From positions 44,823,001 through 44,887,000 of the forward strand of contig CM074858.1 in the NCBI GenBank assembly GCA_037501455.1: a stretch of DNA of 64,000 nucleotides. The letters run 5' to 3'. The number at the start of each line of letters is the position of its first letter. The stretch's first letter is position 1. The notes under the pieces are model-generated. The model did not search any database and had not been told where the DNA came from. It saw only the letters and a list, made by a program, of their open reading frames with translations. The stretch comes from Lantana camara (Eukaryota; Streptophyta; Magnoliopsida; Lamiales; Verbenaceae). Of this stretch, positions 1 to 64,000 are shown piece after piece. The position numbers and the translations under genes were made by a program.

Positions 1-59
1 AATGCATTTAGGAAACAAACTAAACCTTATTTTTGCTTATAAATACTTCAATTCAACAA

Positions 60-690
60 CAAGTATTGTGGTAAACCTCAACCCTATCCGCTTTCTCCTT
101 CTTTCTTTCTTTTCTCCTTCTTCTTCAAGATAGGCAAACGAACGTGAAGGTGACGCCAGGTTTAGAGTGGATCTTGGAGATAGATATCCAAGGTTGGTGT
201 TCATGATGCTCAATAAGTCACCTTATTGTTGTTGATAAGATCATTCGTGAACCCCAATCCTGGATATTTCATCTTCAAGCTCCATTCCTCTTCTGGCTAA
301 TTGAATGCATGTACCAAACCCTAGCCGCTTTCTCTCTCCTTCTTTCTTTCTTTCTTCTTCTTCTTCTTCAAGAAAGGCAGACGAAAGCGAAAACAAGCTA
401 GTTTCGGACTGGAGCTTGGAGATGGATGTCGAGGATTGGGGTTCATGAATCTCAATAAGTCACCTTATTGTTGTCAATAAGATCATTCATCTATTTCAAT
501 CCTCAACATTTCATCTTCAAGCTCTACTCCTTTTCTGGCCCAACCATATTTCAATAAAATCCGGCTGATTAAAGAGGTGTAGACGACGAAAACAATCCAC
601 CGGCTTGGAGCTTGGATTCGGCATTTAAGTATTGGGCTTCATGAATTTCAATAAATCACCTTACTGTTATTAAAGAGATGGATAATGAAT
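60..690. repeat. Degenerate ~240 bp tandem repeat, about 2.6 copies
   Basis: Three diverged copies follow one another: a CT-rich (CTTCTT)n tract, then an AGGCA-ACGAA stretch, then 'cttggagat', then a shared phrase around 'aataagtcaccttattgttg'. The phrase recurs near 210, 450 and 650, and the first two copies are offset by about 239 bases. The third copy is shorter and more diverged. No convincing coding sequence lies here. It may belong to the transposon remnant that follows or be an independent minisatellite. Confidence 0.6.
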
Positions 691-719
691 CTCTGCATTC
701 ATGAATATAGTACTAGATT

Positions 720-1245
720 CAAAAAAATATGTGAAATTCTTTTCAACTGATTAATCTAGTACTAGATTATTGAATCTAGTACTAGATTATTCGTTACAAA
801 AGACCGTTCTAGATCTAGTACTAGATTATTTGTTAATGACTTAAAATATGGATTTTAAAAGGTAAAACAATTAATATCAATGCTAGGTTACATAAATTAC
901 GTACGCCAACGAATAATGAGTTCAAAAAATAAGGGAAAATTGTTTCAAGTGATTGATCTAGTACTAGATTATTTGAATCTAGTATTAGATTATTCCTCAC
1001 AAGTAACTGATCTAGTACTATATTATTCATTACTGGAATGGAATAAGGATTTTAAAAGGTAAACAAGAAATAACACTGCTACATTACACTTATTACTTAC
1101 CCCAACAAATAATGGGTTGAAAAAAATAAGTGAAATTCGTTTCAAGTGACTGATCTAGTACTAGATTATTATAATCTAGTACTAGACTCACAAGGATCGA
1201 GTATTAGATTACATGAATCTAGAACTCGATTCCAGTAGGGTTTCG
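720..1245. repeat. Array of AATCTAGTACTAGATT palindromes
   Basis: The perfect palindrome AATCTAGTACTAGATT, or a one-base variant, recurs near 750, 775, 815, 955, 975, 1010, 1152, 1172 and 1200-1230, with spacers of about 15-100 bases. Spacers partly repeat each other ('aatgagttcaaaaaataagg' near 915 and a similar stretch near 1110), so a larger unit of about 200 bases was also duplicated. The outer AATC...GATT is the same as in the arrays at 2224-2735 and 21536-21700, but the inner eight bases differ. Confidence 0.8.
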
Positions 1246-2003
1246 ATTTCTAGATCTTGGACCAGGATTTCGATTTCGCCACAATGTTTGCAGATTGGCC
1301 ACAGGCGAGGCACTACGTTTTCAGAATGGCCACAGGGGAGGCATTTGCAGATTGGTTCAAACTTGGCTAAATAATCACTTTTCGTCAACACAAACACAAA
1401 ACCATCAATATCAGCATTATTATTTAAGGTTTCACAGATTATTCCAAACATTTTTCAAAGCAGCAGCGGCGACGACGAGAGACCAGAATTTTGTCATTTC
1501 TCTAGAAAGTAAAATGCATTTCGTAATTTTTGATCAAAATTTGTGTGGAATTGTGTGCAAAAATTACGAAGTAGTATGTTACTATCTAGAGATAAGACAC
1601 ACTGGCAGTCGGAGAGGAGATCTGGTGGAATAAGGTAGAGGGCGGTAGCGAGAAGTATGAAGAAGAAAGAGAAATTAGGGATTCATTTTGTTGTTGGATC
1701 ATGGCTATGGTGGAGTTATAAATAAAGTAAATGAAACTTACTAAATTTTACAGCAGCGGAGATGAAGAAGGAGAGAAGAGAGGAAAATGAAGAGAATTAG
1801 GATTTTTGTATACAACTTATACCATTTATTATATTTTGCAAATTGGCCCCAAAGGTTTCTTCTTTTATAAATCGAGCTAATTACATTTGGTTTATGATTT
1901 AAGCTTGCCACGTCAGATAATAGGCGACAAAGAAAAGGGGAAAAGAAATTGAGGGTTATATCCCTAAAAAAAGAGTTTGGCGTCCCTTGGGACCAAATTC
2001 CCT
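1246..2003 (+). mobile_element. 3' part of a MULE-like TIR element (TIR-0)
   Basis: The right end, about 1905-2003, matches the right ends of TIR-A and TIR-B: 'cacgtcagataatag', 'gaaattgagggttata', an A-run, then 'ggcgtcccttgggaccaaat' and a CCCTC terminus. The reverse complement matches the left TIR of A and B (GGGACATTTGG...AAGGGACG). The left TIR of this copy is not found, so it is truncated, diverged, or starts before the window. Non-autonomous: no transposase is seen. Short frames at 1295-1633 and on the other strand look non-coding. Confidence 0.55.
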
Positions 2004-2084
2004 CAAGCTTGTTTGGACTAACAAATATATTAACTCTAATTTCAGTTCTTTCCCATATTAAAAACGAAGAAGGCTCTAAAACCA
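2004..2084. promoter_or_regulatory. Probable displaced SF3B4 upstream DNA (inferred)
   Basis: This ~80 bp lies between the ends of TIR-0 and TIR-A. It finishes in CTAAAACCA (2076-2084), which matches CTAAAACCC (22406-22414) just after TIR-B in eight of nine bases. If those are the two halves of one 9 bp target duplication, this piece was originally joined to the SF3B4 5' region and was pushed about 20 kb away. This is inference from the flanks only. Confidence 0.35.
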
Positions 2085-2223
2085 GAACATTTGGTTAAAA
2101 GGGGCGCCCAAGTCTTTTTTTAGTTATGTAACCCCTAGTTTCAAAAGAATTGGATATATAACCCTTTTTTTTAATTTTATCTAATAAAATAAATGTTAAA
2201 TATAATTACTTTCCACGTGTACA

Positions 2224-2735
2224 AATCGAGTGAGCGATCTCAGAAATCGCGTACTCGATTTTTTTTCTTTTCTTTTTTTCTTTTATTTTCTTTTATTTTC
2301 TTTATTTTCTTTAATTATTTTTATTCATCACGATCTTTATTAAATCTACTTTTAAATTTTTTCTTTATTTTCATTTATCACTTTTTCTTTTTATTTATTT
2401 TCTTTTATTTTTCAAGATCCAGATTTGATTTATTCATTTTTTTCTCAAGAAATCGCGTGCGCGATCACAGAAATCGAGTGAGCGATTGTAGAAATCGCGC
2501 ACGCGATTTCAAAAATCGCTCACTCGATTCAAGAAATCGCGTGCGCGATTACAGAAATCGCGTGCGCGATCGTACGCGATTTCTTCATTCGCCTGCGCGA
2601 TTTTCATGAATTGAGTGAGCGATTTTTGAAATCGCGTGCGCGATTTCTGCAATCGCTCACTCTATTCATGAAATCGCTCACTCGATTCATGGAATCGAAC
2701 GATTGCAGAAATCGCGTACTTGATTTCTTGAAGAA
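2224..2735. repeat. Palindrome array AATCGCGTGCGCGATT / AATCGAGTGAGCGATT (TIR-A)
   Basis: About 14 near-palindromic 16-mers occur. They are AATCG(C/A)GTG(C/A)GCGATT on either strand, mostly separated by short linkers such as 'tcaag', 'acag' or 'tgcag'. A T-rich stretch (2258-2440) splits the first unit from the main block at 2450-2735. Each unit has three to five CpG sites. In one reading frame the array gives an Arg-rich repeat (RNRVRDYRNRVRD), but the frame opens into poly-Phe and I do not consider it a protein. Confidence 0.85.
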
Positions 2736-3051
2736 ATCTAAAAAAAAAATGCGGAAGAGTAGAAGAAGAAGACGATAAGATTTCTGATTTTCAATTGCAG
2801 AAACCGTTGTAAGATGAAAATAATACAGTCAGAAATAGTTACAAAAGACAAATATACGACGATTGCAGAAGACGAATTCGATGGAGGCCATTGCAGAAGA
2901 CGAATCCATGACGAAAAGACAACTATGGAGACGATTGCAGGAGACGTCGGCGGCGAGAGAAGGTGAGAAGGAGAGAAGACGAATCGCGATGAGAGCATGT
3001 GAGAAGGAGAGATGCAGGCGAGAAGACCATCTTTGTTTTTCATTGTTAAAG

Positions 3052-3128
3052 TAGAGAAGAAGAAGAAGAAGAAGAAGAAGAAGAAGAAGAAGAAGAAGAA
3101 GAAGAAGAAGAAGAAGAAGAAGAAGAAA
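3052..3128. repeat. (GAA)n microsatellite, about 24 units
   Basis: An uninterrupted AGA/GAA purine tract of about 75 bases lies in TIR-A. The matching position in TIR-B (about 22066-22095) has only a few interrupted units, so the tract expanded after the two copies separated or shrank in B. The long poly-Lys and poly-Leu/Phe frames across it are products of the repeat, not genes. Confidence 0.95.
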
Positions 3129-4054
3129 ATCACGGTTGGAAGAGAAAAAGAGAAGGAGAGAAGAAGTAACGGCGAAGAAGAAAATAGGATTTGATTTGGA
3201 TGGTAGATCTGAATTTGAAAGATATGACGTGATCAATATAACAATAAAAAAATCAGAAAATAAATAGCCACGTCAGATAATAGAGTAACACGTCAGATAA
3301 TAGAGAATAAAAAAAAGGGAAAAGAAATTGAGGGTTACATCCCTAAAAAATAAACTTGGGCGTCCCTTGTAACGCCCCAAATTCCGGAAGTTCAGGTAAG
3401 CACGCCACGTCCGGGTCTTCGGGAGTTGGGGGTTTAATTTTATATATTTACTTGCTTATTATAATTTCAATATATTACTAAGTGCATTATACATTCCTAT
3501 GAATTTATATGAATTAACTGTTAATGTGAAATTGTGAATTAAGTGATAATGTGCTTAATTGTCTCATACGACTTTAATTGATCATCTCATAAATTTATGG
3601 ACTTAATGGCATAACTTGGATTGGAGCTAATCGATCTTTTGGGTAGGAATATTACTTGATTGCATTCATTTAAATAACCTAGGGACTTGCTTGCAAATTG
3701 GGTGCATTTGTCATGATAGTGGGTGATATAATATATCAAGTATATGCATCTCTTCCATCACTCTCATACAATACATTACATACAAGAACATCACCCACAC
3801 ACACACTAAGGATCGATTTTCACACCTCAAGAGAAGGAGAAGAATTCATCTCTTAATCCAAGCTATTTTTGAGGAACTTTGAAGCTAGAAGCATCAACAT
3901 CTTCATCCTCATCTCATTCTTCTTTCATTTCAAGGTATAACATGAGAATTGCTTGAGCTTTTGATTATTTGGTTGAGTAGGGTTTGATGATTGATTAATG
4001 CTTTCATGCTTTTTCATGATTAGAAGCATGTTTAGCTCACATTTCCCTTCTTCA

Positions 4055-4236
4055 GCATGACACGGGGGTGCATAGTGGTTTGGGTTACTTTTCTGTACCG
4101 TGACACGGGGGTTTCACGGATTGCTTTGTATTGGTGACACGGGCGTGTCACCTTCTGTTCGCATGCATGTTGTCCGCTGTACCGTGACACGGGGGTGTCA
4201 CGGCTTAGTGTATTTTGGTGACACGGGCGTATCACC
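4055..4236. repeat. Palindrome cluster GTGACACGGGCGTGTCAC in S1
   Basis: Five units of GTGACACGGG(G/C)GTGTCAC(GG), some imperfect, lie at about 4055, 4099, 4132, 4182 and 4217. They alternate between a GGGGG and a GGGCG centre. The spacers are AT-rich with CATGCAT. Each unit could form a hairpin with a 6-7 bp stem or serve as a dyad-symmetric binding site. The cluster, including its spacers, is clearly related to that of Tekay-2 although the surrounding LTR is of the Tekay-1/S4 type. Confidence 0.85.
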
Positions 4237-4500
4237 CCCCTGTTTCATGCATCTTTGTTTTGCATGCATGGCTGTGCTTGCATGTGTTTTATACTCGGTT
4301 TATGGATAATCATGCTTTTATTTGACATTCATTAAATTGTTATTGCATGACCTATTGGTGCATGACTTTGCCATTCGTCATAATTGGTTCATTCGAGTCG
4401 AGTCTTATTTCACACTTGTCCTTGTTGCACAGATCACGGTCCCGGTTTCGTGGAGCCCGCTCCGTAGGGTGTTCTCTTGCTTTCTTTTGGTCGTTTGGTC

Positions 4501-4585
4501 AGGTGAGGTTTAAATTCTAGATAAATAGAACCCTTACAACCCCTATGTGACTATTTCGGCCAAAATGTATATATATATCTATAGT
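4501..4585 (+). promoter_or_regulatory. Conserved LTR block with possible TATA box (S1)
   Basis: The order GGTGAGGTTTAA, TAGAACCCTTACAACC, CTATGTG, TTTCGGCCAAAATG and a TATATATATA run recurs in the LTRs of Tekay-1 (11909-11985, 19351-19430), S2, S3, S4 and Tekay-3, and weakly in Tekay-2 (51157-51260). Such an island kept among otherwise diverged LTRs suggests a core promoter or RNA signal. The TATA role is inferred. AGGTGAGG also looks like a 5' splice site. Confidence 0.4.
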
Positions 4586-6006
4586 TTGCGAACTTTATGA
4601 TTTTCAAATGATTTGACAAATTTGATTGATTGATTGATGGATTGATTGTATTGGCGAGTCATTGATTTGCACTGTGGGCCCGAGGGTAGTGGCTCGAGCC
4701 AACCGGGAAAGCATGGGCTGACGGGTAACTCGAGTGCTATCCTCACCATTTGGGATGACCCCTGAACCCCCTAGGAGATTAGGGGAGGAAGGAGTTCCGG
4801 GCTTAGGGATTCATGTACCCTCTGCCCAGACTGATTGGATGGTGGGGCCTTGCAATCCCACCATCACCCGGAGGAAGAAGGATGGACTGAAACTGCTAAT
4901 TGTGCACCGTAATGAATTGCATGATCACCTAACTATTAAATAATTGATTGATTGATTGTACGCAGTTGGAGTAAGGTTGGAGAATTGCCCTCACTCGTCG
5001 GGCCACAATTGATTGTATTGAATTGATTAATTAATAAACTGAATTAGTTGTAACCTCGGGCGATTATATTTTTTGCTTATTAAATTGTATGGTTGTTTCC
5101 CGAAATTATTACCCGAGATTATAACCTGCATGTATGTGCGCTTATATTTATTTATAACCCCTCGCTCAGTCCATGTTAGACTGACACCTCGACTTTTCAG
5201 TTGTTTTGCAGGGCGTGCTAGGCGAGAATTAGGGTCTAGAGTGTCTTTAATTCGGGTCTAGCACACTTCATCTCACATTTTGTTCATGTACAGATACTCG
5301 ACCTATTTTGTAGCTTGCCTTGTTATTTATTTTTGAGATGATATTGTATTGATATGGAACGTTGGTATCTATTAGTAAATAAATAAATATGGTACCTATA
5401 AGTATTGAATGAATTATTGCTTCCGCTTCTATCTACTCTGCATTGTTGGTTTTGGTTTTACTTGAGGGTACCCGCCTAGCCTTGTGTTGTGTTTTTTTTT
5501 GTTGTCTCCCGTTCGCTATAACTTTGGTTCATGTATGGATTAACCATTTCATATGTGGATCGGGGCTATAGTGCGGGGGATGTGTCGCCTAGCATTCCGG
5601 GTGCTACATCCCTTGGGGCCTAACTGTCTCCTAACCCTGGGACATTTGGTTAAAAGGGACGTCCAAGTCTTTTTTTAGTTATGTAACCTCTAGTTTCAAA
5701 AGAATTGGGTATATAACCCTTTTTTTAATTTTATCTAATAAAATAAATGTTAAATTTAATTACTTTCCACGAGTACAATCGAGTGAACGATCTCAGAAAT
5801 CGCGCACTCGATTTTTTTCTTTTCTTTTTTTCTTTTATTTTCTTTTATTTTCTTTATTATTTTTATTCATCACGATCTTTATTAAATCTACTTTTAAATT
5901 TTTTCTTTATTTTCATTTATCACTTTTTCTTTTTTATTTATTTTCTTTTATTTTTCAAGATCCAGATTTGATTTATTCATTTTTTTTCTCAAGAAATCGC
6001 GTGCCC

Positions 6007-8713
6007 TGTAGCACTCGGAACGCCGAGATGCCACACCCCCGCACCATAAGTCTAGCTCACACACGAAATGGGTAGTCCATATATGAACCGGACTCATGGG
6101 GAACGGGTGACAGTAAAAAAAAAATGACACACTAACTAGGCGGGACTAACCCTCAATTAAATACGATCATGCATAATCAATAAAACGAAAGCATAATATA
6201 CATTCATGTCTTTAACATAATCCTTCCATCATTTACATAAATCCAATTCCAAAGATATCCAAATAGGTCATACTTAATACATAGGTACCAAGAGACATAA
6301 CAATACATATATGCATAAATAATGTACAACAAAATGAGGAAGACAAGTGCTAGACCCAAAGAACAAAAGACCTGACTCGATCCCGCCTAGCATGCAACCC
6401 CTGAAAAGTGTGAGGTGTCAGTCAACCAAAGACTGAGTGAGGGTTATAGATAAATATATGCGCACATACATGCAAGTTATAATATCGGGTAATAATTTTG
6501 GAAAATAACAATACAATTTAGTAAAATAAGAGATACTATCGCCCGAGGTTACAACTAATTCAATTTATCAATTTAATCAATTCAATACAATCAATTCGTG
6601 GCCCGGCGAGTGAGGGCATTCTCCAACCTTACTCCAATTAGTGAACAATACCATCTTTAGGTTTTATTCCAATAATTATCATACGATCATTAGTGCACAC
6701 TTAGCATTTCATGAACTCCTTCTTCCTCCGGTGATGGTGGGATTGCAAGGCCCAACCATCCACGAACGGTGTACGTCGGGAACATGACTCCCACGCACGG
6801 GATTTCTTCCTCCACCAAACCTCTTGGTGGATTCAGAGGTGATCCCAAAATTGGTGAGGATAGTGCAAGAGTTACCCGTCAGCCCTTGCTTCCCCGGTTG
6901 GCTCAATACACTACCCTCGGGCCCATGTGAACACGACATGCTTACTCGCTAAAACACGATCAATCACGATAACACAATTATTCAATAGATCACGAAATCA
7001 TTTGCAATCGGTAGAGATTTTGGGAAAGATATATACATATATATATATATATACATTTTGGCTGAAAACATCACGTAGGGTTGTAAGGGTTCTATATATC
7101 TAGTAATTAAACCTCACCTCTACCAAACAAAAGAAGCAAGGAAGCACCCTACGGAGCGTGTTCCTCGTCACCGGGACCGTGATCTGTGTACAAAGACAAG
7201 TGTACATGAAACTTGACTCTTATGAACCACTTAAGACGAACGGCAAAGTCATGGATCAGTATATCATGCAATAACAATCAAGGAATGTCAATTAGGAGCA
7301 TAATCATCAATAAACCAAGTATATATATCATATAATTCACATATGGGAGCCAAGAGAGTGAAAGGAAAGCAATAAGAAGGGTTTTGGTGAAGTTTGGCCA
7401 AAACCGACAATTCCCGAAAATGCACATGATGTGGAAAAATGGGAATATCTAAAGTTCTAGAAATTGGAATTGGGTTTTATTGGGAATGAAACTAGACAAG
7501 TAGACCTTTAAAATGGTATATGGCTCGTTTTCTAGTTCAAAGCGAGGAGAAAATGGCTTAAGCTTGAAGTTGGATGATTGTAGTTTGTCGGTAAAGAAGT
7601 GACACCAAAAAGAATTGATTATATCTCACAAATGGGAAAATATATTGAGGTGATTCCAATTGGATGTTATTCTAGACTTCAAGAGCTTTCCAACTAATCA
7701 AAAATCAGGTCATTTGGAGTTCGGATGAGGGAGTACCCGGCCGGGGAAAACTTGTGCAGAAACTTTCTGCACAAGCTCTACCCGCCCGGGGAGTTTTTCT
7801 TCATGAATTTACCGCCCGAGTAGAGGGTTTTCAGCTAAAAACTGAGAAGAAACAGGGGAAAACAGGGGAGAGAAGGAAAATGAAGCAAAGGCCACAACAA
7901 AACTTACCCAAAACACTCCAAAACAATCATATAACATGCATATAACTCATATATATCAATTAGGCACCATTTAATCCATAGAAACATACATAGATCATCA
8001 AGAAATCATCATGAAAACCCTATATATATACACATGCTTCCAACTTACATATGCATCAAGATATTCATGCAAGCTTCCACTCTCATCATCCTAATCATGC
8101 TCCTAACTCAAATATTGCAAGAATCCAACATCTAATCCATGAACCCTACTTCTATTCCAATCAAAAGAGTCAAACAAGTACATGTTATACCTTAAGATGA
8201 ACTAGAAATGGGATGAAATGGCAAGATGATGAAGATGATGATGCTCCTCAATTCCTTCAAAATATGTCTTGAAATGAGATGCAAATTCCTTCCTTCCCTT
8301 GGTGTTTTTACCGTTTCTTAGTGTGTGTGTGTGTGTGTAGTTCTTGTATGTAATGTAAGGAATGAAATGTATGAGATACAATGTATATGATATAATATAA
8401 GATATCTCCCACTAACCATGATGAATCACCACTAATTGCACTTGAGTCCCCAAGTTATTTAAGTGAATGCAATCAAGTTTCATTCTATAAAATATGAGTA
8501 ATTAACTCCAATTCATGTTATACAATTAAGTCATCAAATTTATGAAGTGATCAATTAAGGCATATAAGAGCAATTAGTCACATTAGTAATTAGTTCACGT
8601 AATTTTCACGTTGAAAAAGATTTCACATAAATTTATGAAAATAAAATGAATATAATGATATGAAAGTTATAATAATAACACATAATGCATAAACGGAAAA
8701 GAGGGGCGTTACA
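6007..8713 (-). mobile_element. Solo LTR S2, Tekay-type, minus strand
   Basis: On the plus strand it starts TGTAGCAC (the complement of the usual ...GTGCTACA end) and ends GGGGCGTTACA (the complement of TGTAACGCCCC); 2707 bp. The flanks TGCCC (6002-6006) and TGCGC (8714-8718) form a 5 bp target duplication with one mismatch. It interrupts a palindrome of TIR-B. The same landmarks as in S1 occur in reverse: 'gcgggactaaccc', 'ccttcttcctccggtgatgg', 'tttggctgaaaa' with a TATATA run (7022-7060), and 'aaacctcacct' (7110). Confidence 0.88.
7731..7825. repeat. Palindrome cluster TACCCG(C/G)CCGGGGA in S2
   Basis: Three units, TACCCGGCCGGGGA, TACCCGCCCGGGGA and TTACCGCCCGAGTAG, sit at about 7733, 7779 and 7809. 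Between the first two is a perfect inverted repeat (7751-7775, CTTGTGCAGAAA arms around one base). The position, about 0.9 kb from the LTR start, matches the palindrome clusters of the other LTRs, but the arms differ. Confidence 0.65.
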
Positions 8714-8823
8714 TGCGCGATTGCAGAAATCTCGTGCGCGATCACAGAAATTGAGTGAGCGATTTCATGAATCGAGTGAGCGATTGCAGAAATCGCGCAC
8801 GCGATTTCAAAAATCGCTCACTC
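8714..8823. repeat. Palindrome array of TIR-B, middle piece
   Basis: About five AATCGCGCACGCGATT- or AATCGAGTGAGCGATT-type units are stranded between two retrotransposon inserts. They continue the sequence cut at 6001-6006 and resume at 21536. Confidence 0.85.
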
Positions 8824-10408
8824 TGTAACACCCTTCACGTATGGGTGCCACACCCCCGCACTATAGCTTAGTCCACATACGAAATGAGTAATCCGTACAT
8901 GAACCAAACTATAGCGAACGGGTGACAAAGAAAAAGAACCAAGCTAGCTAGGCGGGACTAACCTCAACCGGAAAACCACAATGCAATAAAACGAGCGAAA
9001 GCTTAATAATTTTCAATATTAATTCAAAGTATTCAAGTCATACTATCTTCTAACTCCACATATCAAAACATTATCATCTTCCAAAATACATAACATGTCC
9101 AAAAGTAATAGATACAATACATGAACGTGTAGTGCTAGACTCGATTGACAACAGAACAGGACTCTGACTCCCGCCTAGCACGAACCTGCAAAACACTGAA
9201 AGGTTGAGGTGTCAGTCCAACACGGACTGAGCGAGGGGCATAAATAAATATTAACACAATTAACATGCAAGTTCTAATCCCGGGTAAGGTTTTTAATAAA
9301 GGAAACAATATAAGTTCAATATTAGAATAGATCTCGCCCGAGATTACAACTAGTCCATTTAATCAATACAAATGTTATCAATTCAATTCAATTCAATCAG
9401 TGGCCCGGTGAGTGAGGGCAATCTCCAACCTTACTTCAATTAGTGAACAATACCATCTTTAGGTTTTATTTCGATAATTATCATACGATCATTAGTGCAC
9501 ACTTAGCATTTTTACGAACTCCTTCTTCCTCCGGTGATGGTGGGATTGCAAGGCCCAACCATCCATGAACGGTGTGCGTCAGGAACATGACTCCCACGCA
9601 CGGGATTTCTTCCTCCACCAAACCTCCTGGTGGATTCAGAGGTGATCCCAAAATTGGTGAGGATAGCGCAAGAGTTACCCGTCAGCCCTTGCTTCCCCGG
9701 TTGGCTCAATACACTACCCTCGGGCCCATGTGAACACGACATGCTTACTCGCCAAAACACGATCAATCACGATAACACGAATATTCAATAGATCACGAAA
9801 TCATTTACAATCGGTAGAGATTTTGAGAAAGATATATACATATATATATATCTATATACATTTTGGCTGAAAACATCACGTAGGGTTGTAAGGGTTCTAT
9901 ATATCTAGTAATTAAACCTCACCTTTACCGAACAACCAAAAAGCAAGAGGAAACCCTAAGGAGCGTGCTCCTCGTCTCCCGGACCGTGATCTGTGCAACA
10001 AGGGACAAGTGTACATAAGATTCATCTCGTACGAACCATTTAAGACGAACAGCATGTTCAATTAGTGTCAATCATGCAATAATAACTAAGGAATGCTAAT
10101 TAAAAGAATAATTATCAATAACCATGTTTGTAACTCATACAAGTCACATACGGAAGCCAAAGAAGTGAAAAGAATGCAATATGAAAGGTTTTGGTGAAGT
10201 TTAGGAAAACTTGACAATTTTGGGAAAATGCACATGTTCTGGGAAAACTGTAATATCTTAAATTCTAGAAGTGGGAATTGAGTTTTGCTTGTTGGGTATG
10301 AAACTAGACACAAAGACCTCTCCAACGGTATATGACACGTTTTCTAATTCAAACCGAGGTGAAAATGGCGTAGGTTCGAAGTTGGATAAAATGCAGCTTC
10401 TGGAGGGT

Positions 10409-10424
10409 GGTCGCGGGCGCAACC
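10409..10424. repeat. Palindrome GGTCGCGGGCGCAACC in S3 (left of insert)
   Basis: One unit of the GGTCG-CGGGCG-CGACC type, with one mismatch. The remaining units, 20593-20608 (GGTCGCGGACGCGACC) and 20627-20641, are on the far side of Tekay-1, which inserted within this cluster. Confidence 0.7.
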
Positions 10425-10429
10425 AAAAT

Positions 10430-13069
10430 TGTAACGCCCCGGTTCCGGATGAACAGGTAAGCACACCACGTGTGCGTTTTGAGCGTAGGATTTATTTAAT
10501 TCTTTAATTTCATAATATATTCTTACGTGGCATTCACATTTTTATAAAATTCATTAAACATCCTTTATGTAAATTATTTGAATTCGTATCATTGAAAATA
10601 TTATTTCATGACACGGAAAATATTTATTGCATGAAACAATTACCAAATTGTCCCTAGTTGAATATTTCTTTAAATTCTAGGGACTTAATTGCATAATCTT
10701 TAAGGTCTTAATTGAGTATAATTTAAATTGTGGCAAATTTGATTTTATGACTTCATAAAACAAAGGATCAAATTGCAATTTAAACATTTCACACAAATCA
10801 ATGTTGGTGAATCACGTAATATACATTCCATGAGCTTCCTTGATCATTTCTATCAAAAAATTTCCCAACAACTTTGCTTCCTCATTCTCGGTTCTTCAAA
10901 AAAAAAAAGGGAAGAAGTGATTTTCATCTATTTTGTCAAGAATCTCAAGAAATTTGCCAAGCTTTGGGAGTTAATCATCATCATCATCTATATTCTCCAT
11001 TTCTTTCCATTTTAAGGTTGGTTTGGCATGAATCCATGATCTTTGATCATATATGTATAAGTTAGGGTTTGCGTTTGATGTGCTAGATGAATTAGTTGGG
11101 GTTGGAAGCATGGTTGGGTGATCATATCATGAATTATGGCATGAGTTATAGCATGAATTCTTGAATTTTTAGCATGAATGATCTAGTTTGATCATAAACA
11201 TGAATCTTAGAATCTTGATGATATATTGTGTTTTAAGTGTTTAAGTGTTAGTTTATCATCTTATGAACCTATATGCATGCATATTCCCAGAAAACTTTGG
11301 CTTTGATGATCAAAATGGAGTTTTGGGTGCTTGTTTGTTGCTTCCCGTAACCTTCCCCTGTTCTGCTCTGTTTTTCTTCAGTTGCAGAACTGGGAACGAC
11401 CGTTCCCAGCCTCAAGGCATTGTGGGAACGGGCGTTCCCCTCTTTTAAACTAAAACAAGGCGGCCGAGCGTGGGAACGGCCGTTCCCATTTTGGCCGTGG
11501 TGCCGAAAGGGCCGTTCCCAGCTAAGGCGCGTTTTTGAAAAAGAAATCGTTGGTGCGCTTTTGGGGATTACGGGAACGACCGTTCCCATTTTTCAAAGGG
11601 GACCGGAACGGTCGTTCCCACCTGACTTGCAGAACATAATTCACTGCATAAAATTACGAAAATGACCCCTCGATCCGATGACTTCTTTGACCCCGAATTG
11701 CTATAATATGTGTTATTATGAAGTGAAACAATATGTTATCATGCCACATTGCATTTTCATCGTCATCTCGATACATTTCCGCCGTTCGTCATATTTGGTC
11801 CATTTTAGGTCTTGTCTCATGTATACACGTCGTGTTTGCACAGGTCACGAAGGCTTGGACGAGGAGCAGGCTCAATAGAGTATATCCTTGTCATATTTTG
11901 CAAGAAAAGGTGAGGTTTTAGGTTATGTTTATAGAACCCTACCACCCTTATGTGCTATTTTCGGCCAAAACCTATTATAATTATAAACGTTTTCAAAGTT
12001 ATAAACATTTCAAGAAAGAAAGTATTGATTGTCATGATTTCAAGCAAGTTTGGCGAGTACATGATTGTACGTGGGCCCGAGGGTAATTCTTGAGCCAACC
12101 GGGAAAGCAAGGGCTGACGGGTAACTCCTGAATTATCCTCACATTGTTGGGATCACCCCCGAAGCCACTAGGAGATTAGTGGTGGAAGGAGTTCCGTGTC
12201 TAGAGGGTCATGTCCTCTACACACAACATGTCGTGGATAGTCGAGCTTTGCAAACTCGCTATCAACCGGAGGAAGAAGGAGACTGGGCATTAATCCGGCA
12301 TGTCGGGTTATCCTCGGGTTATCGCATGATTTCAAGCATGAAATTGTCTATGTGAGCACTAAATGGAATTGCATGATCATGTATTGAATTGATAAAGCAA
12401 GCACGTATTGTCACGTTTGGTGTAAAGGTTGGAGAATCGCCCATGCTCGCCGGGGTCACATGGTCATGAAATGTTAAGCTAAAATGTTAAAGTGATTGGT
12501 TGTAATCTCGGGCAAAGATTAAGTTTCTTGAATTATATTCCTTTTCATTTCCAAAGTCTTCACCCAAGGCTACACCTTGCATGCGATGTGTGTTATATAT
12601 ATTTATTGCCCCTCACTCAGTCTTCGGTAGACTGATACTTCACTTTTCAGGTACTTGAGCGCGTGGTCGTGCTTGGAGGGTGTCCAGTCGAGTTTTGCAT
12701 TTTCACGAGTCTAGTACCGTACCTTCATGTATAGCACTTTTAGTATCTTTTGTTATGATTAGTATTGTCACGTTTTGGATACTTAAGCATGTATAGATTA
12801 TTAAGAAATGATAATGTATTGATAGTTAAGTTGGTATCTATACATATCTATTCGGTAAATATGGTACCTATATGTATGAATGATTTTATTGCTTCCGCTT
12901 TCATTACCATGTTTGCTCTGGTTTTGTTGGGGAGAGTGTCCCGCCTAGCTCGTCATTTTTATTGTCACCCGTTCGCTATAGTTTTGGTTTATGTATGGAC
13001 TTTCCATTTCATACGTGGATCGAGGCTATAGTGCGGGGGATGTGGTGCCCTGGGGATTAGGGTGCTACA
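10430..13069 (+). repeat. Tekay-1 5' LTR
   Basis: TGTAACGCCCC...GGTGCTACA. The conserved GGTGAGGTTTTA, TAGAACCCTACCACCC and TTTTCGGCCAAAA block is at 11909-11985. A second conserved stretch (12070-12290) runs from 'gggcccgagggtaa' through CTAGGAGATTAG to 'ggaggaagaagg'. CTTTTCAGG at 12643-12651 and CCCGCCTAGC near 12950 are also shared. Short frames here (67-106 aa) follow the palindromes and are not genes. Confidence 0.95.
11391..11620. repeat. Palindrome cluster GGGAACGGCCGTTCCC, Tekay-1 5' LTR
   Basis: Six units lie at about 11392, 11424, 11472, 11503, 11572 and 11605: GGGAACGACCGTTCCC, GGGAACGGGCGTTCCC, GGGAACGGCCGTTCCC and variants. Spacers are about 16-55 bases. The spacers, and the lead-in 'cccctgttctgctctg', align with those of S4 and Tekay-3, showing common descent of the cluster. 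Confidence 0.9.
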
Positions 13070-13077
13070 TCTACAGG

Positions 13078-13093
13078 TGGTATCAGAGCCCGG
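13078..13093 (+). other. Primer binding site, initiator tRNA-Met (Tekay-1)
   Basis: TGGTATCAGAGCCCGG starts 8 bases after the 5' LTR. Complementarity of TGGTATCAGAGC to the 3' end of plant initiator tRNA-Met is well known for Ty3/gypsy elements. Reverse transcription of minus-strand DNA would start here. Confidence 0.9.
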
Positions 13094-13324
13094 TTGCAAA
13101 ACCGAGGTTCTCGAGTCATGTCACGTCAGTCTAGGTCGCACGGCATAGGATTATATGATACTTGAGAGTCTGCATTTCACTAAATTACTTGATTACTTGA
13201 ATTTTTCTGCCTTATTTGAGTTATTTGATTTCTCTTGAGGGTGTGTTTATTAACATTGTTGAATTATATGCACACATTTGCATTTTTTAATCAAGCCGTG
13301 CACGTGTAGTGATCTGATTTCAGG
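13094..13324 (+). other. Tekay-1 5' leader
   Basis: An untranslated stretch of about 230 bases between the primer binding site and the gag start, with no open frame of note. The phrase 'cagtctaggtcgcacggc' is shared with the leaders of Tekay-2 and (reversed) Tekay-3, so it may hold packaging signals. Confidence 0.5.
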
Positions 13325-15744
13325 ATGGAGCACGACAGACACTCCAGTGACCGAGCCTCGAGACATAGGCAACATCATCCTCGCTGGCATCATCGTCGGG
13401 AGAGGTCACCACCACCTCCTCCACCTGCCCAGGCACAGCCCCAGGATTTCATGAACGTGGTAGTGGGGCTAATTGATCAGAGGCTACAGGACAGGGTTCC
13501 TCCACCACCTCTAGCACTGGTAGCACCTCAGGAGAACCCCATTTCTGCCATATTGCGAGAATTTCAGAACCAGTGTCCCCCGAAGTTCTACAAGGGCGAC
13601 GATATTCAGGCAGAGATGTGGCTGAAGGAGATCGAGAGGATCTGGCAGCTTATCCCTTGTGACACTCAGGAGAAGGCTCGCTGTACACTTACTCTTATTC
13701 AGGGCGAGGCCTATTCTTGGTGGGAGAGCACTCAGATTGTTTTGGAGGCAGCCGGGACAGATATTACTTGGGAGGTCTTCGTACGGGAGTTCAGAAACAA
13801 GTATATTCCTCCAGCTTCCCGTACTCGCAGGTTGAGGGAGTTCACCGAGTTGAAACAGGGAGGCAGATCTGTGGGGCAGTATATCGCTGAGTTCGAGAGA
13901 CTTTCTCGCTATGCACCCAACATAGCGAATGATGACTTTCACAAGGCGATGCAGTTCGTCCAGGGACTCAGGCCAGATATTCAGGAGGCGCTGAAAGCAG
14001 CCAATACCAGCACTTGGGCCAAAGCTACCGCCAAAGCTCTAAAAGTTGAGGATTCAGATATTGCTAGGAGAGCTACTCAGCGGACTGGACAGGCTTCGGG
14101 CTCGAGAGCAGGTCAGGGATCGAGCTCGGGAAAGAGGCCGATGATTTTCTCTGCACCTCCAGTACAGAAGGACTCCGGGAAGAAGTTTAAGGTGACAGGA
14201 CCGTTACCGAGAGGTCCTAGAGCTCCAGCACCACCACAGCCACCTCAGAGACCGGGCTGTAGATATTGTGGGCTTCCTACACACAACTATGATAACTGCA
14301 GACGCAGGTTAGGCTTATGTTTGATCTGCGGGAGCGACGAGCACTTGGTTGACGGTTGTCCGGATCGTCGGGATCCGCCACCTGCAGGTCCGAGCCCATT
14401 TGTGAGAGCCCGGGCTTATGCACTCGCTGGGGAGGAGCAGGATGCTGAGATAGACCCCGCCGCGGTAGTTGAAGGTATTATTTGCATCCATGGCACGAAC
14501 ATCCATACATTATTTGATCCAGGAGCTACACACTCCTTTCTTGCGGACTCTATTGCTATTACTTTATCTTTGCCTGCTATGTGTACTTTTGTGCGCTATC
14601 TAGTTAGTACTCCTTTCGGTAGTAGGCGAGAGACGGATCAGGTTTACAGGGATGTTCCAGTGGTGATTGAAGGCCGGGAGTTTCTGACAGATTTCATTGT
14701 TATGCCGATGGAGAGATACGGGGCTATATTGGGGATGGAATGGTTATACCGGCATTGTGCTACAGTTGATTGTCGGGCTAAGAAGGTTCAGTTGGGTTCA
14801 GAGGTTACCACGGGTTGTACTTTGAAGACCGTACCCCTACTTTCTTTTTCAGAAGCTCGGAAATTAGTCAGAGAAGGGGCTACAGGGTTTATTGCTTATA
14901 TTCTGAACAAGCCCAAGGATCAGGTGAAATTAGAGGACACCGAAGTGGTAAAGGAATTTCCCGAGGTATTTCCAGAAAAGTTGGATTCTTTGCCTCCTGA
15001 GCGAGAGATCGAATTTGTGGTCGATCTTTTCCCGAATGCTGAGCCATATTCAAAGACTCCATACCGGATGGCTCCAGCGGAATTAAAGGAATTAAAAGTT
15101 CAGCTTGAGGCACTATTGGAAGTTGGGTACATTCGGCCGAGTTCTTCGCCTTGGGGAGCATCGGTTTTATTTGTAAAGAAAAATAACGGAACTTTAAGGA
15201 TGTGCATCGATTACCGGGAGCTGAACCGGATGACTATTAAAAACAAGTATCCCCTCCCACATATCGAGGAGTTATTCGATATACTTCAGGGTTCCAAAGT
15301 TTATTCAAAATTGGATTTAAGACAGGGATACTATCAGCTGCGAATCCGAGCAGAGGATATTCCTAAGACAGGATTCAATACTCGGTACCGGCACTACGAG
15401 TTTGTGGTTATGCCGTTTGGATTAACTAACGCCCCTGCAGCTTTTATGGATGTGATGCACCGGATATTCAGGCCTTTCCTCGACAAGTTTGTGGTGATTT
15501 TTATTGATGACATTCTGGTTTTCTCAAAATCAACCGAGGAGCACGCGAGACATCTCAAGCTCATTCTACAGACTTTGAAAGAGCATCAGTTGTTTGCTAA
15601 GTTTAGCAAGTGTGAATTCTGGATTGATCGGGTTTTTTTCTTGGGACATGTAATTTCAGGGAAAGGGCTGGAAGTCGATCCCTCGAAAATCGAGGCCGTG
15701 CTCAAGTGGGAGAAACCAAAGAACGCCTCGAAAATTAGAAGCTC
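13325..15744 (+). pseudogene. Tekay-1 gag-PR-RT part of polyprotein, frameshifted at its end
   Basis: An open frame from ATG 13325 encodes Gag, protease and reverse transcriptase. Residues 1-50 are basic and proline-rich; about 75-260 are the Retrotrans_gag capsid region; about 311-345 hold CCHC zinc knuckles ([14 protein letters not shown], then [14 protein letters not shown]); about 396-405 are the protease active site [10 protein letters not shown], with Pro where many families have Ser. The reverse transcriptase covers about 560-790, with [10 protein letters not shown], the catalytic FIDDILVFS near 727 and the thumb [11 protein letters not shown] one-base deletion at about 15743-15744, in the stretch for 'RSFLGLAG', moves the frame, and the raw frame runs out of sense to a stop at 15808. 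Apart from that the domains look complete. Expression would need the frameshift to be bypassed. Confidence 0.9.
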
Positions 15745-17835
15745 TTGGGATTGGCCGGCTATTATAGAAGATTTGTTCAGGACTTCTCCAAGATTGCTGC
15801 ACCGTTAACCCGATTAACAAAGAAGGATGTTAAGTTTGTCTGGGACGAGAAGTGTGATCAAAGCTTTAACTTTTTGAAAGAAAAGTTAGTCTCAGCTCCG
15901 GTGTTAACTTTACCCGAGGGTTCAGAGGAGTATGCAGTGTACACAGATGCTTCTAAAGAAGGCTTAGGTTGTGTTCTGACTCAGAAAGGAAAAGTGATCG
16001 CTTATGCTTCCCGAAAGCTAAAGGAATATGAGAGGAATTATCCGACACACGACCTAGAGCTTGCAGCCGTGATCTTTGCTCTCGGGAAATGGAGACATTA
16101 TCTTTACGGGACTTACTTTGAGATTTTCACCGACCACAAGAGCCTCCAGTATTTGTTTACACAGAAAGAGTTGAACATGAGGCAACGGCGATGGATGGAA
16201 AAGCTAGAGGATTATGATTGTACAATTAAATACCATCCCGGGAAAGCAAACGTGGTCGCCGATGCACTTAGTAGGAAGGCGAGTGTATCGAGTTTGGAAA
16301 TAAAGGAAAGTGATGAAGTTGTTCCAATTGTGTTAAAAGCTCGGGTTTCTAATATCACCATTCAACCGGAACTGAAGTATCAGTTATTTGAGGCTCAGAA
16401 TAAGGATCCGGAAGTTCAGAAGCTTGTAAGTAAGGCTAAGGGTGACCCGGAGAGTCCGTTTGGGTTTGATGAGACCGGGTTGCTTCGGTTTAAAAACAGA
16501 GTAGTAGTACCTGAAGAATTGAAACGGGTCCTACTTGAAGAAGCTCATAAGTCAACCTACTCGATCCACCCGGGAGGAAACAAAATGTATAAGGATTTGA
16601 AGCAATACTATTGGTGGAACGGGATGAAGAGGGACTTGGCTGAATATGTGAAGCATTGCTTGACTTGTCAGAAAGTGAAAGCTGAGCACCAAAAGCCTGC
16701 AGGACTTCTACAACCGTTACCTATTCCCGAGTGGAAGTGGGAACAAGTAACGATGGACTTTGTTTCCGGATTACCGAAGGTTAAAGGCGGGTTTGATGGA
16801 ATTTGGGTAATAGTGGATAGATTTACAAAGTCTGCTCATTTTCTACCGGTCCGGATGTCTTATAAGATCCCGAAGTTAGCTGAAATTTATAACAGAGAGA
16901 TTATCCGACTTCATGGCATTCCGGTGAGTATAGTTTCAGACCGAGACCCGAAGTTTACTTCTAAGTTGTGGCAGGAGTTACAGGCCGTTTTGGGGACAAA
17001 ACTTAAGTTCAGTACAACATTTCACCCTCAAATAGACGGTCAATCTGAAAGGTTAATCAGATATTTGGAAGATCTTCTTCGGGTTTACGCGATGGATTTT
17101 CAGAACTCGTGGGCAGAACAGCTTCCTTTGATCGAGTTTGCTTATAACAATAGCTTTCAGGCTTCGATCGGGATGGCTCCTTATGAACTTCTTTATGGAA
17201 GAAAGTGCCGATCTCCGTTGTTCTTCGACTTGGAGGAATGGAAATGGTCGAAACAGGAAGGGGTGAAGAAAGGTGAAAGATTCGAAAGGCCTTCCAAAGT
17301 TGTTCAGGCTATGATTGAGAAAGTACAAATAATTCAACAACGGATGAAAGCCGCGCAAGATAGGCAAAAGAGCTATGCCGATAAGCGCCGAAGAGATCTA
17401 GAATTCGAAGTTGGTGACCGGGTTTTCTTGAAGGTGTCACCAAGGAAAGGTTTCACCCGGATCGGGAAAGGAGGAAAACTTAATCCTCGCTACTTAGGTC
17501 CGTTCGAGATTCTTGAAAGAATAGGCGAGGTAGCCTATCGACTGGACCTACCACCGAGTCTTACAGGGATTCACAACGTGTTTCATGTTTCACAATTAAG
17601 GAAATATTACCCCGATGAGACCACAATTCTCCCCGTGGAAGAAGTTGAGCTGGAACCGAATTTGACTTTTGTTCAGAGGCCGATTAGAATCTTGGATCGG
17701 AAATTTCAGGAATTGAGAAACTGGAGGATTCCCATAGTTAAGGTTTTGTGGAGAAGCGATAAAACCGAGGAAGCTACGTGGGAAACGGAAGATAAGATGA
17801 AACGGTTCCATCCAGAGTTGTTCAGGCAAGACTAG
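15745..17835 (+). pseudogene. Tekay-1 RH-integrase-chromodomain part of polyprotein
   Basis: This continues the polyprotein in the next frame to the natural stop at 17835 (about 696 codons). RNase H has [10 protein letters not shown] near residue 65 and TDHKSLQYL. The integrase zinc finger is H-x-H-x-C-x2-C (HPGGNKM...CLTCQK, about 267-310). The DDE core has VDRFTK, SDRDPKF and [10 protein letters not shown], while the usual HPQTDGQ reads HPQIDGQ. Then comes the SH3-like [13 protein letters not shown] region. The C-terminal chromodomain (about 650-690, [16 protein letters not shown]) in this family can bind modified histone H3 and steer integration into heterochromatin. No start codon of its own is expected. 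Confidence 0.9.
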
Positions 17836-17859
17836 GGAATCTGGGGACCAGATTCTTCT

Positions 17860-17873
17860 AAGGGGGGGAGAGT
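17860..17873 (+). other. Polypurine tract of Tekay-1
   Basis: AAGGGGGGGAGAG (then TT) directly precedes the 3' LTR. This is the usual RNase H-resistant primer for plus-strand DNA. Related tracts precede the 3' LTRs of Tekay-2 and Tekay-3. Confidence 0.85.
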
Positions 17874-20512
17874 TGTAACGCCCCGGTTCCGGATGAACAG
17901 GTAAGCACGCCACGTGTGCGTTTTGAGCGTAGGATTTATTTAATTCTTTAATTTCATAATATATTCTTACGTGGCATTCACATTTTTATAAAATTCATTA
18001 AACATCCTTTATGTAAATTATTTGAATTCGTATCATTGAAAATATTATTTCATGACACGAAAAATATTTATTGCATGAAACAATTACCAAATTGTCCCTA
18101 GTTGAATATTTCTTTAAATTTTAGGGACTTAATTGCATAATCTTTAAGGACTTAATTGAGTATAATTTAAATTGTGGCATACTTGATTTCATGACTTCAT
18201 AAAACCAAGGATCAAATTGCAATTTAAACATTTCACACAAATCAATGTTGGTGAATCACGTAATATACATTCCATGAGCTTCCTTTATCATTTCTATCAA
18301 AAAATTTCCCAACAACTTTGCTTCCTCATTCTCGGTTCTTCAAAAAAAAAAGGGAAGAAGTGATTTTCATCTATTTTGTCAAGAATCTCAAGAAATTTGC
18401 CAAGCTTTGGGAGTTAATCATCATCATCATCTATATTCTCCATTTCTTTCCATTTTAAGGTTGGTTTGGCATAAATCCATGATCTTTGATCATATATGTA
18501 TAAGTTAGGGTTTGAGTTTGATGTGCTAGATGAATTAGTTGGGGTTGGAAGCATGGTTGGGTGATCATATCATGAATTATGGCATGAGTTATAGCTTGAA
18601 TTCTTGAATTTTTGGCATGAATGATCAAGTTTGATCATAAACATGAATCTTAGAATCTTGATGATATATTGTGTTTTAAGTGTTTAAGTGTTAGTTTATC
18701 ATCTTATGAACCTATATGCATGCATATTCCCAGAAAACTTTAGCTTTGATGATCAAAATGGAGTTTTGGGTGCTTGTTTGTTGCTTCCCGTAACCTTCCC
18801 CTGTTCTGCTCTGTTTTTCTTCAGTTGCAGAACTGGGAACGATCGTTCCCAGCCTCAAGGCATTGTGGGAACGGGCGTTCCCCTCTTTTAAACTAAAACA
18901 AGGTGGCCGAGCGTGGGAACGACCGTTCCTATTTTGGCCGTGGTGCCGGAAGGGCCGTTCCCAGCTAAGGCGCGTTTTTGAAAAAGAAATCGTTGGTGCA
19001 CTTTTGGGGATTACGGGAACGACCGTTCCCATTTTTCAAAGGGGACCGGAACGGCCGTTCCCACCTGACTTGCAGAACAAAATTCACTGCATAAAATTAC
19101 GAAAATGACCCCTCGATCCGACGGTTTCTTTGACCCCGAATTGCTATAATATGTGTTATTATGAAGTGAAACAACATGTTATCATGCCACATTGCATTTT
19201 CATCGTCATCTCGATACATTTCCGCCGTTCGTCATATTTGGTCCATTTTAGGTCTTGTCTCATGTATACCCGTCGTGTTTGCACAGGTCACGAAGGCTTG
19301 GACGAGGAGCAGGCTCAATAGAGTATATCCTTGTCATATTTTGCAAGAAAAGGTGAGGTTTTAGGTTATGTTTATAGAACCCTACCACCCTTATGTGCTA
19401 TTTTCGGCCAAAACCTATTGTAATTATAAACGTTTTCAAAGTTATAAACATTTCAAGAAAGAAAGTATTGATTGTCATGATTTCAAGCAAGTTTGGCGAG
19501 TACATGATTGCACGTGGGCCCGAGGGTAATTCTTGAGCCAACCGGGAAAGCAAGGGCTGACGGGTAACTCTTGAATTATCCTCACATTGTTGGGATCACC
19601 CCCGAAGCCACTAGGAGATTAGTGGTGGAAGGAGTTCCGTGTCTAGAGGGTCATGTCCTCTACACACAACATGTCGTGGATAGTCGAGCTTTGCAAACTC
19701 GCTATCAACCGGAGGAAGAAGGAGACTGGGGATTAATCCGGCATGTCAGGTTATCCTCGGGTTATCGCATGATTTCAAGCATGAAATTGTCTATGTGAGC
19801 ACTAAATGGAATTGTATGATCATGTATTGAATTGATAAAGCAAGCACGTATTGTCACGTTTGGTGTAAAGGTTGGAGAATCACCCCTGCTCGCCGGGGTC
19901 ACATGTTCATGAAATGTTAAGCTAAAATGTTAAAGTGATTGGTTGTAATCTCGGGCAAAGATTAAGTTTCTTGAATTATATTTCTTTTCATTTCCAAAGT
20001 CTTCACCCGAGGCTACACCTTGCATGCGATGTGTGTTATATATATTTATTGCCCCTCACTCAGTCTTCGGTAGACTGATACTTCACTTTTCAGGTACTTG
20101 AGCGCGTGGTCGTGCTAGGCGGGTGTCCAGTCGAGTTTTGCATTTTCACGAGTCTAGTACCGTACCTTCATGTATAGCACTTTTAGTATCTTTTGTTATG
20201 ATTATTATTGTCACGTTTTGGATACTTAAGCATGTATAGATTATTAAGAAATGATAATGTATTGATAGTTAAGTTGGTATCTATACATATCTATTCGGTA
20301 AATATGGTACCTATATGTATGAATGATTTTATTGCTTCCGCTTTCATTACCATGTTTTCTCTGGTTTTGTTGGGGAGAGTGTCCCGCCTAGCTCGTCATT
20401 TTTATTGTCACCCGTTCGCTATAGTTTTGGTTTATGTATGGACTTTCCATTTCATACGTGGATCGAGGCTATAGTGCGGGGGATGTGGTGCCCTGGGGAT
20501 TAGGGTGCTACA
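17874..20512 (+). repeat. Tekay-1 3' LTR
   Basis: Same as the 5' LTR apart from scattered substitutions (denser in the first 400 bases) and an A-run length change. It ends GGTGCTACA at 20512. The palindrome cluster is at 18834-19062. Confidence 0.95.
18834..19062. repeat. Palindrome cluster GGGAACGGCCGTTCCC, Tekay-1 3' LTR
   Basis: Six units in the same positions as in the 5' LTR. Substitutions since insertion have changed some units (GGGAACGATCGTTCCC here for GGGAACGACCGTTCCC there), so some are more and some less symmetric than their partners. Confidence 0.9.
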
Positions 20513-21535
20513 AAAATCCTTCACAAAATGGTTGCAGTATTTTTCCGAATTTTTGTCCAATTTTTCCAAAAGTCGAAAGTTGGCCAAAATGGGGTCGCGG
20601 ACGCGACCATTTTTACACTAAAACAAGTCGCGGGTGCGACCATATACGCAGCAGCAACAAAACAGGGGAAAACAGGGCATTTTCATGCCAAAAATCACCA
20701 AAACATCCACAAATTCATGATCACTTCATAACAAATATCAAAACACATCAAATATACATTATACTTCAATTTTCTATCATTCCACCAAAGAAATATACAT
20801 CAAATTCCCAAGAATTTGTCTCCAAAACCCATATATATACATGCTTCCCAACTTCCATAAAACTTAATATTTTCATGCCAACTTCAATTCCTTTTTACTC
20901 CTAAGCATGCATCTAGCTCCCAACATGCAAGAATTCATCAACAAATTCATAAATCCATGCTTGATCAAATATTCAAGAATTTCTCAAACTTTCCAATTCC
21001 TACCTTGAATCAAAAGGGATGGTGATGAGATGATGATATGAGGTTGATGATGCTCCTAACTCTTCAATTCCTCACTTAGGGATTGAATTATGGATGAAAT
21101 CTTCTTCCCTCCTCAAGGTGTAAATGTCGGTATATACTAGGTGCAAGTGTGTGTAACTTATGTTCTTGGATGAAATGGAATATATGAGAAGAAAGTGGAA
21201 GAAATGTAATGATATATGATATATACAAAGTCTTGTAAGAGAATGGATGAATCATCACTTTTTGCAAATGAGTCCCTAAGCTATTTGAATTCATGCACAC
21301 AAGTTTCTTCTCTAGACAATTAATCAAATAACTCCAATGCATATTATGCAATCAAGTCCATAAATTTATAAAATGATCAATTAGAGTCACATAATAGCAA
21401 TTAAGCACGTTATCAATTAATTCGCATAAATTCCACGTTAATGATAATTCATATAAATACATAAGAATATATTACATATAATGTTATGAAATTTAATATA
21501 ATGTAACATAACGTATAAATGAAAAATGGGGCGTT
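20513..21535 (-). mobile_element. Remaining part of solo LTR S3
   Basis: This is the LTR-start half of S3, minus strand, after Tekay-1. It contains the palindromes GGTCGCGGACGCGACC (20593) and a second at 20627. It is otherwise AT-rich LTR sequence with 'caattaagtcc'-like repeats. Short frames such as 20434-20904 are not genes. Confidence 0.8.
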
Positions 21536-21715
21536 GATTGCAGAAATCGCGTGCACGATCACAAAAATCTAGAATTCGCGTGCGCGATTTTCATGAATCG
21601 ACTGAGCGATTTTTGAAATCGCATGTGCGATTTCTGCAATCGCTCACTCGATTCATGAAATCGCTCACTCGATTCATGGAATCGCACGATCGCAGAAATC
21701 GCGTACTTGATTTCT
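21536..21715. repeat. Palindrome array of TIR-B, right piece
   Basis: About seven units of AATCGCGTGCGCGATT / AATCGCTCACTCGATT type, some decayed. They line up with the second half of the array in TIR-A (2590-2735). Confidence 0.85.
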
Positions 21716-22406
21716 TGAAGAAATCTGGAAAAAAAATGCAGAAGAGTAGAAGAAGAAGACGATAAGATTTCTGATTTTCAATTGCAGAAACCGTTGTAAG
21801 ATGAAAATAATACAGTCAGAAATAGTTGCAAAAGACAAATATACGACGATTGCAGAAGACGAATTCGATGGAGGCCATTGCAGAAGACGAATTCGATGGA
21901 GGCTATTGCAGAAGACGAATCCACGACGAAAAGACAACTATGGCGACGATTGCAGGAGACGTCGGCGGCGAGAGAAGGTGAGAAGGAGAGAAGACGAATC
22001 ACGATGAGAGAATCTGAGAAGGAGAGATGCAGGCGAGAAGACCGTATTTGTTTTTCATTGTTGAAGTAGAGAAGAAGAAAACGAAGAAGAAAATCACGGT
22101 TGAAAGAGAAAAAGAGAAGGAGAGAAGAAGTAACGGCGAAGAAGAAAATGGGGTTTGATTTGGGTGGTAGATCTGAATTTGAAAAATATGACGTAATCAA
22201 TATAACAATAAGAAAATCAAAAAATAAATAACCACGTCAGATAATAGAGAATTTTAACCATGTCAGATAATAGAGAATTTTAACCACGTCAGATAATAGA
22301 ATAACACGTCACATAATAGAGAATAGAAAAAAGGAAAAAGAAATTGAGGGTTACATCCCTAAAAAAAAATAAAAATTGGGCGTCCCTTGGGGCCTAATTG
22401 TCTCCC
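21716..22406 (+). mobile_element. Right portion of TIR-B next to SF3B4
   Basis: It matches TIR-A 2735-3367 and its end 5609-5630. Differences: one extra copy of the 33-base 'gcagaagacgaattcgatgg' unit, a much shorter GAA tract, and two additional 'cacgtcagataatag' repeats near the end. The small frames here (60-140 aa) are repeat translations. Confidence 0.75.
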
Positions 22407-22496
22407 TAAAACCCTTGGGCCTTGGAAGTTGGAAGCTCCAGTAGCTTGTATACAGGTTGATTTCTCAGTGTTGGTGGTGGGTGAATCTGGGCGACC
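22407..22496 (+). promoter_or_regulatory. SF3B4 proximal promoter / 5' UTR
   Basis: TAAAACCCTTGGGCCTTGG at 22407-22425 combines a telo-box core (AAACCCT) and a site II element (TGGGCC). This pair is typical of plant housekeeping and RNA-machinery genes and usually lies close to the transcription start. The TIR-B end abuts it directly, leaving only 90 bases before the ATG. Any further upstream control must now come from the transposon or be dispensable. The start site is not determined. Confidence 0.55.
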
Positions 22497-25400
22497 ATGA
22501 CGACCCGAATAGCGCCTGGTGTCGGTGCGAATCTGCTCGGCCAACACTCCGCGGAGCGCAACCAAGACGCCACCGTCTATGTCGGCAATCTCGAAACCAA
22601 GGTACTTCTTCTTTTCCCCTTTCTGTCTTTCGCTAGGGCTTCGTCAGTGTATGGAATTTCTTGTAAATATGTGATTGTGGATTAGGGTTCTGTTGTGCTG
22701 CATTTGTTGATGAAACGGTTGGTTTTTGTTGCCAGATTTCTTTTGAAAATTGTGTGTTTTAATCTAATGAGAAAGTGGTTGACGGTTCGGTGAACTTTTT
22801 CGCTTGCTATTCAATCGTGTTTTCTTTTTGTTTGTGAATTGTGATGGTTGCAGTTTCATTCAGTTTTCGTTTTACTTTTTTTTTTCCTTTTCTTTTCTAA
22901 TAAAAGAACAAATGGGTGGAAGTAATTTACATGGGTAGTAAGGTCAGAGAAAGAGTTTTGCAGAAAACATGCGGTGAAAAGAGAATGGTAAATGTGTTTT
23001 GCATAAATATTTCACCTTCCCGTTGGTTGAGATTTGAGCAATTTTCTAAGGTTTCTTGTGGTACGTACATACGAGGGCTGCTAATAAATCAGGTAATTCA
23101 AATGGCCTGTGATTGGGAATGAGTGTGAATCTAAGGCTGCTAGTATCTGTCCTAGTTGGTGCTCATAATTGATAAGTTCCTTGCTAGGGTCTATATATAT
23201 AGAGAGAGAAAAGTAATACTATTTATCATGTAAGTTTGTCTTACAGTATTATTGTGTTTACTGTATGTTTTTTGAACCATTTTCTCTTAATGTGCTAACG
23301 CCTCCTAACGCATAATACAACGCACAAATGAAAAATCTGTGGTGTTACTGGCTGCCTGGATACATAGTTGTGGCTGTAAGATCTTAAGGGAATCTCGGTC
23401 CTTTTTGGTTTTTTTTGTGGCCTACAGGTTGGTGAAGAGTTATTATGGGAGCTGTTTGTGCAAGCAGGTCCAGTAGGTATGCCTGGAATAATTGTTATTT
23501 CATATCTTTTCCTCATAATATGCGTCATTCGAGTTATCTTGGTAAATCTGAATAATTTTAGATGCATCTTATTAGATTTTTTGTTTCTTAGAAATAGTTT
23601 ACATGGGTAGAAAAGGGGATCTTATTATTTAAGAAAAGGGGATGTTAGTTATTTAACACCCCTTAATTGGTGTTTACCTCATTAGATGGGTGAAGCCTAA
23701 GCCTTAGATTAGATTAGAAAAGAATACGGTATTTAGCAACTCTTGGGAGGAGTTGCTAAATAAAGGATTTTGGTTTACATGGAAATTATATATTTGCCCT
23801 CACCTTTCTTCACAAAATTACATTAATTTGTCCTTGGTTTCTTTTTTTTGGGACATCTCTAATATATATTGGGATACATATATATAATACAAAAGCTATA
23901 TAATCTAATAATTTATATACGTATATACATAATATATATAGCCTTTGTATAATATATGCAGTTTATATATACAATAAGATATATATATACACACATTTAT
24001 ATATAATTATATAAATATTATTTTATACATATATATATGTATTATATATATAATAAAATATATGTATTATTATTTTTCTCTCTTTTCTTGTGCAGCTGCC
24101 ATTTTTATTTTATTTTTATCGCTTTTTTTTTTTTTTGACAAATTACAATGAGATGCCATTTTTATTTTTTTTCTTTTGCTTTTCCGAATTATGTTTATTT
24201 TGTTTTCCATAATTTTCCATCATTTCATTTAATTTGTTCAATACTTAATTCATTGAAAAAATTAAGTATGCTCATTTTCGAAACAATTGCCAAGGGCACA
24301 CAGGATTAACACACTTTATATGGATTAACAAAAATGATAGTATTATGCAAACCTCATGCGTCGGAAATTTTTTTTAAAAATAAATTAATGAATTATGGAA
24401 AAATGCAAAAATTTAAAATTAATTTGGGGTTAGGTTATAGGGGTATGTCCTGAAAATAGTAATTAAAAGACATAGTTATAAATAGAGAAGTAAACAAGAT
24501 AAAAAAATAAATTATGTAACAATTATGCAAACATTTTCTAGTGGCAATAGATAGTTAAATGGTGAAGTAAACACTCTCTTAATTTAGTCCCTTCATTACG
24601 ATTTGTATGATGGTATGGGTCTTTCCTATTGCAGTCAATGTGTATGTTCCCAAAGACCGAGTCACTAATGCGCATCAAGGTTATGGTTTTGTGGAGTTCA
24701 GAAGTGAAGAAGATGCTGATTACGTAAGTTTGGCATTCGCTTTCTTAAGTTTTAAAGTCCAGTTCTTTTTTTTTTTCCTGAGTTCCTCCTTTTGACTGCC
24801 ATGGATTTGATCTGGCCCAATTCTGCAGGCAATTAAGGTGTTAAATATGATTAAACTGTACGGGAAGGCAATACGAGTGAATAAGGTGTGTTTGTGCTTC
24901 AAATTCATCTTTCTCAGAGTAATATCTGCTTGTTTTTCTCTGCTTTAGTAACTAATTTGGTGATTGCTATTGTGTGAATCTGTGCTACAATATGTATGAA
25001 TCCTAAGAAGTCTGATTATTCTTTTTTGGTGACAGGCATCCCAAGATAAGAAAAGTGTGGATGTGGGAGCTAACCTTTTCATTGGGAATCTTGATCCTGT
25101 AAGAAATTCAGATTTGTTCTTTTCCATTTGTTTTCATTGCCCGATTTAGCAAACATATCACTATCATGTGAATATCGCATTCTACTATTAATCTTGGACT
25201 TAATTGCATCAGACTTGGAGTTAGCTTAATAACCTTTTCTTGTATTTGCAGGATGTAGATGAAAAACTCCTGTACGACACTTTCAGTGCTTTTGGTGTCA
25301 TTGTCACAAATCCAAAGGTCATACTTTTCTCAGTTATCTGAGTTATGTTGTTAATTTTGCATATTTCTCGGCAAAATAATGGGACACCTCTTGATTTTTA

Positions 25401-28400
25401 ACAATATCTGTAGGAGGCTTCTTAGGAGTCGTTTACATTGGACGTAATGGCGTGTTTAAAGATTTAATCTCCCAATTACATGTGTTTACTTTTAAAAGAA
25501 TGAGGCCTGCATTAAAAACCTTGGCCCGTGAGATTCTCATGTAATGGCGTGTGCCGTATCACACGCCTCTCGGTCGTGTAATGCATCACATGCCACTAAA
25601 CATGAGAACAAAATTTCAATTTGGCGAAAATTTCACTTTATTTTACTGAACATTGTCACCACTTTTTCTGTCTAAATTACCTGCTCTCATTTCTTTTTGT
25701 CTTTTTGTTTTTTACTTTATCTCTCTTCTTTTTTAATTTTCTTTTCTTTTCTTTCTTTTGGTTTTTGTTTTCAATATTTTATTTAAAGAATACACATTTT
25801 TTGCCTTCTGTTATTTACTTAATTAATAATATTTTGCTATCATTGTAATTTTAATAAATCTATTAATATAATATGTTTTTCATTAAATATTATAATATAA
25901 TTTATGAATGCAATATATAAAACATGCATAAATCGGATATTATATCAAAATATTTTGTCTTGTTGATGTTTTTGTATTTTCTTTTATCAAAATATTCTAA
26001 AATTTACTATTATGATTTTTCTTGTTCATGCTGCAGTAATTGGCATTCTCATTTATATTGTACAGTGAAGGCTTTCAACAAGATCTCAAAGACTACATTC
26101 TCATTGTATTTGTTCAGGGATGGTTTGGGGATTACAATATAACATGATTATTCAGTAAGAAAAGTGCAACACATTTTCTAGCTTAACACGAGCCAGAAAC
26201 AAGAAAAGTAAAGGCATGTTTGATTGCTATCACAAACTTGCAATAACACAACCATACATTAACACGACATGATAAGTAAATGCCCTCTTAGGTATAAAAT
26301 TATTTAAGGGACACTTTTGCTTTATATGTCCTTGCTTGTGCTAATTTTGGTGCATCTAATTGTATGTTTTGTCCATTGACAGATCAGATTTGCTTATTCT
26401 TTAAGTTCAGTTCTATATTTGAATTTCTCAGTACTTCTGTGATCTGTCGCAATGAATGTCTTTATGGGTGTGGTTGCGTTCTCGTTGTCTTTTGCTTTCT
26501 CTTCCACCTGCCGTATCATGTGGGTGCATTGAGGGTATCAAAAGTCCTCAGGATCCCTTGAAATACTAGCTGTTTAGTGCACTAGTATATGACTTGAAAC
26601 TTTAAACAAATTTTAAGTCGAAGGGAAAGAGAGGAAATAGTATTCATATGGATTCATCACAAGAATATAGGTAAAAGCTGTGTCACAGATCAAATTCGAT
26701 CTCCTTCTGTATTGAGTTGGGACAATATAGAAACAGAAAATTAGCTCATTTTTTCCAAGTTGTGGAGCAAAATAAGAAAGTTTTGTCCTTAATAAATCTC
26801 TACTTTCTTTCTCTTTCTTTTCTTGTTTGCGTTCGTCCTTTCTCTCTTTCTCTCAGTAGGGGTTTATTTACCACTATTTTACTATGGTAAGATTCTTGAT
26901 CGGCAATTATAATTGATACACCATGTCTTTCTAGAACATTTGTAACAGTTTTTTTCTGTTTGTGTTGGAAATATTAAGTGTGTGTTATTCTCATCTTTTG
27001 CTTGTTCCATTAATCTTGTAAATATTTGTATGGTTATGTCTCTTGGAATTGCAACTTTTGAGTTGCACGCTTAAATCTCAATCACATTGTGATCCTACTC
27101 TCAATGATTTCAATGTTTTTTCATGCTTCCATTCTCCAGTGTCCTATATTACTGATTTTTGACAATTGATATATGCCTGCACTGATTAATCACATTTAAA
27201 ACTCATAATCCTGTTTACTTACTGCTGGTTGTGCTCCCTGCAGATCATGAGAGATCCAGAGACTGGGAATTCACGTGGTTTTGGATTTATCAGCTACGAT
27301 TCCTTCGAAGCTTCTGATGCTGCTATTGAGGTTAGGTTTTTTTGTTTGATGATGTCTGCTGGCTAAAATCATTGAAAATAATTGAAATGCACCCAAAATG
27401 TCACCCTTGAAATTTCATAAACAACATTGAGAATAAGCCAGAGTTTATTTTATCCGACCTGGCGGTCTCCTACTCTCATCTCTGCTATTTACTCACGTGC
27501 AACAATTTTTTACAATTTAAGAAAAAATTATCTTTGTAACTTTTACCTTCGGAATTGGTTGTTGATTTGTCTAACTAATAGTTTGTATCTGTGCAGACGA
27601 TGAATGGCCAATATCTTTGCAATCGTCAGATTACAGTGTCTTATGCATACAAGAAAGACACCAAGGGAGAACGTCATGGCACACCTGCAGGTAACCTTTT
27701 TTGGTCACTCTCTCAAGTTTGGGTATACAAAGTCTTCTCAAGTTTTAGCTGCTGCTAATGTCTACTGGACTGAACCCCCAAGTGACATCTTTTTGAAATA
27801 ATTACAGTGATATACCCTGTGGTTCGGCACAAACCTCCCCTGAGGTTTGAGATATTACAAAAACTTCCCCTATGAAAGAATTTAGATTACATTGCTCCTC
27901 TATTTTTTCTTGAATACACGATTTTGCCGTTTATACTTGATGATGTATATTGGAATTTAAATTTATGATCCTAATAGCATGCATTAGGCCAACCCACAGG
28001 GTATGTATGGGGAAGTTTTTGTAATTTCTCAAACGGTAGGGCGCAGGGTAAGTTTGTGGAATTACTAATCAGGCCAAACATAGAATAGTAATCCTTTTTT
28101 TGTTTTTTGTGATGGATGTATCCAAGTGATATAATCTGCCAAATATTTCCCTCTCTTGTTTACAGGTTTTAATTTGTCATTATTTTTCTTTATATTTACT
28201 ATATAATTAAAACTACTTAGTGGTGATGAATTGCAGAAAGAGTATTGGCTGCTAGTAATCCAACAACCCAGAAGAATCGGCCTCACACCATGTTTGCAAG
28301 TGGGCCCCCATCTCTGCCACCTCAGCCAAACGGTGCTGTCACCGCTCCAGCACCACCACGGCCCTTTGCAAATGGTACTATTCCTCCTCCAGCTCCTATC

Positions 28401-28730
28401 CCAGCTCTAAGGCCACCACCCCCACCACCACAGCCGCAGAATATGTACCCACCAATGCAGCAGATATCTGCACCACCGTCTTGGCCGGGTCAGCAACCGA
28501 CTCAACCCGGTATTCCCCCACCAATGCAGCAGTTCAGAGGGATGCCGCCGCCACCTCCACAAGCCACTCCACCTTTGGCAAGGCCACCACCACCTCCATC
28601 TGGACTTGCTCCTCCACCTATGTGGCGGCCGCCGCCTCCACCACAGCAGCTGACAGGCGGACAACATCAGATGCAACATATGTCAATGCCACCACCTCAT
28701 AACATGCTTCCGCCTCCACCTCCACAGTAA
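22497..28730 (+). CDS. SF3B4: Splicing factor 3B subunit 4 (SF3b49 / SAP49), nine exons
   Basis: Exons: 22497-22601, 23428-23476, 24635-24723, 24829-24885, 25036-25098, 25252-25317, 27244-27330, 27597-27690, 28237-28730. All introns are GT-AG, and the joined frame is 368 codons with a TAA stop (367 aa), the usual plant SAP49 length. The start [17 protein letters not shown] is the conserved family start. RRM1 has RNP2 VYVGNL (27-32) and RNP1 GYGFVEF (67-73). RRM2 has RNP2 LFIGNL (114-119) and RNP1 RGFGFISY (154-161). Residues from about 228 on are Pro/Gln/Met-rich and low complexity. The family member sits in the nuclear SF3b complex of the U2 snRNP and contacts pre-mRNA near the branch site. 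No frame break is seen, so it is probably functional. It is the only intact host gene in the window. Confidence 0.95.
23666..24578. mobile_element. Harbinger-like MITE in SF3B4 intron 2
   Basis: The ends are ATTGGTGTTTACCTCATT and, reversed, GAGAGTGTTTACTTCACC. They are flanked by TTA on both sides (23663-23665, 24579-24581), the target duplication of PIF/Harbinger elements. About 913 bp, AT-rich, with a (TA)-rich centre (23870-24070). It holds a perfect 13 bp hairpin at 23730-23762. No coding capacity. Superfamily inferred from ends and TTA only. Confidence 0.5.
25425..26287. mobile_element. Harbinger-like MITE in SF3B4 intron 6
   Basis: The left end is GGAGTCGTTTACATTGG and the right end, reversed, is GAGGGCATTTACTTATC. 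They are flanked by TTA (25422-25424, 26288-26290); 863 bp, AT-rich, non-coding. The TIR resembles the intron 2 element (GTTTAC core), so both may be one family. It accounts for nearly half of the 1.9 kb intron 6. Confidence 0.5.
26291..27243 (+). other. Rest of SF3B4 intron 6
   Basis: AT-rich intron sequence ending in a pyrimidine tract and CCCTGCAG before exon 7. Beyond this I see no gene, no clear repeat and no RNA gene. Confidence 0.6.
27806..28070. mobile_element. Small MITE with inverted repeats in SF3B4 intron 8
   Basis: The arms at 27846-27870 and 28009-28033 (GGTTTGAGATATTACAAAAA and its near complement, then CTTCCCC) are inverted. The outer parts 'ataccctgtggttcgg' and 'cgcagggtaagtttgtgg' are weaker inverted matches. 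About 265 bp. This resembles short inverted-repeat elements common in plant introns; no superfamily is assigned. Confidence 0.5.
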
Positions 28731-28880
28731 TCGTCGAACTTTGTGGAGGGTTATTTAGTTGCTGGCTTCTGAGAAGTGTCCTTTTTTTCCCCTCTCCTTT
28801 GATGTATTGTGATATTCTATTATTATAAGTCTTGTAAAATCTAAATGAGGAATTTATTTTTGATGTTTGTCTGCATATAC
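28731..28880 (+). terminator. SF3B4 3' UTR and probable poly(A) region
   Basis: T-rich and TTGTAT/TTGTAA-like elements (about 28800-28840) and A-rich 'ataagtc...aaatctaaatgagg' follow the stop. This matches the loose plant far-upstream and near-upstream signals. No canonical AATAAA is seen at once after the stop, so the cleavage site is uncertain. Confidence 0.4.
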
Positions 28881-29330
28881 TTTTAGTCTTCAGGTAGGCA
28901 ATTGCTTCAATGTTTCTTGGAATTAATGTGGTTAGAAGAGTGTAGTAAATAATAGTTTTAGCCTGGCTAAAAATTTATTTTCTAAAGTCAACCAAAGAGA
29001 GCCTTTCAAATAAGTAAATTTGTACAATCGGTTCAAGAAGTATATAATTAATTTCATTATCCTGATTCAACCAGCCAAATCATAAGATAATAATTATGTT
29101 ATCTGTGCTTTTTGGTGGCAGGAGAATGGTGAAAAAATTTTGTGTGAAAATGAATCATGACTGCAAAATTAAAAAGAGGTGGACAAAGCTGCTTTGCTAT
29201 AACAATGGTGTTGATCATGCTTGCGGGTACTACTAGACCTCCAATGGGTATTACTGTAAGCTTTTCTCTTCTAATTATTTTTGGAGGAAGGTCAGATTTA
29301 ATGGAAACTAGTAATTTTGCACACCATAAT
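28881..29330. other. Intergenic, nothing recognised
   Basis: AT-rich, no convincing gene. A 61-codon frame at 29157 has no recognisable motif. It may be decayed N-terminal sequence of the hAT element that follows. Confidence 0.4.
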
Positions 29331-29500
29331 ACAATTAATTAATTAATTAATTATATATAATTTTATAATAATTATAATTTTATATATATAATTATAATTA
29401 TATATATATTAATTATATAATTTTATAATTAATTTTATATATAATTGTAATTAATTATATAATAATTATATTAATTTTATAAAATTAATTAATTATATAT
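29331..29500. repeat. AT-rich low-complexity tract
   Basis: Runs of TTAATTAA and TATATAAT, about 170 bases with almost no G or C. It directly precedes the hAT transposase remnant. Confidence 0.85.
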
Positions 29501-30720
29501 ATGAAAAGAAGATTGGATCAATGAGGTACTTCTATATTAGGTGGGAAGCATCTCTATATGAAATGTATTGGCCACATTGTTCAACTTCTTATGAAAGATG
29601 ACTTAAGAGATGAATTTATCTGTTGAGAGAGATGAATTTATCTGTTGAGCGGGTTCGTACAATGGTTAGATATGTTAAACAACCACCAACTAAATTAAGA
29701 AAATTCAATACATATCTGATGGAGGAAAAGTCAGAGAGCAAAAAATCTTTGTCTTGATGTTCCACCTTGATGGAATACGGTTTACATGATGTTGGAGACG
29801 GACATTACCTTTCAAGGTGTTTCTGAGAGATATAAGTTATGTGATGCTGATTTTCGGGCTGATTTTGTACATGGTGGGAGTTATGGAGAATTAGGGATGC
29901 CTACTAAAAATGATTGGATGGTGGTGAAGAGATTGGTTAGGGTGTTGCAACATTTTTTTGAGCATACTCTTCGTGTTTTTGGCTCTTTGTTTGTGACTTC
30001 CAATACTTTTCTTGATAAAATTAGTGATGTAGATGATTTATTGAGAGAAAGGTTGAGTGGTGATGATAGTGGTTTAGCAGCCATGGCACAAAAAATGAAA
30101 GTGAAGTTTGACAAATATTAGGGAAATGTAACAAAAGTGAATATGATGTTGTTTGTTATTGTTATGCTTAACCTCGCCATAAGTTTGTGTACATTGACTA
30201 TATGTTCAAGAATATGTATGGGGATTTATGAAGTTAGCGTCGGAGTTGGCCAAACCAGCTCTAAGTGAGGTTTACAAAATATAAAGAGCTTTACTCACAA
30301 GATGTTTCATCATTTGTTCTTCAAGTCCTCAAAGTAGTCCTACATCATCTGATTCATCCGATTCGTCCGAGGCGAAGAAAGAAAGAGAGGCAACAAGGGC
30401 AAAGAGCAAAAATTATAAAAAATGATACTTGAGATTGGAAGCCTCGACAAATCAGAATTGAAACTTTATCTGCAAGAGGCTATTGAAAAGATACTAATGA
30501 TATTGATAACATTGATTGGTGGAAAATGCACAACCTTAGATTTCTCATTTTGTCACAATTGGCTCGTGATTTGTTTGTCATGCCTGTTTCTACTGTGGCC
30601 TCGGAATCGGTGTTTAGCACAGGAGGGCACATCATTGATGACTTTTGAGCTTCATTGACTCCCTAAAGGGCACAAGCTTTGATTTGCTATCAAGATTGGT
30701 TCAGTCAAAGTCCAATCAAA
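29500..30720 (+). pseudogene. Decayed hAT-family transposase
   Basis: Several frames together give hAT signatures in order. First is a C..HI.Q-like region (KCIGHIVQLLMKDDLRDEF, about 29555). Next is LDVPP.WNTVYMMLE (about 29752-29800), equal to the C.DV.TRWNS.Y.ML motif. Then an open piece at 29786-30121 contains KNDWMVVKRLVRVLQHFFEHT, FLDKI and a following DPRY-like region. The C-terminal dimerisation domain (about 30500-30700) has WWK...RFLILSQLARDLF and STVASESVFSTGG. Stops and frameshifts separate these, including two in the last domain, so it is inactive. Closest in style to Ac/RICESLEEPER-type proteins. The ends of the element were not found. Confidence 0.85.
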
Positions 30721-31440
30721 ACTTATGAAGAAGATTATGAGGTTCTTCAAAAAAAATTAAGGAACGTAATAATTAATATTTTATCTATATAACCAAATAA
30801 GTTAATATTAATTCTTATATCATTTATTGATTTGTTTTATGATCTTGTAGATATGATCTCAATTGTTGGGATGGAGTCGAACATTATTGGCTTGTGATTT
30901 CATAAGCAATAACCATGTTGGTAAATTTATTTTCACTTCTTATTGTTCTTACATATTCATAAAGCAATAACCATGATCTCAATTTTGTCTTTGTAGGTTG
31001 TTTGGAACATTGGACTTTGGTGTTTGGAGATTGGAGCACTGCATTGTTTTTAATTTATATTTGGGATGTTGTGCTTGTAATGAGTACTGACTTTAGTTAA
31101 ATGTTTGTGTTATATTGTTGTTTGTTGGTATCATAAGACATTTCCTATTGCTTAGCTTATGCTTACGCCTAGACTGTAATGCTTAAGTAATAATGTTGTA
31201 GTTTTAGTTTAAGTGTGGACGTTGGAGTAGATTACTGGACTGTGTCTGTAATGCTTTAGTTTTAACTTTTAAGTGAGGGTGGTCAAAAAAAACTTTTAAG
31301 TGTGGACTTTATCAATTCCATACATACTAATTTAAACCAATTTCTAATTATCTCTCTCTTGAGAGTCCTCTTTCTCTCGTATGAGGGCTTCATCTTTCAG
31401 TGTTATCACTGTCTTCAACTTTCAATGTGTGTTTAGATCA
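30721..31440. other. Probable hAT 3' flank, no gene
   Basis: AT-rich DNA with a repeated phrase 'cataagcaataaccatg' near 30900 and 30960. It may be the 3' untranslated part of the hAT element. No terminal inverted repeat or 8 bp duplication could be fixed. Confidence 0.35.
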
Positions 31441-31449
31441 AACAGCACG

Positions 31450-31566
31450 ATGGATCGACTGCAAAACCCTTTCATAATTAGCGCTCAATTCTCTCTTTCT
31501 CTGTTATTCTGTTTTCTGTTTTGCACTTTGTTTCTTTCTTCAGTGCATGGCGCCAGGGTCATATGA
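31450..31566 (+). other. Short frame with signal-peptide-like sequence
   Basis: The frame MDRLQNPF followed by a hydrophobic run (SLSLLFCFLFCTLFLSS) and VHGARV ends at a stop after 38 residues. It reads like a secreted-protein first exon, but nothing downstream continues it, and the next 400 bases belong to an LTR element leader on the other strand. Possibly the stump of a host gene, or chance. Confidence 0.15.
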
Positions 31567-31569
31567 CCA

Positions 31570-31989
31570 GAACTGGCGTGTTAAGAATATGTATCCTACT
31601 TCTGGTCATTGGTGAGATCCAGGGTACCATTTCCTCCAAAAATGTTAGTTATTCTTACAAAGAATTGCATAGGAAGATATAATGCATGGGGTTAAGAATG
31701 ATTCATAGATTGTCTTAGAATCAACAAATTTCAAGTATAGTGCTAGAATTACTAGCACATAGAATATACATTGGAATAGCATGGAACAATAACGGCCCTA
31801 TAGGTATCTTGAAGCGATTCTAAGACTCAAGACGTGAACATGCTGGAAAATGGGAATAAAAGGTTCTCACAACTTGAAGGTATCAATTTTGAAAGCACTT
31901 TGAAATGATATATTTTTAGAAAAGTAAAGATTTTCAAGAAAGAGCACCAAGGATACTGAGGCAACCTGATGCTCTGATACCACCTTAGC
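31570..31989 (-). mobile_element. Leader of a minus-strand LTR retrotransposon (truncated)
   Basis: The complement of the initiator-Met binding site, GCTCTGATACCA, lies at 31971-31982, seven bases from the LTR at 31990. The internal part to the left is short leader-like sequence with no gag, so the body of the element has been lost. The left limit is uncertain. Confidence 0.6.
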
Positions 31990-34900
31990 TGTAGCGCCCC
32001 CAAATACGCTACAACCCCGCACCGTCGCACTTCCCAGGCGGATGTGAGGCCTAGCACCTGAGAGATACGCCGACGAAAGGACGATGTTATACGATATCAG
32101 AGTAAGAAAACATGGCAGCGGAATTTGAAACATTTAAATCAACAACTTATGTTTGGGGCAGTAAATAAAAGAATTTGAAATAATTTAAAACTTATGAAAA
32201 CTTAGAGACAATAAAGCAGGAATTAGTGTCGATCATGGTTTAATAGCGAGTTACTAAAGCAATATAATAATTACACGAGGTTATAGTCTAATTTGTCACG
32301 GACTAGAGAACCTGGTCTACTATGCACAGGATAATGGACTCTCTATGCTTCAAGATAACATCTAATGAGCGATGACAATACCTGAAATCATGAATTTGAA
32401 AAGAGCGAGGGATTAGTCAAAATGACTAAGTTAGGGGGTGGTTGAAACTATATATGTATATAGAACTTTAGGGTTTTGACCAAAATACTTTTATTCAAAA
32501 GATCTTTATTAGAAAAGTGAACAAGACTGAAGTAATAATTTTGAGAGTAATGTTTAAATAAATGTACATAATGGGGTTAACCAAGAAACTCCTTGGTTAG
32601 TACCCGATAATAGGAAAATATTATATCAATAACAATATTGAGTTCATTTTTATTGTAAAATAACGGGATAGGGGGTTATATGCTATAGTTTGAGAAAACA
32701 TGAACCCTTTTTAGAACAATATGATGGCCGCAAGTTAGGCGTTCTCCAACCATTACTCCTTAAAACTGAGAATATTCGTAACGACATTGATCAAGATGTC
32801 GTTACCAATGAAATAAACAATATAATCCCTTTTTCCTCCGATGTCACCTCAGGGAGCTACCCCTAGTGACGATATACATGAGTTTGGGAGGGACGTACCT
32901 TTTCCAATCACTTGATGTGGAATAACTAACCTCCAGTTAGACCATCACCAAGATCTAGTTGGCGGCTGATATGATAATAGCCATCGGCGCTCGCATCCTG
33001 GTCTATTACTTCTACCGATACCACGGGGGCCCACAATAAGAAAAAATATTTTACTTGCATTTAACGGCACTAGATAGATGGTAATGTAGTATCGGAACAT
33101 TATAACGTGAAATAATTTAATCTTTATAAGAAGACAGGGCAATATGAATACTTTAAAATGATTGATTTTGTATACTAGAATAATATAAGTTGATATTAAA
33201 GTATTTTCCCAAAAGGGGTAGTATCATTTATAAAGGGGTAAGACTTGAACTGTATTAGCATAGGACATAAAATGTTTTATATGTATATTGACTCATGATC
33301 CCAGTTGGAAACATTTAACCTCACCTACAGTAACCAGGTATTTATGAATACTGTAGGTATTATGTAATAAAACCGGAGTCTTAGTTAGTCCAAATCTTCA
33401 CCTATGAGTGGTGATCAACTATAAGTTTCTATTCCTTAACCAAAACTAATCACATAGACAATTTACCATACTAAAGCATGTCATAACACGAAAAAAGGTC
33501 AAATAATATTCCGGTAAAATACAACTTTAACATTCAAACAAAGTTTATAAAATAAGGTCCATTATTATATCAAGTAATTATTAATCAAATTAGGAATCTT
33601 AATAAGCTTCTATGTTATAAAAGAAGTCCATAAAGAAATCTCATTTTGAAAATGATATTTTAAAATATCCGATTTTAAAATCCTAAATAAATATCTTTAT
33701 TTGAAATTCCTATTTTAGTTTAATAAAAGTCAAAACTTGGATTTCTTTTAAAATAGAAATCCTAATTCTTTAATGTTTGAAACCTTGAATGTTTTTGAAT
33801 CTCAAAAAGATATTTGAAATATGAAAGGTTTAAATGATTCTTGAAACTTTAATCCCCTATTTTATTTAATTTTAAATATTAATCAAGAATTATTATTTAA
33901 AATCCCAATTTATTTTTATTTATTTTGAAATTATTTGAAAACAACTACTATTTATGTGTGGGGGATTAGACACACACTTAAACACCTAATCTTTCACACA
34001 CTAACACACACTACACACAACGACACACACACTTCACACACTACTCAAGAACACTAAGAACATGTTCTTGATCATACTTGAATATTCATAAGATGTTCTA
34101 GGCATTCTTGATTAAATTCATATTCATAACATAAGATTAAAGAATAAATGAGCATAATATATAAAATTTTCATGAAAAATAATTCCTAATTAAATTTCCT
34201 AAACATGCATTCCTTCTAATATTCAAGAACATAATTATGAATATTCAAACATGTATTTTTAATAAATTCACATAATAAACATGCATTTTCCTAATTTAAA
34301 TTCCTAACTTTAATTTATGAAATATAAATTCCTAAATCATAATTTCCTAAGGAAAGCATAAATATTTAACATAATTTGAAGCATACAAAATATAATAATT
34401 AAATTACCTAGATTAAACATGAAATTAAAACATAAATTAGAGCATATAACTAACCTTGTGAGAGAGAGGGGCTGTGGCGTGGGGTTTTTGGGAGGGAGGA
34501 GTGATTTTGTATGTTGGAGTTAAGAGAAATTTGTGAGTTAGAATGAATCTCTTGAAGGGTATTTATAGGTAGGAATTAAGGACCTAAGAGCAAATTTTAA
34601 AAATATGTAGGAAAGGTGGAGAATTCCAAATCACAAAATTATATGAAAATTATGTAGGAAATGTGGAGAATTTTATGTCACACGCCTATCATTTCTATTT
34701 TAAAAAATAAATGTGGAGAATTTTGAATCACAAAAACATGTAGAGTATATGAAGGAAATGTGGAGGATTTTATATCATACATCTAGCCTTTCTATTTTAG
34801 GAAGGTGATGTCATGGATGATGTCATATAAAATAAATATAAAATAATATAAAATTTATTTAAGAGACGAGAAACGAGAGCTTGAAGTGGTAAAAGTAGTG

Positions 34901-35924
34901 AAAGAATGAGCAAAAAATGAGCTTCGTCATGATTATAAATGTGTGACGTTTAGGTTTTTCGTTTGAAAGTTTGTAAAACGTTAGAGATTATGAAAATCAT
35001 AATAAATTTTATAAACGAAGCTATGAGGAAGTTTAAAGGTTGAAAAAATTATCATAGTTAGAGAAAAATTCAAGAAACGTTTTAAGTATAATTTTGAATT
35101 TTAAATGAAAGTTAAACTTTTATGGTTAAAATAATGATTTTTAATAGGAAAAATATTTATGAAATAAACTACGGTTGGAATTAAGTTTTGGTATGAGTAT
35201 GGAAATTCATAAAATAATTCAAGGATCGTTTTAACTATAATATTGAATATCAAAAAGTGAATGAATAAAAAAATTGTTTACGGTAAGAATAGTAACTAGG
35301 GTTTTGAAGTGATTTTCGATACTACTGGAGTTAGAATAGGAATTAGGGTTTGTGGACGATATCAAAATTCTCAAAATGATTTAAGAATTCAATTGAGTAT
35401 AATATTTGAAAAGAAAAAGTGTTCCGAGTAAATTTCTAATCTTATGGAATGAGTAGTGTAAGAGACCGAATGGTAATTTTGATCAACAATTTTTGTAAGG
35501 AGTTTCGGGTCATGGAAAGCACATGTAAGCGATAGAAAAATAATAGTTTCATGCCTCTAAGGTTTTACGAATGAGATAAGAGGATATGGCTTAGTGGATA
35601 AACAGTGACATGGGGATAAAATCGTAAGTTTGATCTAAAATTTTCGGAAATGATTTTAGAACAAGAGATGTGAGTTATGGTATTCAAGAGATACAAATTT
35701 GAGGCTTTAGGATTCTATTGAGGGAATGAAGGCTCGAAAAATGAACAATAATCTGTCGTTTTAAATGAGATTTCTCCCATAGTCACACAATAGCACGTAA
35801 GAACAAGTTAAAACACATAGAAATGTGATGCATGAAGAACATTTGACGGATCAAAGTCTATAAACGCTTTCACTTTCTATCAAGATTTACCAATTCCAAC
35901 TAGGCCCTGTTTAGGGCTGTTACA
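31990..35924 (-). repeat. Large (3.9 kb) 5' LTR of a chromovirus-like element, minus strand
   Basis: The plus strand begins TGTAGCGCCCC and ends GGGCTGTTACA (read on the minus strand: TGTAACAGCCC...GGGGCGCTACA). The adjoining primer site shows it is a 5' LTR. It keeps distant landmarks of the Tekay LTRs in reverse order: 'cttcccaggcgga', 'ccttttTCCTCCGATG', 'gcgttctccaacc' and 'aacctcacct' (33318). No CGGGCG palindrome cluster was found. Local repeats of 'atgtaggaaatgtggagaat' occur at 34605-34770. Short frames inside are not genes. Confidence 0.7.
34603..34800. repeat. Short degenerate repeats in the large LTR
   Basis: Four copies of an 'atgtaggaaatgtggagaat' phrase, each followed by 'tcacaaaa' or 'tcacacgcct', spaced about 45-70 bases. 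Confidence 0.6.
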
Positions 35925-36320
35925 TACAAGAACCCAATTTCCAGCTAAAGAACGATCACCACAGAACGCCCAACCCGCCACCACGCACATAATCAGATTC
36001 ACAGCTTTTGACATTAATACCGAGAAATAAACCACTAGAAAACTCAAAACCAAACCTAATCACTCTCGATGTAAACGTAAAAACCTTGTTATCTCTCCCT
36101 CTCGAAAAGAAAACCTTGATCCCAATAACCTCTTCCATAGTGATATGCTGATGGATAATCCTGTGAGAACAGAGGATTCTATGTCTTACAATGGTAAGAG
36201 ATCATTGTTTATTGTTTCTGAAGCATCATAGGACACTCACCCTTTGAAGAAATCTCATTCTTCATTGACGGGGAATGCTGGATTGCTTAGCCAGGCGGAG
36301 GTTGCATCGTTGCAACCCCG
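35925..36320. other. Unassigned stretch upstream of LINE endonuclease
   Basis: No clear gene. A 60-codon minus frame (35956-36138) and several stops are seen. By position this could be the 5' part of the LINE, but I recognise no ORF1 motif. Confidence 0.3.
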
Positions 36321-36329
36321 TCCCTCGCC

Positions 36330-37390
36330 ATGAGCCTACTATCTTGGAATTATCGGGGGTTTGGGTCGAGCCTGGGTAATTCGTGAGCTAGAGGCACTAC
36401 TCCGGAAATACTACCCACTCTTAGTTTTTCTATCCGAAACTAAGTGTCGCAACAGACGGATAGAAGATTTGAAAAATATGTTCGGATTCTATGGCTTAAG
36501 TGTGGATGTGGTTGGACACAGTGGAGGATTAGCTCTTTTATGGAAGAAGGATCTCATGGTAGATCTTTTGAGTTATTCTCGGTATCATTTCAACGTGATG
36601 GTTGGGTTATCGAATTCTTCCAAAGTCTAGCACCTTACCTGCATCTATGGAAACCCAAATAATGCTCTTCGACATCTCACGTAGAATTTAATAAGGGAAT
36701 TACAAAGTGAACCCTGAAATCCGTGGTTAGTGGTTGATGATTTTAACGAAATCTTGAGCAACGATGAGAAGATCGATGGTAATAGGAGAGCTCCTAACCT
36801 GATTAGGGCCTTTCGTAAGTGTCTAGATGACTGCAGTTTGGTAGATTTAGGCCTTCAAAGTTATCAGTATACTTGGTTCAATAATCAGAAGGACGACGAC
36901 ACTATTCGAGAGAGAATCGATCGAGCAGCGGTGGGGAATGGATCGTGGAAGAAGTTATTTCCAACTTGTGATGTAAAACATATTGATGCCCTTTCATCGG
37001 ATCATATGGCTTTGCTTATTTCTTTAACTGAAGAAGTGGCGGAATATCGGACAAATTGAGTTAGGCTTAGCTTCCGTTTTGAGATCGCTTGGCTTAGGGA
37101 TCCAGAATGTGAAGGTGTTGTGAAAGAGAATTGGGCCCTAGGGATGGGCAGTAATAATAGCTCACATGCTTGGAGAAAAGTGGAATCTTGTTAAGAGGGC
37201 CTCGTAACATGGAAAAATGAAAACTTTGATACCCTGCGATTGAAAATAAAGAATTTAGAGGATGAGCTTGCCGATTTGAGAAAAGGGACGATTACAGTGG
37301 AGACAAAAGAAAGGGATAGGGCTATTCGAAGTGAGCTTGCCGAGTGGTATGTGCAGGAAGAATTATGGTGGAGTCAAAGAGCAAAAGCAC
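36330..37390 (+). pseudogene. LINE (L1-type) ORF2 fragment: endonuclease domain
   Basis: Starting near ATG 36331 (MSLLSWNYRG, a LINE endonuclease start) the frame shifts to GRAWVIRELEALLRK and LVFLSETKC, then GHSGGLALLWK. At 36733 DDFNEIL...EKIDGNRR is followed by LIRAFRKCL, LVDLGLQSYQYTWFNN, IRERIDRA and LSSDHMALL, the metal- and DNA-contacting motifs of the exonuclease-endonuclease-phosphatase fold. The linker toward the reverse transcriptase (NWALG..., W.NENFD, WWSQRAKA) follows to 37390, where the Tekay-3 LTR cuts it. No reverse transcriptase part is present. Stops and frameshifts make it dead. Confidence 0.85.
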
Positions 37391-38765
37391 TGTAGCACCC
37401 GATACGTCAGGATGCCACATCCCCCGTACTATAGTTCAGTCCATATACAAAATGGAGAATCCGTACATAAACCAAACATATAGCAGACGGGAGATAATAA
37501 AAAAAAACAATTCTAGGTAGGCGGGACTAACCCCAAACCAAGTAAATCAATACGTAACAATTTAAGCGAAAACATAATATATACATATCATCGATCCATA
37601 AGTAGATGATCCACATAATTTACAATCCATAGCCAATCATGTAATCTCCAAAAGTATCATCATCAAGTCATAAATATTCCATATGCATCAATAATATGAA
37701 GGTGTACTATGCTAGACACACATTAAAGACTCCACAAGACTCTAATTCCTGCCTAGCACGCACCTGGAAAACACTGAAAGATGGAGGCGTCAGTCTATGG
37801 AAGACTGAGTGAGAGGTTTAATAGTTCTAAGCGCAATTATCATGCAAGTTATAACCTCGGGTAAAGTTTTATAAAAGGGACAATATAAGTTCAATAATAA
37901 TATAAACATCACCTGAGATTACAACTATCAAGTTTAACAATTAATTCAATTTCAGTCAATCAGTGATTTCTGAAAATGGGCGAGTGAGGGCAAGTCTCCA
38001 ACCTTCACTCCGACAGTGTAAAATAATTACGTTATCAATTGGTTAAGTGATCATGCAAGTAGTTATGGTGCAATCAATCAATAGCAATTACAATAACCCT
38101 TTTTCCTCCGGGTGATGGTTGGGTTTGCAAGGCCCAAACCATCTAATCATGGTGAGCATCGGGTAAATGAATCCCATGCCCGGGAATCCTTCCTCTACAA
38201 ACCTCCTGGTGGATTCAGGGTTCATCCCAAAATGGTGAGGGTAGTGCAAGAGTTGCCCGTCAGCCCTTGCTTCCTCGGTTGGCTCAATACACTAACCCTT
38301 GGGCCCATAGTGCAGTACAATATACTCACCAAAACAAGGTTGGTTCAATGCAAGAACACGGTTCGTTTTCAATCATTTGAGGTTTTGGAGAAATATTTAT
38401 AAATATGTACATTTTGGCCGAAAATCCACATAGAGGTTGTAAGGGTTCTAGGTATCTAGAAATTAAACCTCACCTGTAGAGACAAAATAAGAACAAAGAT
38501 ACGGCCTACGGTTCCTGCTCCTTGTCACCAGGAAGCTGCTTTGTGCAACAAAGACAAGTGTACGTGAGACACGACTCTTATGAACCAATTAAGACGAACG
38601 ACGTAATCATGAAGTAATATATCATGCATTGATAATTATGGAATATCATGAGCATATTTATGCGTAAAATGAGCATATAATAGCATATATCGATCATTTA
38701 AAGGCTTTGAAATGGAATAGAAACATGTAAGTTTGAGCAGAATATTCACAGAACCTCCAGGAGCA

Positions 38766-39000
38766 TGGGAACGGCCATTCCGGGTTTCAGTGTAAAATGG
38801 GAAGGGCCGTTGCCAGCTCTCCCCGAAAAATCCCGCTGCGTCTGTAAAGATTTTGTAATTTGTTCAGGGCGTGGGAACGGCCGTTCCAGCTGTAAGCCAA
38901 AACTGGGAAGGGCCGTTCCCAGTTTCGCGCGTCAGATCATTCAACAGGGACGGGAAGGGCCGTTCCGGGAAACAACTGGGACGGGAAGGGCAGTTCCCGC
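38766..39000. repeat. Palindrome cluster GGGAACGGCCGTTCCC in Tekay-3 LTR
   Basis: Six units near 38767, 38799, 38875, 38905, 38951 and 38983, variants of GGGAACGGCCGTTCC and GGGAAGGGCCGTTCCC. This is the same type as Tekay-1 and S4. Confidence 0.85.
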
Positions 39001-39108
39001 TGTGCAGAAGATGTGAAAATAGAACAGCAGACAGGGGAAAGCTCGAACCATAATCAAAACACCAAAAACAACCATAATTCAACTCCCAATTGCATGTAAA
39101 ACATGAAG

Positions 39109-41744
39109 TGTAACGCCCCAAATTTCATTAATTATATTCTTATGTTTATTATAATTTTATAAATTATATTTTATCATATTTCATGGAATTTTATGAGTTC
39201 ATATTAATTGAGAATTTATTTCATGACTTGAAAATGTTTATTACGTGAAATAATTGCCGAATATGATTTAATTGTGAACATGTCCTTAAATGATCTTTCT
39301 TTATAAATCAAGGACCAAATTGCATTTATTTACTTGGACTTAATTGATCAATCTTCAAAGCTTTTCATCCTTAATTGCATGATTTGAATACTTGAAGGAT
39401 TAAATAGCAATTTAGCCATTTTCACAAAATTCAAAATGGTGATTCACGTACCATTTCTTCCACTCTCTTCCAAGATCAATTTCATCAAAATTCTCCTAAC
39501 CTATTTACTCCTTCTTGCTCTCAGTTCTTCAAGAAGAAGAGGAAGAGATTACACCATAATCATCAAGATTTTCAAGAATTATTTCAAGCTTTGAAGCTTG
39601 ATCATCATCATCATCTTTCTTCTTCATTTCTTTAGCTTCAAGGTAGGTTCATGCATGATTTCTTGATTCTTGATGAATTTCATGATAGCTAGGGTTTGAG
39701 AAATCATGGATTATATGGATTACTTATTGGGTGATGCAGGAATATATGATTCTTCCATAATTTAGAGCATGAATTCTTGATGAAATTGGATTTATATGAT
39801 GATATGTGCATAAACTTGAAACTCTTGATCCTTGGTAAATTTTCATGGTTTGAAGGTTTAAATGAGATATTATGGTACTATGATCATATATGCATCTTAT
39901 TGCCCAGAATTCTTGCATTTTTGGTGGTTTAACACTTGTTGGTTGAAGCTTTGTTGTTATGCCGTGAGCTTCCCCTGCTTCTGCTCTATTTTAAAAACTT
40001 GCAGAAGCTGGGAACGGCCCTTCCCGCCATAAGGCATTATGGGAACGTTCGTTCCAATGCTTCTGAATCAGGATAGGCCAGCGAGCCTGGGAACGGCCGT
40101 TCCCATTTTGGCCTGTGTGCCGGAAGGGCCGTTCCCAGCAAAGAGGCACGCTTTTATTTTAAAAACGCTGGCACGCTTTGTAGGGGCACGGGAACGGCCC
40201 TTCCCATTTTCAAAGGGAAGCTGGAACGGCCGTTCCCCTTCGTCCGGCAGAAGCAAACCTACTGCATAAAAATGAGAGTTTGGGATTTTAATCCAATGAC
40301 TTCTTTGATCCCAAATTGCTATTATATGATTGATTACATGCTAAAACATGATATTTTCATGCCACATTGTGTATCGTATGTCATCTCGTTGTATTTTCAC
40401 CGTTCGTCATATTTGGTCCATTTAGAGTCAAGTCTCACGTGTACATGTCTATCTTGCACAGACTAGCTTCACGAGGACGAGGAGAAAGCTTTGTAGGCCG
40501 TGCCCTACTTGTCTTTTATCGGTAAAGGTGAGGTTTAATTACTAGTTATATAGAACCCCGTATAACCGTTATGTGGATTTCAAGCCAAAAGGTATATATA
40601 TTTATTTATAGTGATTTCTAAACTTATAACAATTGCAAGCAAGCCATGTTCATGAAAAACAAGTCATGTATCGTGATTGATTGATTGATCGTGTTTGGCG
40701 AGTAAAGCATGTCACGTTGGGCCCGATGATAGTGATTTGAGCCAACCGGGAAAGCATGGGCTGACGGGTAACTCGAATGCTATCCTCACCACATTGGGAT
40801 GACCCCTGAATCCGCTAGGAGATTAGTGGAGGAAGGAGTTCCGGGCTTAGGGATTCGTGTACCCTATGCTCAATGAGATTGGATGGTGGGGTCTTGCAAT
40901 CCCACCATCACCCGGAGGAAGAAGGAGACTGGAGATGGGTCCGGCACCACGGATTGTCCTCGGGTTATTATCATGATTGCACTTATTAATTATCTTGTTT
41001 GAATACAATATGCACGAACGCACGATAACTGAATTGCATGATCACCTATTACTTAATAAAGCAAGCATGTATTGTACACAGTCGGAGAAGGTTGGAGATT
41101 GCCCTCACTCGTCGGGCCACGTATTGCACGTATTGAATGCATGAAAGTGATTAAAGTATTTAATATTGATAGTTGTAATCTCGGGCGAGTTCTATTTTAT
41201 TATGAACTTATAATACTTTTAATTATAAAACCTCACCCGAGGTTATAACTTGCATGTTATTTGCGCTAATATATATTTATTGCCCTCACTCAGTCCTCCG
41301 TGGACTGACGCCCCACCTTTCAGGTTGTCGCGGTCGTGTGCTAGGCGGGAGTCAGAGTCGTGTCTTGTCGTCCAACTAAGTCTAGCACTTCATACACTTT
41401 CATGTTATTGTTCTTGATATTTCGGAGTTAGTATGTTATGGTTATTGTTAGTGTCTGGAGACTTTTACAGGAAATGATAATGTATTGATTCATGATGGTA
41501 CCTAATAGTATCTATGCTTTTGATGTAAATATGGTACCTATATGTATTAACGAGTTAATGACTCCGCTTTTAAATTTTATGTCTTGGTTTTGTATTGCTT
41601 TGGGGTATAGTCCCGCCTAGCTAGCCTGTTTCTTTTACTTGTCACCCGTTCGCTATAGGTTAGTTCGTGTACGGATTTTCCATTTCGTATGTGGATCGGC
41701 CTATAGTGCGGGGGTGTGGTATCTCTACATATAGGGGTGCTACA
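39109..41744 (+). mobile_element. Solo LTR S4, Tekay-type
   Basis: TGTAACGCCCC...GGGGTGCTACA, 2636 bp, with perfect target duplication TGAAG (39104-39108, 41745-41749). GGTGAGGTTTAA is at 40528, GGTATATATATTTAT at 40591, the GGGATGACCCCTGAATCC...CTAGGAGATTAG block at 40796-40830 and CTTTCAGG at 41318. It interrupts the Tekay-3 3' LTR in the opposite orientation. Confidence 0.92.
40010..40238. repeat. Palindrome cluster GGGAACGGCCGTTCCC in S4
   Basis: Six units near 40010, 40040, 40089, 40122, 40190 and 40222. The lead-in 'cccctgcttctgctct' and the spacers align with Tekay-1. Confidence 0.9.
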
Positions 41745-42576
41745 TGAAGTAACAAGCTTAGATACTTAATGTACAATAAAATCCAACATAAATATCCATC
41801 TCATGCTTTGATCATCAAGAAATATCAATATCAAACTCACATATCAATTCATCAACCAACATCGTAAACTTCAAGAATTCAGGCATAAATTTAGGTTGAA
41901 AGCACGTAATCAAGGTTCTAACAACTAATTCACAAATTATTCATTCCAAATCATAACCCTAGCTTCATCAATTAATTCAAAAATTCACACCTGTATCCCA
42001 TATATACCTTGAATGAAAGGAAGAAGAAAAGAGATGAAGTGAGATAGTTGATTAAAGCTTCAAAGATCAATAATTATCCAAATTATCGCTTGAAAATTGA
42101 AAATCTCCTTCTTCTTCCTTCTTGGGGTTTGATCGAGATATGGAGAGAGCAAAGTGTATGTGTGTTGTGTGTGCATATGTTACGTGAATGCATCTCTTAA
42201 AAGAGATAAAATACCAAAAATTACAATTAAATCCCCAAGCTATTAAAGTAATGCAATTAGCTTCTAAGCTTATGAAATGTTATCAATTAAGTCCAATTCA
42301 ATTTCATGCAATTAGGTCCTCCAATTTATAGAAGTGATCAATTAAGGACATATAGGCAATTAAGTTATTTTTGGTAAATAATTCACGTGTCAAGCAATTA
42401 CGAATCATGCGATAATTCTCAAGTTGATAGAGATTTCATATAATCATTTAGCAATATAATTCATAAAATATCATGTAATAAATAATTTAAGGAATAGAAG
42501 AATTAAATAAATCCTCTCTTAAAAACTCACACTCGTGGCGCGTATACTTGATTGGCCGGAAAACTGGGGCGTTACA

Positions 42577-42592
42577 ATCCTCCCCCCTCAGA
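42577..42592 (-). other. Polypurine tract of Tekay-3
   Basis: The complement of AATCCTCCCCCCT reads AGGGGGGAGGATT and abuts the LTR start at 42576. Confidence 0.75.
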
Positions 42593-42599
42593 AGAATCT

Positions 42600-45500
42600 G
42601 GTCCCCAGATTGTTCGGGAGGAAACAACTCTTGGTGGAACCGTTTCATGTTGTCTTCGGTTTCCCACGTGACTTCTTCAGCCTTATCACTCCTCCAATGA
42701 ACCTTAACCATTGGAATTCATCGATTTCTCAATTCTTGAGACTTCTTATCCAAAATCTTAACTGGCTTCTGAATCAAAGTTAAATTCGGTTTCAATTTCA
42801 CTTCTTCAACGGGGTAGGATCTCGGTTTTATCGGGGTAGTATTTCCTTAGTTGAGACACATGAAATATATTATGAATCCTCGTGAGGCTCGGTGGTAGGT
42901 CCAACCGATAGGCTACTTCACCAATTCTTTCAAGAATCTCAAAAGGACCTAAATAATGAGGATTAAGTTCTCCTCCTTTCCCAATCCGAGCAAATCCTTT
43001 ACGTGGAGACGCCTTCAAGAACACCCGGTCTCCAACTTCAAATGTGAGATCTCTCCGGCGAAGGTCGGCATAGCTCTTTGTCTATCCTGAGCTGTTTTCA
43101 TCCGTTTTTGAATTTGTTGGACTTTCTCAATCATATCCTGTATGACTTTAGAAGGTTTCTCCAACTTCTCACCCTTCTTAACGCCTTCTTGTTTAGTCCA
43201 TTTCCACTCATCTAAATCGAAGAACAACAGAGATCGACATTTCCGCCCATAAAGTAACTCATACGGAGCCATACCGATTGAGGCTTGAAAACCGTTATTA
43301 TATGCAAACTCAATCAACGGTAGTTGCTCATGCCATGAAGTGTGAAAATCCAAAGCACAAGCTCGAAGCAAGTCCTCGAGATACCTGATTACTCTCTCGG
43401 ATTGGACATCCGTTTGAGGGTGTGAAGTAATGCTAAACTAGAGCTTCGTGCCCAAAATGCCTTGTAATTCTTGCCACAGCCTCGAAGTAAAACTCGGATC
43501 TCTGTCCGACATGACGCTAATCGGAATCCCATGAAGTCGAATGATCTCCCTATTGTACAACTCGGCTAGCTTGCTGATCTTGTAAGACATCCGAACCGGC
43601 AGAAAATGCAAAGACTTGGTCAACCGATTTACCATCACCCAAATACCATCATGCCCACCTTTCACTTTTGGTAACCCGGATACAAAATCCATTGTCACCT
43701 GTTCCCACTTCCACTTTGGAATAGGCAATGGCTGTAGGAGACCTCCAGGTTTCTGGTGCTCAGCTGTAACTTTCTGACAAGTTATGCAATGTCTCACATA
43801 TTTGGATACATCTTTCTTCAATCCATTCCACCAATAATATTGTTTCAGATCCTTTTACATTTTATTTCCTCTCAGATGGATTGAGTAAGCCGATTTATGA
43901 GCCTCTTCGAGCAACACCCATTTTAATTCATCGGGTAAAACCACTCGGTTCTCGAAATGAAGGAGACCGGTTTCATCGAACCCGAATAGACATTCCGGAT
44001 CAGCTCTTGCCTTAGCTACCAATCTCTGAACTTTCGGATCACTAGTCTGTGCCTCAAATAATCGATGCTTCAAATCAGTTGTATGGAAATATTAGCAACT
44101 CGAGCCCTCACAACAATTGGCTCAATTTCACTACTTTTACCCACTGCAAATTCGATACACTAGCCTTCCTACTAAGTGCATCGGCGACCATGTTAGCTTT
44201 ATCTGGATGGTACTTGATAGTGCATTCATAATCTTCAAGAAGTTCCATCCAATGCCTTTTGCCTCATATTCAAATCTTTTTGAGTAAATAATTATTGGAG
44301 GCTTTTGTGGTCGGTAAAAATCCCAAAAGACACCCCGTACAAGTAATGTCTCCATTTTCCATGTGCAAAGACCACGACTGCGAGTTCAAGATCGTGTGTA
44401 GGGTAATTCCTTTCATGCTCTTTTAGCTTCCGAGAGGCGTAAACAATTACTTTCCCTTTTTTTGTTAGCACACAACCCAAACCTTCCTTTGAGGCATCCG
44501 TATAAATAGCATAACCCTCGGAGCCTTCAGGAAGTGTCAACAGCGGATCAGAAACCAATTTCTCTTTTAAGAAGTTGAAGCTTTTATCACAAGCTTTATC
44601 CCACATAAATTTTACCTCTTTCTTTGTTAATCGGGTTAAAGGAGCAGCGATCCTTGAGAAGTCCTTCATAAATCTTCTATAGTATCCCGCTAAACCCAAG
44701 AAACTTCTAACTTCCGAGGCATTCTTTAGTTTCTCCCATTTAAACACGACTTCAATTTTCGAAGGATAAACTTTTAAACTATTTCCCGAAATAACATGTC
44801 CCAAGAAAGAAACTCTGTTAATCCAAAATTCACATTTACTGAACTTGGCAAATAGCTGATGCTCCTTTAAAGTTTGCAACACGAGTTTAAGATGTCTCGC
44901 GTGCTCTTCGGACGTCTTTGAGAATACCAAAATATTATCGATGAAAATTACCACAAATTTATCAAGAAAAGGCCGAAAGATCCTGTTCATCATGTCCATA
45001 AAAGCTACAGGGGCATTAGTTAACCCAAACGGCACCACTACGAACTCATAAAGCCCATACCGAGTATTGAATCCCATCTTTGGAATATCCTCTGCTCGGA
45101 TTCACAGGTGATAGTATCCCTGTCGTAGATCAAATTTCGAGTAAACCTTTGATCCCTAAAGTATATCGAATAACTCCTCGATATGTGGAAGGGGATACTT
45201 GTTCTTGATCGTCATCCAATTCAACTCCCTATAGTCGATACACATTCTCAAAGTTTCGGCCTTCTTCTTTACGAACAAAACCGGCGGCCCCAGGGAGAAG
45301 AACTCGGTCTAATGTACCCAATCTCTAACAACGCATCAAGTTGAGTCTTCAACTCTTTCAACTCAGCTGGAGCCATAAGATATGGAGTCTTCGAGAATGG
45401 CTCTGCATTCGGGTACAAATCGATCAGTAATTCAATTTCTCTATCCAGAGGTAAAGAATCCAATTTCTCAGGGGAAACCTAGGGAACTCCTTCACTACCT

Positions 45501-45880
45501 CTATTTCTTCTAAATTTATTTGATCTTTAGGCCTATTGAGAATATAAGCAATAAAGCCCGTAGCTCCATCCCGGACTAGTTTCTGATCTTCAGTGAAAGA
45601 AAGTAGAGGTACAATCTTTGAACTCTAACCCACGGTAACCTCTGAACCCAACTGGACTCCCTTTGCCTGACAATCAATAGTAGCACAGTGTCTGTATAGC
45701 CAATCCATACCCAGAATAGATCCCTATCGAGTCATCGGCATCTCAATAAAATCTGTCAGAAAAATTCGACCCTCTATACTCACCGGAACCTCTCTGTACA
45801 CACGATCTATTTCTATGCTACTACCAAAAGGAGAACTAACCACATAGCAGGCAGAAGAACAAATAGCAGGCAAAGACAAA
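42600..45880 (-). pseudogene. Tekay-3 pol remnant: PR end, RT, RH, integrase, chromodomain
   Basis: Broken frames in order on the minus strand: protease end (45880-45724, IVTLSLPAIC...EGRIFLTDFI); RT start (45463-45269, [19 protein letters not shown]); RT thumb and RNase H (45077-44292), where the catalytic motif reads [10 protein letters not shown], an Asp-to-Asn change, and [10 protein letters not shown] is kept; a zinc-finger region (44073-43855); integrase core (43821-43438, [19 protein letters not shown]); [13 protein letters not shown] (43371-43015); SH3-like part (43024-42806); chromodomain (42711-42600, VKVHWRSDKAEEVTWE). The usual stop is lost near 42600. Not functional. Confidence 0.88.
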
Positions 45881-46379
45881 GTAACTATAGCACCCACACG
45901 TAGGGCCACATCCCCCGCACCAAGATCCAAACCCGTTTATGAAATGGAAGGTCCATACCCGAATTCGAACCTTAGCGAACGGGAGACCAACTCACTCACT
46001 AAGCCAGGCGGAGCTAAAACTGACTCAGAGTGCGCGGAAACAATAAACAAACAAGAGATGCATCAAATAATTACTTATAGGTACCATCACATAATCACAT
46101 ATTATATTTACATATAGGTACCAACATCCAAAACCTATGCAAAATATCCAATGACCAAACCGGCCTCATTTATAAATATAACAATTCCAAGTGAAGTATT
46201 CATAAGTATACAAAAATATAAGAGAATATATGTCAATATGCAACTAACATGACCTAGACTGACAAATGTACAAACAGACACACTTCTCCGCCTAGCTCGG
46301 GTCAAAAGAAGTACCTGAAACTGAAAGAGAAAAGAGGGGTCAGTCAACTAACTGAGTGAGGTGGCTAACGCACACCCGC

Positions 46380-46383
<4 letters not shown>

Positions 46384-46434
<51 letters not shown>
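46384..46434. repeat. (AT)n microsatellite in S5
   Basis: About 25 uninterrupted TA units. Confidence 0.95.
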
Positions 46435-46436
<2 letters not shown>

Positions 46437-47384
46437 AAACACATATCAAAATTAGATCTATGAACCGGAATAGGTTTTGCAGACCAAATCATTTTAAAAC
46501 AACTTACATATACTTAGAATCATTTTTAAAACACTACTTCGATTCTTATATCCCATAATAGATCAAAACACATGCTCGGCGAGAACGAGCTTCCAACCTT
46601 ACTTCTCATAACAGAACAGAAACAGAAATCATAAATAAATCCATCCTCTCCTCCGATGATGGAAGAACCACGCGCGTAGTTCAAACCATCTAACTTAACT
46701 TAAACAAACCCATGCGGGGTAGCTAACCCACAACGTGTCCTCCCCGGATTTCACCCCAGAGGCATCAAAATATCACACCTTCCCTATCTCCCGAGGTCGC
46801 GTATGATATCTCAGATGGAGACTATGCACAGGCTTTACCTCGACAGCCCAACACCGTACCGAGGGCTCCTTACCCATGTCTCCTTGGATCCACAACCACA
46901 TATACAGAAACAAACATACTAATCTTTTATGGCAAAACTCGCTACAGAACTTAAACAAACAAGTTTTGCAAACTAGCTTACATATGCCTTCAAAATGCCA
47001 TTTTCAAAACAAGATTGGTTCACAAGGTCATAAACATATTATGTACAACACTTATTTACATATATATATAATATACGCGCATGCATGGTATGAAAACATC
47101 ACATAAAGGCTTTAGGTCGATATCTATACAAATCCTAAACCTTACCTTATGCTTGGCAAAAGTAGGAATGTGGAAAGACAAGCTTAGATCTCGGGCTCGT
47201 CAACGGGAACCTCCTCTGAAAAGAAAACACCAAAAGCCCAAGACTTATATGGACTAAAACGACGTACGGCAAAAGAAAAGAATGCACGAGATGTAATGAA
47301 TGTCACATATTCCAGCAAAATTCACATTAATCTAAAGAAATCAAACCGAGAAAGTTAGAAAACCCAAAAACGGACAGTGGCCTA

Positions 47385-47657
47385 TGAAACGGCCTTTTGG
47401 ATTCCAAGAAAAAAGTCCAAACGGGCGTTTCAAAAGCTACTGCAACGAAAAAGTAGTTCCCAAACGGGCGTTTGCAAAAACAAAGCAAACACCAAACGTC
47501 CGTGTGAAAAGCTACTTCCTCAACTCTGCTTCTCGAAATAGGCATTTGAAAAACTAGTTCAAACACCACACGCCCGTTTTCGAGACTCAAATTGAATTTT
47601 CCCGCTAATGCAAACGGCCGTTTGGGATTTTCAAAAGAGGACCAAATGGGTGTTTGC
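47385..47657. repeat. Palindrome cluster CAAACGGGCGTTTG in S5
   Basis: About eight units: GAAACGGCCTTTTGG (47386), CCAAACGGGCGTTTC (47417), CCAAACGGGCGTTTG (47459), CCAAACGTCCGTGTG (47492), a weak unit near 47535, CACACGCCCGTTTT (47567), CAAACGGCCGTTTGG (47611) and CCAAATGGGTGTTTG (47642). The centre CGGGCG/CGGCCG is as in other clusters, with arms (C)AAA/TTT(G). Confidence 0.85.
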
Positions 47658-48490
47658 CCTGGATTTGCAGAGCAGAAATGGCTCGGGAAAGCAGGTGAAT
47701 GAAGCAAACACCTAAAAATTCAACCAAAACTCAACCAAAACAAGCTAAACTCATACACAAACATAAGGATAATGCAAGAATCACAAATACATGCAAAAAC
47801 TTCAAGAAAAACGAGAATTAAAAGCATATTGATCAAATCCCATTTTGAAGGAATTCAAGCTCAAAGTTGAAATCATGCATTCAATTCATCCAACCGCCAA
47901 ACTCATGCAATAAATGTAACAAAGGCAACATAGGTAGCTCATAAATGAAATCAAGTACTCAAAGAATCCAACCAAAGTCACATAATCATCAAAATGGGTC
48001 AAACCCTTACTATTCATGAAGATGGATCAAATTCAAATGAAATCACTAAAAGAGAAGCAGATTAGGGTATGAAATCAAAGAGCATAATGTGAGGTTTTCG
48101 AAACTTACTCAAGTTCGAAGTTTGGCGAAGAAATGAGGAAGATATTGGTGATTGAAGCTTTAATCTAAGAAATGGAGAGTTGGCCTTAGCTTTCTTCTTC
48201 CTTGGCTTGAGATGAAATAACTTAAAATGAGGAAGAAAGGAGATTGGTTCAGCCTTTATGGGCTGGACTGGGTTCGGTTCACGGGTTCGGTTCAAGGTTT
48301 TTTCTGTTCGGTTTAATTTAGTTTGAATGGTTAAGGGTCCAACGAGCTAAAATCACATAATTCACGTAATTCACACAATTGAAATAATTCAAATAGATTC
48401 AAATAAGTTCAAATAATTAAATTAAAGCGCAATTAGCAATCAAATCACACATTTACTTGTACCAACTGTATACCAGGGTGTCACAGTAAC

Positions 48491-49539
48491 AACAATAGCA
48501 CTTGAAAGAAAGGAGTGTGTAGCTCCCGGATCAAACAATATATGTATGTTTGTGCCATGTATGCATATTATACCTTCTACTACCGTAGTCGGGTCTACAT
48601 CAGCATCCTGCTCCTCTCCGTCCAGAGCATAAGCACGAGCTCTAATAAGTGCTAATAAGTGGCCTCTGACCCCCAACAGGCTGGTCTCGTCGATCCGGAC
48701 ACCTATCAACCATATGCTCAGTGTTCCCACAATTAGGCATAAGCCCAATCAACGTCTACAACCCTTGTAGGTATACGTGTTGTGCCCACAAAAGGTACAT
48801 CTAGGCTTCTCTGTAGATGGTGGCAAAGTAGGTGCAGAGGAAATTTTTTGAACCTGTCCCGCTGGTCGAGACTTCTTCTAAGGCCCTTTTGCATGTGGTG
48901 GAGCGATGTAAGAAACAGGCCTCTTGCCGGCACTAGAGCCTGATCCTGAACTTGAACCCGAAGCTTATCCGGAACGGTAAGTAGATCTCGTGGCATTTAT
49001 GGAATCCTCAACCTGTAGAGCCTTTGAAGTAACTTTTACCTACGTGCTCGTGTTAACCACTTCAATGGCTGCCTAAAAATTCGGTCTGAGACCCTGGACA
49101 AATTGCATCACCTTATGGAAATCATCACTCGCTATATTAGGTGCATAGCAAGACAACCTCTCGAACTTGGATATATACTCAGAAACAGACCTCCCTCCTT
49201 GGTTTAATTCGGTGAACTCCTTCAACCTGTGGGTGCGTGATGATGGAGGAATATACTTGTTCTTAAATTCCCGAATAAATACATCCTAAGTGATCTCCTC
49301 ACCGGCGGCATCCAGTATAATTCTAACACTTTCCCACCAAGACTAAGCCTCGTCTTGGATCAATGAAATAGTGCAAGGGGCCTTCTCTTGAGGGCTACAT
49401 GGAATAAGCTCCCAAATCTTCTCAACTTCCTTTAACCATTGCTCCGCCTGTATATCATTGCCTTTGAAAAATTTTGAAGTGTGCTGGTTTTGGAATTACC
49501 TGAATACAGCGGAAATTTGTGCTCCCGGTCGTACTGGTG
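48491..49539 (-). pseudogene. Tekay-3 gag and protease remnant
   Basis: The complement encodes, with several stops, a capsid region ([33 protein letters not shown]), a first zinc knuckle (CTFCGHNTYTYKGC), the linker RARAYALDGEEQDAD and the protease start ([13 protein letters not shown]). It is cut on the left by S5 and on the right by Tekay-2, and continues to its N-terminus at 59920-60078. Confidence 0.85.
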
Positions 49540-49544
49540 GTACT

Positions 49545-52313
49545 TGTGATGCCCCGATAATTCGGCCGTACAGGTATGACGTAAGTGTTTACCAAATTGC
49601 GCGAAATAATTATTTATATGTGATTTACATATTTAATTTTATTGTTTAATTATATAAATATGTATATATGTTGATTATGTTAACGATTATATCCTAAATT
49701 ATTTAATATTAAGTATTTTTTTGTGGATTCATATCAATGGATATTTATTGCATAAATCGAACGTGATTGCAACGTGAATTAACTTTCCGAACTTGATTTA
49801 ATTTCTTCTATGGCCTTACTTGCTCATTTTTATAGATTTTGGGACTTAATTGCATTGGACTTAATTGCTCATTTGTTATGGAATTGTGGCTAATTGCATG
49901 ACTTAGTAAATGGAAGGACTTAATAGCAAATTGGCCATTTCGTTCTCCTTCATAGCAGCTATCACGTACCATTTGCTTCTCATTTTCATATAAACATCAT
50001 ATACCTTTGTTCTTGCTTCCCTTGCCAACCGAGCAAAACCCTTACCAAAGTGTGGGGAGATTTCATCTTTCAAGCATCATTTTTGTGGGATTTATGATCA
50101 TTTAAGCATCATCAACATCATCTCTTCATCTTAGCTTCCATTTTTTTCGCATTTGAGGTAATTTTTGGAGCATGGATGATTTTCTTGAATTTATGGGATG
50201 AATAGGGCTTTGCATTTATTTTGTTAATGTGTGTATTTGTTATTGGAAATATGTTTAGGAACTTTAAGCTAAAGATTGATGCATGTCACTTGTTGATTAT
50301 GGACTTCGAGCATGATTGATGATATGGGTTTCATTTGATGAATTCTTGATGATCTATTGTGGAAATATGTGTTTTTATGAATTGTTATTGATCTATTTGT
50401 ATGCTAGTAGGTGTATATCATGATATTTGGGCATTTAAATGTGAGTTTGATCCATTTTGACTGCTTGAGTTTTGGTATGTTCTTGTCCTGCTGTTATACT
50501 CTGTTATTTTTTTTCTGCTACGTATTGTTGACACGGGCGTGTCAACTTTACCTTGTTCAGCGTGACATGGGGGTGCACGATGGTCTGGTTTTGTTGTACC
50601 GAGACATGGGGGTGTCATGGTTTGCCTTGTAATGGTGACACGGGCGTGTCACCTTCTGATTTCCTACTCCGTTGTACCGAGACACGAGTCAAGGGTTGCT
50701 TTGTAATGGTGACACGGGCGTGTCACCTTCTGCTTTCATGCATATTGTAGTTGCATGTTACTGTACGTGCATGTGTTATATATATATATATGTATTGGTT
50801 ATATATTAATTGTTATTTGACTTAATTGAATGTATTTAATTGTTATTCCCTAATTTTTAATTGCGATTGAATATGTGCTATGCTCCTATTTGAATTCTTG
50901 AATTAATTTGATTGAAAATGTGGGATTCTGAACTCGAATGATTGGTCGAATGACTTGATTATATGATTTAATTCCTTAATAATGCACCTGAACATTTTCA
51001 TAACATACTCTTATCTTTTACATATTCATATCATGATCATTGCACTGCCGAGCATCTTATTTGGTCATTTTGAGTCTCACTTTGCCTTTCTTGCACATAT
51101 TTTGATCCCGTTGGAGACGAGGCCGGTCAGTGAGGCTTTCGTGTCTTCTTTTGTTGGTTTAAGGTGGGTTTCTCTTCTATTTAGATAAAACGACCCAATA
51201 TATCTCTCTATGTGAAAGGTTTTAAGCCAAAGTAATATGATTATATATATATATTGAGTCTTTTCTCGAGTAAATGATTACAAACGTATAACCTTTCTTT
51301 TATGAATCCTACCTTATGTTTTGGCGAGATATGATTGATATGATTTTTATGAATTCACGGGCCCTGGAACTTAATACATGTGGCTATCCGGGGAGGCAAG
51401 GGTCGATGGTGATCCCATGTGTTAGTTCCAACCAATTACGGTGATACCGGACCTCGCTAGGAGATTAGTGGGGAATGGGAGCTGAGTGCCTTTGGGGGAT
51501 TCATGTACCCCCTCTGACCTATGTATGGACCGGTGGTCGGGTCCTGCAAACCTGTCCACCACTTGGAGGGAGAAGGTGTATATGTATGATTATGAATCAT
51601 ATGACTGTGCACTAATATGATATGTATGATAACCAATGAAACTACGAATATGAATACACAAGGTGTTGGTTCGAGATTATGCACGCTCACTCACCGAGCT
51701 TGAAACCCTATGATTAATTATGAATGAATAGGATCGTTATAAACCCGTAGATGTCTTTCCTTGTCTCACCCACTTGGGAAATCTTCTAAAAACTTCTTAT
51801 GGGTTTATAGCTTGCATGTACATGTTTAAATTCTGCCATAATTATATACTATGCCTGTTTTATACCCACCAGTCCCTTTTGGACTGAACCCGTTTCGTTT
51901 TCAGTGGTTTTTGTGCAGGTTAAGGAGTGCTAGGCGGGAATACAAGTCGTCTAGGTCTTGCATTAGTGTTTAGCACTCTTATTTTGTTACACTCGCACTC
52001 ATAATTCCCTTTTTGTATATGAGTATAGTTATGGAGCGTTATGTTGTCAGAACTTGAAATACTTGGCTGGATTATGTATATGAATGCTATTTTTGGAGCT
52101 TGAATGCTCATGGTACATATATATATATGATTGTTATTACTTCCGCTTTCTTGGTGTTGCTCTGATTTATGGTTTAAGGGTTAGTCCCGCCTAGCCTAGA
52201 GTGTGCGTGTGTGTCCCCGTTCGTCGTGACTTAGCTCGTGTGTGGATCATCCATTTCATATGCGGGTCGGGTCTCGGTGCGGGGGATGTATCACCTTGTG
52301 CTCGGGTGTTACA
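49545..52313 (+). repeat. Tekay-2 5' LTR
   Basis: Diverged from Tekay-1 LTRs but with corresponding landmarks: CAGGTATGACG near the start, AAGGTGGGTTTC (51161), TATGTG and AAGCCAAAG then TATATATATA (51210-51258), CTAGGAGATTAGTGG (51455), TTTTCAG (51898) and CCCGCCTAGC (52187). Confidence 0.93.
50528..50729. repeat. Palindrome cluster GTGACACGGGCGTGTCAC, Tekay-2 5' LTR
   Basis: Six units near 50529, 50561, 50600, 50634, 50680 (internally deleted, GAGACACGAGTC) and 50708. Related to the cluster of S1 including spacers. Confidence 0.88.
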
Positions 52314-52321
52314 TCCTTAAG

Positions 52322-52338
52322 TGGTATCAGAGCTTCGG
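52322..52338 (+). other. Primer binding site, initiator tRNA-Met (Tekay-2)
   Basis: TGGTATCAGAGCTTCGGG starts eight bases after the LTR. The first 12 bases match the Tekay-1 site. Confidence 0.9.
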
Positions 52339-52527
52339 GTTGCAAACCCGGGCTTTCGTGTCGTGTGTGTCAGTCTAGGTCGTTCGGCTTTAGGAACAAC
52401 ATGACAATGTGATTGCATATGCATTTTCTATGTGTTTATGTGCTCTAATTTTTGAATTTTGATTGAATTACTTGCACTCTCATGCATAGACTAAAGATAG
52501 TATGCATTTCAGTGTTTCTTTAACAGA

Positions 52528-54831
52528 ATGCCTCCGCGTAGACATCGTGAGAGATCATCGGGGCGACGCCGACATCATGGTCGTTACCCTACACCACAAG
52601 AACAACAACCACAACCGCCTCCGATGGATATGGAAAATTTTATGGAAGCGGTCTTTAATTATGTGGAACATCGACGGGCTCAAGCGCCACCACCACAACC
52701 CGTTGAGCAACCGGCTCCACCGAACAATAATAGGGATTCGCATGGGGTGTTTCTGAGCTATAATCCCCCTCGGTTCTCAGGCTCTATTGATGATGCAGTT
52801 TCAGAAGGGTGGTTGACTCGTTTAGAAAGGATTTATGGAGTTCGGCAGTTTACCACACAAGAAAGGGCTCAATTCGCCATATTTCAGCTTGATGGTGAAG
52901 CATATGATTGGTGGGAAAGAACGAGGGAGAAATTAGAAGTGGAAGGGGAAGAAGTCACTTGGGAAGTTTTCAAAAGAGAGTTTCGAGAGTGTTTCGGGCC
53001 GGAAGTGGTTCGGGAAAGAAAAGAGCAAGAATTTATGGAGCTGAAGCAGGCTAATCGTTCTGTGGCTCAATATATTGCAGCTTTTAACAGACTTGGGAAG
53101 TATGCTCCACATATTACTCGGGATGAGAAGCGGAAGGCGAAAAAGTTTATTGCCGGGCTGAGACAGGATTTGAGGCATGGTCAGGCGGGGTATAATTTTA
53201 TATCTTTCTCAGACACAGTACAAAGGGCTTTGGAGCAAGAAGAGGAATATAGGAAAAAGGATTCGATTTTCAAAGCACCAATGGGACAAGGTAGAGGCTC
53301 TGCATCGGGATCAAGTATGAGATACAATCCGGGCAAGAGGCCTATGACTTCAGCAGCTCCTCCTCAGAATGAATATTTCAAGAAGCCGCGAACTGGAGGT
53401 CAGAATGCTCCTCAGGTTACTCGAGCACCTCAGGCTTTGCCAGCTCCTACGGGAAATCGCCGAGATGTACCTCCATGTACTCATTGCGGGGGACCAACTC
53501 ATACCTATAAAAATTGCCGAAGGAGGTTGGGTTTATGCCTCATTTGTGGGAAAAATAACCATTTGGCGGATATTTGTCCCGACAAAGCTCCAGGGTTTCG
53601 AGGAGGTATTCCAAGACCTATGATTCAGGCACGTGATTATGCCCTTGAGGGCGAGGAGCAGGATGCTGAGGTGGATCCGACAGCCGTGGTGGAAGGTACC
53701 ATATACATTCACACCACGAACATTCATGAATTATTTGATCCGGGTGCTACCCATTCTTTCATATCTAGCGATCTATGTGCTTCTCTGTGCCTACCTGTTT
53801 TATGTGCCAATTCTTGTTATTTTGTGAGTTCTCCTCTTGGAGGAAATTTGCAGACGGATCAAGTGGTCCGGGGTTGTTCGGTTTTGATAGAAGGGAAAGA
53901 TTATCCGGCGGATTTCATTGTGATGCCTATGAAGAGATATGGGATAATCTTTGGTATGGATTGGTTATACCGGCACCGGGCCGAGGTTGATTGCTTTACG
54001 AAGAAGATTAAGTTGGGGAAAGAGTTAATTGGAGAAGTGGGATCAAAGAATGTACCTCTCTTATCTTTTATGGAAGCTCGTAAGCTAATGAGAGAAGGGG
54101 CTATGGGATTCGTTGCTTATCTTCTTAATCAGCCGAAGGATCAAATTAAGTTTGAGGAGACAGCCGTGGTTAAGGATTTTCCCGACGTGTTTCCGGAGAA
54201 TTTGGGTTCGTTGCCACCGGATCGTGAGATTGAGTTCGTTATAGACTTGTATCCGGGATCAGAACCGTATTCTAAGACTCCGTATAGAATGGCTCCTGCG
54301 GAGTTGAAGGAATTGAAAGTTCAGCTTGAAGAATTACTTAAGATTGGATATATTCGGCCGAGTTCATCTCCGTGGGGTGCTCTGGTTCTCTTTGTTAAGA
54401 AGAAAGATGGAACGCTGAGGATGTGCATAGATTACCGAGAGCTTAACCGGAGGACTGTCAAGAATAAATATCCGTTGCCCCACATCGAGGACTTGTTTGA
54501 TATGTTGCAAGGTTCAGGGGTTTATTCGAAATTGGATCTCAGGCAAGGCTACTATCAGTTGAAAATCCCGGAAGAGGACATACCTAAGACAGGATTCAAT
54601 ACCCGGTATGGACACTACGAGTTCATAGTAATGCCTTTCGGTTTAACTAATGCTCCTGCAGCATTCATGGATATGATGCATCGGACTTTTCGGCCTTATT
54701 TGGATAAATTCAAAGTGATCTTCATCGATGATATTCTGGTTTATTCGAGGAATTCGGAAGATCATGCCAGGCATCTCAGATTGGTCTTGGAGACATTGAG
54801 TGAGCACCGGTTGTATGCGAAGTTTAGTTAG
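52528..54831 (+). pseudogene. Tekay-2 gag-PR-RT (first part, ends at a nonsense codon)
   Basis: From ATG 52528, the N-terminus is Arg- and Gln/Pro-rich ([15 protein letters not shown]). The capsid region covers about 75-250 ([33 protein letters not shown]). Two zinc knuckles are [14 protein letters not shown] and [14 protein letters not shown] (about 317-351). The protease has [12 protein letters not shown] (about 402). The reverse transcriptase has [27 protein letters not shown] and catalytic [10 protein letters not shown] (near 731). TAG at 54829-54831 replaces the Lys codon of the usual AKFSKCEFW. Without this and one further stop the polyprotein would span 52528-57060 (about 1510 aa). Confidence 0.9.
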
Positions 54832-55962
54832 TGTGAGTTCTGGATCGACCAGGTCGCTTTTCTAGGTCATATTATCTCGAGTAAGGGCTTGGAAGTTGAT
54901 CCTTCAAAGATAGAGACGGTTATTCAGTGGCAGAGTCCAAAGAATGCTTCCGAAGTTAGAAGTTTCTTGGGTTTGGCTGGGTATTACCGAAGATTTGTCA
55001 AGGATTTCTCTAAGATTGCCGCTCCTTTAACTCGGTTGACAAAGAAGGAAGTCAAGTTTGAATGGGACGAGGCACGTGAGGCAAGTTTTCAACTCTTGAA
55101 GGAGAAGTTGACCATTGCACCGGTATTAGCACTTCCTGAAGGCACTGAAGGATACATGGTTTATACGGACGCCTCGAAGGAAGGATTGAGGTGTGTTTTG
55201 ATGCAGAATGGTAGGGTGATAGCCTATGCCTTGAGGAAATTGAAGGATCATGAGCAGAATTATCCCACTCACGATCTCGAGCTAGCTGCAGTGATCTTTG
55301 CTTTGGGAAAGTGGAGACACTACTTATATGGAATTCCTTTCGAGATCTTTTCGGACCACAAGAGTCTTCAATATTTGTTTTCTCAGAAGGAGTTGAACAA
55401 GAGACAGAGGCGTTGGATGGAGACTTTAGCGGATTATGAGTGTACAATCCGATACCATCCCGGGAAAGCTAATGTGGTCGCGGATGCGTTTAGCAGGAAG
55501 GCGAGTGTGTCTAATGTGAAAGTGGAAGTTGGAGAGGAATCTGAGTCTTTCAAGCTAAGAGCAAGTATTCGGAATATTACGGTACAACCAGATCTTCAAC
55601 AGAGGTTATTTGAGGCTCAGAGAAACGATTCCGAGGTTCAGAAGTTAGCTGAGAAAGCTAGAGTGGATTCCGAATGCCCGTTTGGATTTGATGATACCGG
55701 ACTCTTAAGGTTTAAGAACAGGATTGTGGTTCCGAATGAATTGAAGAGGATTATCTTGGAAGAAGCTCACCGTTCAGGTTATTCGATACATCCCGGAGGT
55801 AATATGATGTACAAGGATTTGAAGCAGTTCTATTGGTGGAATGGACTTAAAAGAGATGTAATCAATTTTGTGAGACATTTTCTGACTTGCCAAACTGTGA
55901 AAGCTGAGCATCAGAAGCCATCGGGGCTACTTCAACCGCTACCTATTCCGGAATGGAAATAG
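54832..55962 (+). pseudogene. Tekay-2 RT end, RNase H, integrase start (second part)
   Basis: Same frame as the first part, between two stops. The RT thumb gives [16 protein letters not shown], then [16 protein letters not shown] (intact where Tekay-1 is frameshifted). RNase H has [13 protein letters not shown], with Arg where Gly is usual, and [10 protein letters not shown]. The integrase zinc finger follows ([10 protein letters not shown]...[11 protein letters not shown]). TAG at 55960-55962 replaces the Trp codon of the usual EWKWEQ. Confidence 0.88.
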
Positions 55963-57060
55963 CAACAAGTGGCGATGGATTTCGTTTCGGGTCTTCCTAG
56001 AGTGAAAGGTGGTTTTGATGGGATTTGGGTAATCGTGGATAAATTAACGAAATTGGCTCATTTTCTGGCTATTCGGATGTCGGATAAGGTACCTAAGTTG
56101 GCAAAGAAGTATGTTGAGGAAATTGTCCGACTTCATGGAGTACCGGTTAGCATTGTTTCAGATCGGGATTCGAGGTTTACTTCTAGGTTTTGGCAAGAAT
56201 TACAAAGGAATCTGGGAACAAGGCTTCAATTCAGCACAGCTTTCCATCCTCAGACAGACGATCAGTCGGAGAGATTAATCAAATATTTGGAGGATATGCT
56301 GAGAGCATGTGCATTGGATTTCTCAAGTTCATGGAATGAACAGTTGCCCTTGATCGAATTCGCTTATAATAACAGTTTTCAAGCTTCAGTAGGGATGGCG
56401 CCTTATGAAGCTCTCTACGGACGAAAGTGTAGATCTCCCCTATTCTTCGACCTTGAGGAATGGAATTGGACAAAACAGGAGGGAGTGAAACGAGGGGAGC
56501 GGAAAGAGAAGCCTTCTAAGGCTGTACAAGCGGCGATTGATAAGGTTCAGATAATTCAACAAAGAATGAAAGCAGCTCAAGATAGACAGAAGAGTTATGC
56601 GGATCGACGAAGAAAGGATCTTAAGTTTGAGGTTGGTGATAGGGTATTGCTGAAAGCTTCGTCGCGAAAAGGATTTTCGAGGATTGGAAAAGGAGGTAAG
56701 TTGAATCCTCGCTATCTGGGTCCATATGAGATTCTTGAGAAAATTGGAGACACGGCTTATCGTTTGAATCTACCTCCGAGTTTGACGAGAATCCACAATG
56801 TATTTCATGTCTCACAACTTCGGAAATATTATCCGGATGAATCGGAAGTTATACCCGTTGAAAAAGTGCAGTTAGAACTGAATCTCACCTTCGTTCAGAA
56901 GCCGATTAAGATATTGGATCGTAAATTTCAAGAGCTTCGAAATCGGCAAATCCCACTAGTTAAAGTCTTATGGAGGAGTGATAAAACGGAAGAGGCTACG
57001 TGGGAGACAGAGGAAAAGATGAAAAGATTTCATCCCGAATTGTTTCCGGGTGATCAATGA
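55963..57060 (+). pseudogene. Tekay-2 integrase core and chromodomain (third part)
   Basis: Same frame. The DDE core is [27 protein letters not shown] and then HPQTDDQSERLIKYLED, with Asp for the usual Gly. [19 protein letters not shown] follows, then the SH3-like GDRVLLKASSRKG and the chromodomain ([18 protein letters not shown]) to the stop at 57060. Confidence 0.88.
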
Positions 57061-57079
57061 ATCCGAGGACGGATTCTTT

Positions 57080-57093
57080 TAAGGGGGAGAGGT
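57080..57093 (+). other. Polypurine tract of Tekay-2
   Basis: AAGGGGGAGAGG then TT before TGTGATGCC at 57094. Confidence 0.85.
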
Positions 57094-58081
57094 TGTGATG
57101 CCTCGATAATTCGGCCGTACAGGTATGACGTAAGTGTTTACCAAGTTGCGCGAAATAATTATTTATACGTGCTTTACATATTTAATTTTATTGTTTAATT
57201 ATATAAATATGTATATATGTTGATTATGTTAACAATTATATCCTAAATTATTTAATACTAAGTATTTTTTTCTGGATTCATATCAATAGATATTTATTGC
57301 ATAAATCGAACCTGATTGCAACGTGAATTAACTTTCCGAACTTGATTGAATTTCTTCTATGGCCTTACTTGCTCATTTTTATAGATTTTGGGACTTAATT
57401 GCATTGGACTTAATTTCTCATTTGTTATGGAATTGTGGCTAATTGCATGACTTAATAAATGGAAGGACTTAATAGCAAATTGGCCATTTCTTTCTCCTTC
57501 ATAGCAGCTATCACGTACCATTTGCTTCTCATTTTCATATAAACATCATATACATTTGCTCTTGCTTCCCTTGCCAACCGAGCCAAACCCTTACCAAAGT
57601 GTGGGGAGATTTCATCTTTCAAGTATCATTTTTGTGGGATTTGTGATCATTCAAGCATCATCAACATCATCTCTTCATCTTAGCTTCCATTTTTTTTGCC
57701 TTTGAGGTAATTTTTGGAGCATGGATGATTTTCTTGAATTTATAGGATGAATAGGGCTTTGCATTGAATTGGTTAATGTGTGTATTTGTTATTGGAAATA
57801 TGTTTAGGAACTTTAAGCTAAAAATTGATGCATGTCACTTGTTGATTATGGACTTGGAGCATGATTGATGATATGGGTTTCATTCGATGAATTCTTGATG
57901 ATCTATTGTGGAAATATGTGTTTTTATGAATTGTTATTGATCAATTTGTATGCTAGTAGGTGTATATCATGATATTTGGGCATTTAAATGTGAGTTTGAT
58001 TCATTTTAAGTGCTTGAGTTTTGGTATGTTCTTGTCCTGCTGTCATACTCTGTTTTTTTTTTTTTTTTCTGCTGCGTACTG

Positions 58082-58284
58082 TTGACACGGGCGTGTCAAC
58101 TTTGCCTTGTTTAGCGTGACACGGGGGTGCACGATGGTCTGGTTTTGCTGTACCGAGACACGGGGGTGTTACGGTTTGCCTTGTAATGGTGACACGGGTG
58201 TGTCACCTTCTGATTTCCTACTCTGTTGTACCGAGACACGGGGGTGTCAAGGGTTGTTTGTAATGGTGACACGGGCGTGTCACC
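58082..58284. repeat. Palindrome cluster GTGACACGGGCGTGTCAC, Tekay-2 3' LTR
   Basis: Six units. The fifth (GAGACACGGGGGTGTC) is intact here, whereas it is deleted in the 5' LTR. Confidence 0.88.
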
Positions 58285-58332
58285 TTCTTCTTTCATGCAT
58301 ATTGTGGTTGCATGTTACTGTACGTGCATGTG

Positions 58333-58390
<58 letters not shown>

Positions 58391-58392
58391 TG
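58333..58392. repeat. (TA)n(TG)n microsatellite in Tekay-2 3' LTR
   Basis: About 24 TA units then GTGTGTG. The 5' LTR has only about six units (50778-50791), so it changed after insertion. Confidence 0.95.
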
Positions 58393-59919
58393 GTTATATA
58401 TTAATTGTTATTTGACTTAATTGAATGTATTTAATTGTTATTCCCTAATTTTTAATTGTGATTGAATATGTACTATGCTCCTATTTGAATTCTTGAATTA
58501 ATTTGATTGAAAATGTGGGATTATGAATTCGAATGATTGGTCGAATGACTTGATTATATGATTGAATTCCTTAATAGTACACATGAACATTTTCATAACA
58601 TACTCTTATCTTTTACATATTCATATCATGATCATTGCATTGTCGAGTGTCTTATTTGGTCATTTTGAGTCTCACTTTGCCTTTCTTGCACAGATTTTGA
58701 TCCCGTTGGAGACGAGGCCGGTCAGTGAGGCTTCCGTGTCTTCTTTTGTTGGTTTAAGGTGGGTTTCTCTTCTATTTAGATAAAACGACCCGATATATCT
58801 CTCTATGTGAAAGGTTTTAAGCCAAAGTAATATGATTATATATATATATATATATGGAGTATTTTCTCGAGTAAATGATTACAAATGTATAACCTTTCTT
58901 TTATGAATCCTACCTTATGTTTTGGCGAGATATGATTGATATGATTGTTATGAATTCACGGGCCCTGGAACTTAATACATGTGGCTATCCGGGGAGGCAA
59001 GGGCCGACGGTGATCCCATGTGTTAGTTCCAATCAATGACGGTGATACCGGACCTCGCTAGGTGATTAGTGGGGAATGGGAGCTGAGTGCCTTTGGGGGA
59101 TTCATGTACCCCCTCTGACCTATGTATGGACCGGTGGTGGGGTCCTGCAAACCTGTCCACCACTTGGAGGGAGAAGGTGTATATGTATGATTATGAATCG
59201 TATGACTGTGCACAAATATGATATGTATGATAACCAATGAAACTACAAATATAAATACACAAGGTGTTGGTTGGAGATTATGCACGCTCACTCGCCGAGC
59301 TTGAAACCCTATGATTAATTATGAATTAATATGATCGTTATAAACCCGTAGATGTCTTTCCTTGTCTCACCCACTTAGGAAATCTTCTAAAAACTTCTTA
59401 TGGGTTTATAGCTTGCATGTTTATGTTTAAATTCTGCCATAATTATATACTATGCCTGTTTTATACCCACCAGTCCCTTCTGGATTGAACCCGTTTCGTT
59501 TTCAGTGGTTTTTGTGCAGGTTAAGGAGTGCTAGGCGGGAATACAAGTCGTCTAGGTCTTGCATTAGTGTTTAGCACTCTTATTTTGTTACACTCGCACT
59601 CATAATTCCCTTTTTGTATATGAGTATAGTTATGGAGCGTTATGTTGTCAGAACTAGAAATACTTGGTTGGATTATGTATATGAATGCTATTTTTGGAGC
59701 TTGAATGCTCATGGTACATATATATATATGATTGTTATTACTTCCGCTTTCTTGGTGTTGCTCTGATTTATGGTTTAAGGGTTAGTCCCGCCTAGCCTAG
59801 AGTGTGCATGTGTGTCCCCGTTCGTCGTGACTTAGCTCGTGTGTGGATCATCCATTTCATATGCGGGTCGGGCCTCGGTGCGGGGGATGTTGCACCATGC
59901 GCTCGGGTGTTACAGTACT

Positions 59920-60078
59920 GGAGGAACATAATCCCTCAATCTATAATCAATTTGGTGAACCACTGCATTAAGAAAGTCCTGAGATTGAGCTTGAGAGGGT
60001 GGAGGTGGAGGAGAACGGTCACGGTTGATGGCGCTTGTGACCCGGAGAATGCTCACGACGAGGTCTACCACGAGGCAT
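59920..60078 (-). pseudogene. Tekay-3 gag N-terminus
   Basis: The probable start ATG is at 60078 (complement), MPRGRPRREHS. A stop and frameshift follow, then SPPPPPSQAQSQDFLNAVV and IDYRLRDYVPP, matching the Tekay-1 Gag N-terminus ([19 protein letters not shown]). Tekay-2 cuts it at 59919. Confidence 0.85.
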
Positions 60079-60282
60079 CCTGTAGACAATACACTGAATA
60101 TACATGTTGGATTAGTAGGCGCAAATGAGTGCAATTAAAATTCCATAATACAATTAAAGCACATAATTCAAATAATGTCAAGTTAAATACAAGACTCTCA
60201 CATTGGAAAATAATTTCCTATGCCATACGACCTAGACTCACAAGACACAACACTAGAACCCGGGTTTTGCAATCGGGCTCTA
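60079..60282 (-). other. Tekay-3 leader and truncated primer binding site
   Basis: The complement matches the Tekay-1 leader ('cctagactca', 'gggttttgcaatcgggctct') until 60281, where the last bases of the primer site (GATACCA) are replaced by unrelated AT-rich DNA. The break point of the lost 5' LTR is therefore inside the primer binding site. Confidence 0.7.
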
Positions 60283-60298
60283 ATCTTCAATATTGCAT

Positions 60299-60493
60299 TT
60301 AGTTAAAAATATATAAAATAAAAAATTGAAAATAATTAATATATATGGCTACTAATTGAAAATAAAATATTGATGTTATTTTTGAATTCTCATTATATAT
60401 ATATGGCTATTAATTACTTTTTAATTTTTTAATTAATATCATATTACTGAATAAAATATATATAAATTTTATGTTATTTTCAATTTTAACTAA
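60299..60493. mobile_element. AT-rich inverted-repeat element (possible MITE)
   Basis: TTAGTTAAAA at 60299 and TTTTAACTAA ending at 60493, with further inverted 'aattgaaaataa' and 'ttattttcaatt' stretches. About 195 bp, nearly all A and T. Function and family unknown. Confidence 0.3.
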
Positions 60494-60813
60494 TGTAGCA
60501 CCCCAAACGGAAGGCGCCACATCCCCGCACTCAGACCCGAACCGCATATGAAATGGAAAATCCATACACGTGCCAGATCAGAGCGAACGGGGACTCACTC
60601 ACTCACTATGCTAGGTGGGAACTAAACTTTCGAAACCAATTAATAAAGTACAAGGAGAAAAGACAACTGCGAAGCAAAGCATGTAATCAATTCCCAATAT
60701 AAGCAATATATGGGTTCAACTAACATAATTACCTAGTCCCGAAATTCTAGCATATACCTAAATCATAAATACAATCATAAATACGGGTTCAAACTATCCC
60801 TAGAAGCCTGTCC

Positions 60814-62631
60814 CGAATCAATATCATAATAATTCATACGTTCATGGAAACATAACCAAATTACAATATGCATATGAACAGACTCCAACTCGATCAGGAG
60901 ACTCGACAGACTCGACTTCCCGCCTAGAGCTTCAAAACCTGCAAAAATCTGAAAACAAAGCCAGGTTTAGTCTATAGGAGACTGGTGGGTATAAAACAGG
61001 GTATATTCTAGTAATATCGCAGAAGTGAAACACCCACGCATGCAAGCTATAATCCCGTGCGAGGTTTTAAAAACATTTCCCAAGTGGATGAAAACAAAGA
61101 AAACAACGCCCAGGATTACAACCATTAATCTTATTCAATCATTACTTTCATATGGTCATTACGTGAGCCCGGCGAGAGGGTAAATTCTCCAACCTCCACC
61201 TCGTGTGTGCAATTATTCATTTATTCATTCATTAGTGATCATACAATCATTCATTCAGTCACAATCATGTGTTCATTCAATCGTTCGTTCAATCAATCAT
61301 TCATTCCACTTACACCTTTTTCCTCCGGGCGGTGGACGGGTTAGCAAGACCTGATCACCTCAATCATTGACAAGTGGGGTTTCATGAGTTCCCCAAAGGC
61401 GCTCAGCCCCCTTTTCTCACTAATCTCCTAGCGAGTTTCGGAATCTGTAATTTGGTTGGGACTAGCACATAGGATCACCGTCGGCCCTTGCCTCCCCGGA
61501 TAGCCATATGTACCAAGCCCCGGGCCCCAATATGTGTAATCAATCATTACTCGCCAAAACTTTAGGTAAGGTGTTCAGTAAAGAGAAGGGCTTAACGTTA
61601 AAATCATTGACTCCCCAAAAGACTCGATATATACATATAATAGTTTGGCTTAAAACATTACACATTGGGAATATATCGGGTCGTTTAACTAATAGAAGAG
61701 AAACCCACCTGTTACACCTTACCGAATCAATATCATAATAATTCATACGTTCATGGAAACATAACCAAATTACAATATGCATATGAACAGACTCCAACTC
61801 GATCAAGAGACTCGACAGACTCGACTTCCCGCCTAGAGCTTCAAAACCTGCAAAAATCTGAAAACAAAGCCAGGTTCAGTCTATAGGAGACTGGTGGGTA
61901 TCAAACAGGGTATATTCTAGTAATATCGCAGAAGTGAAACACCCACGCATGCAAGCTATAATCCGGTGCGAGGTTTTAAAAACATTTCCCAAGTGGATGA
62001 AAACAAAGAAAACAACGACCAGGATTACAACCATTAATCTTATTCAATCATTACTTTCATATGGTCATTACGTGAGCCCGGCAAGAGGGTAAATTCTCCA
62101 ACCTCCACCTCGTGTGTGCAATTATTCATTTATTCATTCATTAGTGATCATACAATCATTCATTCAGTCACAATCATGTGTTCATTCAATCGTTCGTTCA
62201 ATCAATCATTCATTACACTTACACCTTTTTCCTCCGGGCGGTGGACGAGTTAGCAAGACCTGACCACCTCAATCATTGACAAGTGGGGTTTCATGAGTTC
62301 CCCAAAGGCGCTCAGCCCCCTTTTCTCGCTAATCTCCTAGCGAGTTTCGGAATCTGTAATTTGGTTGGGACTAGCACATAGGATCACCGTCGGCCCTTAC
62401 CTCCCCGGATAGCCATATGTACCAAGCCCCGGGCCCCAATATGTGTAATCAATCATTACTCGCCAAAACTTTAGGTAAGGTGTTCAGTAAAGAGAAGGGC
62501 TTAACGTTAAAATCATTGACTCCCCAAAAGACTCGATATATACATATAATAGTTTGGCTTAAAACATTACACATTGGGAATATATCGGGTCGTTTAACTA
62601 ATAGAAGAGAAACCCACCTGTTACACCTTAC
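60814..62631. repeat. 909 bp tandem duplication inside the LTR
   Basis: Unit 1 is 60814-61722 and unit 2 is 61723-62631. The repeat starts at CCGAATCAATATCATAATAA in both units and ends at 'gttacacctta'. Only a few substitutions were noticed (for example 'gatcagg'/'gatcaag', 'cccgtgcg'/'ccggtgcg'), so the duplication is recent. The frame of 76-81 codons repeated at 61508 and 62417 is a by-product. Confidence 0.93.
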
Positions 62632-63249
62632 CGAACGATACCAAGAGAAAAAGAATACTTGAAAAAGGTCTAAGAGCCCGGCAAGTCTCCGCCCTGGAGA
62701 AAACTGTACAAAAGACAACACGGTGCAGTCGTGAGACTCAAGACTCCAAATGAACCATATATGACGCACGACAATGCATTAAATTGATGTAAGATGCATA
62801 AAAAGTATAAGTTATGTTATGAGGTCATATAATCAAGTAATTCATTCAAAACGTTCAATACAAGGTGGTTTCATATTCACACGTTTCATATCTTTCATAT
62901 TTTGCATCAATTCGAGCCATAAGCTTTAAACAATAATTATAACACATGTTATAACATGTTTTCAATACATTCAAGTCATAACGAAGCAAGAAGTTATCAT
63001 ATTAAGGAAACAATTAGGGCAACAGTTCATGCATCCACGTAGGGGAGCAATTGGAGCATATCTTGTCATATAAGCGTATAAAATCACCGAAATTACACAA
63101 CCTTAATGAAACATGTAACACATAATTCATGAAGTTAACAATACATTCATATCATATAATGAGCAAAGAAATATCAAACAAGGTATACAATAATTTAATC
63201 CTCAAATTTCATACAAAATCAATGCACATCATAAATCATATTTATAAAT

Positions 63250-63540
63250 TAGAATTAACAATTTAAACATTTAGTATGCATATATACGTACACAAAATAA
63301 ATTCTTGCATGCATATAATATATATATACACATACAATATCCAATATATATATATATAACATGCAAACACGTACATAGTATATATATATATATATATTCC
63401 TACATATATTAAACATCAATATACAATATATATATATATACGTATTCATGAATATATTAAATATACACACATATATGTAATGTTTAATACATATATACAC
63501 ACACTACATGCATATTACATAATAAATATAAATATACTTC
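63250..63540. repeat. AT/CA-rich low-complexity tract
   Basis: Alternating TATATA and ACACAC runs (for example 63341-63358, 63380-63397, 63425-63441). No gene. Confidence 0.85.
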
Positions 63541-63613
63541 CAATTACTAGAATAACAAAACCATGCATTCATGCACAAAGAGATTGAATTAAACACACAA
63601 CTCAAGCACAAAA

Positions 63614-63758
63614 CCGGAGTGGGTAACGGGGTTTACTCATTCCAAAGCAAGAAGAGGTAACCCCCATTAAGGGGGTCAGTAGCTCCAGCCTTAAGGCAGC
63701 CATGGAGGTAACGGGCGTTACCTCCACAAGGCAATTCCGCGGTAACACCCATTACCGG
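63614..63758. repeat. Palindrome cluster GGTAACGGGCGTTACC
   Basis: Four units: GGGTAACGGGGTTTACTC (about 63620), GAGGTAACCCCCATTA (63655), a perfect 22 bp palindrome with arms GGAGGTAA around CGGGCG (63704-63725), and GGTAACACCCATTACC (63741). Same centre and relative place as the other clusters, with new arms. Confidence 0.8.
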
Positions 63759-64000
63759 GCACAACCCCATCTCCCTCGGAAAGGTTGCCCTGTTCTTCTT
63801 CCTCCATTCCATGGCAGCAGCAGCAGCTCTTCCAGGACACAAAGCAGCAGCAAACAACAAGGAAAAGGGTAGCAAAACACGTAGAAATTCAACCATAAAC
63901 AAGCAACCATCACGTGATCAAGCAAGGAGTGTAAGAAGGTTGAGGATTAAAATCATTCTTTCAAGCTTTCATGGAGGTTTCAGCAATGGAGACCAAGTTC

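Follow-up and report, generated by a model that had tools for sequence, protein, structure and literature searches.

The palindrome clusters in the LTRs of the DNA analyzed here (64,000 nucleotides, the window) are real, lie well beyond chance and occur genome-wide. They are somewhat likely to be regulatory cassettes: arrays of putative dyad protein sites in Ty3/gypsy LTRs, exchanged as cassettes. A site comprises a variable arm, CG..CG and a matched arm, such that it is dyad-symmetric, CpG-rich and often ~32 bp from its neighbor. Host dimeric factors could bind these sites as double-stranded DNA, with the arms setting specificity, and binding would either control transcription of the element or protect transcription from silencing. 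Recombination during reverse transcription may transfer cassettes between LTR backbones, and swapping a cluster would probably change which cell factor reads the sites.

Palindrome clusters in the window LTRs

The original prediction placed clusters 0.7–1.2 kb from the LTR start, and we find palindrome units in all of the LTRs it named; across the eight measured in the window, they begin 0.73–1.17 kb from the start. Clusters occur in nine LTR families or solo LTRs (A, B, C, Tekay-1, D, E, S4, Tekay-3 and F; Table 1), where the letters A–F are LTR names assigned in this analysis, and A is the S1 of the original prediction; Tekay is likewise a label from that prediction, given independently of a Tekay reference set. 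The elements are assigned to Ty3/gypsy by matches to Ty3_capsid and SH3_Tf2-1 and by weak chromodomain matches (PF00385, E 5.7e-4 and 8.4e-5, neither reaching the curated cut-off). Cluster C is divided into two parts by Tekay-1. Cluster B (TACC) is weak, its units being imperfect, and stricter unit finders gave zero units there. Cluster F has a 34-51-34 bp layout near that of cluster A, and its arms are imperfect in two of the four units.

Table 1. LTRs and palindrome clusters in the window.
Feature	Coordinates	Strand	Basis and remarks
Solo LTR A (S1)	3369..5610	+	self-alignment; 5-bp TSD TCCCT read
Cluster A, arms GTGACA/TGTCAC	4055..4245	+	cores 4106, 4140, 4190, 4224 (34-50-34 bp)
LTR B	6004..8715	-	self-alignment; ends read
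Cluster B, imperfect TACC/GGTA-type units around CGGGCG/CGGCCG	7735..7820	-	
LTR C 3' part, interrupted by Tekay-1	8824..10437	-	self-alignment; ends read
Cluster C unit, GGTCG/CGACC type	10406..10430	-	adjoins Tekay-1 insertion, TSD AAAAT
Tekay-1 5' LTR	10433..13071	+	self-alignment
Tekay-1 cluster, GGGAA/TTCCC arms, 5-6 units, several at 32 bp	11389..11625	+	
Tekay-1 3' LTR	17877..20516	+	self-alignment
Tekay-1 3' LTR copy of cluster	18833..19068	+	
LTR C 5' part	20517..21533	-	self-alignment; ends read
Cluster C, two more GGTCG/CGACC units	20590..20645	-	
LTR D 3' part, interrupted by E	37391..39113	-	self-alignment; ends read
Cluster D, GGGAA/TTCCC arms	38765..39010	-	
Solo LTR E	39113..41747	+	self-alignment; TSD TGAAG read
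Cluster E, GGGAA/TTCCC arms	40008..40242	+	
LTR D 5' part	41748..42560	-	self-alignment; ends read
Solo LTR S4	45885..48484	-	ends read; TSD GTAAC read
Cluster S4, CAAA/TTTG arms, part of units half-matched	47415..47665	-	
Tekay-3 5' LTR	49547..52316	+	self-alignment
Tekay-3 cluster, GTGACA/TGTCAC arms	50526..50735	+	
Tekay-3 3' LTR	57096..59917	+	self-alignment
Tekay-3 3' LTR copy of cluster	58080..58292	+	
LTR F, continues past window end	60494..64000	-	self-alignment
Cluster F, GGTAA/TTACC arms	63622..63757	-	cores 63627, 63661, 63712, 63746

Matched arms in the window and genome-wide

Twenty of the 30 CGGSCG cores in the window have arms matched at four or more of five positions (0.47 expected), and seven other core patterns have no matched arms among 80 occurrences in total. 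In 200 kb drawn from 20 set places, 9 of 53 CGGSCG cores are matched (0.83 expected); for the seven control patterns in the same sample 12 of 347 are matched (5.4 expected), and a slight general excess of symmetry also exists. Genome-wide, four matched-arm words have thousands of strand matches each and their reversed controls 0–1 (0–2 over all reversed patterns counted), and an exon-2-like block pattern of the LTRs has 4126 and 4172 strand matches. The half-swapped site GGGAA/TTACC is found at 50 places, compared with thousands of matched sites; all 12 of these that were fetched are lone odd units inside single-type clusters, and none is a mixed cluster.

Four of 40 sampled LTR pieces (L034, L050, L060 and L038) have no cluster in the fetched stretch, and the first three have flanks nearly identical to each other; the cassette may therefore not be strictly needed. 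The LTR pattern has no matches in the viral_contigs and genome_contigs collections, and an RT piece gave no confirmed relative in viral_contigs. Arm types were assigned by hand from unit lists, with L032, L039, L044 and L055 typed from one or a few, partly decayed, units.

Structure and spacing of the units

A center of CGGGCG or CGGCCG had been proposed, and part of this stands: CG..CG is constant and the GTGACA type has a CGGGCG core in every row among the matches listed, but in the GTCG and GGAA types the central two bases are variable, with identities (61.2% and 70.7%, respectively) similar to those of the spacers. The arms of these two types are 85.9% and 90.9% identical compared with 71.8% and 62.2% for the spacers, the second Tekay-1 LTR being left out of this comparison. 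Selection for a dyad-symmetric site, as originally proposed, draws support from the matching of the arms, their conservation (86–91% against 62–72% in spacers) and the rarity of half-swaps, but not from paired changes (see below).

Adjacent units are 31–34 bp apart in 67 of 132 cases, never closer than 31 bp and never at 35–40 bp, with 15 further distances at 41–45 bp and 25 at 72–79 bp; many of these distances were measured in related copies and so are not independent of one another, and the 31–34 bp spacing is seen in all eight types counted. A distance of ~32 bp corresponds to about three turns of the helix and would place two bound dimers on one face of the DNA. The sets used for spacing, mismatches and position-wise covariation include one LTR copy each of Tekay-1 and Tekay-3 and omit F, L055 (CGAA) and the four loci lacking a cluster.

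At loci with at least three units the CpG observed/expected ratio is 1.16 in clusters and 0.69 outside; GC content is 0.511 in clusters compared with 0.359 outside. Splice-like donor and acceptor signals flank the cluster, such that its position may be within a transcript from which it is spliced, and not upstream of the promoter.

Cluster types do not follow LTR relationships

A tree of the flanking sequences (51 rows, 11 labels) requires 17 type changes, including some between close sisters such as L027 (GTCG) and L062 (GACA; support 100/99) or L025 (GACA) and L056 (TACC; support 100/97). The latter are the closest pair of unlike type, and both arms and spacers have been replaced between them. 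A single clade per type is rejected by the AU test for all five types tested (p 4e-6 to 0.017), using 48 rows (without S4, F and L033) and a tree that had been seen beforehand. Cluster A is 71.7–76.3% identical to that of Tekay-3, whereas its flanks are 70–74% identical to B and 59–61% to Tekay-3. L025 and L062 are 96–97% identical in the two alignment windows over the cluster and 76–92% in 14 of the 16 others; the two remaining windows, which are upstream, are 95–98% identical, so the LTRs are mosaic elsewhere too and exchange is not peculiar to the cluster.

An RT match was obtained in six of seven fetched stretches (L079 gave none). The RT of the L035 element (GTGACA) is 72.3% identical to that of Tekay-3, which has the same arms, and 83.6–84.9% identical to those of two GTCG elements. 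By identities and by tree, arm type does not follow RT among the nine sequences compared, in a tree of few elements with weak branch support (94/95) and a long Tekay-3 branch. The incongruence of arm type with the flank tree makes whole-cassette exchange look like the main process; replacement of the whole cassette by recombination seems to be the usual type-switch event, and type switching looks to proceed mainly in this way and not by paired point changes.

Alternative explanations

The original prediction held that the clusters are homologous and that all of their arms were replaced by paired changes as partner specificity changed, which we regard as unlikely. Within types, covariation in the sampled LTRs equals that of shuffles (two pairs are altered in both arms, against a mean of 1.8 in shuffles; 13 of the 14 GTCG loci are in this set, C being omitted), no arm position reaches p<0.1 against shuffles, and unit-by-unit covariation within types is not upheld. 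One count gave 19 both-sided changes where 8 were expected, 14 of them paired; 14 of the 19 concern the outermost position of the arm, some of them in orthologous units, and the excess is absent when set against within-type shuffles. The replacement of spacers together with arms between L025 and L056 also argues against exchange of arms within a conserved cluster.

The same prediction had spacers and lead-in aligning between families. Where clusters have arms in common, their spacers do align clearly (Tekay-1, D and E with GGGAA; A and Tekay-3 with GTGACA), and the lead-in CCCCTGTT.. is flanking sequence common to several LTRs, but alignment between unlike arms is only hinted at. Between-type spacer scores are near noise (z-values uncorrected; L044 and F gave zero units) or no better than shuffles, and spacer homology across arm types is not upheld as a general rule. 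Several observations nonetheless favor it in part. A (GTGACA) and F (GGTAA) share a 34-50/51-34 layout, but A and Tekay-3 are absent from the top 25 for a masked F query. When a Tekay-1 spacer serves as query, its enclosed unit masked but five arm bases left in at the start, the S4 (CAAA) cluster scores 35 among 4418 segments, after the query's own GGGAA relatives Tekay-1 and E; the next scores are 32 for GGGAA loci and 31 for others, and the S4 match runs in the opposite orientation to the LTR. Aligned directly, the best pairs do no better than shuffles, L059 with S4 giving 43.5 against a null maximum of 54.5. A spacer word of at least 7 bases is common to 22 of the 28 pairs of eight types (leaving out set GACA2, which overlaps GTGACA), and for 6 of the 22 no more than 1 in 100 shuffles did as well. 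Among these words CCTAGTTCATT is common to GACA and GGGAA within a 31–32 bp spacer (0 of 100 shuffles), but it is also found once outside any cluster (L010).

A case for a local change is L062 (GACA) and L063 (CAAA), whose first unit lies at the same place between a matching lead-in and the matching 9-base word ACCCTAGTT; the match scores 51, and the next unrelated segment of 4498 scores 36. Here a unit seems to have changed in situ, but on one side only: ACA became AAA in the left arm while TGT was retained in the right, so that the change is not paired. Without the lead-in the score is 18, reached by 294 of 500 shuffles, and direct alignments of L062 with L036, L033, L046 and D all fall under their own null maxima. 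A single GGTAG/CTACC unit lies within the GGTCG cluster of L030, and the half-matched CAAA-type units of S4 and L063 may be intermediates toward new arm words.

A fixed-loop hairpin would likewise show a conserved center between arms that vary freely but match, and the units could be RNA hairpins with a variable stem and conserved loop in LTR transcripts, acting for example in packaging or as small-RNA triggers. The splice-like signals around the cluster, which may place it in RNA, and fold z-scores of -1.4 to -5.4 (six 150-nt stretches, four clusters) are consistent with this. However, a z below -2.5 was reached by Tekay-1 alone among the four clusters of the window that were folded, several predicted folds pair units with their neighbors and not locally, one-sided mismatches have no G-T wobble bias (22 G-T versus 34 A-C), CpG is kept in the clusters, and the compensatory changes and G-U tolerance of a hairpin array are not seen in the stems; we consider the LTR RNA hairpin, also raised originally, quite improbable. 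We give even less credence to a functionless neutral minisatellite in which symmetric units are multiplied by local duplication: cluster A does have an 84-bp repeat period (34+50), and spacers are related among clusters of one type, but the arms are better kept than the spacers, spacing is quantized across types with unlike spacers, CpG is in excess, and location is similar in diverged LTRs.

A system like VANDAL/VANC of Arabidopsis, in which a protein encoded by the element lifts silencing by binding the sites, had been suggested as a hypothetical analogy, and its likeness is that VANC targets are short repeated non-coding motifs that diverge between relatives (PMC5735166 and PMC10398659, in the parts considered here). 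In the same parts, however, the VANC partner is encoded by the element and the motifs are described as tandem repeats, and the word stem "palindrom" is absent from the main text of PMC5735166. Searches with 7 of the 11 open frames of at least 150 aa (stop to stop) found none with an extra domain: the matches of six are confined to gag, protease, RT, RNase H, integrase or chromodomain families, the seventh has no match, and an encoded binding protein is not apparent among the seven. Among the nine sequences compared, moreover, arm type and RT do not track each other, which disfavors a VANC-like partner encoded by the element, and we judge such a system highly improbable here.

Relationship to known LTR palindromes

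The nearest parallel is with the RM boxes of Ty1/copia Sireviruses, which are described in the sections of PMC2829016 (Bousios et al. 2010) drawn on here as clustered palindromes with a CGG-CCG signature, present in multiple copies per LTR and within CpG islands; box sequence differs between families, and regulation by nuclear factors has been suggested. Our clusters share the repeated palindromes, a sequence that differs between families, multiple copies per LTR and CpG richness (observed/expected ratio and GC), but the elements are not Ty1/copia, their capsid, SH3_Tf2-1 and weak chromodomain matches indicating Ty3/gypsy. Symmetric CpG-rich LTR boxes are thus indicated not to be confined to Sireviruses. 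According to the same sections, most RM boxes have their variable bases inside, between CGG and CCG, and the boxes lie upstream of the TATA box, whereas here CG..CG is central, the outer arms vary, and splice-like signals lie on either side of the cluster. Those sections mention neither a 32-bp spacing rule nor the exchange of cassettes between backbones. Maize Sireviruses also have palindrome clusters in a highly variable LTR regulatory region, and these palindromes are small-RNA hotspots (Bousios et al. 2016, as cited in portions of PMC5311732 and PMC10760457).

Change of regulatory specificity in retrotransposons is poorly known, and this one genome has about ten arm words on one chassis, with close LTR relatives differing in cassette. 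More tentatively, the clusters may be interchangeable address cassettes, in which the arm word would select a host dimeric factor (activator or anti-silencer) on a chassis of CG..CG and 32-bp spacing; one-step recombination could then change the address, allowing escape from silencing or access to a new expression niche, a possible arrangement that would have evolved in parallel with Sireviruses. Which factor each arm word maps to, and whether cassette change precedes a burst, are directly testable questions.

High-frequency recombination has been described within an LTR retrotransposon family (Sanchez et al. 2017; PMC5668417, in the part used here), and the mosaic elements arising there from recombination during replication resemble those described above. 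They differ in that the piece exchanged here is a discrete cassette of symmetric sites, and the LTR backbones are more diverged.

Palindromic clusters in the window and across the assembly

The window is made up of long-LTR Ty3/gypsy elements nested in one another, and a scan for cores with complementary arms recovered palindromic units in every LTR for which the original prediction listed them. Arms complementary at four or more of five positions accompany 20 of the 30 CGGSCG cores (0.47 expected) and none of 80 occurrences of seven other core patterns; in twenty 10-kb stretches outside the window (200 kb, five contigs of the same assembly) the corresponding figures are 9 of 53 (0.83 expected) and 12 of 347 (5.4 expected). 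In the complete assembly (1.27 Gb, 378 contigs, including the window at C4:44823001-44887000) there are at least 34493/34565 strand hits (forward/reverse) to GGAACGGSCGTTCC (control 1/1), at least 20636/20428 to GGNAACGGSCGTTNCC (control 1/2), and at least 1518/1494, 2486/2219, and 4436/4520 to GTACCCGGSCGGGTAC, GGTAACGGSCGTTACC, and GTGACACGGSCGTGTCAC, respectively (controls 0/0), with fully palindromic sites counted on both strands. Pairs of GTGACA sites built on the asymmetric CGGGCG core, in opposite orientation and 152–154 bp apart, occur eight times among the matches listed (e.g. G000:C1:6217908-6218078), which implies a family whose sites face one another.

A block conserved on the downstream side of the cluster is present at 4126+4172 places genome-wide (none for the reversed control). 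Forty LTR pieces were chosen for varied block sequence from the 100 listed matches, which all come from contig C1, and the sample is therefore not random. Its arm words are GTCG, TACC, GGAA, GTGACA, GACA, TCCA, RTCC, CAAA, and CGAA (one unit only), and four pieces (L034, L038, L050, and L060) are labelled as without palindromes in the stretch fetched; three of these are nearly identical in flank, perhaps reflecting recent spread. Together with the window LTRs these form 51 rows with 11 labels, one of them 'none'.

Probable exchange of clusters between LTR backbones

The clusters are most likely cassettes of putative dyad DNA sites that are swapped by recombination. On a tree of the flanks (263 columns) the arm labels need 17 changes, with a minimum possible of 10 and a shuffled mean of 33.2, and constraint to a single clade is rejected for GTGACA (p-AU 0.011), GACA (0.0004), GGAA (0.0001), GTCG (0.017), and TACC (4e-6) in a 48-row set (three long rows omitted) with 15 label changes. 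The flank sisters L025 and L056 carry GACA and TACC cassettes, and the sisters L027 and L062 carry GTCG and GACA; the L025 and L062 cassettes are 96–97% alike, and of 16 other windows compared between them 14 are at 76–92% and two, both upstream, at 95–98%. Window LTR A is nearest to B in its flanks (70% and 74%) and to Tekay-3 in its cassette (72–76%), although the A and Tekay-3 flanks are just 59–61% alike. Alignment of TACC and GACA members shows flank homology as far as the last unit, where the core is retained, beyond which arms and spacers both differ; either type has the 31–32 bp unit distance. Among nine reverse transcriptase (RT) pieces (three from the window and six of seven fetched), putatively assigned to LTRs by distance, that of the element with LTR L035 (GTGACA) is 72.3% identical to Tekay-3, an element with identical arms, and 83.6–84.9% to two GTCG elements.

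The original prediction was that homologous clusters had their arms replaced in matched pairs with symmetry kept, and no excess of paired substitutions over within-type shuffles emerged in 13 GTCG clusters or in 78 distinct units of eight types. The GTCG clusters have 88.1% standard arm pairs (shuffles 88.6%) and two pairs altered on both sides (shuffles 1.8), with a covariation score matched by 219 of 500 shuffles, and no arm position in the 78 units departs from the shuffles. One-sided mismatches are A-C in 34 cases and G-T in 22, so the sense strand shows no evidence of tolerating wobble pairs. Because GGGAA and GGTAA are one base pair apart, a half-swapped site serves as a direct test; there are 25/25 such strand hits genome-wide, each site counted once (50 sites). 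Ten of the 12 fetched lie amid GGGAA-type units and two amid GGTAA-type units, and these are lone odd units, not transitions. The 100 GGNAACGGSCGTTNCC matches listed comprise 89 GGG/CCC, eight GGT/ACC, one GGT/GCC, and two (one site) GGA/CCC, with no half-swap to the other type.

There are nonetheless hints of deeper homology between clusters with unlike arms. When 4418 segments were searched with a mostly masked Tekay-1 spacer, its own GGGAA relatives ranked first and S4 (CAAA) next, by a small margin (35 versus 32 and 31 for those following) and inverted relative to the LTR. Spacer words common to two types exceed shuffles in 6 of 22 pairs tested. Masked L062 (GACA) places L063 (CAAA) above the remaining segments (51 versus 36) through the lead-in and the word ACCCTAGTT beyond the first unit, the unit in between being different, and the match is not significant without the lead-in. 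That first unit has matched arms in L062 (ACA/TGT) and half-matched arms in L063 (AAA/TGT), seemingly a one-sided arm change in place. The CAAA clusters of S4 and L063 include half-matched units, with CACA on the left and TTTGG on the right or with CCAAA on the left and TGTGG on the right, that are candidate transitional arms. Other direct alignments between arm types fail against shuffles, and a masked query from cluster F placed neither A nor Tekay-3 among its 25 best matches.

Constraint, spacing, and position

Although CpG-rich arms are expected to decay faster, arm identity within types is 85.9% (GTCG) and 90.9% (GGAA), spacer identity 71.8% and 62.2%, and flank identity 56–72%; the CG..CG positions are at 85.6% and 78.9% and the two middle bases at 61.2% and 70.7%. 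CpG observed/expected is 1.16 in clusters and 0.69 outside. Of 132 adjacent unit distances, many from related copies, 67 are 31–34 bp, none are below 31 or at 35–40, 15 are 41–45, nine are 47–51, two are 52–67, and 25 are 72–79 bp, the remainder being longer or between. The 31–34 bp class is present in all eight types counted, with F a ninth (34-51-34). Three DNA turns are ~31.5 bp; the 47–51 bp class does not fit whole helical turns.

An (A/G)AG|GT site, in most cases embedded in sequence resembling TTTCAAG|GTATAA, lies 5′ of the cluster in 17 of 17 long pieces. On the 3′ side of the cluster, AG is kept at an aligned site resembling TTGCACAG in 43 of 51 rows as read by eye (22 of 51 by a narrower scripted pattern). 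These splice-like sites on either side suggest that the cluster lies within a predicted leader intron of the LTR.

The function of the clusters is most likely nearest to that of the Sirevirus RM boxes, although the Lantana clusters are in another superfamily and their constant and variable parts are placed otherwise. The literature searched, at the level of titles, opening lines of abstracts and some passages of text, yielded no report of palindrome clusters in LTRs of this lineage.

Other palindromes, insertions, and duplications

Insertions near palindrome clusters number two, Tekay-1 and solo LTR E. The palindromes recurring in repeats that flank LTRs, some of them spaced 42 or 21 bp, might at a guess be the subterminal repeats of a DNA transposon.

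Coordinates of palindromes, insertions, and a duplication in the window
Position	Feature	Details
755-1186	Six copies of palindrome TCTAGTACTAGA	Non-Tekay repeat-bearing stretch; a further palindrome array, with a different centre
2244-2725, 5797-6000, 8790-8815, 21544-21710	GAAATCGCG(T/C)(G/A)CGCGATTTC-like palindromes	In repeats flanking LTRs
10433	Tekay-1 insertion	TSD AAAAT; adjoins a cluster C unit
39113	Solo LTR E insertion	TSD TGAAG; cluster D lies about 110 bp away
47415-47665	S4 CAAA cluster	
60813-62635	909-bp tandem duplication within LTR F	Copies 98.8% identical
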